From Phyllobacterium myrsinacearum (GTDB taxonomy: Bacteria; Pseudomonadota; Alphaproteobacteria; Rhizobiales; Rhizobiaceae), in assembly GCF_002980555.1 (NCBI RefSeq), contig NZ_PVBT01000001.1:1240001-1304000 (forward strand): a stretch of DNA of 64,000 nt, given 5' to 3'. The position numbers were made by a program, and so were the translations under genes. The notes below the pieces were generated by a model. It did no database searches, had not been told where the DNA came from, and saw nothing but the letters and a program-made list of their open reading frames with translations. Positions 1 to 64,000 of the stretch are shown here, in pieces (within the stretch, counting starts at the first letter, position 1; every line of letters starts with the position of its first letter).

Positions 1-2
1 CG

Positions 3-848
3 ACCGATATTTCGGACCCGCATCAGCGCATGGTTGCATCCATCCGCATGATCGCCAAGATTCCGACCCTGGCTGCCATGGCCTACAAGTACCATATCGG
101 CCAGCCCTTCGTTTACCCGAAGAACAATCTCGATTTCGCCACCAACTTCCTGCACATGTGCTTTGCCGTGCCGTGCGAAGATTACGTCCCAAATCCGGTT
201 CTTGCCCGCGCAATGGACCGGATTTTCATTTTGCACGCCGATCACGAGCAGAATGCCTCGACCTCGACGGTGCGGCTTGCCGGTTCGTCCGGTGCCAATC
301 CGTTCGCCTGTATCGCTGCGGGCATTGCCTGCCTCTGGGGCCCGGCCCATGGCGGTGCCAATGAGGCCGCGCTCAACATGCTCGGCGAAATCGGTACGGT
401 TGACCGCATCCCCGAATTCATCAACCGCGCCAAGGACAAGAACGATCCGTTCCGCCTGATGGGCTTTGGTCACCGCGTCTACAAGAACTACGATCCGCGC
501 GCCAAGATCATGCAGCAGACCACCAAGGAAGTTCTCGCCGAACTCGGCATCAAGGACGATCCGCTGCTCGATGTCGCCATGGAACTGGAGCGCATTGCCC
601 TGACCGATGAATATTTCATCGAAAAGAAGCTCTATCCGAATGTCGACTTCTATTCCGGCATCACCTTGAAGGCGCTCGGCTTCCCCACCACCATGTTCAC
701 GGTGCTGTTCGCCGTTGCCCGCACCGTCGGCTGGATTGCGCAGTGGAAGGAAATGATCGAAGACCCGCACCAGAAGATCGGTCGCCCGCGCCAGCTCTAC
801 ACCGGTGCAACGCAGCGCGACTACGTTCCGGTCGGCAACCGCAAATAA
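3..848 (+). CDS. gltA: Citrate synthase, C-terminal part (5' end cut by window)
   Basis: Condenses oxaloacetate and acetyl-CoA to citrate, the entry step of the TCA cycle, in the cytoplasm. The reading frame is open from base 3, so only about the last 281 residues are present. The active-site signatures of hexameric type II citrate synthases are visible: [12 protein letters not shown] (oxaloacetate-binding His), [14 protein letters not shown] (second His) and NVDFYSG (catalytic Asp). The C-terminus [16 protein letters not shown] is typical of the family. It faces lpxB tail to tail and is followed by a clear terminator hairpin. Identification is very secure; the real start lies outside the window. 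Confidence 0.97.
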
Positions 849-864
849 GATCATCCAGAATACG

Positions 865-892
865 AAAAAAGGCGCCGTTCGGCGCCTTTTTC
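865..892. terminator. Bidirectional intrinsic terminator between gltA and lpxB
   Basis: GGCGCC (871-876), loop GTTC, GGCGCC (881-886), extended by an A-run on the left and a T-run on the right (A6/T5). The A/T flanks let it work for gltA on the plus strand and for the lpx operon on the minus strand, which ends at 912. Confidence 0.85.
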
Positions 893-911
893 ATATCCAG
901 AAGCCTGTTCC

Positions 912-2093
912 TCAGGCCCTCTGATGCACGTATTCAAGGACTTTCCCGGCGGCAATCTCGCCGGATGGCCGTTCGGTCTGCATCAGCGCCGCGATCTCAT
1001 CGAAACCTTCGAGTTGCAAGGCCCTGGCATGGCCGGGCTTCAGCAACTGTTCGATTTCGCGGGCCAGCGGACCGGGACGAACGAACTGGTTGAAATATTC
1101 CTGCACGACCCGCTTGTCGGCGATGATATTGGGCAAGGCGGCGCTCCACACCTTGATGCGCGGCGCAATGAACATCCGCGCCAGCCAGTCAGGCCGGTAG
1201 GAGAGCACCGTCGGGATGCGTGCCAGTGCGAGTTCGAGCGATACGGTGCCCGAAGCGGCGAGCGCGGCATCGGCTTCGGCAAAGGCTTTCAGACGCTCCG
1301 CTTCACCCACCACGATGTTGGGCTGGACTTTCCAGCCGGCGGTGAGCTGGCGCACCAGGGGTTCGACCTTGGGAAGCGTCGGCAATGTCAGCCTGAAGCG
1401 GTTTCCCCGCTCTGCCAAAAGGTCAATTGCTTCGCCGAAGGGCTTGGAAAGGCTTGATATTTCAGCTCTACGTGATCCCGGCAGGACAACAAGATTATGT
1501 TCGGTTCTATCAGCGAAACCGCTTTCCCGTACCCGGTTCCGTTCCGCAGCCGCCAACAGCGGGGCATGAGTCACCAGCCTGTGGCCGACATAGGTGGCGG
1601 GCGGACCGTCGAGATCTTTCAAGGCCTGCACTTCAAACGGCAAAATCGCCAGCACATGATCGATATAACCGCGCATGGCCTTGGCGCGCTCCGGGCGCCA
1701 GGCCCAGACTGAGGGGCTGATATAGTTGATAATCGGGATCGATGGGTCGGCAGCCCGCACCTTGCGGGCAACGCGATGGGTAAAATCCGGGCTGTCGATA
1801 ATGACGAGGCAATCGGGTTTCGCCGCGATGATGGCTTTGGACAGTTGGGCGATGCGGCGGATGAGCTGCGGCAGTTTGGTGACGATGGCCGTCAGGCCGA
1901 CCAGAGCGATTTCGTGCTGGTCGAACAGGGAGTTGAGACCGAGAGCCGAAAGATGCTCCCCGCCAACGCCGGTCAAGGTCACCTCGCCCGGATATTGCCG
2001 GCGCAGCGCTTGAACCAGGTCGGCACCAAGCAAGTCGCCGGACTCTTCGCCGGTGACAATGGCCAGGCGCAGTGGCTTTGCTGCTGTTTTCAC
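912..2093 (-). CDS. lpxB: Lipid-A-disaccharide synthase
   Basis: Glycosyltransferase (GT19) that joins UDP-2,3-diacylglucosamine and lipid X to form the lipid A disaccharide at the inner face of the inner membrane. The protein has 393 residues, normal for LpxB, with the N-terminal Rossmann-like LAIVTGEESGDLLGADLV signature and the conserved NYISPSVWAWRPERAKAM and LPGSRRAEI segments. It starts with GTG at 2093, in a GTGA overlap with the TGA stop of lpxI, which suggests translational coupling. It is the last gene of the leftward lpx operon. Confidence 0.97.
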   Translation of the reverse strand: MKTAAKPLRLAIVTGEESGDLLGADLVQALRRQYPGEVTLTGVGGEHLSALGLNSLFDQHEIALVGLTAIVTKLPQLIRRIAQLSKAIIAAKPDCLVIIDSPDFTHRVARKVRAADPSIPIINYISPSVWAWRPERAKAMRGYIDHVLAILPFEVQALKDLDGPPATYVGHRLVTHAPLLAAAERNRVRESGFADRTEHNLVVLPGSRRAEISSLSKPFGEAIDLLAERGNRFRLTLPTLPKVEPLVRQLTAGWKVQPNIVVGEAERLKAFAEADAALAASGTVSLELALARIPTVLSYRPDWLARMFIAPRIKVWSAALPNIIADKRVVQEYFNQFVRPGPLAREIEQLLKPGHARALQLEGFDEIAALMQTERPSGEIAAGKVLEYVHQRA

Positions 2094-2980
2094 TCGGCCT
2101 CCTGCGCAAAAGTTTCGATGAAAATACCGGCTTCATTGGCAGCTGCGATTGTTTCGGCATAGCCCAGGATCAGCGTGCGCCGTGCTTCGATGGCAATGCC
2201 CTTCAGGCCGGCCTTCACTGCATTCTCCACGGTGCTCACGCCGATAGCAGGCAAATCCGCGCGCACCTCCTGCTGCGGCTTGGCGCATTTCACCAACACG
2301 CCGCCCTTGCGGTTGATCCGCTTGGCAATGCGCAGTTCGGCCACCCGCTGCAGCATGGCATCGGTGCCCTCCACGCCCTCCAGCGCTACCACGCGGCTGC
2401 CGACGGCGATGGCCGCCTGCCCGATATCGAGCGAGCCGATCATGATGGCCGCCTCGCGGGCGGCCCGCATGTCGGCAATGCTTGCCTGATCAGCTTTCTT
2501 CCGGGTGATCGTTCCCACCTCAGGCGCAAGAATATCCGGAACGATCTCGTGCGCACCGACAACCCGGAAACCATAGGATTCAATGGTTGCGATCACGGCC
2601 TTGAGCAAACCGTCGTCGCCGAGGCGGAAAGCCCGCATGAAACGATACAACGCGACGAGATTGCCATTGCCGGGCCGCAGCGCCGCTGAAAATTCCGGCC
2701 GGTGGCGCACGCCGCCCGCCAGCACGACATTGCTGATATCTTCCGATTTCAGGATTTTCATCAGGCCGCCCAGCTCGACGATCGAGATTTCCGCGTGCTT
2801 GCGTGCATTGATCTCAGGCGATGCCTCACCCTTGATGGCTATGATCAAGGGATTGGCGCCCTGTTTCTGCAGGCTTTCCGCGATGGAAATCGGCAGGAGC
2901 CCATTGCCCGCGACGATCGCCGTGCGGCCGGTTATGGCCGCTGGCCGCGTCCCGTCCGGTGTCTTAGCTGTTGTCGTCAC
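2090..2980 (-). CDS. lpxI: UDP-2,3-diacylglucosamine pyrophosphatase LpxI
   Basis: Hydrolyses UDP-2,3-diacylglucosamine to lipid X and UMP; LpxI (DUF1009) replaces LpxH in many alphaproteobacteria. The protein shows TAIVAGNGLLPISIAESL near its N-terminus and VVGAHEIVPDIL and GGVLVKCAKPQQEVRADLPAIG further on, all typical of this family. I chose the GTG at 2980, which overlaps the end of lpxA (GTG precedes the lpxA TAA in another frame) and gives 296 residues. A longer open frame reaches 3136 but would lie deep inside lpxA and adds residues with no family character. It sits between lpxA and lpxB, as in Brucella and other rhizobia. Confidence 0.93.
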   Translation of the reverse strand: MTTTAKTPDGTRPAAITGRTAIVAGNGLLPISIAESLQKQGANPLIIAIKGEASPEINARKHAEISIVELGGLMKILKSEDISNVVLAGGVRHRPEFSAALRPGNGNLVALYRFMRAFRLGDDGLLKAVIATIESYGFRVVGAHEIVPDILAPEVGTITRKKADQASIADMRAAREAAIMIGSLDIGQAAIAVGSRVVALEGVEGTDAMLQRVAELRIAKRINRKGGVLVKCAKPQQEVRADLPAIGVSTVENAVKAGLKGIAIEARRTLILGYAETIAAANEAGIFIETFAQEAE

Positions 2981-3797
2981 TGTCGCTGGTCTCGATTCCG
3001 GAACCGAGGGGCGGCGTGCAGAAGGCACGTTTGGTATCAGCGGTGATGAAATCGACCAGGTCGGCAACCGCCGGCGACTGGGAAAAGGCAAGACGCACGT
3101 CACCGGCGCGGTTGCGGACCGGCTTGCTGCGGTCAAACAGCATGCGCACGGCGCGGCGCAGATTGTGTATCTCCGGACGGGCCATGCCCGACCGCTTCAT
3201 GCCGACAATATTGAGGCCGCCCAGATAGGCGTGATTGCCGATCACCATGCCGTAGGGAATGACATCGAGTGCCACCGCCGCAAGCCCGCCGACAAAAGCA
3301 TGGTGGCCAACGCGCACGAACTGATGCAAGGCAGCGCCGCCGCCAATGATGACATTGTTGCCGACGGACACATGGCCGCCGATCATGACATTGTTGGCGA
3401 AGGTGACATTATCGCCGATGTCGCAATCATGCGCCACGTGCGAATAGGCCAGGAACATGCAGTTGTCGCCAACCGTAGTAAAGCCGCGGCTGCCATCGGT
3501 GCCGCGATTCATCGTGACGCCTTCGCGGACGGTGCAGTTCCGGCCAATAACAAGCGTGGTGTGCCCGCCCTTGTGCTTGGTGTTCTGCGGATCACCGCCC
3601 AGAATGGCATTGGGATAGACCTTGGCGCCATCACCGAGGGTCGTCGCGCCCATGATGACCACGTGGCTCAGCAGGGTAACATCATTGCCAATGACCGCTT
3701 CCGGTCCGATATGGCAGAATGGTCCGATGGTTACCCTGTCGCCAATCTTTGCGCCCGCCTCGACAATCGAGGTGGGATGGATGCTGGAACTGGACAT
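2964..3797 (-). CDS. lpxA: Acyl-ACP--UDP-N-acetylglucosamine O-acyltransferase
   Basis: First step of lipid A synthesis: moves a 3-hydroxyacyl chain from ACP to the 3-OH of UDP-GlcNAc. The protein is 277 residues, slightly longer than the E. coli enzyme. The N-terminal two thirds is a left-handed beta-helix of hexapeptide repeats (IHPTSIVEAGAKIGDRVTIG onward), with the catalytic His in the FLAYSHVAHDC region. The ATG at 3797 overlaps the fabZ stop in a TGATG junction, which supports this start over the TTG one codon upstream. The C-terminus ends in an acidic Ser/Asp tail. Confidence 0.97.
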   Translation of the reverse strand: MSSSSIHPTSIVEAGAKIGDRVTIGPFCHIGPEAVIGNDVTLLSHVVIMGATTLGDGAKVYPNAILGGDPQNTKHKGGHTTLVIGRNCTVREGVTMNRGTDGSRGFTTVGDNCMFLAYSHVAHDCDIGDNVTFANNVMIGGHVSVGNNVIIGGGAALHQFVRVGHHAFVGGLAAVALDVIPYGMVIGNHAYLGGLNIVGMKRSGMARPEIHNLRRAVRMLFDRSKPVRNRAGDVRLAFSQSPAVADLVDFITADTKRAFCTPPLGSGIETSDSDDNS

Positions 3798-4282
3798 CAA
3801 GCCCCGGTCTCGTCTTCTTCGGGGAAGCTGACCATTGCCGCCACGTCAGCTTCGGCCACCTTGACGCCGTCAACTTCAGCAGTGCAGCTGTACTTGTGGA
3901 TGTTGCCGCGCTGCTTGAGTTTGGTCACGCGTAGTTTGAGCTGGTCACCCGGCACGACAGGCTTGCGGAACTTGGCATTGTCGATGGTCATGAAGAAGAC
4001 CTTGCCGGGCTTGCCGCTGCCATTGTGGAACAGCACGATGGCACCGGCGGTCTGGGCCATGGCTTCAACGATCAGAACGCCGGGCATGATCGGCAGTTCA
4101 GGAAAATGACCGGCGAAATGCGGTTCATTGATCGTGACGTTCTTGATACCCGTTGCCGAGACATCGCGATCGATATCAACGATGCGATCAATCAGCAGAA
4201 AGGGATAGCGATGCGGCAGATTTGCCAGAAGCTTCTGGATGTCCGCGACGCCAAGACTGCTCGCCTGTACATTTTCATTCAT
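3797..4282 (-). CDS. fabZ: 3-hydroxyacyl-ACP dehydratase
   Basis: Dehydrates 3-hydroxyacyl-ACP in type II fatty acid synthesis and so competes with LpxA/LpxD for the same substrate; linkage to lpx genes is conserved. It is a hotdog-fold protein of 161 residues with the diagnostic [17 protein letters not shown] start and active site [22 protein letters not shown] (catalytic His and Glu). The ATG at 4282 overlaps the lpxD end by 8 bases, and its stop overlaps the lpxA start by one base. Confidence 0.97.
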
Positions 4283-5333
4283 CTGAACTGCTCTCCTTCT
4301 TGGTCCTGGTCATCGCGCGGACACTCGCGATTTCGCGGAACCATTGCTTGAACGGCTGCGCGGGCGCACCGGCCCACCGCTCACCGTCCGGAATATCATT
4401 CATCACGCCGCTTGCCGCGGCAATCTCAACGCGGGAACCGATATTGACATGATCCTTGATCCCGACACTTCCGCCCAGCATCGTCATGTCACCAAGCACC
4501 ACACTGCCGGAAATGCCACATTGCGCAGCAATCACGCAATGGCGTCCAATACGAACATTGTGGGCAATCTGCACGAGATTGTCGATTTTCGTGCCCTCAC
4601 CGATCACCGTATCGGCGAGTGCGCCGCGATCAATGGTCGTGTTGGCGCCAATTTCAACATTGTCCTGGATGATGACGCGGCCAAGCTGAGGCATCTTGTC
4701 GAGGCCGGCCTTACCCGGAACATAGCCAAAACCGTCCTGGCCAATGCGCACGCCCGGATGCAGCAGCACGCGATTGCCGAGAAAAGCATACTGCACCGAG
4801 CAGCTCGGCGCGATATAGCAGTCGCGTCCGATCTTGCAGCCATTGCCGATCACCACGCTGGCGGCAATGACGGTCCCGGCGCCAATGGAAACACGCTTGC
4901 CGATGATGACACCGGGTTCAATCGTCACACCGTCTTCTATTTCGGCCGTCGGATCGATGATGGCGTGTGGTGAAACACCCGTCTCCTCGCCGCTCCAAAG
5001 ATGCGCGTTGACCGCCCGCGGATAAAGCGCACGGCCAATGGCGGCGAAATCCTGCTGCGGATGGCGGCTGACGATGACCGCAACATTCTTGGGCACGCTT
5101 GCCTTGACTTCGTCCGTGCACAACACGCCGGCGGCTTTCAAACCTTCGAGGTTTTGCGCGTTCTTCTTGCCATCGATGAACACAAGCGCATCGGGACCGG
5201 CGTCCGCCAGGGATGCGAGGCGGACGACCGGCCGGTTGGCCAGAGAACTGTCCACAAGAACGCCATTGGTCAGATCGGCGATCTGACCAACAGTCACGTT
5301 CAGCAGTGGCTCATAAAAGATCGGATCGGCCAT
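4275..5333 (-). CDS. lpxD: UDP-3-O-(3-hydroxyacyl)glucosamine N-acyltransferase
   Basis: Third step of lipid A synthesis, N-acylation of UDP-3-O-acylglucosamine. The protein has 352 residues: a uridine-binding N-terminal domain (about 1-110, with [19 protein letters not shown]) followed by a hexapeptide-repeat beta-helix ([19 protein letters not shown] onward) and the catalytic His region [14 protein letters not shown] helical tail with [18 protein letters not shown] closes it. It lies downstream of bamA after a 53-base spacer holding a GC-rich hairpin. Confidence 0.97.
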
Positions 5334-5339
5334 CGACTA

Positions 5340-5378
5340 ACTTTCTCCCCCGGGGAAATATGCTCCCCCGGGAGGTCA
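5340..5378. repeat. GC-rich palindromic spacer between bamA and lpxD
   Basis: Two near-identical blocks, CTCCCCCGGGG (5343-5353) and CTCCCCCGGGAGG (5366-5378), are separated by about 12 bases. Each block is close to self-complementary and the two can also pair with each other. On the leftward transcript this gives a strong hairpin without a U-run between the bamA stop and lpxD start, so it may act in mRNA processing or attenuation rather than as a simple terminator. Confidence 0.45.
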
Positions 5379-5386
5379 GCAATCTA

Positions 5387-7753
5387 TCAGAATTTGCTCG
5401 ACATGCCGAAGTTGAAGTTCTGCACCTGATCGCCATCCACCTTCTTGACCGGGAAAGCGTAGTCGAAGCGCAGCGGACCGAACGGCGATGCCCACATGAT
5501 ACTTACACCCGCGGATGCGCGCCATTCCATGCTGGTGTTCGATGCCTGCTTGAGGTCGTTGCCGTACAGCGTGGCCGCATCGGCAAACAGGGCACCACGG
5601 ATACCCAGGCTCTCAGGAACAACCGGCAGCGGGAACTGCGTTTCCACAGTGGCATTGAAGTAGGTGTTACCACCGAGGAAGCTGCCCTTGGCATCCGCCA
5701 CACTCAAGTCGCGCGGACCGATACCGGCGTATTTGAAGCCGCGAATCATGTCCTGGTTGTTCTTGAACGTGTCAAACACGCGCAGATCGTCGCCAAATCC
5801 CTTGATGTAGCCCGCGCCGACACCAACGAGGCCGACAATGTCCATTTCCTGGGAAAGCGTCTTGTAATAGCTGCCCTTGAACGTTGTCTTCAGGTAGTTG
5901 GCATCGCCGCCGACACCAGCATATTCCTGGTTGAACTTGGCATAGAGACCATCATGCGGATTCTTGCGGTCATCGATGGTGTCATAGACGAGCGACCAGC
6001 TGACCGACGACTTGATCCATGTACCGCGATTTGCCGCGTCAACGAATGCCTGCGAAATCTGCGATGGATCCGGTGTGCCGTCAGGAAGTTTGGCAGCGTC
6101 TTCGATCGTGTATTTTTCCTGCGACAGGTTGTAAGCGACACCCGCCGTCAGTGTTTCGGTGATCGGCAGACCAAAGCGGATCGTACCGCCGGTCAAATCG
6201 GTTTCGTACTTGTCATTGACGCCGGACTGGCGCTTGAACAGATCGAAACCGGCCGAAATGCGCTGACCGAGGAAGTAAGGCTCGGTAAAGGACAGCGAAT
6301 AGGTGCGGTTGTTGTTCAGACCGCCACCGGCACCGATACGAATGAACTGGCCGCGGCCAAGGAAGTTGCGCTCGGTGATCGAGCCTTCAACTGTCGGTCC
6401 GGGGCTTTCGCCACCCGTCGTATAACCGCCACCGATGGAGAATTCACCGGTCGACTTCTCGACAACATCCACAACCAGGACAACCTGGTCCGGCTGCGAG
6501 CCGGGAGCGGTCGAAATGTTGACGGTCTGGAAGAATTCAAGGTTTTCCAGACGCTTCTTGGCGCGCTGGATCAGGACCTGATTGAACGCATCGCCTTCGC
6601 TCACATCGAATTCACGGCGGATGACGTAGTCGCGCGTCTTCTCGTTGCCGCGGATTTCGATGCGCTCGAGATAGGCGCGCGGACCCTGGTCGATGTTGTA
6701 GACGACCGAAATCGTGTGGTTCTCGAAGTTGCGGTCACCGCGCGGTTCAACCTTGGCAAAGGCGTAACCCTGGCCAGCCACCTTTTCGGACAGCTTGATG
6801 ATGGAGTCTTCGACTTCCTTGGCGTTGTAGACATCGCCTTCGGAGGTTTTGACGAGACCACCCAGCTTGGATGTATCGACACCTTCAACCGAGCTCTGGA
6901 TCTCTACGCCGCCGAACTTGTACTTCTCACCCTCTTCAACCGTGACGGTGATCGTGTACTCATTGCTTGCCGCGTCGAGATTGGCTGTCGACGAGATCAC
7001 ACGGAAATCCGCATAACCACGATTGTAATAGAAGCGGCGCAGCGACTCTTCGTCCGCCCGCATGCGATCTTCGCTGTACACGTCATTGCGTGTCAGCCAG
7101 GACAACGGGTTGGAACGCTTGGTCGAAATCACGTCACGCAGACGGCGTTCGCCAAAGGCATGATTGCCGACGAACACGATGTTGGCGATCTTGGTACGGT
7201 CGCCTTCATTGATGTCGAAGACCACGTTGACGCGACCCTGACCGAGATCCATGGTGCGCGAACTTACCGTAGCATCGCTGCGGCCGATGTTGCGATAAGC
7301 GGCGCGGACTGCCTCGGTGTCGGCATCAAGCGTCTGCTGGCTGAATGCAGCGCGCGACTTCGACTGCACTGCACCGGAGAGCTGCGCATCCTTGATCTTC
7401 TTGTTGCCGCGGAAAATAACCTGATTGACGACCTGGTGCTCGGACACGGTGACAATCAATGCACCGCCGGACTGGGTGATGCGCACATCGCCGAACAGAC
7501 CCGTGTTGAACAGGCGCTTCGTGGCAGCATCAATGTCATTGTTGGAGAAAGGCTTGCCTGGCGTGATGCCGAGATTGTCCTTGACCGTCTGGGCATCCAC
7601 ACGGGTATTCCCGCGCACTTCAATGCGGCTGACGGTTGCTGCCTGTGCTGCTGTAATCCCCGCAACCGTCGTAACGATCGCTCCCGAACTTACCAGAGCC
7701 GCTGAAATGGCGAGCGCCGACGCTGCACCAACGAATTTTGAACTTGCCGCCAT
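5387..7753 (-). CDS. bamA: Outer membrane protein assembly factor BamA
   Basis: Omp85 family core of the BAM complex, which inserts beta-barrel proteins into the outer membrane. The protein has 788 residues: a long signal peptide (cleavage likely after AQA at about residue 38), five POTRA domains (first starts VSRIEVRGNTRVDAQTVKDNL), then a 16-strand barrel ending in the classic C-terminal Phe (NFNFGMSSKF). The lid-lock motif region VRGF is represented by DMIRGFKYAGIGPRDLS. Placement between rseP and lpxD is conserved in proteobacteria. Confidence 0.98.
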   Translation of the reverse strand: MAASSKFVGAASALAISAALVSSGAIVTTVAGITAAQAATVSRIEVRGNTRVDAQTVKDNLGITPGKPFSNNDIDAATKRLFNTGLFGDVRITQSGGALIVTVSEHQVVNQVIFRGNKKIKDAQLSGAVQSKSRAAFSQQTLDADTEAVRAAYRNIGRSDATVSSRTMDLGQGRVNVVFDINEGDRTKIANIVFVGNHAFGERRLRDVISTKRSNPLSWLTRNDVYSEDRMRADEESLRRFYYNRGYADFRVISSTANLDAASNEYTITVTVEEGEKYKFGGVEIQSSVEGVDTSKLGGLVKTSEGDVYNAKEVEDSIIKLSEKVAGQGYAFAKVEPRGDRNFENHTISVVYNIDQGPRAYLERIEIRGNEKTRDYVIRREFDVSEGDAFNQVLIQRAKKRLENLEFFQTVNISTAPGSQPDQVVLVVDVVEKSTGEFSIGGGYTTGGESPGPTVEGSITERNFLGRGQFIRIGAGGGLNNNRTYSLSFTEPYFLGQRISAGFDLFKRQSGVNDKYETDLTGGTIRFGLPITETLTAGVAYNLSQEKYTIEDAAKLPDGTPDPSQISQAFVDAANRGTWIKSSVSWSLVYDTIDDRKNPHDGLYAKFNQEYAGVGGDANYLKTTFKGSYYKTLSQEMDIVGLVGVGAGYIKGFGDDLRVFDTFKNNQDMIRGFKYAGIGPRDLSVADAKGSFLGGNTYFNATVETQFPLPVVPESLGIRGALFADAATLYGNDLKQASNTSMEWRASAGVSIMWASPFGPLRFDYAFPVKKVDGDQVQNFNFGMSSKF

Positions 7754-7885
7754 AGGCCTACTAAACCTTTGTTTCTCGTTGTCCCCGGGCGAGATCCCGG
7801 ACTAAGCAATTACTCGCACACCGTCATAGCCGGTTTTTACATACACGCAAGGCTTACGGTTAAAATCTATTTACTTCACACGAAA

Positions 7886-7905
7886 GCGTGGCATCCCTGC
7901 CACGC
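7886..7905 (-). terminator. Hairpin between rseP and bamA (weak terminator or processing site)
   Basis: GCGTGGC (7886-7892) pairs with GCCACGC (7899-7905) around a 6-base loop within the 229-base spacer between rseP and bamA. The minus-strand side downstream reads TTTCGTG, a poor U-tract, so termination would be partial at best. The rest of the spacer is AT-rich and is the obvious place for a separate bamA promoter, but I could not single out one -35/-10 pair. Confidence 0.35.
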
Positions 7906-7982
7906 CATTCACAGCTTATAGTAAACAGATCATAACGCTTTTCCACCCCACCTCTGTAATTTTCACTAATGTTTAATTTTCA

Positions 7983-9122
7983 TCACCGGCAGGCGAAAAG
8001 ATCGTTAAACACAACAAAACCCATGAATCCAAGCACCAGAAGGAAGCCCATACGGAAGAAAATCTCCTGAACGGCTGGCCTCACCGGCCTGCGGATGACC
8101 GCTTCCACGGCGTAAAAGATCAAATGCCCGCCATCCAGCGGCGGCAGGGGGAAAAGATTGAGCAAACCGATGCCGATCGACAGCATGGCGGTCAGCTGAA
8201 TCAGCCAGTCGACCCCCTGACTGGCCGCCTGCCCTGCCATCGTGGCAATTTTGACCGGCCCGCCCAGCTGACACTTGTCTTCCCTGCCTGCAAAAAAGCG
8301 GCTGAAAAACTGGCCTGTCCGGGCAATGATGAAACCGCTTTCACGCACCGCCTGTCCGACTGATTCGATGGGGTTGTAGGTCACCCGCCGGAAGTTGCCG
8401 TATTCCTGGTTGTTCACCACGCCGATCACGGCAATTTTCACCGGATTGCCCAGGGCATCCTTCTGCTCGGCCAGCTCCGGCGTGGCAGTCAGGCTGACCT
8501 CCTGCCCCTTGCGTTCGACGACAAATTTCAGAGAATCGCCTGCCCGCGCCGAGACGTGCCGCTGCACATCGGCAAAGGTTTCAACCTTGTCCCCGTCCAC
8601 GCTGATAAAGCGGTCGCCCGGCTGAAATCCTGCCACGGCAGCGGGCCCGCCCGGACGCACTTCGGCCACGACGGGATCGGCCACCATGCGGCCATAGAGC
8701 GCAAAAAAGACGGAAAAGATCGCAACCGTCAGCAGAATGTTGAACGCCGGACCGGCAAAAACCGTCGCCGCGCGCTTCCAGACCGGCTGGGTGTGGAAAG
8801 CAACGGCGCGCTCCTCCGCGGTCATGGTTTCCGGCAATGCAACCGGCGAACTGGCCACACTTTCGTCGCCGGCAAACTTCACATAGCCGCCCAGGGGGAT
8901 CGCCGACAGCTTCCAGCGGGTGCCGCTGCGGTCGTTGAAACCGAACAGTTCGGGCCCAAAACCGATGGAGAAGGCCTTAACGCCTATGCCGCACCACCGC
9001 CCGACGAGATAGTGCCCCATCTCGTGAACGAAGACGACAACCGTTAGTACAATCAGAAAGGGTAAAATCGTACCGATAAGCAAACCGTGCGTGCCGAAGA
9101 TATAGCTCAGCGTATCCGTCAA
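7983..9122 (-). CDS. rseP: Site-2 intramembrane zinc metalloprotease RseP
   Basis: M50B protease that cleaves transmembrane anti-sigma factors and signal-peptide remnants in the inner membrane. Zinc site VFVHEMGHYLVGRW (HExxH) is near residue 35 and the third ligand motif NLFPLPPLDGGHL is near the C-terminus. A single PDZ domain lies between them (VAEVRPGGPAAVAGFQPGDRFISVDG). At 379 residues it is shorter than E. coli RseP, which has two PDZ domains; one PDZ is usual in alphaproteobacteria. It sits between cdsA and bamA, as in many proteobacteria. Confidence 0.96.
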   Translation of the reverse strand: MTDTLSYIFGTHGLLIGTILPFLIVLTVVVFVHEMGHYLVGRWCGIGVKAFSIGFGPELFGFNDRSGTRWKLSAIPLGGYVKFAGDESVASSPVALPETMTAEERAVAFHTQPVWKRAATVFAGPAFNILLTVAIFSVFFALYGRMVADPVVAEVRPGGPAAVAGFQPGDRFISVDGDKVETFADVQRHVSARAGDSLKFVVERKGQEVSLTATPELAEQKDALGNPVKIAVIGVVNNQEYGNFRRVTYNPIESVGQAVRESGFIIARTGQFFSRFFAGREDKCQLGGPVKIATMAGQAASQGVDWLIQLTAMLSIGIGLLNLFPLPPLDGGHLIFYAVEAVIRRPVRPAVQEIFFRMGFLLVLGFMGFVVFNDLFACR

Positions 9123-9175
9123 AGTGTCCTCCGGGCCTTGCCCAACCCATCAGAGGGTCACCTGGGCTCAGCCTG

Positions 9176-10027
9176 CTAGAAAAGAATATCGTAAGGCGTT
9201 TCCGGCTTCACGAGAATTGCCCCGATCAGGTACAGCAATGCCGCCGCGGCCACAAGTCCATCCACCCGGTCCATCACGCCACCGTGACCGGGGATCATGT
9301 ATCCCGAATCCTTCACGCCAAACTTGCGCTTGACCCATGATTCGCCGAGATCGCCAATCTGGGCGGTCACCGACAGCACGAAGGCGATCAACGGAATGGG
9401 TACGCCGCCAGCCGGGGTAATGAACGCGGCACAAGCCACGCCGGCAGCTACGCCCGCGGCCGCGCCGCCAATGGCGCCCGACCAGGTTTTATTCGGTGAG
9501 AACCGCGGTGCCAGTTTTGGTCCGCCCAGTGCCCGCCCGTTGAAATAGGCAAAGATATCGGTCGACCAGACAACGGCAAACAGGAACAGAACAGCAGCAA
9601 AGCCATCCCCGGTGTCGCCGCGCACGAATGTCAGCGCGATGGACGGAAATCCGGCATAGAGCAGGCCGATCGCCGGCCACAGTCCGGACTGCCGTCCGCC
9701 CAGCACCGCCGTCAGCACGGCTCCGGCCAGCAAAATGCCGATGATCAGCAGCCCGTTGTGCGACAGCAGCAACAATCCAAGCACCACGATCAGGCAGGCC
9801 CAGGCAACGCCGCGCGTCAGCCGATTGGAGCGGTCGAGTGTTATCGCATGCCATTCATAGAAGACGCCCAGTCCGATGGCGCTCGCCATGAGCGCAAACG
9901 GCACACCGCCGACCCAGGTCAGGCCAACGGCGATTGCGATCAGAACAACGGCACTGAGGGTTCGTTTATGCAGATTGCTGAGACGGCCCGTGCCCTTGTC
10001 CGGTGCCGATGGCCCTGAAGCCGTCAC
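9176..10027 (-). CDS. cdsA: Phosphatidate cytidylyltransferase
   Basis: Makes CDP-diacylglycerol from phosphatidic acid and CTP, feeding all membrane phospholipids. It is a polytopic membrane protein of 283 residues with the full CDS signature near the C-terminus: [18 protein letters not shown] followed by HGGVMDRVD. The GTG at 10027 overlaps the uppS stop as GTGA, which fits tight coupling. A longer frame back to 10132 would run inside uppS and starts with residues unlike a CdsA N-terminus. Confidence 0.95.
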
Positions 10028-10743
10028 AGGGCGATTTCCTGCTGATTGACCCCGCCAAAACGCCGCTCGCGCATGTGGAAGGTTTCGATGGCTTCCGCCA
10101 GATGGGTGGATTTGAAATCCGGCCAATAGCACGGCAGGAACATGAATTCCGAATAGGCCGCCTGCCAGAGCAGGAAGTTCGACAGCCGCATCTCGCCGCT
10201 GGTGCGAATGATCAGGTCGGGATCCGGAATGCCCGCCGTATCGAGCCGCGCGGAGATCGCCTCGGCCGTCACGTCATCCTGGGTCAAAAGGCCCGACGTG
10301 ACATCTGATAGCAGCGCCTTCACCGCGCGGGTGATTTCATTGCGCGAGCCGTAGTTGAAGGCGATGATCAGCGTCAGTGCCGTATTCTTTTCCGTCAGGC
10401 TTTCCGCTTCGGTCAGAAGCGCGCGTATATCCTTGGCCAGACCATCCCGCTCGCCGATGATGCGCACGCGCACATTCTCGCGATGCAGATCAGCCAGATC
10501 GCGGCGGATGAACAGCTTGAGCAACCCCATCAGATCAGACACTTCGGACCGCGGGCGCGACCAATTTTCCGATGAAAACGCAAACAGGGTCAGGTACGGA
10601 ATACCCATCTTCCCGGCGGCGCGAATGGTCTCGCGCAGCGCGTCGACACCCGCCTTGTGACCGGCAGTGCGTGGCAGGCCACGTGCCTTTGCCCAACGGC
10701 CATTTCCATCCATGATGATGGCAATGTGGCTCGGATTGGACAT
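10024..10743 (-). CDS. uppS: Undecaprenyl diphosphate synthase (isoprenyl transferase)
   Basis: Cis-prenyltransferase that extends farnesyl-PP to the C55 lipid carrier used for peptidoglycan and O-antigen. The catalytic Asp and P-loop-like region [20 protein letters not shown] are at the N-terminus, and the C-terminal [19 protein letters not shown] and YWPDF motifs are present. I chose the ATG at 10743, nine bases after a GGAGG, over a TTG at 10752 that would touch the ribosome binding site. The product is 239 residues. Confidence 0.97.
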
Positions 10744-10783
10744 AGCATTCAACCTCCGGTGGTATTAACGGGCGAAAAACAGA

Positions 10784-11344
10784 CTAAACCTGCATGATTT
10801 CCGTCTGCTTGACAGCAACGACCTTGTCCATTTCGGCAATGGTTTCGTCCGTCAGCTTCTGTACTTTTTCGGAAAGAACGCGGTTGTCATCCTGACTGAT
10901 CGCGCCATCCTTTTCGAGCTTCTTCAATTCGTCCATGCCGTCGCGGCGAACATGGCGGGCGGCAACTTTTGCCTGCTCGACATATTGATGGGCAATCTTG
11001 ACGAGTTCCTTGCGGCGCTGCTCATTGAGTTCCGGCAGGGGGATGCGCAGATTGTTGCCATCGGTGATCGGATTGAGGCCAAGACCGGACTCACGAATGG
11101 CGCGCTCGACCTTGCCGACCATCGACTTGTCCCAGACCGAAACGGCCAGCATGCGCGATTCGGGCACGGTGATGTTGGCGACCTGATTGAGCGGCATATG
11201 CGAGCCGTAGGCCTCGACGGTGATCGGCTCCAGCAAGCTCGCCGACGCACGGCCTGTCCGCAGGCCGTTGAGGTCGTGTTTCAATGCCTGCACGGCACCA
11301 TCCATGCGACGCTTCAGGTCATTCAAATCGAGTGCATCACTCAT
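10784..11344 (-). CDS. frr: Ribosome recycling factor
   Basis: Works with EF-G to split post-termination ribosomes. The ATG at 11344 gives 186 residues, close to the usual RRF length, beginning [22 protein letters not shown]. The conserved [15 protein letters not shown] and [15 protein letters not shown] segments are present. An AGGAG lies just upstream. The open frame extends to 11482, but that extension is in the pyrH side and has no RRF character. The pyrH-frr order is conserved across bacteria. Confidence 0.97.
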
Positions 11345-11399
11345 ATTCAACGCTCCTATATCTTCCGTTATTCTGGTCAGCCCCTGCGAGGTTGGCGGG

Positions 11400-12122
11400 T
11401 CAATCGTCGGAAACGATTGTCGCGCGTCCTCTGCCCTGCAGAATTTCGGCAAAACCACCCTTTTCGTGGATTGAATAGACAATTATTGGGATATTGTTCT
11501 CGCGCGCAAGGGCCACGGCTGTTGTATCCATCACCGTAAGGCCGCGATCAAGCATCTCCTTGTGGGTAAGTCGCTCAAAGCGGACGGCGCTGGGGTCCTT
11601 TTTGGGATCGGCGGTGTAAACGCCGTCAACCTGCGTGCCCTTGAACAGGGCATCGGCGCCCACTTCGGCTGCGCGCAAGGCGGCGGCCGAATCTGTCGTA
11701 AAGAACGGATTGCCCGTGCCGCCGGCAAAAATCACGACCTTCCCCATATCCATATAGGCTGTCGCCTGTCTCTGCGAGAACGTCTCGCACAATTCAGGCA
11801 TCGCAATGGCGGAGAGGACGACGGTGTCTATCCCGATCTTGACAAGGGAGGTGCGCAGGGCCAGCGAATTGATCACCGTGGCAAGCATGCCCATATGGTC
11901 GCCGGTGACCCGGTCGCCGCCCTTTGACGCGACAGCGACGCCGCGAAAGATATTGCCGCCGCCAATCACCACCCCGACTTCAACACCGAGCGCCCGCGCT
12001 TCGGCGATATCACTGGCAATACGGTCGGCAACCGCAACGTCGATACCGAAACCCTGATCGCCCATAAGGGCTTCACCGGAGGCTTTCAGCAGAACGCGTT
12101 TATAGACAGCCGTACCAACCAT
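11400..12122 (-). CDS. pyrH: Uridylate kinase
   Basis: Phosphorylates UMP to UDP; an amino acid kinase family hexamer. The ATG at 12122 follows GGGAGG by four bases and gives 240 residues starting [21 protein letters not shown]. The Gly-rich [13 protein letters not shown] loop and the [16 protein letters not shown] phosphate-binding segment are clear. It lies 55 bases upstream of frr and about 100 bases after tsf, with a strong hairpin in that gap. Confidence 0.97.
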
Positions 12123-12174
12123 AAGACCTCCCGCAGAGTCGTGCATTTCAGATATTCGAAGCCCGGATACACCA

Positions 12175-12202
12175 AGGGCATCGCGTTGTCACGCGATGCC
12201 CT
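12175..12202. terminator. Strong hairpin between tsf and pyrH, without U-tract
   Basis: A perfect 12-bp stem: AGGGCATCGCGT (12175-12186) pairs with ACGCGATGCCCT (12191-12202) around a 4-base loop. No T-run follows on either strand, so it is not a canonical intrinsic terminator. It may slow or reduce read-through from rpsB-tsf into pyrH-frr, or protect the tsf mRNA 3' end. Confidence 0.55.
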
Positions 12203-12223
12203 CTGATTTCGTCAGTTGTGAAA

Positions 12224-13147
12224 TTACTTCTTCACAGCTGCTGCAACTTCCGCTGCGAAATCCGTCTCTTCCTTCTCGATGCCCTCGCCCAGAGCAAAAC
12301 GGGCAAATGCCGTGATCTTGGCCGGTGCACCGATTGCCTTTTCCGCATCCTTCAGAGCGGCTTCGACAGTCAGGTCAGGATTGATGACGAAAGCCTGCGA
12401 GAGAAGAACAACTTCTTCGTAGAACTTGCGCAGGCGGCCTTCGACCATCTTCTCGATGATGTTGTCCGGCTTGCCGGACTGGCGGGCGGACTCGGTGAAC
12501 ACAGCCTTTTCACGCTCGACAGCAGCCGGATCGACTTCAGCGGCGGTCAGGGCCAGCGGGTTGGTTGCCGCAACATGCATGGCCACCTGGCGGCCGAATG
12601 CATTGGCAGCCTCGGCATTGCCAGCTGTTTCAATGGCAACGAGCACACCGAGCTTGCCGAGATTATCGGAAACCGCGTTGTGGATGTAGGTTGCAACAAC
12701 GCCTTCGCTAACGCTGAGTGCTGCAGAGCGGCGGAAAGACAGGTTTTCGCCGATCGTGCCAACCGCATCCTTGATGGTGTCGACAACCGGCTTGCCGGTT
12801 GACGGATAGGTCGCAGCAGCAACGGCAGCGGTGGAACCGTCGGTGCCGAGCGCCACGGTTGCAACATTGCGGACGATGTCCTGGAACGCGTCGTTGCGCG
12901 CAACGAAGTCGGTTTCGGAGTTGACTTCAACAACAACCGACTTCTTGCCGTTCGTTGCAACGCCAACCAGACCTTCGGCAGCCGTGCGGCCGGCCTTCTT
13001 GTCGGCCTTGGAAATGCCCTTGGCGCGCAGCCAGTCAACGGCAGCTTCCATGTCGCCATTGGTTTCGGTCAGGGCTGCCTTGCAGTCCATCATGCCGGCA
13101 CCGCTGATTTCGCGGAGTTCTTTTACCTGTGATGCAGAAATGCTCAT
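12224..13147 (-). CDS. tsf: Translation elongation factor Ts
   Basis: Guanine nucleotide exchange factor for EF-Tu. The ATG at 13147 has a GAGG seven bases upstream and gives 307 residues starting [20 protein letters not shown]. The conserved [16 protein letters not shown] and [10 protein letters not shown] signatures of EF-Ts are present. Located directly downstream of rpsB in the usual operon. The frame can be extended to 13198 but the upstream residues match no EF-Ts. Confidence 0.97.
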
Positions 13148-13171
13148 TATGTCGCCTCTTCTCAAAGCGAA

Positions 13172-13255
13172 GGCATACTGGGGAAACCAGCATGCCAACT
13201 TTGCGGCGCGTCATGCGCCAATACGATTGTTTTTAGTCACCCGTTACGACGGGTG
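13172..13255 (-). promoter_or_regulatory. Structured rpsB-tsf spacer with three hairpins
   Basis: On the leftward mRNA three stems lie in the 117-base spacer: CACCCG/CGGGTG (13238-13255), GGCGC/GCGCC (13205-13219) and a 10-bp stem between 13172-13181 and 13187-13196 with one G-U pair. None has a U-run. Partial termination between rpsB and tsf is known in E. coli; a similar attenuating role here is an inference. Confidence 0.4.
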
Positions 13256-13264
13256 TATGAAGCC

Positions 13265-14059
13265 TCAAGCGGAGGCTTCACCGTCCTGTGCAGGAGCCTG
13301 TGCCGGCTCTTCGAGCGCTGGCTCGACAGGTGCTTCTTCCTGGGCGCCGACATCGATGCCGAGCGAGCCCTGCTGACGCAGGATGCCGTCGAGAGCAGCC
13401 TTGGCAATCAGATCGCAATAGAGCGAAATGGCGCGCGAAGCGTCGTCGTTGCCGGGGATCGGGAAGTCGATCTGGTCTGGATCGCAGTTGGAGTCGATGA
13501 CGGCTACAACCGGAATGCCAAGACGCTTGGCTTCCTGAATGGCAATCGCTTCCTTGTTGGTATCAATGATGAAGATCAGGTCCGGGATCGAACCCATGTT
13601 CTTGATACCACCGAGGGCGCGGTTGAGCTTTTCGCGTTCGCGATCAAGGTTCAGGCGCTCCTTCTTGGTGAAGCCCTGTGCTTCGCCCGAAAGAAGTTCG
13701 TCCAGCTTGCGCAGACGCTGAATGGAGTTCGAGATCGTCTTCCAGTTGGTCATCATGCCGCCGAGCCAGCGGGCGTTGACATAATACTGGGCCGAACGGG
13801 TTGCCGCATCGGCAATGATGTCCGAAGCCTGGCGCTTGGTGCCAACGAACAGAACGCGGCCGCCACGGGCTACGGTGTCGGAAACCTTCTGCAGCGCGCG
13901 GTGAAGCAGCGGAACAGTCTGGGCCAGGTCGAGAATGTGAATGTTGTTGCGGTCACCATAAATGTATGGCGCCATTTTCGGGTTCCAGCGATGTGTCTGG
14001 TGGCCGAAGTGAACGCCAGCTTCGAGGAGCTGACGCATGCTGAAATCAGGCAATGCCAT
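13265..14059 (-). CDS. rpsB: 30S ribosomal protein S2
   Basis: Small-subunit ribosomal protein. The start [20 protein letters not shown] and the segments [18 protein letters not shown] and [13 protein letters not shown] are diagnostic. The product is 264 residues; after the core at about residue 225 there is an acidic Ala/Pro/Glu-rich tail ([20 protein letters not shown]) common in alphaproteobacteria. It is the first gene of the leftward block. Confidence 0.98.
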
Positions 14060-14100
14060 CTCTTAGTTTTCCTTTTCCGGTTTAACCTCCACAGGAAAGA

Positions 14101-14146
14101 GGCGGGAAACCCGCCACCGGAGGCCATATCGGATTTCTCCCGATAT
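14101..14146 (-). promoter_or_regulatory. Two hairpins in the rpsB 5' leader
   Basis: GGCGGG/CCCGCC with a 3-base loop (14101-14115) and ATATCGG/CCGATAT with a 7-base loop (14126-14146) lie 42-87 bases upstream of the rpsB start. Leader structures that bind S2 and repress rpsB translation are known in other bacteria; whether this one does so is inferred only from position and structure. Confidence 0.35.
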
Positions 14147-14251
14147 CAACCCAAATCCCGTGTGTGGAATGAAGCGGCTGTTAATGGATATTGCCGGCAA
14201 ACGCAAGAGCTACGGTGAGAAAAGGCGATTTTCACAGGTTTCGCCGTCGCG

Positions 14252-14518
14252 TTATCGATAAATGGCTCCGCGATGGCCAATCTCAAGAACCAAAATAATA
14301 AGCCGTTTTCCCTGCAGATCGCAAATGATGCGATAGTTTCCGACTCGATAGCGCCAAAGGCCGCCAAGCGGCCCTGTCAGCGCTTTGCCCAATTGCCGAG
14401 GATCATCGATCGAAGCCAGACGTTCTCGCAAAAACGCAGCAATTCGCTTTGCATCCTGTCGATCAAGTTTTGCCAGTTGCTTTGCGGCGGTAGCAGATAG
14501 CTCAATCTGCCAAACCAA
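14252..14518 (-). CDS. RelE/ParE-family toxin of a toxin-antitoxin pair
   Basis: Small basic protein of about 88 residues with the RelE-fold layout: WQIELSATAAKQLAKLDRQDAKRI, then LTGPLGGLWRYRVGNYRIICDL, ending VLEIGHRGAIYR, the typical C-terminus of RelE mRNA interferases. The likely start is the TTG at 14518, which overlaps the antitoxin gene end by 17 bases; an ATG at 14536 would give 94 residues. Translation overlap with the antitoxin gene is normal for these modules. Family membership is firm; the exact start and target are not. Confidence 0.83.
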   Translation of the reverse strand: MVWQIELSATAAKQLAKLDRQDAKRIAAFLRERLASIDDPRQLGKALTGPLGGLWRYRVGNYRIICDLQGKRLIILVLEIGHRGAIYR

Positions 14519-14729
14519 GATCGCGTTCCACTTCATCCAAGGAGTAAACGCGCTCTTCTCCTTTGCGTATCCGCTCGAGAACGCCAAGGCCTAGATAGTA
14601 ATCTTCCATGTCATCCAGGCCGTTCTCGATAATTTCGCGCAGATAGAATGCCTTGCTCCGGCCGGTCTTGGACGCGAGGGTATCCAGTCTCTGTTCGATT
14701 TCAGGAGTTAAACGGATAGATGTCGCCAT
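14502..14729 (-). CDS. RelB-like ribbon-helix-helix antitoxin
   Basis: A 75-residue protein that should bind and neutralise the adjacent toxin and repress the pair. The N-terminus ATSIRLTPEIEQRLDTLASKTGRSKAFYLREIIENGLDD has the ribbon (SIRLT) and two helices of an RHH DNA-binding domain, and the C-terminal part (ERIRKGEERVYSLDEVERDLGLAD) is the toxin-binding acidic tail. Direct repeats just upstream look like its operator. Confidence 0.87.
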   Translation of the reverse strand: MATSIRLTPEIEQRLDTLASKTGRSKAFYLREIIENGLDDMEDYYLGLGVLERIRKGEERVYSLDEVERDLGLAD

Positions 14730-14742
14730 GATTGCCGCCAGT

Positions 14743-14770
14743 TGTATTCACTGCATTCAATGTATTCACT
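14743..14770 (-). promoter_or_regulatory. Direct-repeat operator upstream of the toxin-antitoxin pair
   Basis: TGTATTCACT occurs at 14743-14752 and again at 14761-14770, an 18-bp period, 13 bases upstream of the antitoxin ATG. Tandem repeats of this size are the usual targets of RHH antitoxins, so this is the probable autoregulatory site. Confidence 0.55.
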
Positions 14771-14806
14771 TTTTCGCGAAGATTCAAGAATGGGGGATTT
14801 GGGCCT

Positions 14807-15631
14807 CTACTTCGCGCACTTCGGCGCGTCGAAAAGCTCCAGATTGACCAGTTTTCCGGTCATGGAGAAATCACCGTAATCCATCTTGAGATCGCGGGTG
14901 ACGCCATTGCGATAGAGTTTGAAATTGATGCGGTAGCTGGGCAGCCCTTCCGATTTGTCCGTATCGTCGAAATAGGCGATGGAGACGGGCCAGGTGTTTT
15001 CCTTGGCAAGCGGACCCATCTTCTTCGTCTCGTCATCGGAATCGCCGGGCGCGGATTTGCCGATGACCACCGTCGTCGCCATCACCTTGTCGGCATCCTC
15101 GGAACCATCGAACAGCTTGGTCTGGTAGAAAACATCCCCGGCGATCGCCTTCTCGATCAGTTCCTGCATATGGCGTGTCGGGAACTGCGAAAGCTCAAGA
15201 TTTTCCTTGTTGGCTTCTGGCTTGGTGAGGGAGATTTCCGTCTTGTCCTTGTCCCGAAGCGCATCGCCGCGCACTTCCTTGGTCAGGCTCTGGTCGACAA
15301 ATGTCTTGTTGACGAAACGGAATTTGGCGCCATCGCCCGACTCGAATGTCGTTGTCTGCTGGTCGGTAACCCGCTGGGGCTGCTCTTCCATGTCGACGCG
15401 CGTCACAAAGCGAAAATTTGTCGTGTAACCTTCACAATCCGAACCGTTGAATTCGTATACCATGCGGCCTGTCAGCCCCGTGATACCACTGCTTTCCTGC
15501 GCGTTATCCAGCTTGAGATCGTAAATGGCGCGGTGTGGCACGAGAGTCGCTGTTCCAGCGGCAAGTGCCATCGACGATCCGGAAAGACCAAGGGCACTCA
15601 GGCTGAAAACGAGGACGGGGAATAGACGCAT
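14807..15631 (-). CDS. eipB: Periplasmic cell envelope integrity protein EipB (DUF1849)
   Basis: Beta-spiral periplasmic protein needed for envelope stability in Brucella. The ATG at 15631 gives 274 residues with a signal peptide (MRLFPVLVFSLSALGLSG onward, cleavage likely near LAAG about residue 26). Two cysteines, Cys66 in GSDCEG and Cys272 in DAPKCAK, match the pair that forms the conserved disulfide of EipB. The central VPHRAIYDLKLDNA segment is typical of DUF1849. It is a lone gene transcribed leftward, divergent from the RidA-like gene. The assignment rests on sequence resemblance to the family from memory. Confidence 0.82.
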   Translation of the reverse strand: MRLFPVLVFSLSALGLSGSSMALAAGTATLVPHRAIYDLKLDNAQESSGITGLTGRMVYEFNGSDCEGYTTNFRFVTRVDMEEQPQRVTDQQTTTFESGDGAKFRFVNKTFVDQSLTKEVRGDALRDKDKTEISLTKPEANKENLELSQFPTRHMQELIEKAIAGDVFYQTKLFDGSEDADKVMATTVVIGKSAPGDSDDETKKMGPLAKENTWPVSIAYFDDTDKSEGLPSYRINFKLYRNGVTRDLKMDYGDFSMTGKLVNLELFDAPKCAK

Positions 15632-15751
15632 TGACAAGATTCTCCAGTTTTCGAATGGCCATATTAAAAAAACTCTTGGCGGAAGCGAGGCAAAAATCGC
15701 AACTTCATTCACAATCACTTGCGATTCCGCATGAGAAGGATGAGAGACCCA

Positions 15752-16216
15752 ATGACCAGCACCATCGACAGCCGTCTAAACGACCTTGGTATTACCCTGC
15801 CCGTTGCCGCCGCGCCGGCCGCAAACTACGTGCCCTTCGCGCGCAGCGGCTCACTGCTCCTCACCTCGGGGCAATTGCCGCTGGCCGGGGGCAAGCTGGT
15901 CCATACCGGCCTGCTCGGTGTTGATGTTGATCTGGCGCAGGGCCAGGAAGCGGCTAAGGCCTGTGCCATCAATATCCTTGCCCAGGCCAAGGCCGCGCTC
16001 GGCGATCTGGAAAAGATCGAGCGTATCGTGAAAATCACGGTGTTTGTCGCCTCCTCCAGCAATTTCACCGAACAGCATCTCGTTGCCAATGGGGCGTCCG
16101 ACCTGCTCGTGGCGGTGCTTGGCGACAAGGGCCGTCATGCCCGCTCCGCCGTGGGCACAGCCGTCCTGCCGCTGAATGCGCCGGTTGAAATCGAAGCGAT
16201 CATCGAGGTTCGCTGA
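15752..16216 (+). CDS. RidA/YjgF/Rid-family protein
   Basis: A 154-residue member of the Rid superfamily (DUF1586-like branch). The fold markers VPFARSGSLLLTSGQLP and VKITVFVASSSNFTEQHLVANGASDLLVAVLGDKGRHARSAVG are visible; in RidA proper the equivalent Arg binds the 2-imino acid carboxylate. The ATG at 15752 fits the MTSTIDSRLNDLGI start of relatives. It is two bases upstream of the phosphodiesterase gene, so they are probably co-transcribed. Imine/enamine deaminase activity is possible but not shown. Confidence 0.85.
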   Translation: MTSTIDSRLNDLGITLPVAAAPAANYVPFARSGSLLLTSGQLPLAGGKLVHTGLLGVDVDLAQGQEAAKACAINILAQAKAALGDLEKIERIVKITVFVASSSNFTEQHLVANGASDLLVAVLGDKGRHARSAVGTAVLPLNAPVEIEAIIEVR

Positions 16217-16218
16217 TC

Positions 16219-16938
16219 ATGGCATCGCTGGATTGGCTGACGAAGACACCCATTGCCCATCGCGGTTTGCATGATCTCAACAAGTCCCGATGGGAGAATA
16301 CGCTTTCAGCCTTCGATGCGGCGGCAAGCGCCGGATTTGCCATCGAATGCGATGTGCACCTCTCCGCCGATGGCAAGGCCCTGGTGTTTCACGACGGCAC
16401 GCTCGATCGCCTCGCCGGGAAGCCCGGCAATATTCATGATGTCAGCGTGGCGGATGCTGCCGCGTTGCGGGTCGGCGGCACGAAGGATCACGTGCCGACA
16501 CTGGCCGAAGCGCTCAGGCTCATTGCCGGGCGCGTGCCGATTGTCATCGAATTGAAGGGGATTCCGGGAAGGGACGACGGTCTCGTCAAGGCAGTCGCCG
16601 GTGATCTGGCCGGGTATGACGGCGATGCCGCCATCATGTCGTTCGACCATCACCTCATCCGGCTGTTCGGCAGGGACGCTCCGGGAATTCCGGCCGGGCT
16701 CACGGCGGAAGGTCTCGGTGACAGCGATCTGGAAGCGCATTTTTCCATGCTCGCCCATGACATCGATTTCGTCTCCTACAATGTCCATCATCTGGAAAAC
16801 CGCTTTGTCGGTTTTGTGAAAGGCAGGCTCGGCCTGCCCGTCATTTCGTGGACGGTGCGCAGCCCCGCTGACAAGGCCACGAGCGATGCGCATGTGGATC
16901 AGATCACGTTCGAGGGCTTTGATCCGCGCACTGTTTGA
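16219..16938 (+). CDS. Glycerophosphodiester phosphodiesterase family protein
   Basis: A 239-residue UgpQ/GDPD-type TIM barrel. The catalytic motif PIAHRGLHDLNKSRWENTLSAF and the metal site IECDVHLSADGKALVFHD (Glu, Asp, His) are present. Substrate is probably a glycerophosphodiester from phospholipid turnover, in the cytoplasm since no signal peptide is seen. Its start is 3 bases after the RidA-like stop. Confidence 0.9.
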   Translation: MASLDWLTKTPIAHRGLHDLNKSRWENTLSAFDAAASAGFAIECDVHLSADGKALVFHDGTLDRLAGKPGNIHDVSVADAAALRVGGTKDHVPTLAEALRLIAGRVPIVIELKGIPGRDDGLVKAVAGDLAGYDGDAAIMSFDHHLIRLFGRDAPGIPAGLTAEGLGDSDLEAHFSMLAHDIDFVSYNVHHLENRFVGFVKGRLGLPVISWTVRSPADKATSDAHVDQITFEGFDPRTV

Positions 16939-17053
16939 AACACGGCCGTCATGCCGCGCTGCCTCTTGTATCGCCGGGTGGAATACCTAGTTTAACCAGA
17001 GGCAGCGAGGCAACTTTCATCCTGCCGGCAACGTCGGGAAACCAAGTTCAGCA

Positions 17054-18238
17054 ATGTCAAATCTTGATCAGGGCGAGTTTACCTTGCGCGTCGGCGATGG
17101 AATCGGCGCGTTTACGCCGGAGGAATGGTCGCAGCTCTCGGGAACATCGAACAACTCGCCCGGCTATAATCCGTTTCTTTCCCACGCCTTTCTCTCCGCG
17201 CTTGAAGATTCCGGTTGTGTCGACCGCAAGGCCGGCTGGCTGCCGCAATTCCTGCGTCTCGAGGATGCCGCAGGGAGCGTCATCGGCGCGGTTCCCTGCT
17301 ATCTGAAGGGCCATAGCCAGGGCGAATATGTTTTTGACCATGGCTGGGCGGATGCTTTTGAACGGGCCGGAGGACGCTATTATCCCAAACTGCAGGCCAG
17401 TATTCCCTTTACACCGGCGACGGGCCCTCGCCTGCTTGTGCATCGCGATTGGGACGGTCCGGCCGTCCGGGCTGCCCTTGCCAATGGCCTGCGGCAGCTT
17501 GCCGGACAGCTCGGGGTTTCATCCGCGCACTCAACCTTTGTGAATACGGACGATCTGCCGGCATTCACCGAAGCCGGTTTCCTGCACCGCATCGACCAGC
17601 AGTTTCACTTTTTCAACCAAGGCTATGAAACCTATGATGATTTTCTCGATAGCCTTGCCGCGCGCAAACGCAAGGCCCTGAAGCGCGAACGGCGCGAGGC
17701 ACTGGCCGACGGCATCACCATCGACCGCCTCACCGGCAGCGCCTTGACCAAACCGGTCTGGGACGACTTCTTCACCTTCTATACGGACACCGGCAACCGC
17801 AAATGGGGCCGCCCCTATCTCAACCGGGAATTCTACCGGCTGATCGGCGAACGCATGCCCGGCGACATCGTCCTGATGATGGCGCGGCGCGATGGCCGCT
17901 ACATCGCCGGGGCGATCAACTTCATCGGTTCCGACCGGCTGTTTGGCCGCCACTGGGGCTGCATCGAGGACCACCGGTTCCTGCATTTCGAAGTCTGCTA
18001 TCACCAGGCCATCGATTTTGCCATCGAACGCAAGCTGCATGTGGTCGAGGCAGGCGCCCAGGGCGAGCACAAGCTGGCGCGCGGCTATCTGCCGGTCACC
18101 ACCCATTCCGCCCACTATATAGCGCATGAAGGGTTGCGCCGCGCTGTCGCCGGTTTTCTCGAGCACGAGCGCAATGACGTTGCAATGATGAGCGACGTGT
18201 TGAACGAGCACGCCCCCTTCAAGAAATCCGACTGCTGA
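17054..18238 (+). CDS. GNAT/FemAB-like N-acyltransferase (DUF482)
   Basis: A 394-residue cytoplasmic protein of the DUF482 / COG3146 family, which has a double GNAT-like fold related to FemABX peptidyltransferases. Recognisable segments are NPFLSHAFLSALEDSGCV, FDHGWADAFERAGGRYYPKLQ, TPATGPRLLVH and GAINFIGSDRLFGRHWGC. Substrate is unknown; the family is very common in alphaproteobacteria. It probably continues the ridA-like/GDPD transcription unit after a 115-base gap. Confidence 0.85.
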   Translation: MSNLDQGEFTLRVGDGIGAFTPEEWSQLSGTSNNSPGYNPFLSHAFLSALEDSGCVDRKAGWLPQFLRLEDAAGSVIGAVPCYLKGHSQGEYVFDHGWADAFERAGGRYYPKLQASIPFTPATGPRLLVHRDWDGPAVRAALANGLRQLAGQLGVSSAHSTFVNTDDLPAFTEAGFLHRIDQQFHFFNQGYETYDDFLDSLAARKRKALKRERREALADGITIDRLTGSALTKPVWDDFFTFYTDTGNRKWGRPYLNREFYRLIGERMPGDIVLMMARRDGRYIAGAINFIGSDRLFGRHWGCIEDHRFLHFEVCYHQAIDFAIERKLHVVEAGAQGEHKLARGYLPVTTHSAHYIAHEGLRRAVAGFLEHERNDVAMMSDVLNEHAPFKKSDC

Positions 18239-18287
18239 ACACACCATTTGCCCGGGCATGCTTGACCTTGCGCTAGTGGAACGAATT

Positions 18288-18333
18288 TGACATTCGCATC
18301 CCATTTGACATCATCTGCACTATGCGAATGTCA
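18288..18333. repeat. 12-bp perfect inverted repeat upstream of the HIT gene
   Basis: TGACATTCGCAT (18288-18299) and ATGCGAATGTCA (18322-18333) are exact reverse complements separated by 22 bases, 62 bases before the HIT start. TTGACA boxes overlap the left arm (18287-18292) and lie in the spacer (18305-18310), so a promoter and an operator may overlap here. Confidence 0.5.
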
Positions 18334-18394
18334 GAATCGGACCACGAGCACATCGCAAACATCCGATTCATCATTCAGGAAAGACGGGTGCCCT

Positions 18395-18829
18395 ATGAGC
18401 CAGACCTATGACGACAACAATGTGTTCGCGAAAATCCTGCGCGGCGAGATTCCCTCGCACAAGCTGTATGAGGATGCCGACACCTATGCCTTCATGGATG
18501 TGATGCCGCAGGGCAAGGGCCACTGCCTGGTCATACCCAAGCAGCCCTCGCGCAATATTCTTGATGCCGCACCGGCCAGCCTTGCCGCCGCCATTGCCAC
18601 GACGCAGAAGCTCGCACGCGCGGTCAAGACAGCCTTTGACGCGGATGGCGTGACGGTCATCCAGTTCAACGAACCGGCCTCGGGCCAGACGGTTTTCCAC
18701 CTGCATTTCCACATCATTCCCCGGTTCGAGGGCATCGCGCTCAAGCCGCATACGGGACAGATGGAAGACCAGGGCGTTCTGGCCGAGAATGCCGAGAAAA
18801 TACGATCGGCGCTTGCGGACATGCTCTAG
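18395..18829 (+). CDS. HIT family nucleotide hydrolase
   Basis: Histidine-triad protein of 144 residues from the ATG at 18395. The HxHxHxx motif FHLHFHIIPR holds His102, His104 and His106. The N-terminus NVFAKILRGEIPSHKLYEDADTYAFMD is typical of the HinT branch that hydrolyses nucleoside phosphoramidates. Its TAG stop overlaps the stop of the convergent PAP2 gene by four bases (CTAG palindrome). Confidence 0.92.
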   Translation: MSQTYDDNNVFAKILRGEIPSHKLYEDADTYAFMDVMPQGKGHCLVIPKQPSRNILDAAPASLAAAIATTQKLARAVKTAFDADGVTVIQFNEPASGQTVFHLHFHIIPRFEGIALKPHTGQMEDQGVLAENAEKIRSALADML

Positions 18830-19764
18830 GCTATCGCCATTGCCGGGCGGGAAACCGTCCCGGCCGGATAGACATGGGCAGATTTGTAGAAAAGACCCAT
18901 GCCGTACCAGCACATCAGCGCCACACCGGTGCCGGCGATGACATCAACGAGATGATGCCCTCCCTCGATTGGTGTGGCCATCAGGATGATGGCATTCAAT
19001 AGCAGGATGGGGAAGAACCAGAACCGGACGCCGGTAAAGGCCAGAACCAGCAGGACTGAAAGGGTTCCGTGATAGGATGGAAATGCGATCAGCCCTTTGA
19101 TGGAATTGAGTGAAATCCACTGCTCAACGCCTGTTCGCAGATCAAAGAAGGTCTGCTTATAGGCAAGATCCACCACTGGCCTGTGTATTTTCCAGATCGT
19201 GTCGGCCGGTTTGATGGTCGCCAATGCCCCTGCGGAAGGCAGAATTGCCGAAATGAAGATGCACGCTAGGGCACCCGCCATGACGGCCGCAACGAAGTGC
19301 TGCGCCTTTTTCGTATCTTCCATCGTGCTGAAGACGATGACGGCACATGCGACTTGCGCCAATGTGGTCAAATAGGTGATCGAAAACACCAGACCCAGCC
19401 ACGGATGTTCGCTGACATAGCGTGCATAGGTGAGCCAGTCGAAGCCAAGGAGAGCGTCGAGGCGCATAAGCGTGGCGTCAATGGCGGGAAAATCAAGCGA
19501 CGTCACCAGATAGCTCAACACCGCCGCAGCAGCGCTGAATGCCATGAGAATGGCCGTTTCGACGCACATCACGTTAAAATGACGCCTCGGCCGTTTGGCA
19601 TGATAGACATAAGCAGCGAAGCCGCAGAGGCCCGTCAGGACGACCACCTTCAAAGCACTCGAGGTGTCGAACCGGAAGTCAGATGCGGCAATCCACACCG
19701 CGTCGATCAGCAGTATTCCGGCAACAATCAATGCCTTCCAAAGGGTCTGATTATTCGATTTCAT
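18826..19764 (-). CDS. PAP2 superfamily membrane phosphatase/transferase, copy 1
   Basis: Polytopic membrane protein of 312 residues (start MKSNNQTLWKALIV at 19764). The catalytic elements of the PAP2_3 (Aur1/Ipt1-like) branch are present: IAFPSYHGTLS (nucleophile-supporting His) and PIEGGHHLVDVIAG (HxxxD). About six membrane segments are predicted by eye. It may act on a lipid phosphate or as a phospho-head-group transferase; the substrate is unknown. Only 14 bases follow the upstream paralogue, so the two form an operon. Confidence 0.85.
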   Translation of the reverse strand: MKSNNQTLWKALIVAGILLIDAVWIAASDFRFDTSSALKVVVLTGLCGFAAYVYHAKRPRRHFNVMCVETAILMAFSAAAAVLSYLVTSLDFPAIDATLMRLDALLGFDWLTYARYVSEHPWLGLVFSITYLTTLAQVACAVIVFSTMEDTKKAQHFVAAVMAGALACIFISAILPSAGALATIKPADTIWKIHRPVVDLAYKQTFFDLRTGVEQWISLNSIKGLIAFPSYHGTLSVLLVLAFTGVRFWFFPILLLNAIILMATPIEGGHHLVDVIAGTGVALMCWYGMGLFYKSAHVYPAGTVSRPAMAIA

Positions 19765-19778
19765 CCGGACTCCGCATG

Positions 19779-20726
19779 TTACGATGGCAGGCGCTGCGGC
19801 GATGCCGCGGATACCGTGGGATATCTTTGGAACACCAAGGTGACGGTCATCAGCAGCTTGCTGGCAAGCAAAGCCAGTCCGAACACGGCAAACCCGCCGA
19901 TGACGTCGACGAGATGATGACCGCCTTGCACAAGGATGGCCGGCAGCATCAGCGTGTTGACGATGATAAACACCGGGAAGGCAAATGGCGTCCTGACCAT
20001 GAACCAGACGGCCATGCACGCCATAACCGTGTGGAATGAGGGAAAAGCGATCAAACCCAGCGCATCTGCGGGTGAGAGAAAGACCGGCCCCTCTAGAACC
20101 AGGCGGTTCAGTTCCGCGCCGTAGCTGTTGCCGACGATCATCGCGAACGAGTCCGAAACGCCGGGAGGCAGAACTTCGAATGCCGCGGGCCCGGAGCTCG
20201 GGAACAGCGCCCAGACCGCTATCGATATCAGAGCGCCTGCAATGCCTGTCAGCAGGAAACGGTGCAGGCGTTCCCGTTGTCCTGAAAAGCCAAGAATAAG
20301 AACGATCACAACGAGCTGGGGCATCGAGCTTGCGTAAATCCAGCGCAGGGCGGTGCCGAGCGCGGGCATCTCCGCCACATAGACAACGGCGTCCGTCCAG
20401 GAGAACCCAATCGCCGCATCAAGCCTGGCAAGAAGCGGATCGATGCGGCGGTCACCCACAGGCAGCAGCAGATAATTGAAGATTGAGCCGGCAATCGTAA
20501 ACAGAATAAACAGGCCGGCTCCGGTTGCTGCCAGCGCGATCTTTTCTTCGCCGCGTATCGTGCGGTAGATATGGCCGATTGCGATGCTTGTGCCGCCAAT
20601 TGCGCACACCACGGCGTAGTTGAACCAGTCGACACCGACGTCCTTGACGGCAATCAGCACCGCATCGATCACAAACAATGCGGCCACGATGCCTGCGCAA
20701 ATCTTTTCAGCCGGATGCAAGATCAT
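19779..20726 (-). CDS. PAP2 superfamily membrane phosphatase/transferase, copy 2
   Basis: Paralogue of the next gene downstream. From ATG 20726 it has 315 residues starting MILHPAEKICAGIVAALFVIDAVLIAVKD, which lines up with the start of copy 1. Catalytic motifs are LIAFPSFHTVMACMAVW and VQGGHHLVDVIGG. A GTG at 20795 would add 23 residues with no match to copy 1. The pair appears to be a tandem duplication that has diverged strongly; a two-protein role or different substrates are both possible. Confidence 0.83.
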   Translation of the reverse strand: MILHPAEKICAGIVAALFVIDAVLIAVKDVGVDWFNYAVVCAIGGTSIAIGHIYRTIRGEEKIALAATGAGLFILFTIAGSIFNYLLLPVGDRRIDPLLARLDAAIGFSWTDAVVYVAEMPALGTALRWIYASSMPQLVVIVLILGFSGQRERLHRFLLTGIAGALISIAVWALFPSSGPAAFEVLPPGVSDSFAMIVGNSYGAELNRLVLEGPVFLSPADALGLIAFPSFHTVMACMAVWFMVRTPFAFPVFIIVNTLMLPAILVQGGHHLVDVIGGFAVFGLALLASKLLMTVTLVFQRYPTVSAASPQRLPS

Positions 20727-20798
20727 CGTTGAGCCCTTTATGCAGGCCCAGCATAGCCTGCGGGGTTTAAGGATGGCTGAATCGAAATGCTTCACGTT

Positions 20799-21146
20799 TC
20801 ATGAAACATACAACCCGGCAATCAGCACGATTTCGGCAGCAATCACACTGACAATCACATGGCGGCCAAGGCGCAGATAGGCCAGAAACCCGACGGCGGC
20901 GGCGCCAAGGCGCAAAAACACCGAGGACTCGGCGAGCGATCCGCTGGGATAGAGAATGAGCTGGGCGATCACTCCGGCTACAAGCGCTGTTGCAATGGCG
21001 CGCACCGCGATGAGCGCATCGGAATCCTCACGCACCCGCCCGCCGATGAGAACACCCAGATACCGCCAGATGTCCGTCGGCAGCCAGCCTGCCAGCAGGA
21101 TGAAGAGATAGGGCCACCACCAGTCGGTCAGGCTGTGCCAGGTCAT
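20799..21146 (-). CDS. azlD: Branched-chain amino acid exporter small subunit (AzlD family)
   Basis: A 115-residue membrane protein with about four hydrophobic segments. The start MTWHSLTDWWWPYLFILLAGWLPTDIWRYLGVL resembles AzlD/YgaH proteins, which pair with AzlC to export branched-chain amino acids or analogues. The ATG at 21146 forms an ATGA overlap with the azlC stop. Confidence 0.85.
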   Translation of the reverse strand: MTWHSLTDWWWPYLFILLAGWLPTDIWRYLGVLIGGRVREDSDALIAVRAIATALVAGVIAQLILYPSGSLAESSVFLRLGAAAVGFLAYLRLGRHVIVSVIAAEIVLIAGLYVS

Positions 21147-21901
21147 GCTGCGCGCGCCCTCGCCCACCGCACATAGCCCATCGTCACTGCACCGCCGGCA
21201 AGGCCCGTCAGCAGCAGATCATAGGCCGGTGCCAGATGATGAATGAGCGGGAACAGCGCCAGACCCGATACCATCGCCACGTGGACCGACCGGTCGCGCG
21301 CCGATCCCCACAGCGACGTCAGGAAATACATCGGCGTCAGGAAGAACAGCGCCGCGAACACAATCGGCGGAAAATCCGTCGACAGAAAATAGACGAGTGC
21401 CACCACAAGCGCATTGGTCACGGTGAGCGTGATGCCGAGACCGGCGAAGTAACTGACACGCATATCGCGCGGTATGTGGCGGAACCGCTCCATACCCATG
21501 ACCCAGGCGGTGACGGCAATGAAATGCGACAGGAAAAGCAGCGTGATCCGGCGCGTCTTCGGCCCGCGCATTTCCGGAATGAAGGCAGCCACCATCGGCA
21601 TGAGGCGGATTGACGACAGGGCAACGGCAATCGACGCCCCGAGAAGCGAATAGCCGCCGGAAATCGCACCGATCAGGACGATATTGGCCGGAAGCGCCCA
21701 GATTGCCGCAACCATGAAGGTTGCCTGCAGCAGCGACACGCCATTTTCACTGGCAAAACCGGCAAAGCCCACATGCGCCGTCATGAGAATGAAGGCTGGA
21801 ATGCTGAAGATCATCGCCATGCCGGACAGAAACCATGAGAACCGCGTTCTCACGCTGTCGTCTACCGGCGTCTGTGATGAAGGAAATTCGGAATCGCCCA
21901 T
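21143..21901 (-). CDS. azlC: Branched-chain amino acid exporter large subunit (AzlC family)
   Basis: A 252-residue protein of the AzlC/YgaZ family with about six membrane segments; residues near ATFMVAAIWALPANIVLIGAI and ALSSIRLMPMVAAFIPEMRG are typical. It forms the exporter with the overlapping azlD gene. A terminator hairpin separates it from clpA on the right. Confidence 0.88.
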   Translation of the reverse strand: MGDSEFPSSQTPVDDSVRTRFSWFLSGMAMIFSIPAFILMTAHVGFAGFASENGVSLLQATFMVAAIWALPANIVLIGAISGGYSLLGASIAVALSSIRLMPMVAAFIPEMRGPKTRRITLLFLSHFIAVTAWVMGMERFRHIPRDMRVSYFAGLGITLTVTNALVVALVYFLSTDFPPIVFAALFFLTPMYFLTSLWGSARDRSVHVAMVSGLALFPLIHHLAPAYDLLLTGLAGGAVTMGYVRWARARAA

Positions 21902-21938
21902 GATTCAATCGATAGCCCGATCCTGCCATGCCAGCAAG

Positions 21939-21966
21939 AAAAAGGCCGCCCGGAGGCGGCCTTTTC
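21939..21966 (-). terminator. Intrinsic terminator after clpA
   Basis: GGCCGCC (21944-21950), loop CGGA, GGCGGCC (21955-21961), flanked by A5 on the left and T4 on the right. The minus-strand copy ends in five U residues just beyond the clpA stop at 21968. Confidence 0.8.
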
Positions 21967-21967
21967 G

Positions 21968-24442
21968 TTACTTCTTGCGCGGCACCTTCGGCACCGATGC
22001 CTTGCCGCGCGATGGCGGCGTTGGCTCGTCGGCGATGGAAGGACCGGACGTTACTTTTTCAAGTATCGGCTTCTTCGGCGCGGGCTTCTTCTTCGCCACC
22101 GGCTTTTTCTCGACAGCGATTTCCTGCTTCGGCTTCACCGCCACTTCGTCGGCGATATAGTCAAGCACAAGCCCCTTGGAACCATCGGCCTTCTCGGCCA
22201 CCGAGACGACAACGGTACCGCCCTTCTTCAGCCTGCCAAACAGCACCTCGTCAGCCAGCGGCTTCTTGATGTGTTCCTGAATGACGCGGCCAAGCGGACG
22301 GGCGCCCATACGGTCGTCGTACCCCTTTTCGGCCAGCCAGGCGATTGCCTCTGGCTTCAGATCGAACGTCACGCCGCGATCGGCAAGCTGTGCCTCAAGC
22401 TGGATGACGAACTTCTGCACCACCTGATGGATGACCGGAATTGGCAGGGGACCGAACGGAATGATGGCATCGAGACGGTTGCGGAACTCCGGCGTGAACA
22501 GCCGGTTGATCGCTTCCATATCATCACCCTCCCGCCGCGAGGAGCCGAAACCGATGGCCGAGCGCGCCGCATCCGACGCACCGGCATTGGTGGTCATGAT
22601 CAGGATGACGTTGCGGAAATCGATCTGCTTGCCATTGTGATCCGTCAATTTGCCGTGATCCATGACCTGCAACAGGATGTTGAACAGATCCGGATGCGCC
22701 TTTTCGATTTCATCGAGCAGCAGCACGCAATGCGGATGCTGATCGACGCCATCGCTCAGAAGACCGCCCTGGTCGAAACCGACATAGCCGGGAGGTGCAC
22801 CGAGCAGACGCGAAACCGTATGGCGCTCCATATATTCCGACATGTCGAAACGCAGGAGTTCCACGCCGAGCGACAGCGCCAGCTGCTTGGCCACTTCGGT
22901 CTTGCCGACGCCGGTCGGGCCCGAGAACAGGTAGGAGCCGATTGGCTTCTCCGGTTCGCGCAGGCCGGCACGGGCCAGCTTGATCGAGGAGGACAGGGCC
23001 TCGATTGCCAGATCCTGGCCATAGACGACACGCTTCAGTTCGGCCTCAAGATTGGACAGAACAGCTTCGTCATCCTTGGACACGGTTTTCGGCGGAATGC
23101 GGGCCATCGTCGCGATGGTGGCCTCGATTTCCTTGACGCCGATGGACTTCTTGCGCTTTCCTTCGGGCAGCAGCATCTGGCTGGCGCCCGTCTCGTCGAT
23201 CACATCGATGGCCTTGTCGGGCAATTTGCGGTCGCTGATATAGCGCGCCGACAGTTCCACCGCCGATTTGATCGCTTCCACCGTGTACTTGACCTTGTGG
23301 AAGTCCTCGAAATACGGACGAAGACCCTTCATGATCTCGATGGCATCCGGGATCGACGGTTCATTGACATCGATCTTCTGGAAACGCCGGACAAGCGCCC
23401 TGTCCTTCTCGAAGAACTGGCGGAATTCCTTGTACGTCGTCGAGCCGATGCAGCGGATGGCACCGGAGGACAATGCCGGCTTCAGAAGGTTCGACGCATC
23501 CATCGCACCGCCCGATGTGGCACCCGCACCGATGATCGTGTGAATCTCGTCGATGAACAGGATCGCCCCCGGAAACTCCTCAAGCTCCTTGATGACCTGC
23601 TTCAGGCGCTCCTCGAAATCACCGCGATAGCGGGTTCCGGCCAGCAATGTGCCCATATCGAGCGAAAACACCGTGGCGTCGGCAAGAACCGACGGCACCT
23701 TGCCTTCGACGATCCGCTTGGCCAGACCTTCGGCGATGGCTGTCTTGCCCACGCCGGGATCGCCCACATAGAGCGGATTGTTCTTCGAACGGCGGCACAG
23801 AATCTGGATCGTCCGGTTGATTTCCTGATCGCGGCCGATCAACGGATCGATCTTGCCGGCTTTCGCGCGGTCGTTCAGATTGTTGCAGTAGGCCGTCAGG
23901 GCATCCTGCTTCTTCTTCGTTGCGCCCTCTTCCGACTCGGAAGCGTGGTTTTCTTCATTGTTGCTCTCCGCACCCAGCGGGGTGCGCGGCTCCGACGCGC
24001 CGGGGCGCTTGGAGATGCCATGGGAGATGTAGTTGACCGCGTCATAACGGGTCATCTGCTGTTCCTGCAGGAAGAAGGCCGCATGGCTTTCCCGCTCGGC
24101 AAAAATGGCCACAAGAACGTTGGCGCCGGTGACTTCTTCACGGTTGGAGGATTGAACGTGAATAACGGCGCGCTGGATGACGCGCTGGAACGCGGCGGTT
24201 GGCTTTGAGTCCTCATCATACCCGGTGACAAGGTTATCCAGTTCGTGATCGACATAATCGGTCACGGTGCGGGTCAGCTGTGCGAGGTCAACATTGCAGG
24301 CGCGCATGACACTGCTCGCGTCCTGATCATCAATGAGTGCGAGGAGCAGATGCTCCAGCGTCGCATATTCATGATGATGCTCGTTCGCGATTGTCAGCGC
24401 CTGATGGAGGGCCCGCTCCAGACTAGGTGAGAAAGATGGCAT
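21968..24442 (-). CDS. clpA: ATP-dependent Clp protease ATP-binding subunit ClpA
   Basis: AAA+ unfoldase that feeds ClpP and takes N-end-rule substrates from ClpS. Domains in order: Clp N-domain (about 1-150), NBD1 with GDPGVGKTA near residue 227 and [15 protein letters not shown]2 with [15 protein letters not shown] near residue 500 and [13 protein letters not shown], then the C-terminal D2-small domain. The protein is 824 residues, about 65 longer than the E. coli protein because of a Lys/Pro-rich tail ([18 protein letters not shown]). It follows clpS with a six-base gap. Confidence 0.97.
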
Positions 24443-24448
24443 GAAACC

Positions 24449-24802
24449 TCACTTTTTCTCCATCACGCATTGTAGCGGATGTTGGTTTTGCCGCGCATAG
24501 TCCATGACTTGGGTCATCTTGGACTCGGCGACCTCATAGGTAAAGACTCCACACTCTCCCACCCCATGATTATGCACATGAAGCATGATGCGTGTGGCAT
24601 CTTCTTTGTTTTTCTGGAAAAAGCGTTCCAGAACATGAATGACGAATTCCATGGGAGTGTAATCGTCATTCAGGAGCAACACCCGGTAAAGACTCGGCTT
24701 CTTCAGCTTAGGCTTGGTACGTGTGATGACAGCCGTTCCCCGGCCGGGGCCATTGCCGCTGCCTTTGTCTTCATCTTGCATTGTTGGTGCAAACCGCTTC
24801 AT
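24449..24802 (-). CDS. clpS: ATP-dependent Clp protease adaptor ClpS
   Basis: N-recognin that binds N-terminal hydrophobic residues and delivers substrates to ClpA. The core [27 protein letters not shown] holds the N-degron pocket, followed by [11 protein letters not shown]-like [23 protein letters not shown] and the ClpA-binding N-terminal extension. I chose the ATG at 24802 (117 residues), preceded by GGAAG; a longer start at 24847 and a shorter one at MQDEDKG are possible. Confidence 0.93.
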
Positions 24803-24928
24803 CTCTTCCAATACCCGCATTTGGTGGTCATGTGTTGCCCTGTGCATTCTATGTAGGTCGCAACGCGCTGATTTTAAGCCCTCTCACAAAGCATGCAATA
24901 TCACTCGGCCCGTTTTCGGGCGCGCAGA

Positions 24929-24960
24929 TAAAAAAAGTCCGGTTGCGCGTGCAACCGGAC
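24929..24960 (-). terminator. Intrinsic terminator of the phasin gene
   Basis: GTCCGGTTGC (24937-24946), loop GCGT, GCAACCGGAC (24951-24960): a perfect 10-bp stem, followed on the minus strand by seven U residues (A-run 24930-24936). It lies 29 bases beyond the phasin stop. Confidence 0.92.
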
Positions 24961-24988
24961 CTTCCTCAAACCGAAAATAAGGCTGGAT

Positions 24989-25321
24989 TTATTTGGTGAC
25001 CTTGGCAACTGCCGCCTCGTAGGGCTTGTAGGCTTCCTTGGCGAGATCGGCATAGAGTTCGCCGAACTTGGTCGCCTGGGCAACAAACGCTTCATAGGCC
25101 TTCTTGGAGAAAGCGGTGTGGGCTTCGTAAAGCTGCTCAACCGACTTGGTCGTGCCAAGCTTTTCAACCAGTGCCGTGCCGTCTTCGAAGGACTTCTTCG
25201 AGTATTCAGCCGCTTCATTGGCGATTGTCTGCAAACCCTGAGACAGAACGGAAACGCTCTTCATCGAGGTGTTGACGAATTCCTTGCTCGATTCACTCAG
25301 AGTTTCGAATGGATTGGCCAT
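24989..25321 (-). CDS. Phasin family protein
   Basis: A 110-residue amphipathic helical protein of the phasin_2 family (MANPFETLSESSKEFVNTSMKSV; then EYSKKSFEDGTALVEKLGTTKSVEQLYEAHTAFSKKAYEAF). Phasins coat polyhydroxybutyrate granules. It is monocistronic: strong promoter and GGAAGGA ribosome binding site upstream, strong terminator downstream. No pha synthesis genes lie in the window. Confidence 0.92.
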   Translation of the reverse strand: MANPFETLSESSKEFVNTSMKSVSVLSQGLQTIANEAAEYSKKSFEDGTALVEKLGTTKSVEQLYEAHTAFSKKAYEAFVAQATKFGELYADLAKEAYKPYEAAVAKVTK

Positions 25322-25358
25322 GATAAATCCTTCCTTGGATTAAATTTCCTCGTAGCCA

Positions 25359-25387
25359 TATTTAGTGTGCACTGCACAAAAAGTCAA
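25359..25387 (-). promoter_or_regulatory. Phasin promoter with palindromic operator between -35 and -10
   Basis: On the minus strand TTGACT (25382-25387) and TAAATA (25359-25364) are spaced by 17 bases. The spacer contains TGTGCA-G-TGCACA, a 13-bp palindrome (25366-25378). A repressor bound there would block RNA polymerase. PhaR (AniA) represses phasin genes in PHB-forming bacteria and binds TGC/GCA-rich dyads, so PhaR is the best guess. Confidence 0.65.
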
Positions 25388-25448
25388 TTTTTTTGTGCAT
25401 CGCAATAATTTCCGACAATTTTAAACAACGCAATGCCGCTGAATTCGT

Positions 25449-25532
25449 GAACATTCCGGTTACCATAAACAGTTTGGTAACGCTGTTGCGGGTAATGTTC
25501 GACGATCCGTACCTGACGCAACATTACGTCAG
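25449..25532 (+). promoter_or_regulatory. Nested palindromes upstream of the D,D-carboxypeptidase gene
   Basis: GAACATT (25449-25455) and AATGTTC (25494-25500) enclose GTTACC-N11-GGTAAC (25459-25481). A second dyad CTGACG-N8-CGTCAG is at 25513-25532. They occupy the 33-116 bases before the gene start, where a promoter is expected. The binding protein is unknown. Confidence 0.4.
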
Positions 25533-25564
25533 TCAAATTCCATATACGCTTTAAGTATGAGCAG

Positions 25565-26956
25565 GTGTTGATTGTGCTTTATCCAGCCCGCCAAGGTTCC
25601 AGATTTTTTACCAGACTCACCCATACATTCCTGGCTTTGGCGCTCGCTTCCGGAATAGGCCTGACACAGACACCCAAGGCAGAAGCATCCTCAAAGGCAT
25701 CGGCCATCGTGGTGGATGCCAATACCGGCAAGACGCTCTATTCATCCAATGCCGATGCCCAGCGCTTTCCGGCATCCCTCACCAAGATGATGACGCTGTA
25801 CATGCTGTTTGAAGCGATGGAAGCCGGAAAAGTCTCGAAGTCGACCCCCATTCCCGTTTCGGCCTATGCCGCAGGACAGCCGCCGACAAAGATCGGCTTC
25901 AAGCCCGGCCAGACCATCAGCGCGGAAGCGGCCATCCTCTCCGTCATCACTAAATCGGCCAATGACTCGGCGACAGCCATCGGCGAATATCTCGGCGGTT
26001 CGGAACAGCGCTTTGCCCAGATGATGACCAACAAGGCGCGCCAGCTCGGCATGCGCAACACCACCTTCCGCAACGCCTCGGGCCTGCCCAATCCGCAGCA
26101 GCGCTCTTCGGCGCGCGATCTTGCCCTGCTCGGCATCGCCCTGCGCGAACATTTTCCGCAATATTATGATTATTTCTCCACGCGCAGCTTCAGCTATCGC
26201 GGCCGCCGCATCGCCGGTCACAACCGCCTGCTCGGCAAGGTACGCGGTGTGGATGGCATCAAGACCGGCTATACCCGCGATTCCGGCTTCAACCTCGTTT
26301 CGTCGGTGAATGTCGATGGCAAGAAGATGGTTGCCGTAGTGATGGGCGGCACCAGCGGCGGTGCCCGCGATGCGCAGATGGCCAAGCTGATCGAGCAGTA
26401 TCTGCCGGGCGCTTCGCGCCGAGACGGCGGCAATCTCCTGGCCTCGCGCAAGAACAGCAAGGTTCAGGTCGCTGCCGTTGAACTCCCCGAGGACGACGAT
26501 GCACCGATGCCGACGCAGCGCGCCGAAGTTGTTGCAAAGACCAGCAATGTGGTGACCGCCTATGCCTCCGCTCCGGCCCAGTCGCCAGCCGCGCAGATCC
26601 TGACCGTTCCAACCCCGACCGCACGTGCAGACGTTGCCGAATCCGACGATGAGGCAGAGGTCGATCCGGTGACCACCGCTTCGGCTTCCGACAAGGGTAC
26701 AGCCAGCGGCTGGATGGTGCAGATCGGGTCGATGGGCAGCGCCGATGAAGCCAAGGCAATTCTTGCCCGCGCAGCCTCGGAGGTCGGTGGTTCGCTTGCC
26801 ACCCTGTCGCCCTACACCGAAAAATTCCAGAAGGGTTCGGCAACCTATTACCGCGCCCGCTTTGCCGGCATTGCCTCAGCCAAGGCTGCAAACAATGCCT
26901 GCACTGCATTGAAGCGTCAAAACTACCATTGCTTTGCAATTGCGCCCCAATCGTAA
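25565..26956 (+). CDS. D-alanyl-D-alanine carboxypeptidase (S11) with SPOR domain
   Basis: Low-molecular-weight penicillin-binding protein that trims the terminal D-Ala of peptidoglycan stem peptides. From GTG 25565 it has 463 residues: signal peptide (hydrophobic TFLALALASGIGLTQ, ending near AEA), catalytic domain with Ser71-x-x-Lys74 (SLTK), SAN (131-133) and KTG (233-235), a Pro/Ala-rich linker, then a SPOR domain (about 380-460; SGWMVQIGSMGSADEAKAIL) that binds denuded septal glycan. This suggests a role at the division site. Starts at TTG 25568 or GTG 25574 are also possible. Confidence 0.93.
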   Translation: MLIVLYPARQGSRFFTRLTHTFLALALASGIGLTQTPKAEASSKASAIVVDANTGKTLYSSNADAQRFPASLTKMMTLYMLFEAMEAGKVSKSTPIPVSAYAAGQPPTKIGFKPGQTISAEAAILSVITKSANDSATAIGEYLGGSEQRFAQMMTNKARQLGMRNTTFRNASGLPNPQQRSSARDLALLGIALREHFPQYYDYFSTRSFSYRGRRIAGHNRLLGKVRGVDGIKTGYTRDSGFNLVSSVNVDGKKMVAVVMGGTSGGARDAQMAKLIEQYLPGASRRDGGNLLASRKNSKVQVAAVELPEDDDAPMPTQRAEVVAKTSNVVTAYASAPAQSPAAQILTVPTPTARADVAESDDEAEVDPVTTASASDKGTASGWMVQIGSMGSADEAKAILARAASEVGGSLATLSPYTEKFQKGSATYYRARFAGIASAKAANNACTALKRQNYHCFAIAPQS

Positions 26957-27004
26957 GGCAGTGATCTGAAAGACCCAGTTGGTACAGAGTTGAGGGTTTT
27001 GCGA

Positions 27005-27274
27005 ATGTCGAGTGTCAATGAATTCCATGGTTCTGCCGGTGCTGCCGGCAAGGAATCCCGCTCGCTCTTTGGCGGTATGCAGGCGTTGCAGCAGGCGGCG
27101 CAGCGTCTTGCCGATCTGCGGCGCGGTAACTCAGCGTTCAAGACGATGGACCTGGTGAACGTGCTTCTGTGCCAGGCGGCCAGAACACGGCGTGCCGCCA
27201 TGCCTCCCGTGCGCCTGCATATCCGTGCTGCCGGTCACAAGGGTGTGACGGCGGTCCGGCTCAAGGTTTCCTGA
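27005..27274 (+). CDS. Hypothetical 89-residue protein
   Basis: Begins MSSVNEFHGSAGAAGKESRSLFGGMQALQQAAQRLADLRRG and ends with a basic segment (HIRAAGHKGVTAVRLKVS). A GAGGG eight bases before the ATG is a good ribosome binding site and the frame fills the gap between the carboxypeptidase and the convergent DUF1489 gene. I recognise no family. It could be a small cytoplasmic basic protein or a spurious frame. Confidence 0.5.
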   Translation: MSSVNEFHGSAGAAGKESRSLFGGMQALQQAAQRLADLRRGNSAFKTMDLVNVLLCQAARTRRAAMPPVRLHIRAAGHKGVTAVRLKVS

Positions 27275-27284
27275 GAATTCGGGT

Positions 27285-27719
27285 CTAGAGCAGCCCCAGC
27301 GAGGCCAGCTCGTTGCGCAGTTCCGGCGGCAATTTGGCCCGGCCTTTGCCCTGCCCTTCATCCGCCGGTGCATCTTCGCTTGTCAGATAACGCCAGCCCT
27401 GGAACGCCCGCCGCGGCTGCCATTCCGTCGCGATGATGCGCGGATCCAGCACCAGATGGCAGCGTGAAATCCCCTCATCATCCGTGAAGGTGCGAATGTC
27501 CGTCAGTATCTGGCGGCATTGTATGTTGCCCTTGATCACCCAGTAGAGCGATCCACCGGCCAGTAATTCCTCCACGCGCTTGGGAACCATGCGCGTCGTG
27601 TGGAACTGCTCGGGCGACAGGCCCGCGCGCCTGCGCTCATCCAGGCGGAAATCGATCCACGCCGCGAGATCTTCGATCGCAGTGCAGCCGACGCAGAGTT
27701 TGACGAGATTGAGAGCCAT
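27285..27719 (-). CDS. DUF1489 family protein
   Basis: A 144-residue conserved alphaproteobacterial protein of unknown function. From the ATG at 27719 it begins MALNLVKLCVGCTAIEDLAAW and contains the family core HTTRMVPKRVEELLAGGSLYWVIKG and CHLVLDPRIIATEWQPRRAFQGWRYL. The basic surface suggests nucleic acid contact but this is only a guess. An upstream extension to 27776 has no family character. Confidence 0.85.
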   Translation of the reverse strand: MALNLVKLCVGCTAIEDLAAWIDFRLDERRRAGLSPEQFHTTRMVPKRVEELLAGGSLYWVIKGNIQCRQILTDIRTFTDDEGISRCHLVLDPRIIATEWQPRRAFQGWRYLTSEDAPADEGQGKGRAKLPPELRNELASLGLL

Positions 27720-27781
27720 GCACGAGATTTGACGCTTTCGGGCGGCAACGTCAACCGAAACCGGCGGGTTCTCCACAAAGC

Positions 27782-27814
27782 GCCGGCGGGGGCATGGCGA
27801 TGCCGCCCGCCGGT
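27782..27814 (-). terminator. GC-rich hairpin after the nucleobase permease gene
   Basis: CCGGCGGG (27783-27790) pairs with CCCGCCGG (27806-27813), with inner GGCAT/ATGCC pairing. The minus-strand side continues CGCTTTG, a poor U-tract. It lies just beyond the permease stop at 27821. Confidence 0.45.
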
Positions 27815-27820
27815 GAAAAT

Positions 27821-29350
27821 TTAGTGACCGGTTGCGGGTATGGCCGCCCCGCCGCCCGATTGTCGTTTGGCAGCCGGTGCATGAACGTCCGCTGCAACCA
27901 CCGGCACCTCCACGCCCTTGGCGTCATAGAGCTTGCCATTGAGGAAATAGTCGCCGTCGTGCAACTGCGCGATGTCTTGATAGCGCAGCACCCGCTCGGT
28001 ACCGGCAACGAACACCGACTGCTGGTCCGAATTGCCCGCCGTCAGATGGTTGAACACGATGTTCAGCACAATTGCCATGAGTGCGGCCGAACTGATGCCG
28101 GAATGGAAGATCGTGGCGAACCATGTGGGGAAATGATCGTAGAAATTCGGCGATGCAATCGGGATCATGCCGAACCCGAGCGACGTGGCGACGATGATGA
28201 GGTTCATGTTGTTGGCATAGTCGACCTTCGACAGCGTGCGGATACCGCTCGCGGCCACGGTTCCGAACAGCACGAGGCCCGCGCCGCCGAGGACGGCGCT
28301 CGGCACCGCCGCAACGATGCGCCCCATGACCGGCAGCAGACCCAGTACGACAAGGAACAGACCGCCCGTCGCCACCACATAGCGGCTCTTGATGCCAGTC
28401 ACGGCAACCAGCCCGACATTCTGGGCGAAGGCGCTTTGCGTGAACGAGCCGAACACCGGCGCGATCAGGCTCGACAGCATGTCGGCGCGCAGACCATCGC
28501 CGAGGCGGCGCGAGTCCACCTTCGTCTCGATGATCTCGCCAACCGCCAGAATATCCGCCGATGTTTCGACCAGCGTGACCATGATCACGATGAACATGGA
28601 AATGATCGCCGCCAGCTGGAAGGTCGGATACCCCCATTGAAAGATCGTCGGCAGGGCGATGAAGGGCCCTTCACTCACCTTGGAGAAGTCGGTCATTCCA
28701 AGCGCCAGTGCAATCAGGGTACCGATGACGATGGCCAGCAGGATCGACAGCCGTGAAATGCGGGCACTGCCGACCTTGCTGAGCAGGAGCACGATGACAA
28801 GGGTCACGGCTGCCAGTTCGATATTGGCCATGCTGCCGAAATCCGGCGCCTTGCTGTTGCCGCCCATCGCCCAGCGCGCCGCAACCGGCATCAGGGTCAA
28901 GCCGATGGTGGTGATGACGATCCCGGTAACCAGTGGCGGGAAAAACCGGGTGATCCTGGAAAAGACCGGCGTGATCAAAAGGCCGATGAACGAGGCGACC
29001 ATGACGGCGCCCAGCACCGCCTCGATGCCGCCATTGCCGGTGATGGCGACCATGGTTGCCACACCGGAAAACGACACGCCCTGAACGAGCGGCAAACGGC
29101 AGCCGAAAAAGGGCAAGCCCATCGTCTGCAGGATCGTCGCCAGCCCGCCGGCAAACAGCGACGCGGTGATCAAAAGGCCGATGTCGTTCGATGACAGCCC
29201 TGCCGCCTGGCCCAGAATCAGCGGAACGGCAATGATGCCGCCATACATGGTCAGTACATGCTGAAAGCCATAGGCCATGTTGGCCGCCAGCCCCAGATTC
29301 TCGTCCTCCGGACGGTCCTCTGGCGTCGTTTCAATCAATCGTGATGCCAA
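27821..29350 (-). CDS. NCS2 family nucleobase (xanthine/uric acid type) permease
   Basis: Proton- or sodium-coupled importer of a purine or pyrimidine base, 509 residues with about 12-14 membrane segments. Family signatures: AYGFQHVLTMYGGIIAVPLI, QGVSFSGVATMVAI and the ALVETSADILAVGEI region with its conserved Glu, then QNVGLVAVTGIKSRYV. It looks closest to the xanthine/uric acid branch (PbuX/PucJ). A TTG start at 29350 is supported by GGGAGG nine bases upstream. No purine catabolic genes flank it. Confidence 0.9.
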   Translation of the reverse strand: MASRLIETTPEDRPEDENLGLAANMAYGFQHVLTMYGGIIAVPLILGQAAGLSSNDIGLLITASLFAGGLATILQTMGLPFFGCRLPLVQGVSFSGVATMVAITGNGGIEAVLGAVMVASFIGLLITPVFSRITRFFPPLVTGIVITTIGLTLMPVAARWAMGGNSKAPDFGSMANIELAAVTLVIVLLLSKVGSARISRLSILLAIVIGTLIALALGMTDFSKVSEGPFIALPTIFQWGYPTFQLAAIISMFIVIMVTLVETSADILAVGEIIETKVDSRRLGDGLRADMLSSLIAPVFGSFTQSAFAQNVGLVAVTGIKSRYVVATGGLFLVVLGLLPVMGRIVAAVPSAVLGGAGLVLFGTVAASGIRTLSKVDYANNMNLIIVATSLGFGMIPIASPNFYDHFPTWFATIFHSGISSAALMAIVLNIVFNHLTAGNSDQQSVFVAGTERVLRYQDIAQLHDGDYFLNGKLYDAKGVEVPVVAADVHAPAAKRQSGGGAAIPATGH

Positions 29351-29505
29351 GGTAGTGTCCTCCCAATACCTTTATGCAGCCCAACCAAACATTGCTGATC
29401 GGGCGGGAGGAAAACTATGGCAGCTTTTTGGGATTTGACTGTATCTGATTTATTGAAAGTGTTTTCGGCTGCGTGCGGGTATTGCACGCGCCGATTCAAT
29501 CAATC

Positions 29506-30906
29506 TCAGCACTCCACGACATTGACTGCGAGACCGCCAAGGCTGGTTTCCTTGTAGCGCTCGTTCATATCATTGCCGGTCTGACGCATGGTTTCGATGC
29601 AGGCGTCGAGCGGTACGAAATGCGTGCCATCCCCCTTGATCGCCAGCGATGCGGCCGTCACCGCCTTGACTGCGCCCAGGGCATTGCGCTCGATGCAGGG
29701 CACCTGGACGAGCCCGGCCACGGGGTCGCAGGTCATGCCGAGATGGTGCTCCAGCGCAATTTCAGCCGCATTCTCGATCTGCGCGGCATTGCCGCCCATA
29801 ACAGCAGCCAGTCCGGCCGCCGCCATGGCCGAGGCAGAGCCCACCTCGCCCTGACAACCGACTTCCGCGCCTGATATCGAGGCATTGTGCTTGATGACGC
29901 CGCCAATGGCCGCCGATGTCAGCAGAAAATCGCGAATGCCATCGGCATCGGCATCGTCATGGAAATGCAGGTAGTAGCGCAGCACGGCGGGAACCACGCC
30001 CGCAGCGCCATTGGTCGGCGCGGTCACAACCCGTCCGCCCGCAGCGTTCTCCTCGTTCACCGCCATGGCGTAGACCGACAGCCAGTCATTGGCCAGCAGC
30101 GGATTCATGCGGTTCTGCCGCCACTCTTCCTGCAGGCGGTCGTGCAGATAGCGGGCGCGGCGCTTGACCTTGAGGCCGCCCGGCATGATGCCTTCCTGCT
30201 CCAGCCCGCGATCGATGCAGGAGCGCATGGCCGACCAGATGCGATCGAGACCGGCATTGAGATCGTCGCGGCTCATGAAGACTTCTTCGTTGCGGCGTTT
30301 CATTTCCGCGATGGAGAGCCCGCTCTCCGTGCTCATGGCCAGCATCTGGGCCGCGTTCTTGAACGGGAACGGTACGGGATGTTCGGGTTTTGGTGCGGTG
30401 CGGGTCTTTGCGCTTTCCAGCTCTTCCTCGGTGACGACGAAACCGCCGCCGATCGAATAGAAAATCCGGCGCAGAAGCAGGCGTTCATCCGCATCATAGG
30501 CTTCGAAGGCCATGCCGTTGGCATGCCCCGGCAGCGGCGTCCTGCGGTCCATGATCAGATCGGTTGCCGGATCGAAGCGGTAGGCGGGATGCCCTTCCGG
30601 GCGAATGCGCTTCTCCTGTTTGACCGTTTCAAGCAACGCATCCATCTGGTTGGGATCGACCGTGGCCGGCAGAAGGCCGCACAGGCCAAGGATCACTGCC
30701 CGGTCCGTCGCATGGCCAATGCCCGTGAACGCCAGCGACCCGTGCAGATGCACGCGCAGGCGGTCGACCTTGACGCCGGTGGGGCGCGGCCATTGGCCGT
30801 TCTTCAATTCTTCCAGAAACAGGCCGCCAGCGGTCATCGGGCCCATCGTATGGGAACTCGAAGGACCAATGCCGATTTTATAAAGATCGAAAACCGACAG
30901 GAACAT
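29506..30906 (-). CDS. sdaA: L-serine ammonia-lyase (single-chain, 4Fe-4S)
   Basis: Deaminates L-serine to pyruvate and ammonia. A single 466-residue chain joins the beta-like N-terminal domain ([24 protein letters not shown]) and the catalytic alpha-like domain, with the cluster cysteines in [37 protein letters not shown] and the C-terminus VVEC. Serine produced from glycine in the catabolic island could feed this enzyme, but it is not physically linked to it. Confidence 0.95.
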
Positions 30907-31036
30907 CCGGCTACCTCAAACGGTGAAATTGCATCACGCTATAATGGCCGCTCCAAGGCTTGAGCCGAAGCCAGCCACCGACCTAGCCTTGTGCTTCTAC
31001 GACATGCCGGGCCAAAGAAAAAGGGTGCAGACGCAC

Positions 31037-31306
31037 TAGGGTCCAGACCCGTTAATCTGGTCGAAATGGTATGAGGCTTTTCGTTCGAATACAAGGAGCG
31101 AAGGCGATGGGAATGTTTATCCATTCTCAAGTCCTTTGCGACGCTGTAGCCGGGCGAAAAGGCCATATCCTGCGGACGCCGAAACGGCTGCAAGCTGCAG
31201 TGTCGAGCCGCTCGGCCGGGGGAAAGGCCCCGCCCTTCGCGCCTCTCCTCGCATCTTCTTGCCGTTTCAGGCGCCATTTCGATCAGATGAACGGGTCTGG
31301 ACCCTA
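31037..31306. mobile_element. MITE-like element with 31-bp terminal inverted repeats and TA flanks
   Basis: Left end 31039-31069 (begins GGGTCCAGACCCGTT) and right end 31274-31304 (ends AACGGGTCTGGACCC) are reverse complements at 29 of 31 positions. The 266-bp unit is bracketed by TA at 31037-31038 and 31305-31306, as expected for a TA target duplication by IS630/mariner transposases. It holds no transposase. Inner flanks of the two arms also show weaker complementarity. Similar GGTCTGGACC-ended intergenic repeats are, as I recall, frequent in rhizobia. Confidence 0.6.
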
Positions 31307-31360
31307 CACCCCTCCATCAGAAATTTATTTCGGCTCAACTGGACTGGAGCCTGATTTTTA

Positions 31361-31462
31361 TCAGTGCATCGCGATGAGGTAGGTCACCAGCATGATCACT
31401 GCGAAACCGACAACTGCCCAGGCAGTAATGCCCCAGCAGGACTTTTGAACGCTATCGTCCAT
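31361..31462 (-). CDS. Small single-pass membrane protein (33 residues)
   Basis: ATG at 31462 opens a 33-codon frame MDDSVQKSCWGITAWAVV then a hydrophobic stretch GFAVIMLVTYLIAMH. It has one membrane helix and a short polar N-terminus with a Cys. An AGGGA lies about 14 bases upstream, which is rather far. It is the only plausible coding unit in the 30907-31756 gap. The frame can be extended to 31636, but that region does not look coding. Confidence 0.45.
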   Translation of the reverse strand: MDDSVQKSCWGITAWAVVGFAVIMLVTYLIAMH

Positions 31463-31756
31463 GAATTTTGTATTTCCCTGTTGCTCTCGAAAGGACACGA
31501 TTCTGGCGAAACGCTCCCTCTCTGGGAACGCGGGTATATCCGCCCATGCCGTCCTTCGCAACGTCAAAGATGGCAAAATCAGGGCGGCGCGGCGCATGGC
31601 TGAATTGCACCCGCCGCATGACTTCAATGATTTCAAAGCGTTAAAGAAAGTTTCGATATCCTGCGGCGTTTACGATTGGGGTAAATTCGTGTTGAGTGAA
31701 TCCGCAAACTGAGTCATGTGTTTGTCGACGTCTTTGCTCATACCGAGAGAGCCCGC
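31463..31756. other. Intergenic region without recognised gene
   Basis: Between the small membrane protein gene and the DUF599 gene. Short open frames exist on both strands but none has a ribosome binding site and a recognisable product. No hairpin-plus-U-run was seen. It probably holds the DUF599 promoter. Confidence 0.4.
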
Positions 31757-32476
31757 ATGGAACCCGCCCGCTTTATGTCCTACTGGCTCGATGCGCTCGC
31801 CCTCGTCTATTTCTTTGGCGTGTGGGTGCTCTATTCGCGCACCACGGACAAGGGGTTTCTCAACCGGCGCTCGCTGACATCGGAAATGAACCTTGCCCGG
31901 CGGCAGTGGATGACCACCATGTCGAGCCGCGAACTGCGCATGATTGACACCAGCATTATGATCGGCCTGCAGCAGGGCACCGGCTTTTTTGCGTCAACGT
32001 CGATTCTGGCCATTGGCGGCTGTTTCGGCCTGCTGAATTCATCCGGCCGCGTGGTCACGCTGTTCCACGATATCCCGTTCCTCGGCGAGACGACCGAACG
32101 CTTGTTTGAAACCAAGGTTCTCGGCCTGCTGGTGCTCTTCGCCTATGCCTTTTTCAAATTCGCCTGGGCTTACCGGCTGTTCAACTATTGCTCGATCCTG
32201 ATCGGCGGCGTGCCCATGGCCCGCGACAAGGCGCCCGATGATCCGCAGGTCATTTTCAGCGTCAACCGGGCGGCCGAGATCAACATACTCGCCGGTCAGC
32301 ACTTCAACAGCGGACTGCGCGGCATCTTCTTTTCCATCGGCTATCTCGGATGGTTTCTTGATCCCGTGCTGTTCATGATCACGACGAGCCTTGTGGCGGT
32401 CGTGCTCCTGCGCCGTCAGTTCTTCTCCAATGCCCGCGATGCGCTCCTGCGCAACAATGCCAATCCGGATTCATAG
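31757..32476 (+). CDS. DUF599 family membrane protein
   Basis: A 239-residue protein with about four membrane segments; start MEPARFMSYWLDALALVYFFG, followed by RRQWMTTMSSRELRMIDTSIM, typical of DUF599, an uncharacterised proteobacterial family. The ATG at 31757 follows GAGAG; a longer frame to 31718 adds a weak N-terminus. Its stop overlaps the convergent MFS gene by six bases. Confidence 0.85.
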   Translation: MEPARFMSYWLDALALVYFFGVWVLYSRTTDKGFLNRRSLTSEMNLARRQWMTTMSSRELRMIDTSIMIGLQQGTGFFASTSILAIGGCFGLLNSSGRVVTLFHDIPFLGETTERLFETKVLGLLVLFAYAFFKFAWAYRLFNYCSILIGGVPMARDKAPDDPQVIFSVNRAAEINILAGQHFNSGLRGIFFSIGYLGWFLDPVLFMITTSLVAVVLLRRQFFSNARDALLRNNANPDS

Positions 32477-33730
32477 GCCGCGCGGCAGGTAGAGCCAGAC
32501 AATGACGGCGGTGAAGACCATCAGCATGCCCAGAGCGATGAAGATCGCGCCAAGGCTGAAGAATGTCAGGATGATCGAATAGAAAAAGGCCGGAAGAAGC
32601 TCGGAAAAATCGAGATAGGTCCGGTAGACCGAGGTCATCTGCGCCCGTTCGTGCGGGTGCACCGCGCGAATAAAGGTGGTCGAGGCCAGCGTGTCCAGCG
32701 CAACGCAGAAAAACGCTCCGGCAAGCAGCATGAGCGCCGCGATCATCGGAAATTTCTCGCCCGCCAGCCCGGCCCCGGCCAGCGCAATGGCCAGCAGGAT
32801 GAAAACGCCTGAAATCGTCCGCATCAGCCCCTTGGCCATGCCGACCTTGCCCCACAGGATCGACCCCAGCAGAAACAGGTTGCCGAGCGAGACGAGCAGG
32901 CCGCCCGCCAGTTTGCCTTGGCCCGTCGCCACCATCAGGATCGGCCCGTAGACGAAGAACGTGCTCCAGTAGCACGACCGTGAAAAAGCGATGAGCCAGG
33001 CGAGCCGCAGGCGCGGCTGCGCGACAAACCGCCGGACATTGGCGATGGGATTGGCGGCACGGCTCGGGCCCTTCTGCAGGGCGGGATTGTCGCTGAGGCG
33101 AAAATACCAGAACAGCGTGAGAAGCAGCAGGGAAAAGCCGATCGACAACAGGAAAGGCGCGATCATGCCGATGGTGCTGTAAAGAAAGACGCCGAGGAAC
33201 GGCCCGGCCGTCCAGGCAAAGGTTGCCGTCGCCATGCGCACGGACTCCGCGCGCACGAGTTCGCCCTTCTTGATATGGTCCATGATGTAGAGACTGAGCG
33301 TGATGGACAGTGCGCCTGCCCCGAAGGTGCGCAGGAACAGCCCTGCCGCCTGTCCCGGCACCGTATCCAGCGCGAAGGCGCAGCATCCCAGGATCAGCGA
33401 GATGGCGCCGGCCGTATAGACCCAGCGGCGCGGAATGCGGACGATCAGCAGCGGAATCGACAGGGTGACCATCAGTCCGAGCATCGACATGCAGGTGTAG
33501 AGGATGCTGACGCTGCGTTCGCTCTGCAGCAGGTCGTAGGTCTGGATCGGCACCACGCTGGTGATGATCGCCCGTGCCATCGATTCGATGCCGAAGAGGA
33601 TCGCAAACACCCGGGCGGTCGGACGTTTGGCCGTGCTGATCCAGATGGGATGGCGAACTTGATTGATCACGGAGTTGACTAACGGGGAAATGCTGATTCG
33701 AGCGCTCCTGATAGTGGAGCGCAAAACCAT
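32471..33730 (-). CDS. MFS transporter
   Basis: A 419-residue major facilitator with about 12 membrane segments; the first helix begins RVFAILFGIESMARAIITSVVPIQTY and a loop motif RIPRRWVYTAG follows helix 3. Substrate is unknown. It is divergent from the DUF1624 gene across 153 bases. Confidence 0.82.
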   Translation of the reverse strand: MVLRSTIRSARISISPLVNSVINQVRHPIWISTAKRPTARVFAILFGIESMARAIITSVVPIQTYDLLQSERSVSILYTCMSMLGLMVTLSIPLLIVRIPRRWVYTAGAISLILGCCAFALDTVPGQAAGLFLRTFGAGALSITLSLYIMDHIKKGELVRAESVRMATATFAWTAGPFLGVFLYSTIGMIAPFLLSIGFSLLLLTLFWYFRLSDNPALQKGPSRAANPIANVRRFVAQPRLRLAWLIAFSRSCYWSTFFVYGPILMVATGQGKLAGGLLVSLGNLFLLGSILWGKVGMAKGLMRTISGVFILLAIALAGAGLAGEKFPMIAALMLLAGAFFCVALDTLASTTFIRAVHPHERAQMTSVYRTYLDFSELLPAFFYSIILTFFSLGAIFIALGMLMVFTAVIVWLYLPRGL

Positions 33731-33835
33731 GGATAGCAGTCAATCAAGCGACATTATATGTCTGTTTCGCAGAAACCCTTGAAACAAGTGCGAAATATGC
33801 GGCGTGATGCGCGCCGGAAACACATGGATTTTGTT

Positions 33836-33867
33836 TTGCAACTCCCCTAGCCTGTCAGGAGTTGCAA
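33836..33867 (+). promoter_or_regulatory. 10-bp perfect inverted repeat upstream of the DUF1624 gene
   Basis: TTGCAACTCC (33836-33845) and GGAGTTGCAA (33858-33867) are exact reverse complements with a 12-base spacer, 17 bases before the ATG at 33884. It could be an operator in the divergent MFS/DUF1624 promoter region or a leader hairpin that hides the AGGAG in its right arm. Confidence 0.5.
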
Positions 33868-33883
33868 TCATCGAGATTCCCGC

Positions 33884-34858
33884 ATGAGCCAGACCGAGAC
33901 GCCTGCCCCGCCCGCCACATCCCGTCTCGGCAAGCTTGATGTTCTGCGCGGCATCGCTCTGATCGCGATGGCCACCTATCATACGGGCTGGGATTTCGAG
34001 TTTTTCGGCTATATGGAGCCCGGCACCACGGGCCATGGTGCGTGGAAGCTTTATGCCCGCATCATCGCTTCGACCTTCCTTGTGCTTGTCGGTTTCAGCC
34101 TTGTGCTGGCCCATCGCAACGGCATCCGCTGGCGCTCTTTCGGTATCCGGCTGGTGCAGATCATCGCGGCATCCCTCGCCATCACCCTCGTCACCCGCAC
34201 CATCACGCCGGACAGTTTCGTGTTCTTCGGTATCCTGCATGAAATTGCCGCCGCCAGCGTGCTCGGCCTGTTGTTTCTGCGCCTTCCCGCCATTGTCATC
34301 GCTGCCGCTGCGGCAGCCGTCGTCGCCGCGCCGCATTACCTCGCCTCCGCCGCTTTCGACGCCCCGGCCCTCTGGCCGCTCGGCTTGTCGGAAATGCCTA
34401 TCCGTTCCAATGATTACGTGCCGATTTTCCCGTGGTTTGGTCCGGTTCTGGCGGGCATGGCCCTTGCCAAGACAATGCTGCACCTCGACCTCATGCGCAT
34501 CTTTGCCGGAACCATCCGGCCCGCCTGGCTCGACCGGGGATTGCGGTTCATCGGCCAGCACAGCCTGGCGTTCTACCTGATCCATCAACCGGTGCTGATC
34601 AGCTGCGTTTTCCTGATCGCGCAGGTGTTTCCACCAGCCACGCTTACACCGCACGAGGTTTTTGACCGGGAATGCACGCGCAGCTGCTCGGCGGACAATG
34701 ACAGGGCGTTCTGCGAGCGGTTTTGCACCTGCACGGTGGGCCAGCTGGAAACGCAAAAGATTTTCGACGATGTCTATACGGGCAAGCGCAACCAGGACAA
34801 TGATCCGCAGTTGCAGGACATCACCGGCATGTGCACGCAGGAAGCGATGCAGCCCTGA
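33884..34858 (+). CDS. Heparan-alpha-glucosaminide N-acetyltransferase-like membrane protein (DUF1624) with Cys-rich tail
   Basis: A 324-residue protein; residues 15-250 are the DUF1624/acyltransferase_3-like membrane core (LDVLRGIALIAMATYHTGWDFEFFG, FFGILHEIAAASVLGLL, PWFGPVLAGMALAK and FIGQHSLAFYLIHQPVL). The C-terminal ~65 residues are soluble and contain six Cys (DRECTRSC, AFCERFCTC and GMC), an extension I do not recognise. The core resembles acyltransferases that acetylate sugars across a membrane; the substrate is unknown. Confidence 0.83.
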   Translation: MSQTETPAPPATSRLGKLDVLRGIALIAMATYHTGWDFEFFGYMEPGTTGHGAWKLYARIIASTFLVLVGFSLVLAHRNGIRWRSFGIRLVQIIAASLAITLVTRTITPDSFVFFGILHEIAAASVLGLLFLRLPAIVIAAAAAAVVAAPHYLASAAFDAPALWPLGLSEMPIRSNDYVPIFPWFGPVLAGMALAKTMLHLDLMRIFAGTIRPAWLDRGLRFIGQHSLAFYLIHQPVLISCVFLIAQVFPPATLTPHEVFDRECTRSCSADNDRAFCERFCTCTVGQLETQKIFDDVYTGKRNQDNDPQLQDITGMCTQEAMQP

Positions 34859-34885
34859 TCGAAATTTTCATCGGCAGTTGCAGCC

Positions 34886-35281
34886 TCAGGTATTCACGCC
34901 CAGTTCCGCCAGCCGTTCGATGCAGGCTTCTTCAACCTGATCGAGTTCAGCCAGGGTTTCCTCGATGTCGCGGCGCTTCTGGCGCAGGTCGCCGCGCTTT
35001 TCCTCGACGCGCTTCATCAACAGGTGCAGTTGACCCATTTCCCCCGGCGGCTCGCGGTACATCTGCACGATTTCGTGGATTTCGGCGATGGAAAAACCGA
35101 GGCGCTTGCCGCGCAGGATCTGCTTGAGCAGATGCCGGTCCGATGGCCGGAACAGGCGTGTTCGTCCGCGGCGTACCGGATGGATCAGCCCCTCATCCTC
35201 ATAGAAGCGCAATGTCCGGGTGGAAACGCCGAACTCCCGCGTCAGCTCAGTAATGGAATAATATTCGCGCATGACAGACAT
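34886..35281 (-). CDS. MerR family transcriptional regulator
   Basis: A 131-residue regulator with an N-terminal winged helix (YYSITELTREFGVSTRTLRFYEDEGLIHPVRRGRTRLFRPSDR) and a C-terminal coiled coil (MKRVEEKRGDLRQKRRDIEETLAELDQVEEACIERL). No metal-binding Cys pattern is seen. The sequence resembles LiuR-type regulators of leucine/acyl-CoA catabolism, but no such genes are adjacent. Starts at 35281 (MSVMREYY) or 35272 are both plausible. Confidence 0.88.
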   Translation of the reverse strand: MSVMREYYSITELTREFGVSTRTLRFYEDEGLIHPVRRGRTRLFRPSDRHLLKQILRGKRLGFSIAEIHEIVQMYREPPGEMGQLHLLMKRVEEKRGDLRQKRRDIEETLAELDQVEEACIERLAELGVNT

Positions 35282-35398
35282 TGCTCTGATTTTTCTCGAT
35301 ATTTCACATGGATGTTTGGCCACGCAATTACGTAAAAGTCAATTGTACGTTTGTTAGCATAAATGAACGTTCGTCTCAAATGCTAAGGAATGGCCCGT

Positions 35399-36811
35399 TT
35401 AGGCCAGCCGGAACCACCACGTTGCCAGCCCCAGAAACGAGAAAAAGCCGACGACGTCGGTCACCGTGGTGACAAAGACAGCCGACGAAATGGCCGGATC
35501 GGCGCCGAATTTGTCGAGCAGCAAGGGAATCAGAATACCGCCAAGGGCAGCCGCCATCATGTTGATGATCATGGCCGAGGCGATGATTCCGCCCAGTTCG
35601 GCATTCTGGAACCAGAATCCGGCAACCATGCCGATCAGCACGGCGAACACCATGCCGTTGATCAACCCGACCGAGGCTTCGCGCCGGATGATGCGGCCCG
35701 CATTGTAGATATCCATGTCCCGTGTCGCCAGCGCGCGCACGGTCACGGTCATGGTCTGGGTCGCCGCATTGCCGCCCATGGAGGCGACGATGGGCATCAG
35801 CACCGCCAGCGCCACCATCTGCTGGATGGTGCCGTCGAACAGCCCGATGATGGAAGCGGAGAGAAACGCCGTGAACAGGTTGACGACGAGCCAGGGCGTG
35901 CGCGAGCGCGAGGTGGACAGGACGGAGTCGGACAGTTCTTCGTCGCCCACGCCGCCGAGGCGCATAATGTCCTCTTCGGCCTCTTCCTGAATGACGTCGA
36001 CGATGTTCTCGATGGTCAGCACGCCGACAAGCCGTTCATTCTCGTCGACAACGGCGGCGGACAGCAGGTCGTATTGCTCGAAAATCTGCGCCGCCTCTTC
36101 CTGATCCATCGTCGCGGGAATGGCATGGCGCGTCTCGTGCATGATCTCGTCGATCTTGCTGTCGCGGCCAGCGCGCAGGATGCGGTCGAGATCGATGGCG
36201 CCGAGCAACCGGAACATCGGATCGATGACGAAAATCTGCGAGAAGGATTCCGGCAGATCGGCATTGTTGCGCATGTAGTCGATGGTCTGGCCGACGGTCC
36301 AGAACGGCGGCACGGCGACGAACTCCGTCTGCATGCGGCGTCCGGCGGTCTCTTCGGGATAGCCGAGCGAACGGCGCAGGCGCACGCGTTCGGTGAATGG
36401 CAGCTGCGCCAAAATCTCGTCGCGGTCTTCCTGGTCAAGATCTTCCAGGATGTAGACGGCATCGTCGGAATCCAGGTCCTGAACCGCTTCAGCGATCTGC
36501 TGATTCGGCATGGCATCGACGATTTCGAGGCGCACGGCCTCGTCGACTTCGGTCAGCGCGGCAAAATCGAATTCATCGCCAAGCAGCTCGATGAGCGCCG
36601 CGCGCTGCTCCGATTGCAGCGCTTCGAGGACGTGACCCAGTTCTGACTGGTGCAGTTTGCCGACGTGGGAACGCAGGAACAGAACATCGCGATCCGCAAT
36701 AGCGGCGCCGACACGGGCGAGATAGGACGAGCGGACAGCGCCGTCTTCGCCATAAATGTCGACATCCCGCTCGTCATCAGCGGGCGGAGGCAATGTTTCC
36801 GTTTCGTCCAT
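35399..36811 (-). CDS. mgtE: Magnesium transporter MgtE
   Basis: Mg2+-gated channel. The 470-residue protein has an N domain of helical superhelical repeats (LGHVLEALQSEQRAALIELLG, DAVYILEDLDQEDRDEILAQL), two CBS domains (about 155-275) and five membrane helices with the family signature MPIVASMGGNAATQTMTVTVR. I chose the ATG at 36811 (MDETETLPPPADD), which fits homologues better than the frame extension to 36883. Confidence 0.95.
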   Translation of the reverse strand: MDETETLPPPADDERDVDIYGEDGAVRSSYLARVGAAIADRDVLFLRSHVGKLHQSELGHVLEALQSEQRAALIELLGDEFDFAALTEVDEAVRLEIVDAMPNQQIAEAVQDLDSDDAVYILEDLDQEDRDEILAQLPFTERVRLRRSLGYPEETAGRRMQTEFVAVPPFWTVGQTIDYMRNNADLPESFSQIFVIDPMFRLLGAIDLDRILRAGRDSKIDEIMHETRHAIPATMDQEEAAQIFEQYDLLSAAVVDENERLVGVLTIENIVDVIQEEAEEDIMRLGGVGDEELSDSVLSTSRSRTPWLVVNLFTAFLSASIIGLFDGTIQQMVALAVLMPIVASMGGNAATQTMTVTVRALATRDMDIYNAGRIIRREASVGLINGMVFAVLIGMVAGFWFQNAELGGIIASAMIINMMAAALGGILIPLLLDKFGADPAISSAVFVTTVTDVVGFFSFLGLATWWFRLA

Positions 36812-36958
36812 CGATCCGCACCTGCCTTCCCGACACGACTTGCACCATACAGTGTCAGTTAACGCATAACCCCCGAAATCCAAATCGATTTTTCCGGGGA
36901 TGATGCGTCAATTCAGAAGGTTATTCCGCCTGCGGGATCAGATATGGGACAGGCCCGG

Positions 36959-38407
36959 TCAGGCGGCGCTGTCTTCCCAGCCGCTGATGGCCTTGACCTC
37001 CAGGAAGTCTTCCAGGCCCCAGTGGCCGCCTTCGCGGCCAATGCCGGACTGCTTGTAGCCACCGAACGGCGCATCCGCCTTGTGCGAGGCGCCGTTGATG
37101 CGCACCATGCCGGCCCGCAGCTGCCGGGAGACGCGCTTGATCCGCTCGCGATCGCCCGACTGGATGTAGGCGGCAAGGCCGTATGGCGTATCGTTGGCGA
37201 TTTCGACGGCTTCTTCTTCCGTATCGAACGGGATCATCGCCAGCACCGGCCCAAAGATTTCCTCACGGGCAATGGTCATGTCGTTGTTGACATCGGCAAA
37301 CACCGTCGGGCGGACGAAATAGCCGCGATTGAAGCCTTCCGGACGGCCGGTGCCGCCCGCGATCAGGCGCGCGCCTTCCTTGATGCCCTGCTCGATCAGG
37401 CCCTGCACCTTGTTGAACTGGGCTTCGGAAACAAGCGGGCCCATATGATCGCCGTCCTGCGCGGGATCGCCGACCACCGTGGCCTTGGCCGTGGCGGCGG
37501 CCACCTCGGTCGCCTTGTCATAAACCGAGCGTTCCACCAGCATGCGCGTCGGCGCATTGCAGGACTGGCCCGTGTTGTTGAACACGTGCAGCACGCCGCG
37601 CGTCACCGCCGCTTCCACGTCACTGTCGGCGAAAACGATGTTGGGCGACTTGCCGCCGAGTTCCAGCGACACGCGCTTGACCGTGTCGGCCGCCGCCTTG
37701 GTGACGGCAATGCCGGCGCGGGTCGAACCGGTGAAGGACATCATGTCGATGCCGGGATGCGCGGACATGGCTGCACCCACGGAAGGGCCATCGCCATTGA
37801 CCATGTTGAACACACCGGCGGGCAGGCCCGATGCGTCGATCATTTCGGCAAACACGATCGAGGAGATCGGTGCGATTTCCGAGGGCTTCAGCACCACGGT
37901 GCAACCGGCGGCAATGGCAGGCACGACTTTCAGGACAACCTGGTTCATCGGCCAGTTCCACGGCGTGATGAGGCCGCAGACGCCGATGGGCTCGTAGGCA
38001 ATCCGGACATTGGGGTTGTGCTCGTCAAGCGGACGCACGAATTCAAAACTCTTCAACGCCCGCATGAAGGCCTTGAGGTGGCTGGTGCCCGACGCTGCCT
38101 GCTCTTCGAGCGCCATCTTGATCGGCGCGCCCATTTCGGAGGAAATGGCCTGCGCCATGTCATTGATGCGCGTCTCATAGACGGCGGTCAGGCGCTCGAG
38201 CCAGGCAATGCGCTCCTCGCGGCTTGTCAGGCTCCAGGTGGCGAAAGCCTTGCGCGCGGCGGCCACGGCAGCATCAACATCGGCAGCCGATCCGACGGAA
38301 ATGACGGCAAAGGGCTGCTCATCCGCCGGATTGATCACTTCAAGATCCTTTGCCACGGCCGGAGCGGTCCACTTTCCATTGATATAGAAATCGGTCTTGC
38401 GAAGCAT
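36959..38407 (-). CDS. Aldehyde dehydrogenase family protein
   Basis: NAD(P)+-dependent aldehyde dehydrogenase of 482 residues. Catalytic Cys in NNTGQSCNAPTRML (about residue 286) and Glu in SLELGGKSPNIVF (about 252); NAD motif FTGSTRAGIAV. Substrate cannot be fixed. The gene is followed leftward by mgtE and preceded by pabA on the right, with no functional link to either. Confidence 0.92.
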   Translation of the reverse strand: MLRKTDFYINGKWTAPAVAKDLEVINPADEQPFAVISVGSAADVDAAVAAARKAFATWSLTSREERIAWLERLTAVYETRINDMAQAISSEMGAPIKMALEEQAASGTSHLKAFMRALKSFEFVRPLDEHNPNVRIAYEPIGVCGLITPWNWPMNQVVLKVVPAIAAGCTVVLKPSEIAPISSIVFAEMIDASGLPAGVFNMVNGDGPSVGAAMSAHPGIDMMSFTGSTRAGIAVTKAAADTVKRVSLELGGKSPNIVFADSDVEAAVTRGVLHVFNNTGQSCNAPTRMLVERSVYDKATEVAAATAKATVVGDPAQDGDHMGPLVSEAQFNKVQGLIEQGIKEGARLIAGGTGRPEGFNRGYFVRPTVFADVNNDMTIAREEIFGPVLAMIPFDTEEEAVEIANDTPYGLAAYIQSGDRERIKRVSRQLRAGMVRINGASHKADAPFGGYKQSGIGREGGHWGLEDFLEVKAISGWEDSAA

Positions 38408-38527
38408 GGTTGGTCTCCTGCTGGTGCTGTCGGATTGGATTGGTCAGGGATGGAAGTGCATCCGTTGGACGTCAGGTGTAGCGGATGAATGGGCCGCCAG
38501 CCAACAGGAATATCGAACAAAGAGGCG

Positions 38528-38562
38528 AAAATAGCGGCGCGCCGGCGCCTGACCGCTATTTC
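38528..38562 (-). terminator. Terminator hairpin overlapping the pabA stop
   Basis: AAATAGCGG-type arm at 38528-38537 pairs with CCGCTATTT at 38553-38561. On the minus strand the stem begins within the pabA stop codon (TAG, 38556-38558) and the transcript leaves the stem through UUUUC, a weak U-tract. Confidence 0.5.
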
Positions 38563-39146
38563 TTCCGTTCGTGAAACTGGCGGCCGATGCGCAGGAAATT
38601 GCCGAGCATGGCGTGGCCATATTCGGTCAGCACCGACTCCGGATGGAACTGCACCCCGAATGTCGGATGCGCCCTGTGGGCAAGCCCCATGATCTCACCC
38701 TTGTCGGAGCGGGCAGTTACGGTAAGCGATGCATTGTCTGCATCGGCAACGACAATCAGCGAATGGTAGCGTCCCGCCTTGAACGGGCTCGGCAATCCCT
38801 TGAAAACGCCCGTTCCGTTGTGCTGGATCAGCGAGGAGCGGCCGTGCATGGGCTCCTGCGCCCGCAGCACCGCGCCGCCAAAAGCTTCGCCGATACACTG
38901 GTGGCCAAGGCAAATGCCGAGAATGGGAATTCTGCCGCTGAAAGCGTCGATGATGGCGAGCGACTGCCCCGCCTCGTGCGGCCCGCAGGGACCGGGCGAG
39001 ATGACGAGCGCCGCAGGTTGCAGCGCTTCGATGTCGGCGACGGTGATCGCGTCATTGCGCACGACGCGGGTTTCCTCGCCCAGCTCGGCAAAATAGCGCG
39101 CCACGGTGAAAACGAAGGAATCGTAATTGTCGATGATAAGGATCAT
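38556..39146 (-). CDS. pabA: Aminodeoxychorismate synthase, glutamine amidotransferase component
   Basis: Supplies ammonia for 4-amino-4-deoxychorismate in folate synthesis. The 196-residue class I GATase starts MILIIDNYDSFVFTVARYF and holds Cys79 (GICLGHQ) and the His168-Pro-Glu170 motif (FHPES). The ATG at 39146 forms an ATGA overlap with pabB. Because it sits with pabB it is assigned to folate rather than tryptophan synthesis; dual use as TrpG cannot be ruled out. Confidence 0.92.
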   Translation of the reverse strand: MILIIDNYDSFVFTVARYFAELGEETRVVRNDAITVADIEALQPAALVISPGPCGPHEAGQSLAIIDAFSGRIPILGICLGHQCIGEAFGGAVLRAQEPMHGRSSLIQHNGTGVFKGLPSPFKAGRYHSLIVVADADNASLTVTARSDKGEIMGLAHRAHPTFGVQFHPESVLTEYGHAMLGNFLRIGRQFHERKK

Positions 39147-40537
39147 GACCCGGCATCTCCGGCCATGCCGAACACATCGAAAATCCGTGCCGCCTTGTCC
39201 AGCGTCTCCTGATATTCGGCCGCCGGGTCGGAGAGAGCTGTTATGCCGCCGCCCGCCTGGAATACCGCCTTGCCGCCCTGGAACAGCACGGTGCGGATGG
39301 CGATATTGGTGTCCATATTGCCGTTGAAACCGAAAAACCCGATTGAGCCGCAATAGATGCCGCGCGCAACCTGTTCCGTCCCGGTGATGATTTCCATCGC
39401 CCGCAATTTTGGCGCACCGGTGATGGACCCGCCGGGAAAAGCCGCGCGGATCAGATCCGACAGCGATTTTTCATCCGCCAGACGCCCGGTGACGACCGAC
39501 ACCAGATGATGCACGCTGGCATAGGATTCGAGGCCGCACAGCACGGGCGTGAGCACGGAATGGGGATTGCAGACCCGCGACAGATCATTGCGCATGAGAT
39601 CGACGATCATCAGGTTTTCGGCCCGGTCCTTTTCCGAGGCAAGCAGCTCATCCGCATGCCGCCGGTCGATATCCGGGTCGGCCGAGCGCGGCACGGTGCC
39701 CTTGATCGGCCGGGCCTGCACGTCGCGGCCCTCAACCGACAGGAACCGTTCCGGCGAACTCGATGCGATGATCAGATCGTCATGCTCCACATAGGCGGCA
39801 AAGGTCGCTGCATTGCGCTGGCGCAGCGCCTTGTAGAAGGCCCAGACGGGATAGTTTTCGGGAAGACCGGCGATAAAGCGCTGTGCGATGTTGGCCTGGA
39901 AAATATCGCCGTCGAGAATATATTCGACGACTTTCGCCACCGCCTGCATATAGGCGTCGCGCGTGAAATTGGATTGCCAGGCAGTGCGGGCGATAGGGGG
40001 CCGTGCAGAGCCTTGTGCGTTCCCCGGCTTTTCCAGCGCGCCGAGAAACAGATGCGCCCGTTCGGCGGCACGCGTTTCGTCCGCCCGCTCAGGCAAACCG
40101 GACGAGACGAGCCAGACCCGTTGCTTCAGGTGATCGAAGGCAAGCACGACATCATGAAAATGCCAGATGGCGTCGGGCACATCGCCCTGAGACTGTTTGC
40201 GCGGCTCTGGAAGATTTTCCAGCAACCGCCCGAATTCATAGGAGAAATAGCCGATGGCCCCGCCATGAAAGGGCGGAAGACCGGCCTGATCCTCCAGCCG
40301 GTAGCGTTCGAGATAGCGCGACAGCGCTTCCAGCGGGCCCATATCCAGCGGCTGATCGTTCCAGCTGGCCACACCATCCCGGACCGCCAGCGTGCCGAAG
40401 GGATCGGCAGCCACGTAGGAATAGCGGCCTAGCTGGTCGTGCCGCATGGCACTGTCGAGAAAGCTCAGCCCGCCGAGCGATTTCAGGCGTTCGGCAGCGT
40501 CGACTGGTTCCAGCCAGGGGATTTCACGGATGTACAT
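39143..40537 (-). CDS. pabB: Aminodeoxychorismate synthase component I
   Basis: Chorismate-binding enzyme of 464 residues making aminodeoxychorismate with PabA. Signatures: MYIREIPWLEPVDAAERL at the N-terminus, the conserved PIKGTVPRS and DRAENLMIVDLMRNDLSRV, and FPGGSITGAPKLRAMEII near the C-terminus. The PIKGT lysine is typical of PabB rather than TrpE. It overlaps pabA by four bases. Confidence 0.93.
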   Translation of the reverse strand: MYIREIPWLEPVDAAERLKSLGGLSFLDSAMRHDQLGRYSYVAADPFGTLAVRDGVASWNDQPLDMGPLEALSRYLERYRLEDQAGLPPFHGGAIGYFSYEFGRLLENLPEPRKQSQGDVPDAIWHFHDVVLAFDHLKQRVWLVSSGLPERADETRAAERAHLFLGALEKPGNAQGSARPPIARTAWQSNFTRDAYMQAVAKVVEYILDGDIFQANIAQRFIAGLPENYPVWAFYKALRQRNAATFAAYVEHDDLIIASSSPERFLSVEGRDVQARPIKGTVPRSADPDIDRRHADELLASEKDRAENLMIVDLMRNDLSRVCNPHSVLTPVLCGLESYASVHHLVSVVTGRLADEKSLSDLIRAAFPGGSITGAPKLRAMEIITGTEQVARGIYCGSIGFFGFNGNMDTNIAIRTVLFQGGKAVFQAGGGITALSDPAAEYQETLDKAARIFDVFGMAGDAGS

Positions 40538-40566
40538 CCGTTGTCAGCCTTTCCCGAATGATGGCG

Positions 40567-40992
40567 TTACCCGCTCTTGCGGGTGGAAAGGAGTATACTT
40601 GTCTCGGTCAGGGTGATTCCGTCAATATGCCTGATGTCGCGCAGCGTGTGATCGAACGCCTCCAGCGTCTCCACCTCGATCTCCGCCACAATATCCCAGC
40701 GGCCGTTGGTGGTGTGCAGCGCGCGGATCTCGGGAAAGCCCTGCAGGCGGCGGATGACTTTTTCCGCGCCCTGCCCGGCCACTTCGATCATGGCAATGGC
40801 GCGAACACCATAAACGCCGGCACCCGCCTTCAGCGTCACCGTAAAGCCCTGGATGGTGCCGTCGGTCGTCAGCTTGTCGACGCGGGCCCGCACGGTCGCG
40901 CGCGAAATGCCGAGCAGCGTGGCCATCGATGAGACAGGCATGCGGCAGTCATCGCGCAGCAGCGACAACAGGCGGCGGTCGAGATCATCCAT
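40567..40992 (-). CDS. Lrp/AsnC family transcriptional regulator
   Basis: A 141-residue feast/famine regulator: N-terminal HTH (MDDLDRRLLSLLRDDCRMPVSSMATLLGISRATVRARVDKL) and a C-terminal RAM ligand domain. It is divergent from arginase, so it probably controls rocF-rocD in response to arginine or ornithine. Start chosen at ATG 40992 with GGA nearby. A palindrome in the shared promoter region may be its site. Confidence 0.9.
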   Translation of the reverse strand: MDDLDRRLLSLLRDDCRMPVSSMATLLGISRATVRARVDKLTTDGTIQGFTVTLKAGAGVYGVRAIAMIEVAGQGAEKVIRRLQGFPEIRALHTTNGRWDIVAEIEVETLEAFDHTLRDIRHIDGITLTETSILLSTRKSG

Positions 40993-41017
40993 ATCCGTTC
41001 CAATTTGTATAATTGAG

Positions 41018-41046
41018 ATGCGCAAACTGCGCATTAAGCAGCGCAT
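41018..41046. promoter_or_regulatory. Palindrome in the AsnC-rocF promoter region
   Basis: ATGCGCA-AAC-TGCGCAT (41018-41034) is a perfect 7-bp-arm dyad; an extra GCGCAT half-site follows at 41041-41046. It lies between the two divergent starts and is the best candidate for the Lrp/AsnC protein's binding site. Confidence 0.5.
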
Positions 41047-41162
41047 TTCTATCAGGATGCCGTCTATTTGTCACCGTCTCGCGGTGGCAGTATATTGCCT
41101 GCGCCGGTGAATCCTCCGGCTTCATTTGATTGACCATTCAAACGCGAAAGTGGCGCTTGTTG

Positions 41163-42152
41163 ATGAACATGCTCAGCAATTTTGAGAACGACCCCAAACA
41201 GAAATTGATGATTGTCGGCGCCCCCATCGAGGAAGGTGCCGGTCGTCTCGGCGCCCTGATGGGCCCTGCAGCGCTGCGCACCGCCGGTCTTATCCGCACA
41301 TTGGAAGAGATGGGCCATCCGGTCGACGATCACGGCGATCTTCGCCTGCCGCAGACGCTGCCGGCCGTTGCACCGGTTGCGGGCCTTGCCCATCACATCG
41401 AAAAGATCGCCGCCTGGTCGCGCATGCTTTGCGTTGAAACCTATGAGGCGATGAAGGACGGCAGTTTCCCGGTCATTCTCGGCGGTGACCACTCGCTGTC
41501 GATGGGCTCGGTCGGCGGCATCGCCCGCTACTGCCAGGAAAACAACCGCGAACTCTTCGTGCTCTGGCTTGATGCTCATTCCGATTTCAACACCCCGGCA
41601 ACCTCGCCGTCCGGCAACATGCACGGCATGTCGGCAGCACTCCTGTGCAACGAGCCCGGCCTTGAAGGCGTGTTCGGCGACGAGCCGCACGGCCTGATCA
41701 AGCCGGAAAACCTGCATCTCTTCGGCATCCGCTCCATCGACACGGTCGAGCGCAAGCTCCTGCGCGAACGCGGCATCGATGTCATCGACATGCGCCAGAT
41801 CGATGAGTTCGGCGTGGCCAAGCTGATGCGCCGCATCATCGAGCGGGTGCAGAAGGCCAATGGCATCCTGCATGTCAGTTTTGACGTGGATTTCATCGAT
41901 CCGTCGCTCGCCCCCGGCGTGGGCACGACGGTTCCAGGCGGCGCCACCTACCGCGAAGCCCATCTCGTGATGGAAATGCTGCATGATTCCGGCGTCGTCG
42001 GCTCGCTCGACATCGTTGAACTCAATCCGTTCCTCGATGATCGCGGCAAGAGCGCCATGCTGCTCGTCGATCTCGTTGCCAGCCTGTTCGGCCGGCAGAT
42101 CTATGAACGGCCCGCCGTTTCGGACCAGAGCGCCACGGCTCTCAACACATAA
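41163..42152 (+). CDS. rocF: Arginase
   Basis: Hydrolyses L-arginine to ornithine and urea. From ATG 41163 it has 329 residues with the manganese motifs GGDHS (about 107-111), WLDAHSDFN (about 136-142) and SFDVDFIDPSLAPG. NMHGMSAALL is also typical. Starts at 41169 or further upstream are possible. It is followed 25 bases later by ornithine aminotransferase, giving an arginine catabolic operon. Confidence 0.95.
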   Translation: MNMLSNFENDPKQKLMIVGAPIEEGAGRLGALMGPAALRTAGLIRTLEEMGHPVDDHGDLRLPQTLPAVAPVAGLAHHIEKIAAWSRMLCVETYEAMKDGSFPVILGGDHSLSMGSVGGIARYCQENNRELFVLWLDAHSDFNTPATSPSGNMHGMSAALLCNEPGLEGVFGDEPHGLIKPENLHLFGIRSIDTVERKLLRERGIDVIDMRQIDEFGVAKLMRRIIERVQKANGILHVSFDVDFIDPSLAPGVGTTVPGGATYREAHLVMEMLHDSGVVGSLDIVELNPFLDDRGKSAMLLVDLVASLFGRQIYERPAVSDQSATALNT

Positions 42153-42177
42153 GAAAACTGGCAAATAGGAGGATATT

Positions 42178-43389
42178 TTGCTGCAAACAGCCGCCCAACT
42201 GATTTCGACCGAGTCCCGTCTTGGCGCTCATAACTACAAGCCGCTTGATGTGGTTCTGTCGCGCGGCGAAGGCGTGCATGTCTGGGATATCGACGGGAAC
42301 CGCTATCTCGACTGTCTTTCAGCCTATTCCGCCGTCAACCAGGGCCATTGCCACCCGAAAATCCTGGCAGCCATGACCGAACAGGCGTCAAAACTGACGC
42401 TGACCTCGCGCGCCTTCCGCAACGATCAGCTGGCCCTGTTCTACGAAGAACTGGCGAGCCTCACCGGCTCGCACAAGATCCTGCCGATGAACAGCGGTGC
42501 CGAAGCCGTCGAGACCGCCATCAAGGCCGTGCGCAAATGGGGCTACGAGGTCAAGGGCGTGCCGGAGAATGCCGCCGAGATCATCGTCTGCTCGGATAAT
42601 TTCCACGGCCGAACCATGGGGATCGTCGGGTTCAGCACGGATCCGTCAGCCCGCGAGAATTTCGGCCCGTTTGCGCCGGGCTTCAAGGTCGTTCCCTTCG
42701 GCGATATCAATGCCTTTGCTGCGGCATTGACGCCCAATACCGTGGCGTTCCTTGTCGAGCCCATCCAAGGCGAGGCTGGCGTGAAAATTCCGCCAAAGGG
42801 CTATTTCTCCAAGGTGCGCGCGCTCTGCACGCAGAACAACATCACACTGATCCTCGATGAAATCCAGACCGGCCTTGGCCGCACCGGCGCCCTTTTGGCG
42901 GAGGAACACGAAGCGATCGAGGCCGATGTGACGCTGATCGGCAAGGCGCTCTCAGGCGGCTTTTATCCCGTCTCGGCCGTGCTGTCGAACAGCGATGTGC
43001 TCGGGGTTCTGAAGCCCGGCCAGCACGGCAGCACGTTCGGCGGCAATCCGCTGGCCTGCGCCATTGCCCGTGCGGCGCTGCGTGTTCTGACCGAAGAGAA
43101 CATGATCGAGAATTCGCGCATCGAGGGCGAGTACTTCCTGCAGCAGCTCCGGGGCATCCGCAGCAATATCGTGCGCGAAGTGCGTGGCCGCGGCCTGATG
43201 CTGGCCATCGAGCTGCATCCGGAAGCCGGCGGCGCCAACCGCTTCTGCTACGAGCTGAAGGAACGCGGCATTCTCGCCAAGGACACCCATGGCGATACGA
43301 TCCGCATCGCGCCGCCGCTGGTGATCAAGCGCGATCAGATCGATTGGGCGCTCGAACAGTTCGACGAGGTGCTGACCAGCATGAATTGA
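42178..43389 (+). CDS. rocD: Ornithine aminotransferase
   Basis: PLP-dependent transfer of the ornithine delta-amino group to 2-oxoglutarate, giving glutamate semialdehyde. The class III aminotransferase of 403 residues starts with TTG at 42178, preceded by AGGAGG. The cofactor lysine is in [17 protein letters not shown], with [19 protein letters not shown] and [12 protein letters not shown] as other family blocks. It takes the product of rocF. Confidence 0.95.
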
Positions 43390-43405
43390 GGACGGCGGGG
43401 TTCAA

Positions 43406-43565
43406 CACCCCCCTCTGTCCTGCCGGACATCTCCCCCACAAGGGGGGAGATCACATCGGCATCAATGGTTTTACGCAATTTTCAATGTTGAAGATTAACT
43501 GAAATAGCTGTGAAAGCTGATCTCCCCCCTTGTGGGGGAGATGGGCGGCAGCCCAGAGGGGGGTG
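43406..43565. repeat. REP/BIME-like palindromic element, copy 1
   Basis: About 160 bp bounded by CACCCCCCCTCTG and CAGAGGGGGGTG. Each end also contains a local hairpin CTCCCCCACAAGGGGGGAG. The left arm has the TCCTGCCGGA variant and the right arm the GGGCGGCAGCCC variant, so it is a mosaic of the two arm types. The central region matches the reverse complement of copy 2 (GTGAAAGCTGATCTCC shared). It lies between convergent rocD and the oxidoreductase gene. Confidence 0.8.
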
Positions 43566-43570
43566 AATAC

Positions 43571-46015
43571 TTACATCCTCACCCGCTCCGCCTTCGGATC
43601 ATACATCGGCGTGAGCGATGCCAGCGCTTTCACCCGTTCTCCGGCGATCTCGATCTCGTAGCTTGAGGACAGCACCTGTTCGGCGCTTTCGCCCCGGCAG
43701 GCGACATAACCAAGGCCGATCGCCCCGCCCAGATGGTGGCCGTAATTGCCCGAGGTGACCGTTCCGACGATTTCGCCATCGCGCACGATGGCTTCATTGT
43801 GGAACAACAGCGGCTCGGGATCGGCAAGGCGGAATTGCACCAGTCTGCGGTCCAGTCCGCTTTCCTTCTTCTGCAACACCGCATCACGCCCGATGAAGTC
43901 GCCCTTCGTGGTTTTGACGGCAAAACCAAGTCCTGCCTCCAGCACATGGTCTTCATCGGTGATATCATGGCCGAAATGCCGGAAAGCCTTTTCGATGCGG
44001 CAGGAATCCAGTGTGTGCAGGCCGCACAGTTTCAGGCCCAGCTCCTGACCGGCCTCCTCCAATGCCTCGAACACATGCGCGGTCTGATCCGACGAGACAT
44101 AAAGCTCCCAGCCAAGTTCGCCGACATAGGTGACGCGGTGGGCGCGGGCAAGGCCCATGCCGATCTCGATCTCCCGCGCCGTGCCGAAAGGATGCCCCGC
44201 ATTGGAAAAATCGTTGGGGCTGATCTTTTCGATCACATCGCGGGATTTCGGCCCCATCAGGCACAGCACGGATTCCGCCGCCGTCACATCGGTGATGACG
44301 ACAAATTCGTCCCTCACATGCTTGCGCATCCAGGCGAGATCGCGCTGCAGGGTGGCGCCGGGGACAACGGCGAAGAACGCCGTTTCCGACAGCCGGGTGA
44401 TGGTCAGGTCGCTTTCGATGCCGCCGCGATTGTTGAGCATCTGGGTGTAGACGATGCGGCCAGGCTCGACATCCAGCTGATTGGCGCAAAGTTTTTGCAG
44501 GAACGCCAGCGCATCGCGACCTTCGATGCGGATCTTGCCGAAGGAGGTCATATCGAACAGCCCGGCGCCACCCCGCACCGCCAGATGTTCGTCCCGCTGG
44601 TTGTCGAACCAGTTCTGCCGCTTCCAGGAATAGCGGTATTCGCGCTCCTGCCCGCCTTTGGCGAACCAGTTTGCCCGTTCCCATCCGGCCACTTCGCCGA
44701 AAACGGCACCGCGTGCCTTTAGATGTTCATGGATGGGCGAACGGCGGATATTGCGGGACGTTGCCATCTGCCGGTAGGGAAAATGATCGGCATAGAGCAG
44801 GCCAAGCGTCTCGGAGACACGCTCCTTCAGATACTGCCGGTTTTTTTGGAACGGCTGGGCGCGGCGGATATCGACTTCCCACAGGTCGAACGGCGCTTCG
44901 CCATCGTGAATCCACTGGGCCAGCGCCATGCCGGCGCCGCCCGACGATACGATGCCGATGGAATTGTAGCCCGCCGCCACCCAGTATCCGCCCAGTTCCG
45001 GTGCTTCGCCGAGATAATAACGGTCGTCGGGCGTGAAACTCTCAGGCCCGTTGAAAAAAGTGTGAATGCCCGCCGTGCCGAGCATCGGCATGCGGTTGAC
45101 GCCCATTTCGAGGATCGGCTCGAAATGCTCGAAATCCTCCGGCAATTGGTCGAAGCAGAAATCCTCGGAAATGCCGTTCATGCCCCACGGCTTGGCCACG
45201 GGCTCGAAGGCGCCGAGCATCATTTTCCCAGCATCTTCCTTGTAATAGGCGCACTCATCCGGCACGCGCAGCACCGGCAGGCGTCCGAGCCCCTCAATGG
45301 CCTCGGTGACAAGATAAAAATGCTCGCAGGCATGCAGAGGCACCGTCACACCCGACATCGATGCCAGATCGCGCGCCCACATGCCGGCGCAATTGATCAC
45401 CACGTCAGTCTCGATCGTGCCCTGTTCCTCGCCCTTGGCCCAGGAAACGCCGGATACCCTGCCATTCTTTTTGTGGACGCCGGTGACTTTTACGTTCTCG
45501 AAAATCCTTGCGCCGCGCTGCCTCGCGCCCTTGGCCAGTGCCATGGCGATATTGGCTGGATCGCATTGCCCGTCCAGCGGCAGATGCACCGCCCCGACCA
45601 CATCCGCAATATTAAGATGCGGATACATCTCCTTGACTTCACTCGGTGAAATCTCCCGCACATCAACATCGAAAGCGCGGGCCAGCGAAGCCTGGCGATA
45701 GATCTCGTGCTTGCGTTCTTCGGTCAGCGCAACGGTGATGGACCCCACCTGGCGCATGCCTGTGGCGACCTCCGTTTCCGCCTCCAGTTTGACGTAGAGA
45801 TCGGCGGAGTATTTGGCGAGCCGCGTCATGTTCTGCGAGGCGCGCAGCTGGCCGATCAGCCCGGCCGCATGCCACGTGGTGCCCGAGGTCAGCTGCTTGC
45901 GTTCCAGGAGAACGATGTCGGTCCAGCCCAGTTTGGCAAGATGGTAGGCGACGGAACAGCCGGAAACACCGCCCCCGATGATGACGGCTCTGGCCTTGGC
46001 CGGAAGAGAACTCAT
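43571..46015 (-). CDS. FAD/GcvT-type dimethylglycine or sarcosine dehydrogenase, copy A
   Basis: An 814-residue two-part enzyme. Residues 1-390 are a DAO-type FAD domain with the dinucleotide motif VIIGGGVSGCSVAYHLAKLG and the GTTWHAAG motif whose His carries covalent FAD in dimethylglycine dehydrogenase. The C-terminal half is GcvT-like (tetrahydrofolate-binding; TQMLNNRGGIESDLTITRL, YVGELGWELYV). It should remove an N-methyl group from dimethylglycine, sarcosine or a related amine. It overlaps copy B by four bases and is the last gene of the leftward operon. Confidence 0.87.
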   Translation of the reverse strand: MSSLPAKARAVIIGGGVSGCSVAYHLAKLGWTDIVLLERKQLTSGTTWHAAGLIGQLRASQNMTRLAKYSADLYVKLEAETEVATGMRQVGSITVALTEERKHEIYRQASLARAFDVDVREISPSEVKEMYPHLNIADVVGAVHLPLDGQCDPANIAMALAKGARQRGARIFENVKVTGVHKKNGRVSGVSWAKGEEQGTIETDVVINCAGMWARDLASMSGVTVPLHACEHFYLVTEAIEGLGRLPVLRVPDECAYYKEDAGKMMLGAFEPVAKPWGMNGISEDFCFDQLPEDFEHFEPILEMGVNRMPMLGTAGIHTFFNGPESFTPDDRYYLGEAPELGGYWVAAGYNSIGIVSSGGAGMALAQWIHDGEAPFDLWEVDIRRAQPFQKNRQYLKERVSETLGLLYADHFPYRQMATSRNIRRSPIHEHLKARGAVFGEVAGWERANWFAKGGQEREYRYSWKRQNWFDNQRDEHLAVRGGAGLFDMTSFGKIRIEGRDALAFLQKLCANQLDVEPGRIVYTQMLNNRGGIESDLTITRLSETAFFAVVPGATLQRDLAWMRKHVRDEFVVITDVTAAESVLCLMGPKSRDVIEKISPNDFSNAGHPFGTAREIEIGMGLARAHRVTYVGELGWELYVSSDQTAHVFEALEEAGQELGLKLCGLHTLDSCRIEKAFRHFGHDITDEDHVLEAGLGFAVKTTKGDFIGRDAVLQKKESGLDRRLVQFRLADPEPLLFHNEAIVRDGEIVGTVTSGNYGHHLGGAIGLGYVACRGESAEQVLSSSYEIEIAGERVKALASLTPMYDPKAERVRM

Positions 46016-48459
46016 GCGCGGATTCTTTCATTGTTGGGGTCCCAGAGCGGCTGATCCGGATGCACGGTGGCCTTGAAGCGTTCGCCGAAAATCTCGATCT
46101 CGATTTGTGTTCCAGGTTCAGTGAGTTCGGTCTTGAGCATGCCGAGCGCGATGGATTTGTCGATCCGGTGCCCCCAGCCGCCCGAGGTGGTTTCGCCAAC
46201 AATGCTGCCCTTGTGCCAGAGCGTCGACATATAGGGCGCATCGCAATCCCCGGCATCGACGGTCAGGGTGACGAAGCGCTTCTTCACACCATGCTGCCTT
46301 TCGCTTTCCAGCGCGGCTTTGCCGAGAAAATCAGGCTTTTCCCATTTGATGAAACGGTCGAGCCCGCTTTGCAACGGCGTATAGTCGGTGGACAGATCGC
46401 CCTTCCAGGCGCGGTAGCCTTTTTCCAGCCGCAGCGAGTCCAGCGCATACATGCCGAACGGTTTTAGCCCGTATGGCTGGCCCGCCTGCCAGACCGCATC
46501 GAAAATCGCCTGGGTATCGGCGACCTTGCTGTGGATTTCCCAGCCCAGTTCTCCGGCAAACGACACGCGCACAAGCTGGCAATAGCGTCCGGCAATCTGC
46601 GTCGTCTGGTGTGACAGCCAGGATTTGCCAAGGTCCGCATCGCAGATACCGGCAAAGAGATCGCGCGCCTTGGGGCCGGTGACGATCTGGCAGGAAAATT
46701 GCTCGGTGACATTGCTGATGCTGATCGCGCTGCCCCTGGGCAGGTGTTTTTGCAGCCATTCCAGATCGTGCCACTCGGCAACGCCCGCAGTGATGAGGAA
46801 AAACACGTCCTCATCAATGGCCATGATCGACATTTCCGTGACGACACGGCCCTTTGCATCGGCGAAATAGCCAAGGCCGATGCGGCCGGGTTTCGGCACC
46901 AGACCGGTGATCAGGCCGGAAAGCCAGTCGCGTGCGCCCGGCCCGCTCACCTTGAAGCGGGAAAAACCGGGCAGATCGAGAATGCCGACGGCATCGCGCA
47001 CCGCATGGCATTCCTCGCGGATGCGCCGCTGCCACGGCCCTTCCCGCTTAAAGGTCTGTGTCGCCTCTTCGGACGTGTCGTCGCCGGGCTGCGCATACCA
47101 GTTTGCCCGCTCCCAGCCATTATAGGCGCCGAACTGCGCGCCCAAACCGGTCACGCGCGCATGCAGCGGCGAAAGCTTTTTGTCGCGTCCCGCGGACCAT
47201 GTATGGCGCGGAAAATGAATGGCATATTCGTGGCCATAGACCTCCACGCCCTTGGCAACGCTGTAGTCGTGGTCGGCAAAGGCGGTGAAGCGGCGCGGAT
47301 CGCAGGACCACATGTCCCATTCGGTCGCGCCTTCCGTGACCCATTCGGCCAGAACTTTTCCTGCCCCGCCCGCCTGCGCGATGCCGAAGGTGAACACACA
47401 GGCTTCGAACGCATTGGGTACGCCCGGCATCGGCCCGATCAGCGGATTGCCGTCGGGCGCATAGGGAATGGGGCCATTGATGATTTTCGACAGGCCGGCG
47501 GTGCCGAGGATCGGCACGCGGGCGATTGCGTCGTTCAGATACCATTCGAGCCGTTCCAGATCGTCAGGAAACAGCTGGAAGGAGAAATCGTCCGGCATCG
47601 GATCGTCGGCCGTTGCCCAATGCGCCCGGCAATTGCGCTCATAGGGCCCGAGATTCATGCCGTTCTTTTCCTGCCGGAGATAATAGGACGAATCCACATC
47701 GCGCAGCAGCGGCAGCTTGTGGCCCTCTTGGCGGCTCCATGCGGCAATCTCGGGGATCTCGTCGAACAGCAGATATTGATGGCTCATGACCATCATCGGC
47801 ACGGCGCGGCCAAACAGCCTGCCGATTTCCTGCGCGCGGTAACCGGCGGCATTGACCACATATTCGCAGCGGATCTCGCCCTGCGGCGTCGCGATCACCC
47901 ATTCGTCGCCGTCGCGCCGGGCACCCGTCACCGGGCAGAAACGGATGATTTTTGCACCCATGTCGCGCGCGCCCTTCGCCAGCGCCTGCGTCAGCTGGGC
48001 GGGATCGATATCGCCATCGTTCGGATCGTACAGCGCACCGGCCAGATCATGCGTCGCAATGAAGGGATAGCGGCCATTGATCTCATCGACGCCGAGCACA
48101 TCGATATCCATGCCCTGATAGCGGCCCATGCCTTTCACGCGCTGGAACTCGCGCATGCGCTCCTTGCCATGGGCGAGCCGCAGCGAACCGGTGACATGGT
48201 AGTTCATGGGATAATCGACTTCCTGCGCCAGCCGCCGGTACAGCTCGGCGGAATAGCGCTGCATGTTCATCACCGACCACGAGGCGGAGAAGGTCGGCAC
48301 ATTGCCCGCCGCATGCCAGGTGGAGCCTGATGTCAGCTCGTTCTTCTCCAGAAGCACGCAATCGGTCCATCCGGCCTTGGCGAGATGATACAGCGATGAG
48401 ACGCCGACCGCCCCGCCGCCGATGATGACGACCCGCGCCGACGTTGGAAATTCAGACAT
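46012..48459 (-). CDS. FAD/GcvT-type dimethylglycine or sarcosine dehydrogenase, copy B
   Basis: An 815-residue paralogue with the same architecture: VVIIGGGAVGVSSLYHLAKAGW, SGSTWHAAGNVPTF (FAD-attachment His), and a C-terminal GcvT domain (GLGYFADAKGRVVTEMSI, FAGELGWEIHSK). It is clearly diverged from copy A, which suggests different substrates such as dimethylglycine for one and sarcosine or another N-methyl amine for the other. The gene starts 32 bases after the Rieske oxygenase stop, in the same operon. Confidence 0.87.
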   Translation of the reverse strand: MSEFPTSARVVIIGGGAVGVSSLYHLAKAGWTDCVLLEKNELTSGSTWHAAGNVPTFSASWSVMNMQRYSAELYRRLAQEVDYPMNYHVTGSLRLAHGKERMREFQRVKGMGRYQGMDIDVLGVDEINGRYPFIATHDLAGALYDPNDGDIDPAQLTQALAKGARDMGAKIIRFCPVTGARRDGDEWVIATPQGEIRCEYVVNAAGYRAQEIGRLFGRAVPMMVMSHQYLLFDEIPEIAAWSRQEGHKLPLLRDVDSSYYLRQEKNGMNLGPYERNCRAHWATADDPMPDDFSFQLFPDDLERLEWYLNDAIARVPILGTAGLSKIINGPIPYAPDGNPLIGPMPGVPNAFEACVFTFGIAQAGGAGKVLAEWVTEGATEWDMWSCDPRRFTAFADHDYSVAKGVEVYGHEYAIHFPRHTWSAGRDKKLSPLHARVTGLGAQFGAYNGWERANWYAQPGDDTSEEATQTFKREGPWQRRIREECHAVRDAVGILDLPGFSRFKVSGPGARDWLSGLITGLVPKPGRIGLGYFADAKGRVVTEMSIMAIDEDVFFLITAGVAEWHDLEWLQKHLPRGSAISISNVTEQFSCQIVTGPKARDLFAGICDADLGKSWLSHQTTQIAGRYCQLVRVSFAGELGWEIHSKVADTQAIFDAVWQAGQPYGLKPFGMYALDSLRLEKGYRAWKGDLSTDYTPLQSGLDRFIKWEKPDFLGKAALESERQHGVKKRFVTLTVDAGDCDAPYMSTLWHKGSIVGETTSGGWGHRIDKSIALGMLKTELTEPGTQIEIEIFGERFKATVHPDQPLWDPNNERIRA

Positions 48460-48491
48460 ATACGGTCTCCCATGATCTCATGCTGTTTGGC

Positions 48492-49724
48492 TTACGCCCG
48501 TGCGATTTCATCGAGGTACCACTGGATGTACCGCAACTCGTTGTGTTCCATGGGCGCGATGGGCCCCGGCACGAAATAGTGCGAGCGCACGCCGCGCGCC
48601 GTGTGTTCGATGATCGTCTTGTCCTCGGCGGTGGTCACCTTCCAGAGCCATGTCAGCTTGTCCAGATCGTAATCCCGGCCCTCCTGCGCATCGCCGCGCA
48701 CCAGCCAGATCAGCTCCATCTCGCAGGTATCAGCCGTCTTCGGAATGAAACGATAAATCATGCCATGGTCGGGGTAGCACACGAGGAAACTGGTACCGCC
48801 AAGGTGGATGGAGGTCACGCCGCCATCGAATTCGGTGAAACGCCCCATCAGCGGGCCAACCGGCGAGCCATCCTCGCTGCCGCTCGACACGCCGTCATAG
48901 AGCGCATAGCGGAACGTATGAATCGTTTCATGGCCCTGCGCGGAACTCTGCCAATGGTCACCCGTAGCGATATCGATGCCGAGCGCGCAGGTGCGCTGCT
49001 CCATCCGGGCATTCAGCTCGGTGATTTTTTCCAGCGGCTGCTCAAGCGCATGAGTCTGCGAATATTCCGGATGCGCCGGACCGCAGTGGTAACACTCGAC
49101 ATAATTTTCAACCGCCAGTTTCCAGTTGGCATCTACCGGATAGGTCTCGCGGTGCGCCACCTTGGCATCGGCCCAGCCATATTGGCCGCAGGTGGTGCGC
49201 AGCGACTGCTCGATAATGTCGAAGTTCAACGGTTCGTCGGCAAAGCAGATAAAAATCAACCCTTCGGCCACACGCACATGCAGTTTTTTCAGGCCATGCG
49301 CACTGCGGTCGAAATCCCGCGGCATCAGCCGCGCTGCGCGCAGGCTGCCGTCATTCATATAGGTCCAAGCGTGATAGGGACAGACGAAGAAGCGGGCATT
49401 GCCCTTCTGCTGGGTGCAGACCTCGGCGCCGCGATGGCGGCAGACATTGAGAAACGCGTGGATCGAACCGTCTTCGGTGCGCGACACGATCACCGCCTCC
49501 GAATCGATCTTGAACAGCTCGAAATCGCCCGCATTGGGAATGATGCTGGCATGGCCGATGCAATGCCAATGGCGGCGGAACACACGTTCCATATCCCGGG
49601 CATAGACATCCGGATCCATGTAGAAGGCGCGCGCCAGCCCATGACCGGGCCGGTATTCCGCAATCATGCGATCGATCTTGTCGCCTGCCGGTGCAACGCC
49701 GGCCAATGCCTGTTCCGCGCCCAT
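48492..49724 (-). CDS. Rieske oxygenase, probable glycine betaine monooxygenase (GbcA-like)
   Basis: A 410-residue ring-hydroxylating-type oxygenase alpha subunit. The Rieske cluster ligands are Cys95-x-His97 (NVCRHRGAE) and Cys115-x2-His118 (VCPYHAWTY); mononuclear iron ligands are His213 and His218 in ENYVECYHCGPAHPEY. Such enzymes demethylate glycine betaine (GbcA) or stachydrine. Operon position ahead of two dimethylglycine-dehydrogenase-like genes favours betaine. No GbcB-type reductase gene is in the window. The ATG at 49724 follows GAGG; the upstream extension overlaps the LysR gene region. Confidence 0.85.
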   Translation of the reverse strand: MGAEQALAGVAPAGDKIDRMIAEYRPGHGLARAFYMDPDVYARDMERVFRRHWHCIGHASIIPNAGDFELFKIDSEAVIVSRTEDGSIHAFLNVCRHRGAEVCTQQKGNARFFVCPYHAWTYMNDGSLRAARLMPRDFDRSAHGLKKLHVRVAEGLIFICFADEPLNFDIIEQSLRTTCGQYGWADAKVAHRETYPVDANWKLAVENYVECYHCGPAHPEYSQTHALEQPLEKITELNARMEQRTCALGIDIATGDHWQSSAQGHETIHTFRYALYDGVSSGSEDGSPVGPLMGRFTEFDGGVTSIHLGGTSFLVCYPDHGMIYRFIPKTADTCEMELIWLVRGDAQEGRDYDLDKLTWLWKVTTAEDKTIIEHTARGVRSHYFVPGPIAPMEHNELRYIQWYLDEIARA

Positions 49725-49791
49725 GTTAGCCTCGCTCGAAAAGAGTGTTCCCCGGACGCGCTCCCTTGTTTCCCGGATGCGTCGCAGATTA

Positions 49792-49851
49792 GAATGATTC
49801 CGCATTGGGCGCCGTTCAAGCGATGGTTGCTCATCAAGACATGAATTATTC
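49792..49851. promoter_or_regulatory. Two GAATNATTC sites between the Rieske and LysR genes
   Basis: GAATGATTC (49792-49800) and GAATTATTC (49843-49851) are the same 9-bp palindrome 51 bases apart, about five helical turns, in the 157-base divergent promoter region. They are candidates for binding by the LysR regulator. Confidence 0.4.
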
Positions 49852-49881
49852 TCAACAGTCTGTTTTACAGGATGCCGCCCG

Positions 49882-50778
49882 ATGATGTCGAAGCCCAGAA
49901 TACCGCCGCTCGGCTCATTGCGCGCGTTTGAAGCCTCGGCGCGCCTCTTGAGCTTTCGCCTGGCGGGCGACGAGCTGGGCGTCACCCAATCGGCCATCAG
50001 CCACCGCATTTCCGAGCTGGAGGCGATTCTCGGGGTAAAGCTGTTCGAACGCCTGCCGCGCGGCGTGGCGCTGACCGATGCCGGCACGCTGTATTATCCT
50101 TATATGCGCGATGCCTTCGAAAAGATCGCCCGCGGCACGGCACTGATCAACCGGCTGGGCACGACGGACGATCTGGCGCTTGAAACCTATGCGACGTTCG
50201 CCATCCGCTGGCTCATTCCGCGCCTGACCGATTTCCGCAGGGTCAATCCGAACCTTGCCATCCGCATCGGCACCAGCCAGCTCGACTGGGAACTCAACAT
50301 CGACAGTTCCGATATCGGCATCATCCATACCACCCGGCCGGAGCGGATGAACCTGCATTACCGGCTGCTTGTCAAAGCCGAGATGTTTCCGGTGTGCAGC
50401 GCGGCGGTTGCCGCGCGGATCGCGGGCAACACCGAGGCAAAGGCACTCAACAAGGTGCCGCGCCTGGCGCTCTATACCGCACCCGAGGATTGGGGCACGT
50501 GGCTCGATGCCGCCGGCATTGCCGATAACGGCCAGGCGGTGACGCTGAAGTTCGACACCTATCTCGCCGCGCTGCAATCGGCTCTCGACGGCCAGGGACT
50601 GGCCATCGCGCCGGGCTTTCTCGTCGCGGACGATCTGAAGGCGGGGCGTCTGGTGGCGCCGTTTGCGCTGAGGGTGCCACAGCCCGGTGCCTGGTACATG
50701 ATTTGCCGCAAGGAGCGGGTCAATGAAACCCGCATCCGCCAGTTCGAGAAGTGGCTGGTGGAGCAGTTCGGCGGATGA
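49882..50778 (+). CDS. LysR family regulator (GcvA-like)
   Basis: A 298-residue LTTR with N-terminal winged HTH (PPLGSLRAFEASARLLSFRLAGDELGVTQSAISHRISELEAILG) and a C-terminal periplasmic-binding-like effector domain ending near KWLVEQFGG. It resembles GcvA. Divergent placement from the Rieske/dehydrogenase operon implies control of betaine demethylation, with glycine betaine or a downstream amine as a possible effector. Confidence 0.9.
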   Translation: MMSKPRIPPLGSLRAFEASARLLSFRLAGDELGVTQSAISHRISELEAILGVKLFERLPRGVALTDAGTLYYPYMRDAFEKIARGTALINRLGTTDDLALETYATFAIRWLIPRLTDFRRVNPNLAIRIGTSQLDWELNIDSSDIGIIHTTRPERMNLHYRLLVKAEMFPVCSAAVAARIAGNTEAKALNKVPRLALYTAPEDWGTWLDAAGIADNGQAVTLKFDTYLAALQSALDGQGLAIAPGFLVADDLKAGRLVAPFALRVPQPGAWYMICRKERVNETRIRQFEKWLVEQFGG

Positions 50779-50800
50779 AACCACCGATTGCTGTTGTTTA

Positions 50801-50958
50801 ACCCCCCTCTGGGCTGCCGCCCATCTCCCCCACAAGGGGGGAGATCAGCTTTCACAATTGTTTCAGCCAATCTTCAAGGGTGAAAGCTAAGCGGGATGAT
50901 CGATGCCAATGTGATCTCCCCCCTTGTGGGGGAGATGTCCGGCAGGACAGAGGGGGGT
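50801..50958. repeat. REP/BIME-like palindromic element, copy 2
   Basis: About 158 bp bounded by ACCCCCCTCTG and CAGAGGGGGGT. Left arm is the GGGCTGCCGCCC variant and right arm the GTCCGGCAGGAC variant, the opposite combination to copy 1. Each end has the CTCCCCCACAAGGGGGGAG hairpin. The right inner part (GATGCCAATGTGATCTCC) is shared with copy 3. It lies between the convergent LysR and thioesterase genes. Confidence 0.8.
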
Positions 50959-50963
50959 ACAAA

Positions 50964-51443
50964 TCACTTCCTTCTAATCCCGATTGATTTCCCAACCCGC
51001 GCCGGAATCCCAAGCTTCGCATGGGCATCCCGGTAAAACGCCAGCTTTGGCAGCACATCCTCCGGGAACGGCACAACCTTCGGGCCGTTCATATCCACGT
51101 GCAGTGACAGGACTTCCGAGGTCGCAGCGACCCAGCCATCGACGTGAATGATTTCATTATAGGTATGCAAACGCTTGCCGTCGAAATCGATCAGCTGGCT
51201 GGTAACCGTCACCAGATGGTCGAGATGGATCTCCTGCACGTAACAGATATGAACCTCGGCCGTGTAGATCGTCAGCCTGCGTTGCGCCGCATATGTCGGG
51301 CCAAACCCCAGTTCGGCGAGGAATTCGTCACCGCCCCGGTCGAACACCACATTGTAATAGGCCATGTTCAGATGGCCGTTATAATCGATCCACTCCTTTT
51401 CCATGGCTATCGGAGCGGAGCGGTACAATTCACCTTCTGGCAT
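50964..51443 (-). CDS. cdhB: Hotdog thioesterase, probable betainyl-CoA thioesterase (CdhB)
   Basis: A 159-residue 4HBT-family protein starting MPEGELYRSAPIAMEKEWIDYNGHLNMAYYNVVFDRGGDEF, with an active-site Asp/Asn-His region typical of acyl-CoA hotdogs. ATG 51443 follows GAGGGGA. In Pseudomonas carnitine catabolism CdhB hydrolyses betainyl-CoA to glycine betaine and CoA; neighbours here match CdhA, CdhC and CdhR, which supports this role. In some rhizobia this activity is fused to the carnitine dehydrogenase; here it is separate. Confidence 0.78.
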   Translation of the reverse strand: MPEGELYRSAPIAMEKEWIDYNGHLNMAYYNVVFDRGGDEFLAELGFGPTYAAQRRLTIYTAEVHICYVQEIHLDHLVTVTSQLIDFDGKRLHTYNEIIHVDGWVAATSEVLSLHVDMNGPKVVPFPEDVLPKLAFYRDAHAKLGIPARVGKSIGIRRK

Positions 51444-51536
51444 GCTGATATTCCCCTCATTGGTAAAACCCGGCGGCATTTGAACCATGGCAGCTGCCCG
51501 TCCACTGTGTCAAAAACGACTGATAATGGCGGCACC

Positions 51537-52523
51537 CTATCGATTGGCGCCGGAGCGCAGGCTGCTCGGCGGCTTGCCCTCGAAGGTGCGGAACGTGCGC
51601 GCAAAGGCGGCGGCCGAGGAGAAACCCGTGCGCGCGGCGATATCGGCCAGCGGGGTTTTGGTATCGGTGATCAGCCGCCGCGCGATCTTCAGGCGCAGGC
51701 GCAGATAATAGCGGCCCGGTCCCTCGCCCACGGCTTTCGCAAAAATCTTTTCCAGGCTGCGCGCGCTCAGGCCGCAGCGTTTGGCGATCGCGCCGATGGT
51801 GAGCGGCGCATCGAGATTGCCCTCCATAAGCCGGATCGCGGTGGCGAGTTTCGGATGGACATCGTCAAGCCGCCCGAGCGAGACAAGCGGCTGCGCATCA
51901 TTGGATGCATGGGCTTCGTCATAGATGAAGACGCTCGCCACATCGAGCGCCACGGACATGCCGCAGCGCGAGCGGATGAGATGCAGCATCAGGTCGAAGG
52001 TGGGCGATGCACCGCCCGTGGTGAACACCGGCCCGTCGATGACATAGCGGTCCGGCCGGATATCCGCCTCGGGAAATTCGGCGGTGAATTCCTCCATGTC
52101 CTCCCAGTGGGTGGTGGCACGCCGTCCCCGCAGCAGCCCTGCCCGGCCGAGCAGCCATGACCCCGCTTCGATGCCGCCGATCATCCGGTAGTGATGCATG
52201 GCGCGGCGCAGGCTGGCGGTAAAGGTGGTGCGCGAAATATCCGAGGTGCCGAACCCGCCGATCATCAGCAGCATGTCGGCCTTATCAGCCGGATCGAACG
52301 CGCCGGAGACGGCAATCGGCAGGCTGCAGGTGGTGATCGCCGGGTTGCCGTCGAGCGAAACGATCCGCCATTTGAACAGGGTGCTGCCCGAGACGCGGTT
52401 GGCAGCGCGCATCGGGTCGATGGTCGATGCCACGCACATCAGCGACGCGCCGCTGAAGACGAGAACCGTCACCTCAAGCGTTTTGGCATCGGGCAAAAAG
52501 AGGGGCGACGTTTCGCTATTCAT
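51537..52523 (-). CDS. cdhR: GlxA family AraC-type regulator, probable CdhR
   Basis: A 328-residue regulator with an N-terminal DJ-1/PfpI-like amidotransferase domain (VTVLVFSGASLMCVASTIDPMRAANRVSG; MLLMIGGFG) and a C-terminal AraC HTH (RLMEGNLDAPLTIGAIAKRCGLSARSLEKIFAKAVGEGP; DIAARTGFSSAAAFARTF). GlxA proteins of this kind (CdhR, GbdR) sense carnitine- or betaine-type compounds. The gene is divergent from the carnitine operon, with a palindrome between. The upstream frame extension to 52784 overlaps the BKACE gene and is not used. Confidence 0.85.
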   Translation of the reverse strand: MNSETSPLFLPDAKTLEVTVLVFSGASLMCVASTIDPMRAANRVSGSTLFKWRIVSLDGNPAITTCSLPIAVSGAFDPADKADMLLMIGGFGTSDISRTTFTASLRRAMHHYRMIGGIEAGSWLLGRAGLLRGRRATTHWEDMEEFTAEFPEADIRPDRYVIDGPVFTTGGASPTFDLMLHLIRSRCGMSVALDVASVFIYDEAHASNDAQPLVSLGRLDDVHPKLATAIRLMEGNLDAPLTIGAIAKRCGLSARSLEKIFAKAVGEGPGRYYLRLRLKIARRLITDTKTPLADIAARTGFSSAAAFARTFRTFEGKPPSSLRSGANR

Positions 52524-52540
52524 CAAGTTCAATTCGTATA

Positions 52541-52561
52541 TTGCAAAGCATGCATTTGCAA
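52541..52561. promoter_or_regulatory. Palindrome between cdhR and the carnitine operon
   Basis: TTGCAAA (52541-52547) and TTTGCAA (52555-52561) are exact inverted arms around GCATGCA, itself nearly symmetric. It lies in the 79-base gap between divergent starts and is the likely operator for CdhR. Confidence 0.5.
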
Positions 52562-52602
52562 CAGCTGCATGATTTGCCCAACGAAAAAATGGGAGCAAAG
52601 CA

Positions 52603-53508
52603 ATGGGACTCACCCCCAATCGCGACGTATTCATCACCTGTGCCGTCACCGGCGCGGGCGACACGACAGGCCGTTCCGACAAGGTTCCGGTCACCCCGCG
52701 GCAGATCGCCGACGAGTGCATTTCCGCCGCCAATGCCGGTGCCGCCGTGGCGCATATCCATGTGCGCGATCCGAAGACCGGCAAGGGATCGCGCGATGTC
52801 GCGCTCTATGCGGAAGTGGTCGAGCTGATCAAGGCATCCGGCGTCGACATGGTGCTGAACCTCACCGCCGGCATGGGCGGTGATCTGACGCTCGGCAGCA
52901 CCGAACAGCCGATGCCGCCCTCACCTGTTGGAACCGATATGGTCGGCGCCACCGAGCGGCTCGTGCATGTGGCCAAGCTGCGCCCGGAAATCTGCACGCT
53001 CGACTGCGGCACGATGAATTTCGGCGAAGGCGATTACGTCATGACCAATACGCCGGCCATGCTGAAAGACATGGCGGCGCAGATCAAGGCGCTGGGCGTG
53101 CGCCCGGAAGTCGAGATTTTCGATACCGGCCACCTGCTCCTCGCCAAATGGCTCTATGACCAGAAGCTTCTGGAGGACCCGGTCATGGTGCAGCTGTGCA
53201 TGGGCATTCCGTGGGGCGCGCCCGACGATATCAACACGCTTTTGGCGCTGACCAACAACCTGCCCGCCAACTGGACATTTTCAGCCTTCTCCATCGGCCG
53301 CAACCAGCTGCCCTATGCGGCCATGGCCATGCTGGCCGGCGGCAATATCCGCGTCGGCCTCGAAGACAATATCTGGCTCGACAAGGGCGTTCTTGCCACC
53401 AACGGCCAGTTGGTCGAACGGGCCGTGAAGGTCGCCGAAGGCATCGGCGCCAGAATTCTTGGACCGGACGAGGTTCGGGCCCGCATGAAACTGACAAAGG
53501 GCTGGTGA
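52603..53508 (+). CDS. cdhC: BKACE-family dehydrocarnitine cleavage enzyme (CdhC-like)
   Basis: A 301-residue DUF849/beta-keto acid cleavage enzyme. The zinc ligands are His51 and His53 in [19 protein letters not shown], and the TIM-barrel C-terminal part includes [16 protein letters not shown] with the third ligand Glu. In carnitine catabolism this enzyme uses acetyl-CoA to cleave 3-dehydrocarnitine to betainyl-CoA and acetoacetate. It is immediately upstream of carnitine dehydrogenase (four-base gap), which supports this over the lysine-pathway role of the family. Confidence 0.87.
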
Positions 53509-53512
53509 GATC

Positions 53513-54577
53513 ATGAGCGTCATTCGCAAAGCGGCAGCCGTCGGCGGCGGCGTCATCGGTGCGGGCTGGGTTGCCCGTCTCATCCTCAACGGCATCGACG
53601 TATCGATCTTCGATCCGGACCGGGAGGCGGAACGCAAGGTCAGCGAGGTGATGAAGAATTCACGCCGCGCCTACAAGACCATGGTGCCCGGCGGCCTGCC
53701 GCAGGAGGGCAAGCTGACCTTCGCAAAAACCATTGCCGAAGCCGTGGCCGGTGCCAATTTCATCCAGGAAAGCGTGCCGGAACGCCTCGACCTCAAGCAC
53801 AAGGTGCTGGCGGAGATCGACAAGCACGCGGCGGTCGATGCCATTATCGGCTCGTCCACCTCAGGCATCCTGCCGTCCGATATGCAGACATCGATGCAGC
53901 ATCCCGAGCGCCTTGTTGTCGGCCACCCCTACAACCCGGTCTATCTCCTGCCGCTGGTTGAAATCGTCGGTGGCAAGCTGACCTCGCCGGAAGCCATCGA
54001 AACCGCGCGGGAACTCTATGCTTCCATCGGCATGAAACCCGTCGTCATCCGCAAGGAAATCGAAGCTTTTGTCGGCGACCGCCTGCTCGAAGCCGTCTGG
54101 CGCGAAGCGCTGTGGCTGATCAAGGACGACATCACCACCGTCGAGGAACTCGACGATATCATGCGCTATTCCTTCGGCATCCGCTGGGCGCAGATGGGCA
54201 TGTTCCAGGTTTACCGCGTGGCGGGCGGCGAAGCCGGCATGCGTCACTTCATGGCCCAGTTCGGACCCTGCCTGTCCTGGCCTTGGACAAAGCTGATGGA
54301 CGTGCCTGAACTCACCGACGAACTCGTCGACAAGATCGCCGCCCAGTCCGATGAACAGGCGCATGGCCTCTCCATCCGCGAACTGGAACGCATCCGCGAC
54401 GATAACCTCGTGGCCATCATGGATGCCCTCTCCCGCCAGAACAAGGGCAAGGGCTGGGGTGCCGGTGCGCTCTACAAGGATTACACCAAGCAACTGTCCA
54501 AGCTGGCCAAGAAGCCTGCGGTTTCCAAGGCGGCTGAAAAGGCCGTTTCCAGCAAGCCTAAGAAAAAGAAGGGCTAA
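53513..54577 (+). CDS. cdhA: L-carnitine 3-dehydrogenase
   Basis: NAD+-dependent oxidation of L-carnitine to 3-dehydrocarnitine. The 354-residue protein has the 3-hydroxyacyl-CoA dehydrogenase fold: N-terminal NAD site AAVGGGVIGAGWVARLIL, a catalytic region GHPYNPVYLLPLVEIVGG and a C-terminal helical domain. It is about 30 residues longer than the usual enzyme because of a Lys/Ala-rich tail (KKPAVSKAAEKAVSSK onward, ending KKKKG). The thioesterase domain fused in some rhizobial homologues is absent. Confidence 0.9.
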   Translation: MSVIRKAAAVGGGVIGAGWVARLILNGIDVSIFDPDREAERKVSEVMKNSRRAYKTMVPGGLPQEGKLTFAKTIAEAVAGANFIQESVPERLDLKHKVLAEIDKHAAVDAIIGSSTSGILPSDMQTSMQHPERLVVGHPYNPVYLLPLVEIVGGKLTSPEAIETARELYASIGMKPVVIRKEIEAFVGDRLLEAVWREALWLIKDDITTVEELDDIMRYSFGIRWAQMGMFQVYRVAGGEAGMRHFMAQFGPCLSWPWTKLMDVPELTDELVDKIAAQSDEQAHGLSIRELERIRDDNLVAIMDALSRQNKGKGWGAGALYKDYTKQLSKLAKKPAVSKAAEKAVSSKPKKKKG

Positions 54578-54580
54578 GCC

Positions 54581-55744
54581 ATGGATTTCGGTCTTTCGGA
54601 GGAGCAAAGGCTGATTGTCGAAACGACACGCGCCTTTGTCGAAAACGAGCTTTACCCGCATGAAGTGGAAGTGGAGCGCACTGGTGTCCTGCGCAAGGAG
54701 CTTGCGGACGAACTGAAGCAGAAGGCGATTGCAGCCGGCCTTTATGCGGCGAACATGCCGGAATCCGTCGGCGGCGCCGGTCTTGATACCGTGACATGGC
54801 TGCTCTACGAAAAGGAGCTTGGCCGCGCCAATTATGCGCTGCACTGGTCCTGCGTCGGCCGTCCCTCGAACATCCTGCTCGCCGGTACCGACGCGCAGAA
54901 GGAAAAATACCTCTATCCCTGCATTCGCGGCGAAAAGTCCGATTGCCTCGCCATGACGGAACCGGGCGCCGGTTCCGATCTGCGCGGCATGAAGGCGACG
55001 GCCGTGGAAAAGGGCGGTGACTGGATCGTCAACGGCACCAAGCATTTCATCAGCCATGCGCTGGAAGCGGATTTCGTCATCCTCTTCGTGGCCTCCGGCG
55101 AGGAAGACACGCCGCGCGGCAAGAAAAAGAAAATCACCGCCTTCTTCGTCGACAAGGGCCATCCAGGGATGACCATCCGCGAGGGATACCGCAACGTCTC
55201 GCACCGCGGCTATACCAATGCCATCGTCGAGTTCGACGATTGCCGCCTGCCCGCAGACGCCATCCTTGGCGAGGTGCACAAGGGTTTCGAGGTCGCCAAT
55301 ACATGGCTTGGCGCGACGCGTCTGCAGGTTGCGGCCACCTGTCTCGGCCGGGCCGAACGGGCGCTTGGCCATGCGATTGAATACGCGGCGCAGCGGGAAC
55401 AGTTCGGCCAGCAAATCGGCAAGTTTCAGGGCGTCTCGTTCAAGCTTGCCGACATGGCAACGGAACTGAAGGCCGCCGATCTCCTGACCTTCGAGGCGGG
55501 CTGGAAGTTCGATCAGGGCACGGTCACCGATCAGGACATGGCCATGGCCAAGCTGAAGGCCACGGAAATGCTCGCCTTCGTCGCCGACGAGGCGATCCAG
55601 ATTCACGGCGGCATGGGCCTGATGGACGATCTGCCGCTTGAGCGCATCTGGCGCGATGCACGGGTCGAGCGCATCTGGGAAGGCACATCGGAAATCCAGC
55701 GGCACATCATTTCGCGCGCCCTGCTTCGTCCGCATGGAGCGTAA
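54581..55744 (+). CDS. Acyl-CoA dehydrogenase, possible gamma-butyrobetainyl-CoA dehydrogenase
   Basis: FAD acyl-CoA dehydrogenase of 387 residues starting MDFGLSEEQRLIVETTRAFVENELYPHEVEVE. The FAD-binding segment CLAMTEPGAGSDLRG and the C-terminal QIHGGMGLMDDLPLERIWRDARVERIWEGTSEIQR, with its catalytic Glu, are clear. It resembles the CaiA/butyrobetaine branch in wording, and its place with a CoA ligase and hydratase suggests that it oxidises gamma-butyrobetainyl-CoA to crotonobetainyl-CoA. A role on another acyl-CoA remains possible. Confidence 0.82.
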   Translation: MDFGLSEEQRLIVETTRAFVENELYPHEVEVERTGVLRKELADELKQKAIAAGLYAANMPESVGGAGLDTVTWLLYEKELGRANYALHWSCVGRPSNILLAGTDAQKEKYLYPCIRGEKSDCLAMTEPGAGSDLRGMKATAVEKGGDWIVNGTKHFISHALEADFVILFVASGEEDTPRGKKKKITAFFVDKGHPGMTIREGYRNVSHRGYTNAIVEFDDCRLPADAILGEVHKGFEVANTWLGATRLQVAATCLGRAERALGHAIEYAAQREQFGQQIGKFQGVSFKLADMATELKAADLLTFEAGWKFDQGTVTDQDMAMAKLKATEMLAFVADEAIQIHGGMGLMDDLPLERIWRDARVERIWEGTSEIQRHIISRALLRPHGA

Positions 55745-55764
55745 GTGGTTATGCGGTCAGGTTT

Positions 55765-55925
55765 CACCCCCCTCTGTCCTGCCGGACATCTCCCCCACAA
55801 GGGGGGAGATCGGCCTGCATTGCCGTTTCTGCGAAATTTGAAACGTTTCCTGTTGTGCGAAAACATTCATGCCAATGTGATCTCCCCCCTTGTGGGGGAG
55901 ATGTCCGGCAGGACAGAGGGGGGTG
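55765..55925. repeat. REP/BIME-like palindromic element, copy 3
   Basis: About 161 bp from CACCCCCCTCTGTCC to GGACAGAGGGGGGTG, with both arms of the TCCTGCCGGA type, so it is the most complete palindrome of the three. Local hairpins CTCCCCCACAAGGGGGGAG at each end, central 60-70 bases unpaired. It interrupts the catabolic operon between the acyl-CoA dehydrogenase and the CoA ligase, where it may attenuate transcription or affect mRNA stability. Confidence 0.85.
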
Positions 55926-55933
55926 CCTGATAC

Positions 55934-58006
55934 ATGCACGCACTCGACCGTCTGCTCCGTCCCAAAACCATTGCCGTCTTCGGCGGCCTTCAGGCCGCCG
56001 AAGTCATAAAGCAATCACAGAAAATGGGGTTCTCCGGCCAGATATGGCCGGTGCATCCCAAGCATGACGAAGTCCTCGGCCTCAAGGCCTACCGGTCCGT
56101 TGCCGATTTGCCCGGCAGCCCCGATGCCGCCTTTGTCGGCGTCAACCGCTTCCTGACCCTCGATATCGTCCGCCAATTGCGTGAACGCGGCGCAGGTGTT
56201 GCCGTCTGCTACGCCTCGGGGTTTCTTGAAGCGGGTGCCGATGACGCGGATGGCGCACGCCTGCAGGACGAACTGATCGCGGCGGCCGGCGACATGCCCA
56301 TCATCGGGCCGAACTGCTATGGCCTGATCAATTACTGCGATGGCGCCCTGCTCTGGCCCGACCAGCATGGCGGGCGCAGGCTTGCCGCCGGTGAACGCGG
56401 TGTCGCCATCATCACGCAATCTTCCAACATCGCCATCAACATGACCATGCAGACGCGCGGATTGCCGATTGCCCACGTCATGACGGCGGGCAACCAGGCG
56501 CAGACCGGCCTGCCCGACATGGCCATCGCCCTGCTTGAAGATGATCGGGTGACGGCGCTGGGCCTGCACATCGAGGCGTTTCAATCCGCAGCAAAGTTCG
56601 AAGTTTTGGCAAAACGGGCGCGGGAACTCAACAAGCCGATTGTCGCCATGAAGGTCGGACGCTCCGCGCAGGCGCGCGCCGCCACGGTGTCGCACACGGC
56701 CTCGCTGGCCGGATCGGATGCGGCCTCGGATGCATTTTTGCAACGGCTCGGCATTGCCCGCGTCAATTCCATCGCCTCTTTTCTTGAAACGCTGAAACTG
56801 CTGCATGTGCACGGGCCGCTTGACGGCGACACGCTGTGCTCCATGAGCTGTTCCGGCGGCGAAGCCTCCGTCATGGCCGACAGCGCCGAGGGGCGGAGCA
56901 TCCACTTTCCACCGCTCACGCCGGAGCATCGCGCCAAGGTCAAGTCCACGCTGGGGCCGCTGGTCGCCGTCGCCAATCCGCTGGATTACCACACCTTCAT
57001 CTGGAACAACGAACCGGCGCTGACCGAGACTTTCACGGCCATGGTATCCGGCGGTTTTGCCTTGAGCTGTCTCGTCCTCGATTTTCCGCGCAAGGATCGC
57101 TGTTCCGATGTCGACTGGTGGTCGACGGTACGTGGCCTTGAATCGGCCCTCAAAACCAACAGGGCCAAGGGTGCCATCGTCGCCTCACTGCCGGAAAACA
57201 TCCCGGAAGAGTATATGGCCGGGCTGATGGCGCAAGGCATTGCGCCGCTCTGCGGCATCACCGAAGCATTCGATGCGGCCGAGGCCGCCGCCTTTATCGG
57301 CAAGGCATGGAAGATGCCCCCAGCCGTGCCCGTCGCCATCCCGGAAATCCGTGGTGCAGAGGAACGGGCGCCCGATGAAGCGCAAGCTAAAGCCATCCTT
57401 GCCAATCGCGGCCTGCCCGTACCACCGGGCAGACGCTGCCGGACGGTCGATGCGGCCGTTGCGGCTGCGCAGGACCTGACGTTCCCGGTTGCGCTCAAGG
57501 CGCTCGGCGTCGCGCACAAATCCGAATTGAATGCCGTGCGGCTCAATCTGCGCGATGCGGATGCCGTGCGCGCGGCGGCAACCGACCTCATTGCCATCGG
57601 CAACGGCCTCTATGTCGAGCGCATGGTGACAGATGCGGTTGCGGAACTGATCGTCGGCATTGTCGATGATCCGCAGTTTGGGCCGCTGATGACCCTTGGA
57701 ACCGGCGGCGTGCTGGTGGAGCTGCTGCAGGACAGTGTCACGCTGCTGCTACCCTCCGGCCGCGCGGAGATCGAAGCGGCTCTTCGGAGCCTGCGCATGT
57801 TTCCGCTGCTCGATGGCTATCGCGGCAAGCCGAAAGCCGATCTGGATGCCGCAATCGATGCCATTCTTGGCATTGCCGGTTTTGCCGTTGAGAATGCGGG
57901 GCGGATCGTTGAACTCGATATCAATCCGCTGCTTGTATGCCGCAGCGGCCAAGGCGCTTGGATCGCCGATGCGCTGTTAATCACCAGGGGAGAGCTGCAT
58001 GAATGA
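55934..58006 (+). CDS. NDP-forming acyl-CoA ligase (acetate--CoA ligase family)
   Basis: A 690-residue single-chain ligase of the ADP-forming superfamily: CoA-binding Rossmann domain (DRLLRPKTIAVFGGLQAAEVIKQS), succinyl-CoA-ligase-like domains with the phosphohistidine segment ATVSHTASLAGSDAASDAFL, and an ATP-grasp domain at the C-terminus (FPVALKALGVAHKSELNAVRLNL; FAVENAGRIVELDINPLLVC). By context it could activate gamma-butyrobetaine, crotonobetaine or carnitine to the CoA thioester, a job done by the AMP-forming CaiC elsewhere. Its start is nine bases after the palindromic element. Confidence 0.85.
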   Translation: MHALDRLLRPKTIAVFGGLQAAEVIKQSQKMGFSGQIWPVHPKHDEVLGLKAYRSVADLPGSPDAAFVGVNRFLTLDIVRQLRERGAGVAVCYASGFLEAGADDADGARLQDELIAAAGDMPIIGPNCYGLINYCDGALLWPDQHGGRRLAAGERGVAIITQSSNIAINMTMQTRGLPIAHVMTAGNQAQTGLPDMAIALLEDDRVTALGLHIEAFQSAAKFEVLAKRARELNKPIVAMKVGRSAQARAATVSHTASLAGSDAASDAFLQRLGIARVNSIASFLETLKLLHVHGPLDGDTLCSMSCSGGEASVMADSAEGRSIHFPPLTPEHRAKVKSTLGPLVAVANPLDYHTFIWNNEPALTETFTAMVSGGFALSCLVLDFPRKDRCSDVDWWSTVRGLESALKTNRAKGAIVASLPENIPEEYMAGLMAQGIAPLCGITEAFDAAEAAAFIGKAWKMPPAVPVAIPEIRGAEERAPDEAQAKAILANRGLPVPPGRRCRTVDAAVAAAQDLTFPVALKALGVAHKSELNAVRLNLRDADAVRAAATDLIAIGNGLYVERMVTDAVAELIVGIVDDPQFGPLMTLGTGGVLVELLQDSVTLLLPSGRAEIEAALRSLRMFPLLDGYRGKPKADLDAAIDAILGIAGFAVENAGRIVELDINPLLVCRSGQGAWIADALLITRGELHE

Positions 58007-58781
58007 TGTTGTCAGGACGCGCCGCGAGGGCGGCATTCTCGAAGTCACATTGGACCGTCCGAAGGCCAATGCCATCGACCTGAAGACCAGCCGCCTGCTC
58101 GGTGAAACGTTTCAAAAGTTCCGCGACGATCCCGAGCTTCGCGTCGCCATTGTCCAGACCGAGGGCGACAAGTTCTTTTGCGCCGGCTGGGATCTGAAAG
58201 CGGCGGCAGGCGGCGATGCGGTTGATGGTGACTACGGCGTCGGCGGTTTTGGCGGCCTGCAGGAACTGCGCGACTTCAACAAGCCTGTGATCGCCGCAGT
58301 TAACGGCATGGCGGTCGGCGGCGGGTTCGAACTCGCCCTCTCCTGCGATCTCATCTATGCGTCAGACCATTCCAGCTTTGCCCTGCCGGAAATCCGCGCG
58401 GGTACGCTGGCCGACGCCGCCACGGTGAAACTGCCCAAGCGCATTCCCTACCACGTCGCCATGGACCTGCTTCTGACCGGCCGCTGGATGGATGTCGCCG
58501 AGGCGCACCGCTGGGGCCTCGTCAACGAGGTCCTGCCCAAGGACAAGCTGATGCAACGGGTGTGGGAGATCGCCCGGCTTCTGGAAAGCGGCCCGCCGCT
58601 GGTGTTCGCCGCCATCAAGGAAGTGGCGCGCGAGGCGGAAGACATGAGCTTCCAGGACGCGATGAACTGGATCACCAAGCGCAAATTCCGCACGGTTGAC
58701 ATGCTCTACGCTTCGGAAGACGGTCAGGAAGGGTTTAAAGCCTTTGCCGAAAAACGCGATCCCGTATGGAAGGGCAGATGA
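57999..58781 (+). CDS. Enoyl-CoA hydratase, possible crotonobetainyl-CoA hydratase
   Basis: A 260-residue crotonase-family protein: TRREGGILEVTLDRPKANAID, oxyanion-hole segments GDKFFCAGWDLKAA and NGMAVGGGFELALSCDLIYAS, and the catalytic-loop region ALPEIRAGTLADAATVKLPKRIPYHVAMDLLLTGR. It looks like the CaiD branch, which interconverts crotonobetainyl-CoA and carnitinyl-CoA. It overlaps the ligase by eight bases and the esterase by four. Confidence 0.85.
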   Translation: MNDVVRTRREGGILEVTLDRPKANAIDLKTSRLLGETFQKFRDDPELRVAIVQTEGDKFFCAGWDLKAAAGGDAVDGDYGVGGFGGLQELRDFNKPVIAAVNGMAVGGGFELALSCDLIYASDHSSFALPEIRAGTLADAATVKLPKRIPYHVAMDLLLTGRWMDVAEAHRWGLVNEVLPKDKLMQRVWEIARLLESGPPLVFAAIKEVAREAEDMSFQDAMNWITKRKFRTVDMLYASEDGQEGFKAFAEKRDPVWKGR

Positions 58782-59728
58782 GCGCGGATTATTCAGTCCT
58801 GATCGACGCGGAAACCTGGGCCTTCATCGAGCGGACGAACAGCTTTTATCCGCCCGATGCCGTCGACTATACCGTCGCGCAGCAGCGCGATGTCTATAAC
58901 ACCATGTGCAAGGCCTTTTTTGCCGGTTATCCGGAATCGGTGTCGTCGGCTGATCGCTTCATCGATGCGCGAGACCACAAGATACCCATCCGCATCTACG
59001 AAAAACGCGACAGCGATCCTGAAGCGGTCTGCCTCTATTTCCATGGCGGCGGCTTTGTCGTCGGCGGCCTCGACAGCCATGACGACGTCTGTGCTGAGAT
59101 TTGCGAGGCAACCGGCTTCCGCGTCATTTCGGTTGACTACCGCCTCGCCCCCGAACATCTGCATCCCGCCTCATTCCGGGATTGCCTTGCAGCCTTTGAA
59201 CATGTGGCGTCCATCTCGGAACTGCCTGTCGTCCTATGTGGAGACAGTGCAGGAGGCAATCTCGCAGCAGCAGTCTCGCACACTGTACGCGGTGATGACC
59301 GGCAGCCGATTGGGCAAGTGCTCATTTATCCGGGACTCGGCGGCGCGACGGATCGAGGCTCCTATCTGACCCATGCGCAAGCACCGATGCTGACGACGCG
59401 CGATACCCTCTATTATGCGGAAATCAGGGGTGGCGGGTTCAACTGGTCGACGGACCCGCGCTTTGCCCCGCTGGCCGATCCGGATTTTTCCGGCCTGCCC
59501 GATACCGTCGTGATCTCGGCCGAATGCGATCCGCTTTCCGACGATGGCAGGCACTATTGCCAGCGCATCTCGGCGGCGGGCGGCAAGGCAATCTGGAACA
59601 ATGAGCCCGGCCTCGTGCACGGCTATCTGCGTGCCCGCCACACTGTTACACGCGCGCGCTCCAGTTTCCGCCGCATCTGCACCGCCGTGCATCTGCTGGG
59701 ACAGGGGCGCTGGCCGGGCCAGCTTTAA
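58778..59728 (+). CDS. Alpha/beta hydrolase of the HSL family, possible acylcarnitine esterase
   Basis: A 316-residue hydrolase: oxyanion motif HGGGF (89-93), nucleophile elbow GDSAGG (Ser157), Asp in ISAECDPLSDDG and His in EPGLVHGYLRARH. The ATG at 58778 makes an ATGA overlap with the hydratase stop; an upstream ATG at 58766 is possible. Place at the end of the carnitine operon suggests that it frees carnitine from short-chain acylcarnitines, as Pseudomonas HocS does, but sequence alone does not fix the substrate. Confidence 0.82.
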   Translation: MSADYSVLIDAETWAFIERTNSFYPPDAVDYTVAQQRDVYNTMCKAFFAGYPESVSSADRFIDARDHKIPIRIYEKRDSDPEAVCLYFHGGGFVVGGLDSHDDVCAEICEATGFRVISVDYRLAPEHLHPASFRDCLAAFEHVASISELPVVLCGDSAGGNLAAAVSHTVRGDDRQPIGQVLIYPGLGGATDRGSYLTHAQAPMLTTRDTLYYAEIRGGGFNWSTDPRFAPLADPDFSGLPDTVVISAECDPLSDDGRHYCQRISAAGGKAIWNNEPGLVHGYLRARHTVTRARSSFRRICTAVHLLGQGRWPGQL

Positions 59729-59751
59729 ACCCGATTTTGCAGTTTTGCAGA

Positions 59752-61413
59752 TCAATTCCCGGCGCTTGCCATGCGCCGGTTCTTGACCGCCCCCTCCAGC
59801 CAGCCCAGCTCCATTTCCGGAACCGATGACAGCAGCAGGTCGGTATAGGCGTCGAAGGGCGGCTGCAGCACCTGCGATTTCGGACCGTAGCGCACCACCT
59901 CGCCGCGATACATCACGGCGATGGCGTCGGCGATGGATTTCACCGTCGCAAGATCGTGGGTGATGAAGAGATAGGCCACATGTTCGTCCGCCTGCAGGTC
60001 GAGCAGCAGTTTCAGGATGCCGTCGGCCACAAGCGGATCGAGCGCGCTGGTCACCTCGTCGCAGATGATCAGTTTCGGCTTGGCGGCGAGCGCCCGGGCG
60101 ATGCAGACGCGCTGTTTTTGCCCGCCTGACAATTCAGCCGGATAACGGTCGGCAAAACCCTTGCCCATCTCGATCTTGTCGAGCAGTTCGGCAATGCGTG
60201 CATCGCGCTCCTTGCCGCGCATGCCGAAATAGAATTCAAGCGGGCGGCCGATGATGGTGCCGATGGTCTGGCGCGGATTCATCGCCACGTCGGCCATCTG
60301 GTAGATCATCTGCAATTCGCGCAGATCGTTGCGCGTGCGGTTGGCAAGGCGCGGCGAAAGCGTGCGCCCGTCAAAGGTGATCGTCCCTTCCATCGGCGGC
60401 AGCAGACCGGTGATGGCCCGCGCCAGCGTGGATTTGCCTGAGCCGGATTCACCGACAACAGCCAGCGTCTGGCCGGGATGCAGGTCCACGGAGACGTTCT
60501 TCAATACCTTGACCAGCCCGCCGCCATAGGCCGCGGTGATGTTCTTCACAGACAGGATGGGCGTGCCCGTGCTCGTCTTTTCCTGATGCGGGATGTGATG
60601 CACCGACACCAGCTGGCGCGTATAATCCTGGCGCGGTTCCTTGATGATCTGGCGCGTGTCGCCATATTCCACCATCTTGCCATGGCGCAGCACCATGATG
60701 TCGTCGGCCACCTGCGCCACCACGGCAAGGTCGTGCGTGATGTAGAGCGCAGCAACATTGGTATCGCGGATGGCATCCTTGATCGAGGCGAGCACATCGA
60801 TCTGCGTGGTCACGTCGAGCGCCGTTGTCGGCTCGTCGAACACGATCAGATCCGGCTCGGAACACAGCGCCATGGCAGTCATGGCCCGTTGCAGCTGGCC
60901 ACCGGAAACCTGGTGCGGAAAGCGCTGGCCAAAAGTTTCGGGATTGGGCAGGCCGAGCTTCTTGAACAGGCCGATGGCGCGTTTTTCCGCCTCGGCGCGG
61001 GTGGCGATCCGGTGCTGCAGCGCCGCTTCAACCACCTGATCCATCAGTTTGCGCGCCGGATTGAAGGCGGCAGCGGCAGACTGGGCGACATAGCAGACTT
61101 CCCGCCCGCGAATATCGCGCAGGGTCTTTGCACCGCCTTTGAGGATATCACGGCCGTTGAGCAGCACCTCCCCGCCGGTGATGCGCACGCCGCCACGCCC
61201 GTAGCCCATGCCGGACAGGCCGATGGTGGATTTGCCCGCACCGGATTCGCCGATGAGGCCGAGCACCTTGCCGCGTTCCACCGTCACCGAGATATCATCG
61301 ACGATCACCACATTGCGCGGCGCTTCGCCCGGCGGATAGCTGGTCGCCTCGATCCGCAGGTTGCGGATGTCGAGAAGCAGGCCGGTCTTGTCCTTCGCAG
61401 GTGCTTTAGCCAT
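59752..61413 (-). CDS. Dipeptide/oligopeptide-type ABC transporter, double ATPase subunit
   Basis: A 553-residue protein with two full ABC domains in tandem (DppD+DppF type). First: Walker A GESGAGKST near residue 58 and signature VSGGQLQRA. Second: GESGSGKST near residue 325 and LSGGQKQRV. It energises the two permeases encoded just upstream. It starts eight bases inside the end of the permease gene and faces the carnitine operon tail to tail, with a 23-base gap. Confidence 0.93.
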   Translation of the reverse strand: MAKAPAKDKTGLLLDIRNLRIEATSYPPGEAPRNVVIVDDISVTVERGKVLGLIGESGAGKSTIGLSGMGYGRGGVRITGGEVLLNGRDILKGGAKTLRDIRGREVCYVAQSAAAAFNPARKLMDQVVEAALQHRIATRAEAEKRAIGLFKKLGLPNPETFGQRFPHQVSGGQLQRAMTAMALCSEPDLIVFDEPTTALDVTTQIDVLASIKDAIRDTNVAALYITHDLAVVAQVADDIMVLRHGKMVEYGDTRQIIKEPRQDYTRQLVSVHHIPHQEKTSTGTPILSVKNITAAYGGGLVKVLKNVSVDLHPGQTLAVVGESGSGKSTLARAITGLLPPMEGTITFDGRTLSPRLANRTRNDLRELQMIYQMADVAMNPRQTIGTIIGRPLEFYFGMRGKERDARIAELLDKIEMGKGFADRYPAELSGGQKQRVCIARALAAKPKLIICDEVTSALDPLVADGILKLLLDLQADEHVAYLFITHDLATVKSIADAIAVMYRGEVVRYGPKSQVLQPPFDAYTDLLLSSVPEMELGWLEGAVKNRRMASAGN

Positions 61414-62236
61414 TGCCGCGTCCTCCCTTCAGGCTGGTGGTCCGGTTGAGAATCCAGTCGGCGACGAGATTGACGGAGATGGCGAGGACCGCGATGGCAG
61501 CCGCCGGAATAAGCGCCGCCGGAATGCCGAACACGATGCCCTCCTTGTTTTCCTTGACCATGCCGCCCCAGTCCGCATCCGGCGGCTGGACGCCGAGGCC
61601 GAGGAAGGACAGCGCTGACAGGAACAGCACGGCAAAGATGAAACGCAGGCCGAGTTCGGCAACCAGCGGTGTCAGGGCATTGGGCAGTATCTCGCGGAAA
61701 ATGATCCAGATACGCCCCTCGCCGCGCAGCTTTGCCGCCTCGACGAAATCCATGACGTTGATATCAACAGCCACGGCGCGCGCCAGCCGGTAGACGCGCG
61801 TGGCATCGAGCAGGCCCATGACGAGGATCAGCGTGGTGACATTGCCCGGCAGCACCGACAGCACCACAAGCGCGAAGATCAGCGTCGGGATCGCCATGAT
61901 CAGATCGACGAACCGCGACATGAGCTGGTCGAACCAGCCGCCGATGACGGCGGCGGCAAAGCCGAGGACCGAGCCGAGAATGAAGGACAGCGCCGTTGCC
62001 ATGGCGGCGATGAAGATGGTGATGCGCGCGCCGTAGATCATGCGGGACAACAGGTCGCGGCCGAGATTGTCCGTGCCGAGCCAATACTTTGCCGACATGG
62101 GCTCCCAGACATCGCCGACGGTTTCGCCAACGGAATAAGGCGCAACCCATGGCGCGAAAATGGCCGCGAACAGGAAGACCGCCGTGATGATCAGGCCGAT
62201 CCAGGCGCTGATGGGGATGTTCTTAACATTCAGCAT
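61406..62236 (-). CDS. ABC transporter permease (DppC-like)
   Basis: A 276-residue inner membrane permease with an N-terminal oppC-type helix (PISAWIGLIITAVFLFAAIFAPWV), the YWLGTDNLGRDLLSRMIYGARI motif common to DppC/OppC, and the EAA loop around DFVEAAKLRGEGRIWIIFREILPNALTPL. It pairs with the DppB-like permease starting from 63205. Confidence 0.92.
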   Translation of the reverse strand: MLNVKNIPISAWIGLIITAVFLFAAIFAPWVAPYSVGETVGDVWEPMSAKYWLGTDNLGRDLLSRMIYGARITIFIAAMATALSFILGSVLGFAAAVIGGWFDQLMSRFVDLIMAIPTLIFALVVLSVLPGNVTTLILVMGLLDATRVYRLARAVAVDINVMDFVEAAKLRGEGRIWIIFREILPNALTPLVAELGLRFIFAVLFLSALSFLGLGVQPPDADWGGMVKENKEGIVFGIPAALIPAAAIAVLAISVNLVADWILNRTTSLKGGRGNG

Positions 62237-62245
62237 GGCGCGGCC

Positions 62246-63205
62246 TCACTTGGGATGTCTGAGGCGGGGATTGGAAACAATCGCCACGATGTCAGCAATG
62301 ATGTTGAGGGTGATGTAAACGGCGGCGAACACCAGCCCGCAGGCCTGAACGACCGGCACGTCGCGCTTGGCCACGTGGTCGACCAGATATTGCCCCATGC
62401 CGGGATAGACAAAAATCACCTCGACCACGACGACGCCGACGACGAGGAAGGCAAGATTGAGCATGACCACATTGACGATCGGCGCGATGGCGTTGGGGAA
62501 AGCATGGCGGGCGATGATCTGAAACGGCGTCAGACCCTTCAGCTCCGCCGTTTCGATATAGGCCGATTGCATGACATTGAGAATGGCCGCCCGGGTCATG
62601 CGCATCATATGCGCGAGGACGACGAGGGTCAGCACCGTCACCGGCAGGGCAATGGCGCTCAGCCTTTCGCCGAGCGGCATGCCGTCATAGACGGTCGAGA
62701 CGCTCGGAAACCATTGCAGGCGCACGGCGACGAAATAGATCAGGAGATAACCGGTAAAGAACTCCGGCAGCGACGTCGATGCGAGGCCGAGGCCGGAGAT
62801 GATCTTGTCCACCCAGCCATTGCGGTAGCGCACGGCCAAGAGGCCGAGGGCGATGGCGAGCGGAATGGAAACCACTGCCGCCCAGAAGGCGAGAAACAGG
62901 GTGTTCCACAACCGCCCCTTGAGCGAGGATGCGATGTCCTGTCCACTGGAAAGCGCCGTGCCGAGATCGCCGGTCAATATGCCGCCGAGCCAATGCAGGT
63001 AGCGGATATAAGCCGGATCGTTCAGCCCCATGTCACGCCGCAGGTTTTCCAATGCCTCCGGTGTGGCCGACTGGCCGAGAATGGATTGCGCCACGTCTCC
63101 CGGCAATATCTGGGTGCCTGCGAAAATCAGCACCGAGACGGCCAGGAGAAGGAGAAGGCCCATCGCAATGCGCTGGGCCACCAGTTTGAGGACAGGACCG
63201 CTCAT
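62246..63205 (-). CDS. ABC transporter permease (DppB-like)
   Basis: A 319-residue permease with the typical first helix RIAMGLLLLLAVSVLIFAGTQILPGDVAQSILGQ and periplasmic loop, then the EAA region around YIETAELKGLTPFQIIARHAFPNAIAPIVNVV. Belongs to the dipeptide/nickel/opine family. Nine bases separate it from the DppC-like gene. Confidence 0.92.
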   Translation of the reverse strand: MSGPVLKLVAQRIAMGLLLLLAVSVLIFAGTQILPGDVAQSILGQSATPEALENLRRDMGLNDPAYIRYLHWLGGILTGDLGTALSSGQDIASSLKGRLWNTLFLAFWAAVVSIPLAIALGLLAVRYRNGWVDKIISGLGLASTSLPEFFTGYLLIYFVAVRLQWFPSVSTVYDGMPLGERLSAIALPVTVLTLVVLAHMMRMTRAAILNVMQSAYIETAELKGLTPFQIIARHAFPNAIAPIVNVVMLNLAFLVVGVVVVEVIFVYPGMGQYLVDHVAKRDVPVVQACGLVFAAVYITLNIIADIVAIVSNPRLRHPK

Positions 63206-63216
63206 CCGCCCCGGCC

Positions 63217-64000
63217 TTAGGCGTTCAGCCAGCAGCGGGACAAGGCATAGCCGCCACTCATTTCCTGATTGCCGTCCTTCACCCAGCCGCCAACCTTGGC
63301 GCTGGTGGCGTCGATGAAGTCGTTGAACATCGGCACGATGACGCCGCCCTCGTCGCGTACCGTCACCGACATGTCGCGATACATCTGCTTGCGCTTGGCA
63401 GGATCGAGTTCGGCGCGCGCGGCGATCAATGTCTTGTCGAACTTTTCATTGAAGAAGCGCGTGTCGTTCCAGTCGGCGGTGGACAGATAGGCGGTCGAAT
63501 ACATCTGGTCCTGGGTCGGACGCCCGCCCCAATAGGATGTCGAGAACGGCTGCTTGTTCCAGACTTCCGACCAGTAGCCGTCGCCCGGCTCACGCTTGAC
63601 CTCGATCTTGATGCCGGCCTTGGCCGCACTCTGCTGGTACAGCTGCGCCGCATCGATGGCGCCGGGGAAGGCAACGTCAGACGTGCGCAGCAGCACCGCG
63701 CCGTCATGGCCGGATTTCTTGAAGTGGAAGGCCGCCTTGTCGGGATCGTAGGCGCGCTGTTCGATATCGTCGGAGAACAGCGGATAGGCCTTGTTGATCG
63801 GGAAATCATTGCCGACGGAGCCATAGCCGCGCAGGATTTTCTGCACCATGTCTTCGCGGTTCATGGCGTATTTCAGCGCCAGGCGCAGGTCGTTATTGTT
63901 GAACGGTGCGGTGTTGCAATGGGCGATGAAGACATAGTGCCCCTTGCCCGCGACGTTCTGGATGGTCACTCCCGGCACGCGCTTGACCAGATCGACGATT
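63217..64000 (-). CDS. ABC transporter substrate-binding protein, family 5, C-terminal part (cut by window)
   Basis: The C-terminal ~260 residues of an SBP_bac_5 solute receptor, open to the window edge. Family features: FNNNDLRLALKYAMNREDMVQKILRGYGSVGND and KAAFHFKKSGHDGAVLLRTSDVAFPGAIDAAQLYQQSAAKAGIKIEVKREPGDGYW. It should capture a peptide, opine or similar amine in the periplasm for the adjacent permeases. The N-terminus and signal peptide lie outside the window, and the substrate is unknown. Confidence 0.9.
   Translation of the reverse strand, partial: IVDLVKRVPGVTIQNVAGKGHYVFIAHCNTAPFNNNDLRLALKYAMNREDMVQKILRGYGSVGNDFPINKAYPLFSDDIEQRAYDPDKAAFHFKKSGHDGAVLLRTSDVAFPGAIDAAQLYQQSAAKAGIKIEVKREPGDGYWSEVWNKQPFSTSYWGGRPTQDQMYSTAYLSTADWNDTRFFNEKFDKTLIAARAELDPAKRKQMYRDMSVTVRDEGGVIVPMFNDFIDATSAKVGGWVKDGNQEMSGGYALSRCWLNA

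Follow-up and report, generated by a model that had tools for sequence, protein, structure and literature searches.

A conserved Phyllobacterium gene block as a candidate aerobic catabolic island for gamma-butyrobetaine and carnitine

INTRODUCTION

gamma-Butyrobetaine and carnitine occur in soil and in plant and animal debris, and the bacterial route by which they are broken down decides whether trimethylamine or glycine betaine is the yield. In Escherichia coli, a CaiD-type hydratase and an acyl-CoA dehydrogenase share the intermediates of this chemistry. Patents exist on the genes of the Rhizobium-like strain HK4. Pseudomonas aeruginosa carries cdhCAB, which we take to encode a dehydrogenase, a cleavage enzyme, and a thioesterase. 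These genes lie in an operon, caiX-cdhCAB-hocS with divergent cdhR, that passages of PMC5806209 describe as leading from carnitine to glycine betaine, and strain HK4 makes carnitine from gamma-butyrobetaine according to passages of PMC2131755. The carnitine dehydrogenase (CDH) of S. meliloti also has betainyl-CoA hydrolase activity (Bazire 2019, as quoted in a passage of PMC12482172).

In this study, we analyzed a window of 64,000 nucleotides from Phyllobacterium myrsinacearum (NZ_PVBT01000001.1, positions 1,240,001 to 1,304,000). The host is a plant-associated soil bacterium, and the gene block described here is compact and conserved. A search of titles, abstract openings, and some passages, with few subscription journals covered, returned no description of this gene set. 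From sequence, we put at about 0.75 the probability that the whole block serves the aerobic catabolism of C4 trimethylammonium acids. Its core operon, consisting of genes for BKACE, CDH, an acyl-CoA dehydrogenase, an acyl-CoA ligase, and a CaiD-like hydratase with a divergent GlxA-type regulator, very probably encodes an aerobic route from gamma-butyrobetaine and crotonobetaine to glycine betaine.

RESULTS

The genes named in a preliminary description of this DNA are all present as open reading frames within 43571-59728 and match the families claimed for them. That inventory left unmentioned the alpha/beta hydrolase gene (58766-59728), which lies inside the interval, and the ABC transporter genes that begin at 59752.

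43571..46015, minus strand: gcvT1, FAD/GcvT flavoprotein, sarcosine-dehydrogenase-like; DAO, FAO_M, GCV_T, and GCV_T_C domains
46012..48459, minus strand: gcvT2, FAD/GcvT flavoprotein, dimethylglycine-dehydrogenase-like; 600 bits to DMGDH 4pab, residues 3-812
48492..49724, minus strand: Rieske oxygenase of an uncharacterised clade; Rieske and Ring_hydroxyl_A domains, 410 aa
49882..50778, plus strand: GcvA-like LysR regulator, transcribed divergently from the demethylation genes; GcvA model 255.1 bits, below the cut-off of 288
50964..51443, minus strand: candidate betainyl-CoA thioesterase (4HBT_2); matches the carnitine 3-dehydrogenase model best among NCBIfam models, at its C-terminal positions 352-494
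51537..52523, minus strand: AraC regulator of the GlxA family, transcribed divergently from the catabolic operon; top NCBIfam model GbdR with 204 bits, below the cut-off of 480
52603..53508, plus strand: BKACE (3-dehydrocarnitine cleavage); PF05853, 320.3 bits
53513..54577, plus strand: L-carnitine 3-dehydrogenase (CDH); NF005716, 600.5 bits, above the curated cut-off of 592
54581..55744, plus strand: acyl-CoA dehydrogenase, candidate butyrobetainyl-CoA dehydrogenase; family match, WEGT motif
55934..58006, plus strand: ADP/NDP-forming acyl-CoA ligase, candidate butyrobetaine/crotonobetaine ligase; domains, conserved His254 and Trp357
57999..58781, plus strand: predicted crotonobetainyl-CoA hydratase (CaiD-like); NF002936, 316.6 bits
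58766..59728, plus strand: HSL-type alpha/beta hydrolase that may be an acylcarnitine esterase; Abhydrolase_3; LipP1 model 236.3 bits, below the cut-off of 350
59752..61413, minus strand: ABC transporter double ATPase (oligopeptide/nickel type), from sequence
61406..62236, minus strand: ABC transporter permease, from sequence
62246..63205, minus strand: second ABC transporter permease, from sequence
63217..64000, minus strand: substrate-binding protein, running beyond the window end (L082:7218-8813); closest NCBIfam model of NikA type with 164.4 bits, below the cut-off of 600

The genes do not lie in the order of the chemistry. They form three physical groups: gcvT1, gcvT2, and the Rieske gene on the minus strand with the LysR gene divergent; the thioesterase and GlxA genes on the minus strand; and BKACE, CDH, acyl-CoA dehydrogenase, ligase, hydratase, and alpha/beta hydrolase genes on the plus strand. 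BKACE and thioesterase genes beside CDH, with a divergent AraC/GlxA regulator, place the locus among carnitine operons of this type. The hydrolase has HGGG/GDSAG motifs and the hydratase has two Glu residues; the meaning of these, of WEGT, and of the flavoprotein and Rieske motifs given below is presumed from general knowledge.

Across 20 of 20 genomes of the genus, the ten genes from gcvT1 to the ligase keep both their order and their orientation (in one the ligase is cut by a contig edge, and in one the gcvT2 match is split in two), and the hydratase and hydrolase are conserved in 19, the twentieth stopping at a contig edge. This conserved run of genes in Phyllobacterium is more than chance. 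Arginase and ornithine aminotransferase genes, considered as further members, were not found alongside in 3 of the 20 relatives and thus probably lie outside the island.

We surveyed 297 genomes of the order, scoring up to three ligase and up to six CDH candidates per genome. Ligase places with at least 44% identity lay within 10 kb of CDH in 42 of 51 cases, 41 of them on the same strand as CDH, leaving 9 without CDH nearby; below 44% identity, 1 of 19 places was so linked. Such a ligase was not found near 25 of 68 CDH places. We also compared 80 named loci, the best of at least 591, with flanks of at most 9 kb; several of these loci end at contig edges. Of these 80 best loci, 77 contain the dehydrogenase-ligase-hydratase triad, 70 the full set of five core genes, and 71 a GlxA-type regulator, and 5 of the 7 triads without CDH in reach end at contig edges. 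A thioesterase match follows CDH directly in frame, taken as a fusion, in 30 of the 80. By tblastn at E<1e-30, the alpha/beta hydrolase has homologues in 49 and the transporter ATPase in 42; homologues of each permease occur in 41 and of the substrate-binding protein in 40, the four transporter genes being together in 40.

The extension of the pathway upstream of carnitine, through ligase, dehydrogenase, and hydratase, was first put forward as conjecture. It is supported by the conserved linkage of these genes to CDH and BKACE and by the hydratase, which matches the crotonobetainyl-CoA hydratase family best, with a score below the CaiD cut-off of 500 bits. The acyl-CoA dehydrogenase falls below the curated CaiA cut-off; among NCBIfam models it comes closest to acryloyl-CoA reductase, at 290.2 bits against a cut-off of 640. 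The ligase belongs to the ADP/NDP-forming acyl-CoA synthetase superfamily, with CoA-binding, ligase-CoA, and ATP-grasp domains and the phospho-His.

The family assignment of the two FAD/GcvT proteins held, as both have the full set of four domains and the covalent-FAD His motif of the DMGDH/SARDH family. gcvT1 scores 452.7 bits to DMGDH and carries the motifs TSGTTWHAAG (covalent-FAD) and GGIESD; we infer that gcvT1 is the SARDH and gcvT2 the DMGDH. The two flavoprotein demethylation steps are likely. The Rieske protein, 410 aa from ATG 49724, which is about the length of its relatives (437 aa from ATG 49805), has the 2Cys-2His and N-x-x-E-C-x-H-x4-H iron motifs. Its substrate is uncertain, because a better GbcAB candidate pair is encoded elsewhere in the genome: the preliminary description had made the window protein the glycine betaine demethylase, but it matches GbcA more weakly than the genome's other Rieske protein does (286.6 versus 522.2 bits; GbcA cut-off 670), and it is that other protein whose gene precedes one for a GbcB-like reductase. 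All of these matches lie below the curated cut-offs. In a tree, the window protein falls in a different clade from this GbcA-like protein, Stc2, and 3n0q. The carnitine monooxygenase CntA was rejected as an identity (129 bits, mainly over query residues 58-251, versus 237-247 bits for Stc2/3n0q).

The best-surviving alternative concerns the demethylation half only. It holds that the Rieske-flavoprotein module acts on some other quaternary or N-methyl compound, unrelated to glycine betaine, with its adjacency to the carnitine genes a local arrangement, and we consider this a fair possibility, though less probable than not. The separate clade and the GbcA/GbcB-like pair are in its favor, as is the distribution of the module, which lies near 3 of the 80 best named triad loci, all Phyllobacterium. 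Rieske relatives without flavoproteins nearby occur in Shinella and other loci (among 11 such loci, the only further group shared by at least three is a MetE-like ORF, so named by annotation, in 3 loci), and in genome G060, assembled in 1890 contigs, the module is present while the ligase and CDH were not found at the thresholds applied. Against this stand the DMGDH-like neighbors and a Rieske relative that in 1 of 14 loci, that of genome G300, sits directly behind gbcA-gbcB in the same orientation. The claimed link to betaine demethylation has partial support: the module adjoins the carnitine operon in every one of the 20 genomes of the genus and, with its genes arranged differently, at three loci beyond them; the sparse occurrence near triad loci tells against it. 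These three, Neorhizobium NCHU2750, Rhizobium CC-CFT758, and a genome of the same family (G330), carry the module beside a carnitine operon in another arrangement, and a CDH plus BKACE tree places their operons in a Rhizobium/Shinella clade rather than with Phyllobacterium, so the neighborhood arose or was retained in two operon lineages.

A further alternative, which we consider unlikely, is that the triad acts on a different cationic C4-C5 acid, for instance 4-guanidinobutyrate or 5-trimethylammoniovalerate from an AruH/AruI-type route, the carnitine genes being adjacent through shared chemistry or regulation. In 5 of 5 genomes compared from one genus (g69), aruH, aruI, acyl-CoA dehydrogenase, ligase, and hydratase genes follow one another in this order on one strand with no CDH in the stretch; these copies are more distant, however (ligase 48-49%, hydratase 47-48%). 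An aruH-aruI pair lies about 12 kb downstream of the hydrolase gene in this genome, as it does in all 5 other Phyllobacterium genomes compared out of the 20, with AruI at 766.1 bits against a subfamily cut-off of 500, but neither gene was found in the 80 best named loci within flanks of up to 9 kb. Passages of PMC6514802 place a COG0028 acetolactate-synthase-like gene and a betaine-aldehyde-dehydrogenase-like gene between two carnitine modules of Psychrobacter plasmid pP32BP2. Set against this reading, the frequent linkage of the triad is to CDH and BKACE, and the best family of its hydratase is that of crotonobetainyl-CoA. A variant would fit the preferred reading: an AruH/AruI-type route may start from a methylated basic amino acid and supply the triad with gamma-butyrobetaine.

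In the ligase, His254 and Trp357 are conserved in 63 of 63 alignment rows of at least 44% identity and Trp395 is Trp in 60; Trp357 is also present in 3 of 4 more distant homologues and so does not discriminate. Phe435 of DddX aligns to a gap adjoining Trp395 in the multiple alignment; a cation cage of Trp357 and Trp395 is conceivable. It is very improbable that the ligase acts as a DMSP lyase of the DddX type, with acryloyl-CoA as the compound processed by the triad: the ligase matches DddX (7cm9) collinearly in a single stretch over residues 10-672 (E 1.8e-58), the phospho-His and a Trp of DddX's cation-pi pair are conserved, and acryloyl-CoA reductase tops the acyl-CoA dehydrogenase matches, but the neighbors are carnitine genes and Glu432, the proposed catalytic base (PMC8163506), is not conserved, its position being Asp in the window and 32 of 63 rows and Ala, Pro, Val, or others elsewhere.

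DISCUSSION

Our preferred reading is that the block converts C4 trimethylammonium acids to glycine betaine and demethylates the product. The oligopeptide-type ABC transporter would import gamma-butyrobetaine, crotonobetaine, carnitine, or acylcarnitines. Judged by family and linkage, the ADP-forming ligase would form the CoA thioester, the acyl-CoA dehydrogenase would yield crotonobetainyl-CoA, and the CaiD-like hydratase would give L-carnitinyl-CoA. The chemistry that follows is established for the families: CDH would oxidize free carnitine to 3-dehydrocarnitine, BKACE would cleave this with acetyl-CoA, giving acetoacetate plus betainyl-CoA, and glycine betaine would be released by the thioesterase. 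Passages of PMC12482172 and PMC5806209 also back these three steps in part. The Rieske and two FAD/GcvT proteins would then most likely remove N-methyl groups from glycine betaine, dimethylglycine, and sarcosine, with GlxA and LysR each predicted to control one half.

To call this pathway complete was too strong, as an enzyme from carnitinyl-CoA to carnitine is not among the assigned genes, and profile matches found no Rieske reductase or GbcB partner among the 12 genes of the block. The reversible ADP-forming ligase could itself release carnitine from carnitinyl-CoA. A bolder proposal, tentative and on balance doubtful, joins two ideas: that the ligase is a reversible CoA shuttle and that the Rieske clade offers another way from glycine betaine to dimethylglycine, one independent of GbcA. 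The ligase would spend one ATP to load CoA on gamma-butyrobetaine and would recover ATP and CoA from L-carnitinyl-CoA, so that one enzyme would replace CaiB and CaiC and carnitine formation would be nearly ATP-neutral. The shuttle is suggested, circumstantially, by the scarcity of CoA-transferase matches near the ligase (a family III match, with one query from locus L067 at E<1e-15, lies within 9 kb in 1 of the 80 best named loci), by the association of the sole recognised thioesterase with CDH, and by retention of the ligase where the triad is apart from CDH. The block draws attention to a branch of Rieske oxygenases that has gone unstudied and to a CoA cycle that might save ATP. It also offers a gene set, open to testing, by which rhizobia, Mesorhizobium, and some Gammaproteobacteria would form betaine without yielding trimethylamine, and which may serve carnitine production as well.

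The island has precedent in the HK4 route and the CdhR operon, and the chemistry itself is not new. Linked to CDH, the Phyllobacterium genes for CoA ligase, acyl-CoA dehydrogenase, and hydratase make up what we infer to be the defining gene set of an HK4-type route; the likeness to the HK4/HK1349 pathway from gamma-butyrobetaine to L-carnitine (Lonza process) is one of the chemistry described in passages of PMC2131755, not of gene sequences. The same passages show a CaiD-type hydratase and an acyl-CoA dehydrogenase acting on the same intermediates in E. coli caiTABCDE. That system runs in the opposite direction, anaerobically, with the CaiB CoA-transferase and CaiC. Like the P. aeruginosa operon, as presented in parts of PMC5806209, the Phyllobacterium block has an AraC-family regulator in divergent orientation and encodes a hydrolase (in P. 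aeruginosa for short-chain acylcarnitines), the hydrolases being likened by role. The P. aeruginosa operon as named there lacks the ligase, dehydrogenase, and hydratase found in Phyllobacterium, whose thioesterase gene is on the other strand and whose neighboring transporter is of the oligopeptide type. The S. meliloti CDH, from what is quoted of it, combines both activities in one protein, whereas Phyllobacterium encodes its thioesterase separately and on the opposite strand. The window Rieske protein shares superfamily and iron-ligand motif with GbcAB and the stachydrine demethylase Stc2, but at about 32-35% identity, in a separate clade, and in a block without a reductase gene. Finally, the CntAB-type module of Psychrobacter (CAR), in the passages of PMC6514802, resembles the Phyllobacterium block in its carnitine substrate and its nearby Rieske and LysR genes; unlike that block, it has its own reductase and leads to trimethylamine and malate.

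Gene organization of the island

Reading frames and family matches divide positions 43571 to 59728 into three gene groups, which are listed here together with the genes that lie beyond them (L082 is a stretch of the same genome that runs past the window end).

Features of the island and its downstream flank
43571-46015, minus: FAD/GcvT flavoprotein gcvT1
46012-48459, minus: FAD/GcvT flavoprotein gcvT2
48492-49724 or 48492-49805, minus: Rieske oxygenase
49882-50778, divergent from the gcvT1-gcvT2-Rieske group: LysR regulator
50964-51443, minus: 4HBT_2 thioesterase
51537-52523, minus: GlxA-type regulator
52603-53508, plus: BKACE (3-dehydrocarnitine cleavage)
53513-54577, plus: carnitine dehydrogenase (CDH)
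54581-55744, plus: acyl-CoA dehydrogenase
55934-58006, plus: ADP-forming ligase
57999-58781, plus: hydratase
58766-59728, plus: alpha/beta hydrolase
Past the island, minus: ABC transporter of the oligopeptide/nickel type, its binding protein extending over the window end
L082:8929-10941: CocE/NonD-family hydrolase, adjoining the transporter on its far side
L082:14475-19886, outside the window and downstream of the hydratase by about 12-17 kb: DDAH/arginine-deiminase-like and TetR-like genes (by eye), aminotransferase, AruI, aldehyde dehydrogenase

CDH scores 600.5 bits against a curated cutoff of 592, and the top match of the thioesterase is the C-terminal part of the CDH model. The top family of the hydratase is crotonobetainyl-CoA hydratase, at 316.6 bits and below the cutoff of 500. 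The acyl-CoA dehydrogenase has short-chain acyl-CoA dehydrogenases as its nearest PDB entries and stays below every equivalog cutoff among the family models. Catalytic motifs are intact in the island proteins. An arginase and ornithine aminotransferase pair (41130-43389) adjoins the island and was found next to it in 17 of 20 relatives.

Linkage of the ligase, dehydrogenase, and hydratase to carnitine genes

The order gcvT1-gcvT2-Rieske-LysR-thioesterase-GlxA-BKACE-CDH-acyl-CoA dehydrogenase-ligase is kept in all 20 same-genus genomes, with the hydratase and hydrolase also present in 19; the 20th stops at a contig edge. For a sample of 297 genomes of the order, we compared the coordinates of 70 ligase places (E at most 1e-110, from 57 genomes) with those of 68 CDH places (E at most 1e-70, from 67 genomes), the window itself being counted among them and only a few first-look candidates being scored per genome. 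CDH lies within 10 kb of 42 of the 51 ligase places of at least 44% identity, 41 of them on the same strand, and of 1 of the 19 places below 44%. Counted in reverse, a ligase is close to 43 of the 68 CDH places and, at these thresholds, to none of the other 25.

A scan of named genomes gave at least 591 stretches, and the best 80 were kept as loci, from Phyllobacterium, Mesorhizobium, Aminobacter, Rhizobium, Shinella, Ensifer, and others, including some Gammaproteobacteria and Rhodobacterales. With homologues counted at E<1e-30 in flanks of up to 9 kb, and contig ends truncating some loci, these best 80 of at least 591 hold the triad (acyl-CoA dehydrogenase, ligase, and hydratase) in 77 cases and the triad with CDH and BKACE in 70. 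A GlxA-type regulator is found in 71, the alpha/beta hydrolase in 49, the transporter ATPase in 42, all four transporter genes in 40, and a CocE homologue in 24. The upstream extension of the carnitine pathway by the triad, an inference in the preliminary description, is supported by this linkage in both surveys. The CocE and alpha/beta hydrolases suggest uptake and cleavage of esters, for example, acylcarnitines.

The triad also occurs without an adjacent CDH in three other genomes, G035 (locus L052, with GlxA), G079 (L193, with GlxA and the transporter), and G122 (L192). At L052:9254-10456, another Rieske-type protein lies by GlxA and the triad, with CDH and BKACE not adjacent. In G122 and four genomes of its genus, a distant one, aruH-aruI precedes the triad in a same-strand run, which makes 5 of the 5 genomes fetched. 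In the genome of the window the same pair lies beyond the transporter, as it does in 5 of 5 other Phyllobacterium genomes fetched from the 20; an aldehyde dehydrogenase was found alongside here and in 4 of the 5 others. The AruI protein of L082 scores above the family model's cutoff for 5-guanidino-2-oxopentanoate decarboxylase. An amino acid route could feed the triad, a reading kept as a rival, or the pair could simply be a nearby arginine cluster. Neither aruH nor aruI was found in flanks of up to 9 kb in the best 80 of at least 591 stretches.

The ligase and the carnitinyl-CoA gap

In the ligase, CoA-binding, ligase-CoA, and ATP-grasp domains are arranged as in the DMSP lyase DddX; of the three solved structures that match best, DddX alone aligns in one stretch. 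By the multiple alignment on which the residue counts are based, the phosphohistidine and Trp391 of DddX correspond to His254 and Trp357 of the ligase in 63 of 63 rows of at least 44% (this genome's own copy included); the pairwise alignment pairs Trp391 with a different residue. Glu432 of DddX, proposed to act as catalytic base in the lyase reaction (PMC8163506), has no conserved counterpart in the 63 rows of the multiple alignment. A DddX-type lyase role was rejected on this ground, and from its sequence the protein is more likely a plain ligase.

Carnitine dehydrogenase acts on free carnitine, whereas the product of the hydratase, by its family, would be carnitinyl-CoA, which leaves a gap between the two steps. 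Among the best 80 of at least 591 stretches, a family III CoA-transferase query matches near the ligase in 1; a thioesterase match follows CDH directly and in frame in 30 and lies elsewhere in 4, the thioesterase query has no match in 37, and CDH is beyond reach in 9. ADP-forming synthetases are reversible, so the predicted ligase itself could free carnitine and recover ATP.

The demethylation module

The match of gcvT2 to mammalian DMGDH is full length at 600 bits and that of gcvT1 weaker at 453 bits; by this homology, dimethylglycine and sarcosine are likely the flavoprotein substrates. The FAO_M domain occurs in three further proteins of this genome. PF00848 has one further match in this genome besides the window Rieske protein, and next after its gene comes one for a GbcB-like reductase (378.9 bits, below the cutoff of 500). 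It is this other Rieske protein that fits the GbcA model better, with 522.2 bits versus 286.6, and in a 32-row tree, several outer rows of which have long branches, the window Rieske belongs to a 24-row clade (100/99) apart from the GbcA candidate, Stc2, and 3n0q. The role of glycine betaine demethylase first assigned to the window gene is therefore not upheld. The GbcA/GbcB-like pair lies at L078:8350-15485, also in this genome, with PurU-like and fatty-acid-desaturase-like genes nearby (both by eye).

Relatives of the window Rieske of at least 74% occur in 9 of 297 genomes, this one included. Both flavoproteins adjoin the Rieske gene in 3 of 12 loci fetched, 1 of these also with the carnitine operon, and both flavoproteins and the operon accompany it in 2 of 7 plasmid loci. 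In 1 of 14 loci, that of genome G300, a Rieske relative directly follows gbcA-gbcB (L105:7070-10978, same strand, 78% relative). For the three Rieske-operon cases outside Phyllobacterium, a CDH and BKACE tree places the operon in a Rhizobium/Shinella clade. Adjacency in two operon lineages means that the modules were brought or kept together in both, which argues for a working link between demethylation and the carnitine operon. The fusion with betaine demethylation inferred in the preliminary description is supported to that extent, but the link is not general: the Rieske gene is found in only 3 of the best 80 of at least 591 stretches. Matches in two pieces were seen for gcvT2 (loci L037 and L070), the acyl-CoA dehydrogenase (L057), and the ligase (L070); either broken frames or errors in sequencing could account for them.

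Comparison with known systems

In a literature search with subscription journals largely outside its coverage, we found no publication on the conserved gene set with the ADP-forming ligase and transporter, or on the window Rieske clade. The pathway itself is known in outline from published precedents, among them the Rhizobium-like strain HK4, which forms carnitine from gamma-butyrobetaine (PMC2131755), and the Pseudomonas operon, which in the accessible text of its description has a divergent CdhR and an acylcarnitine hydrolase (PMC5806209).
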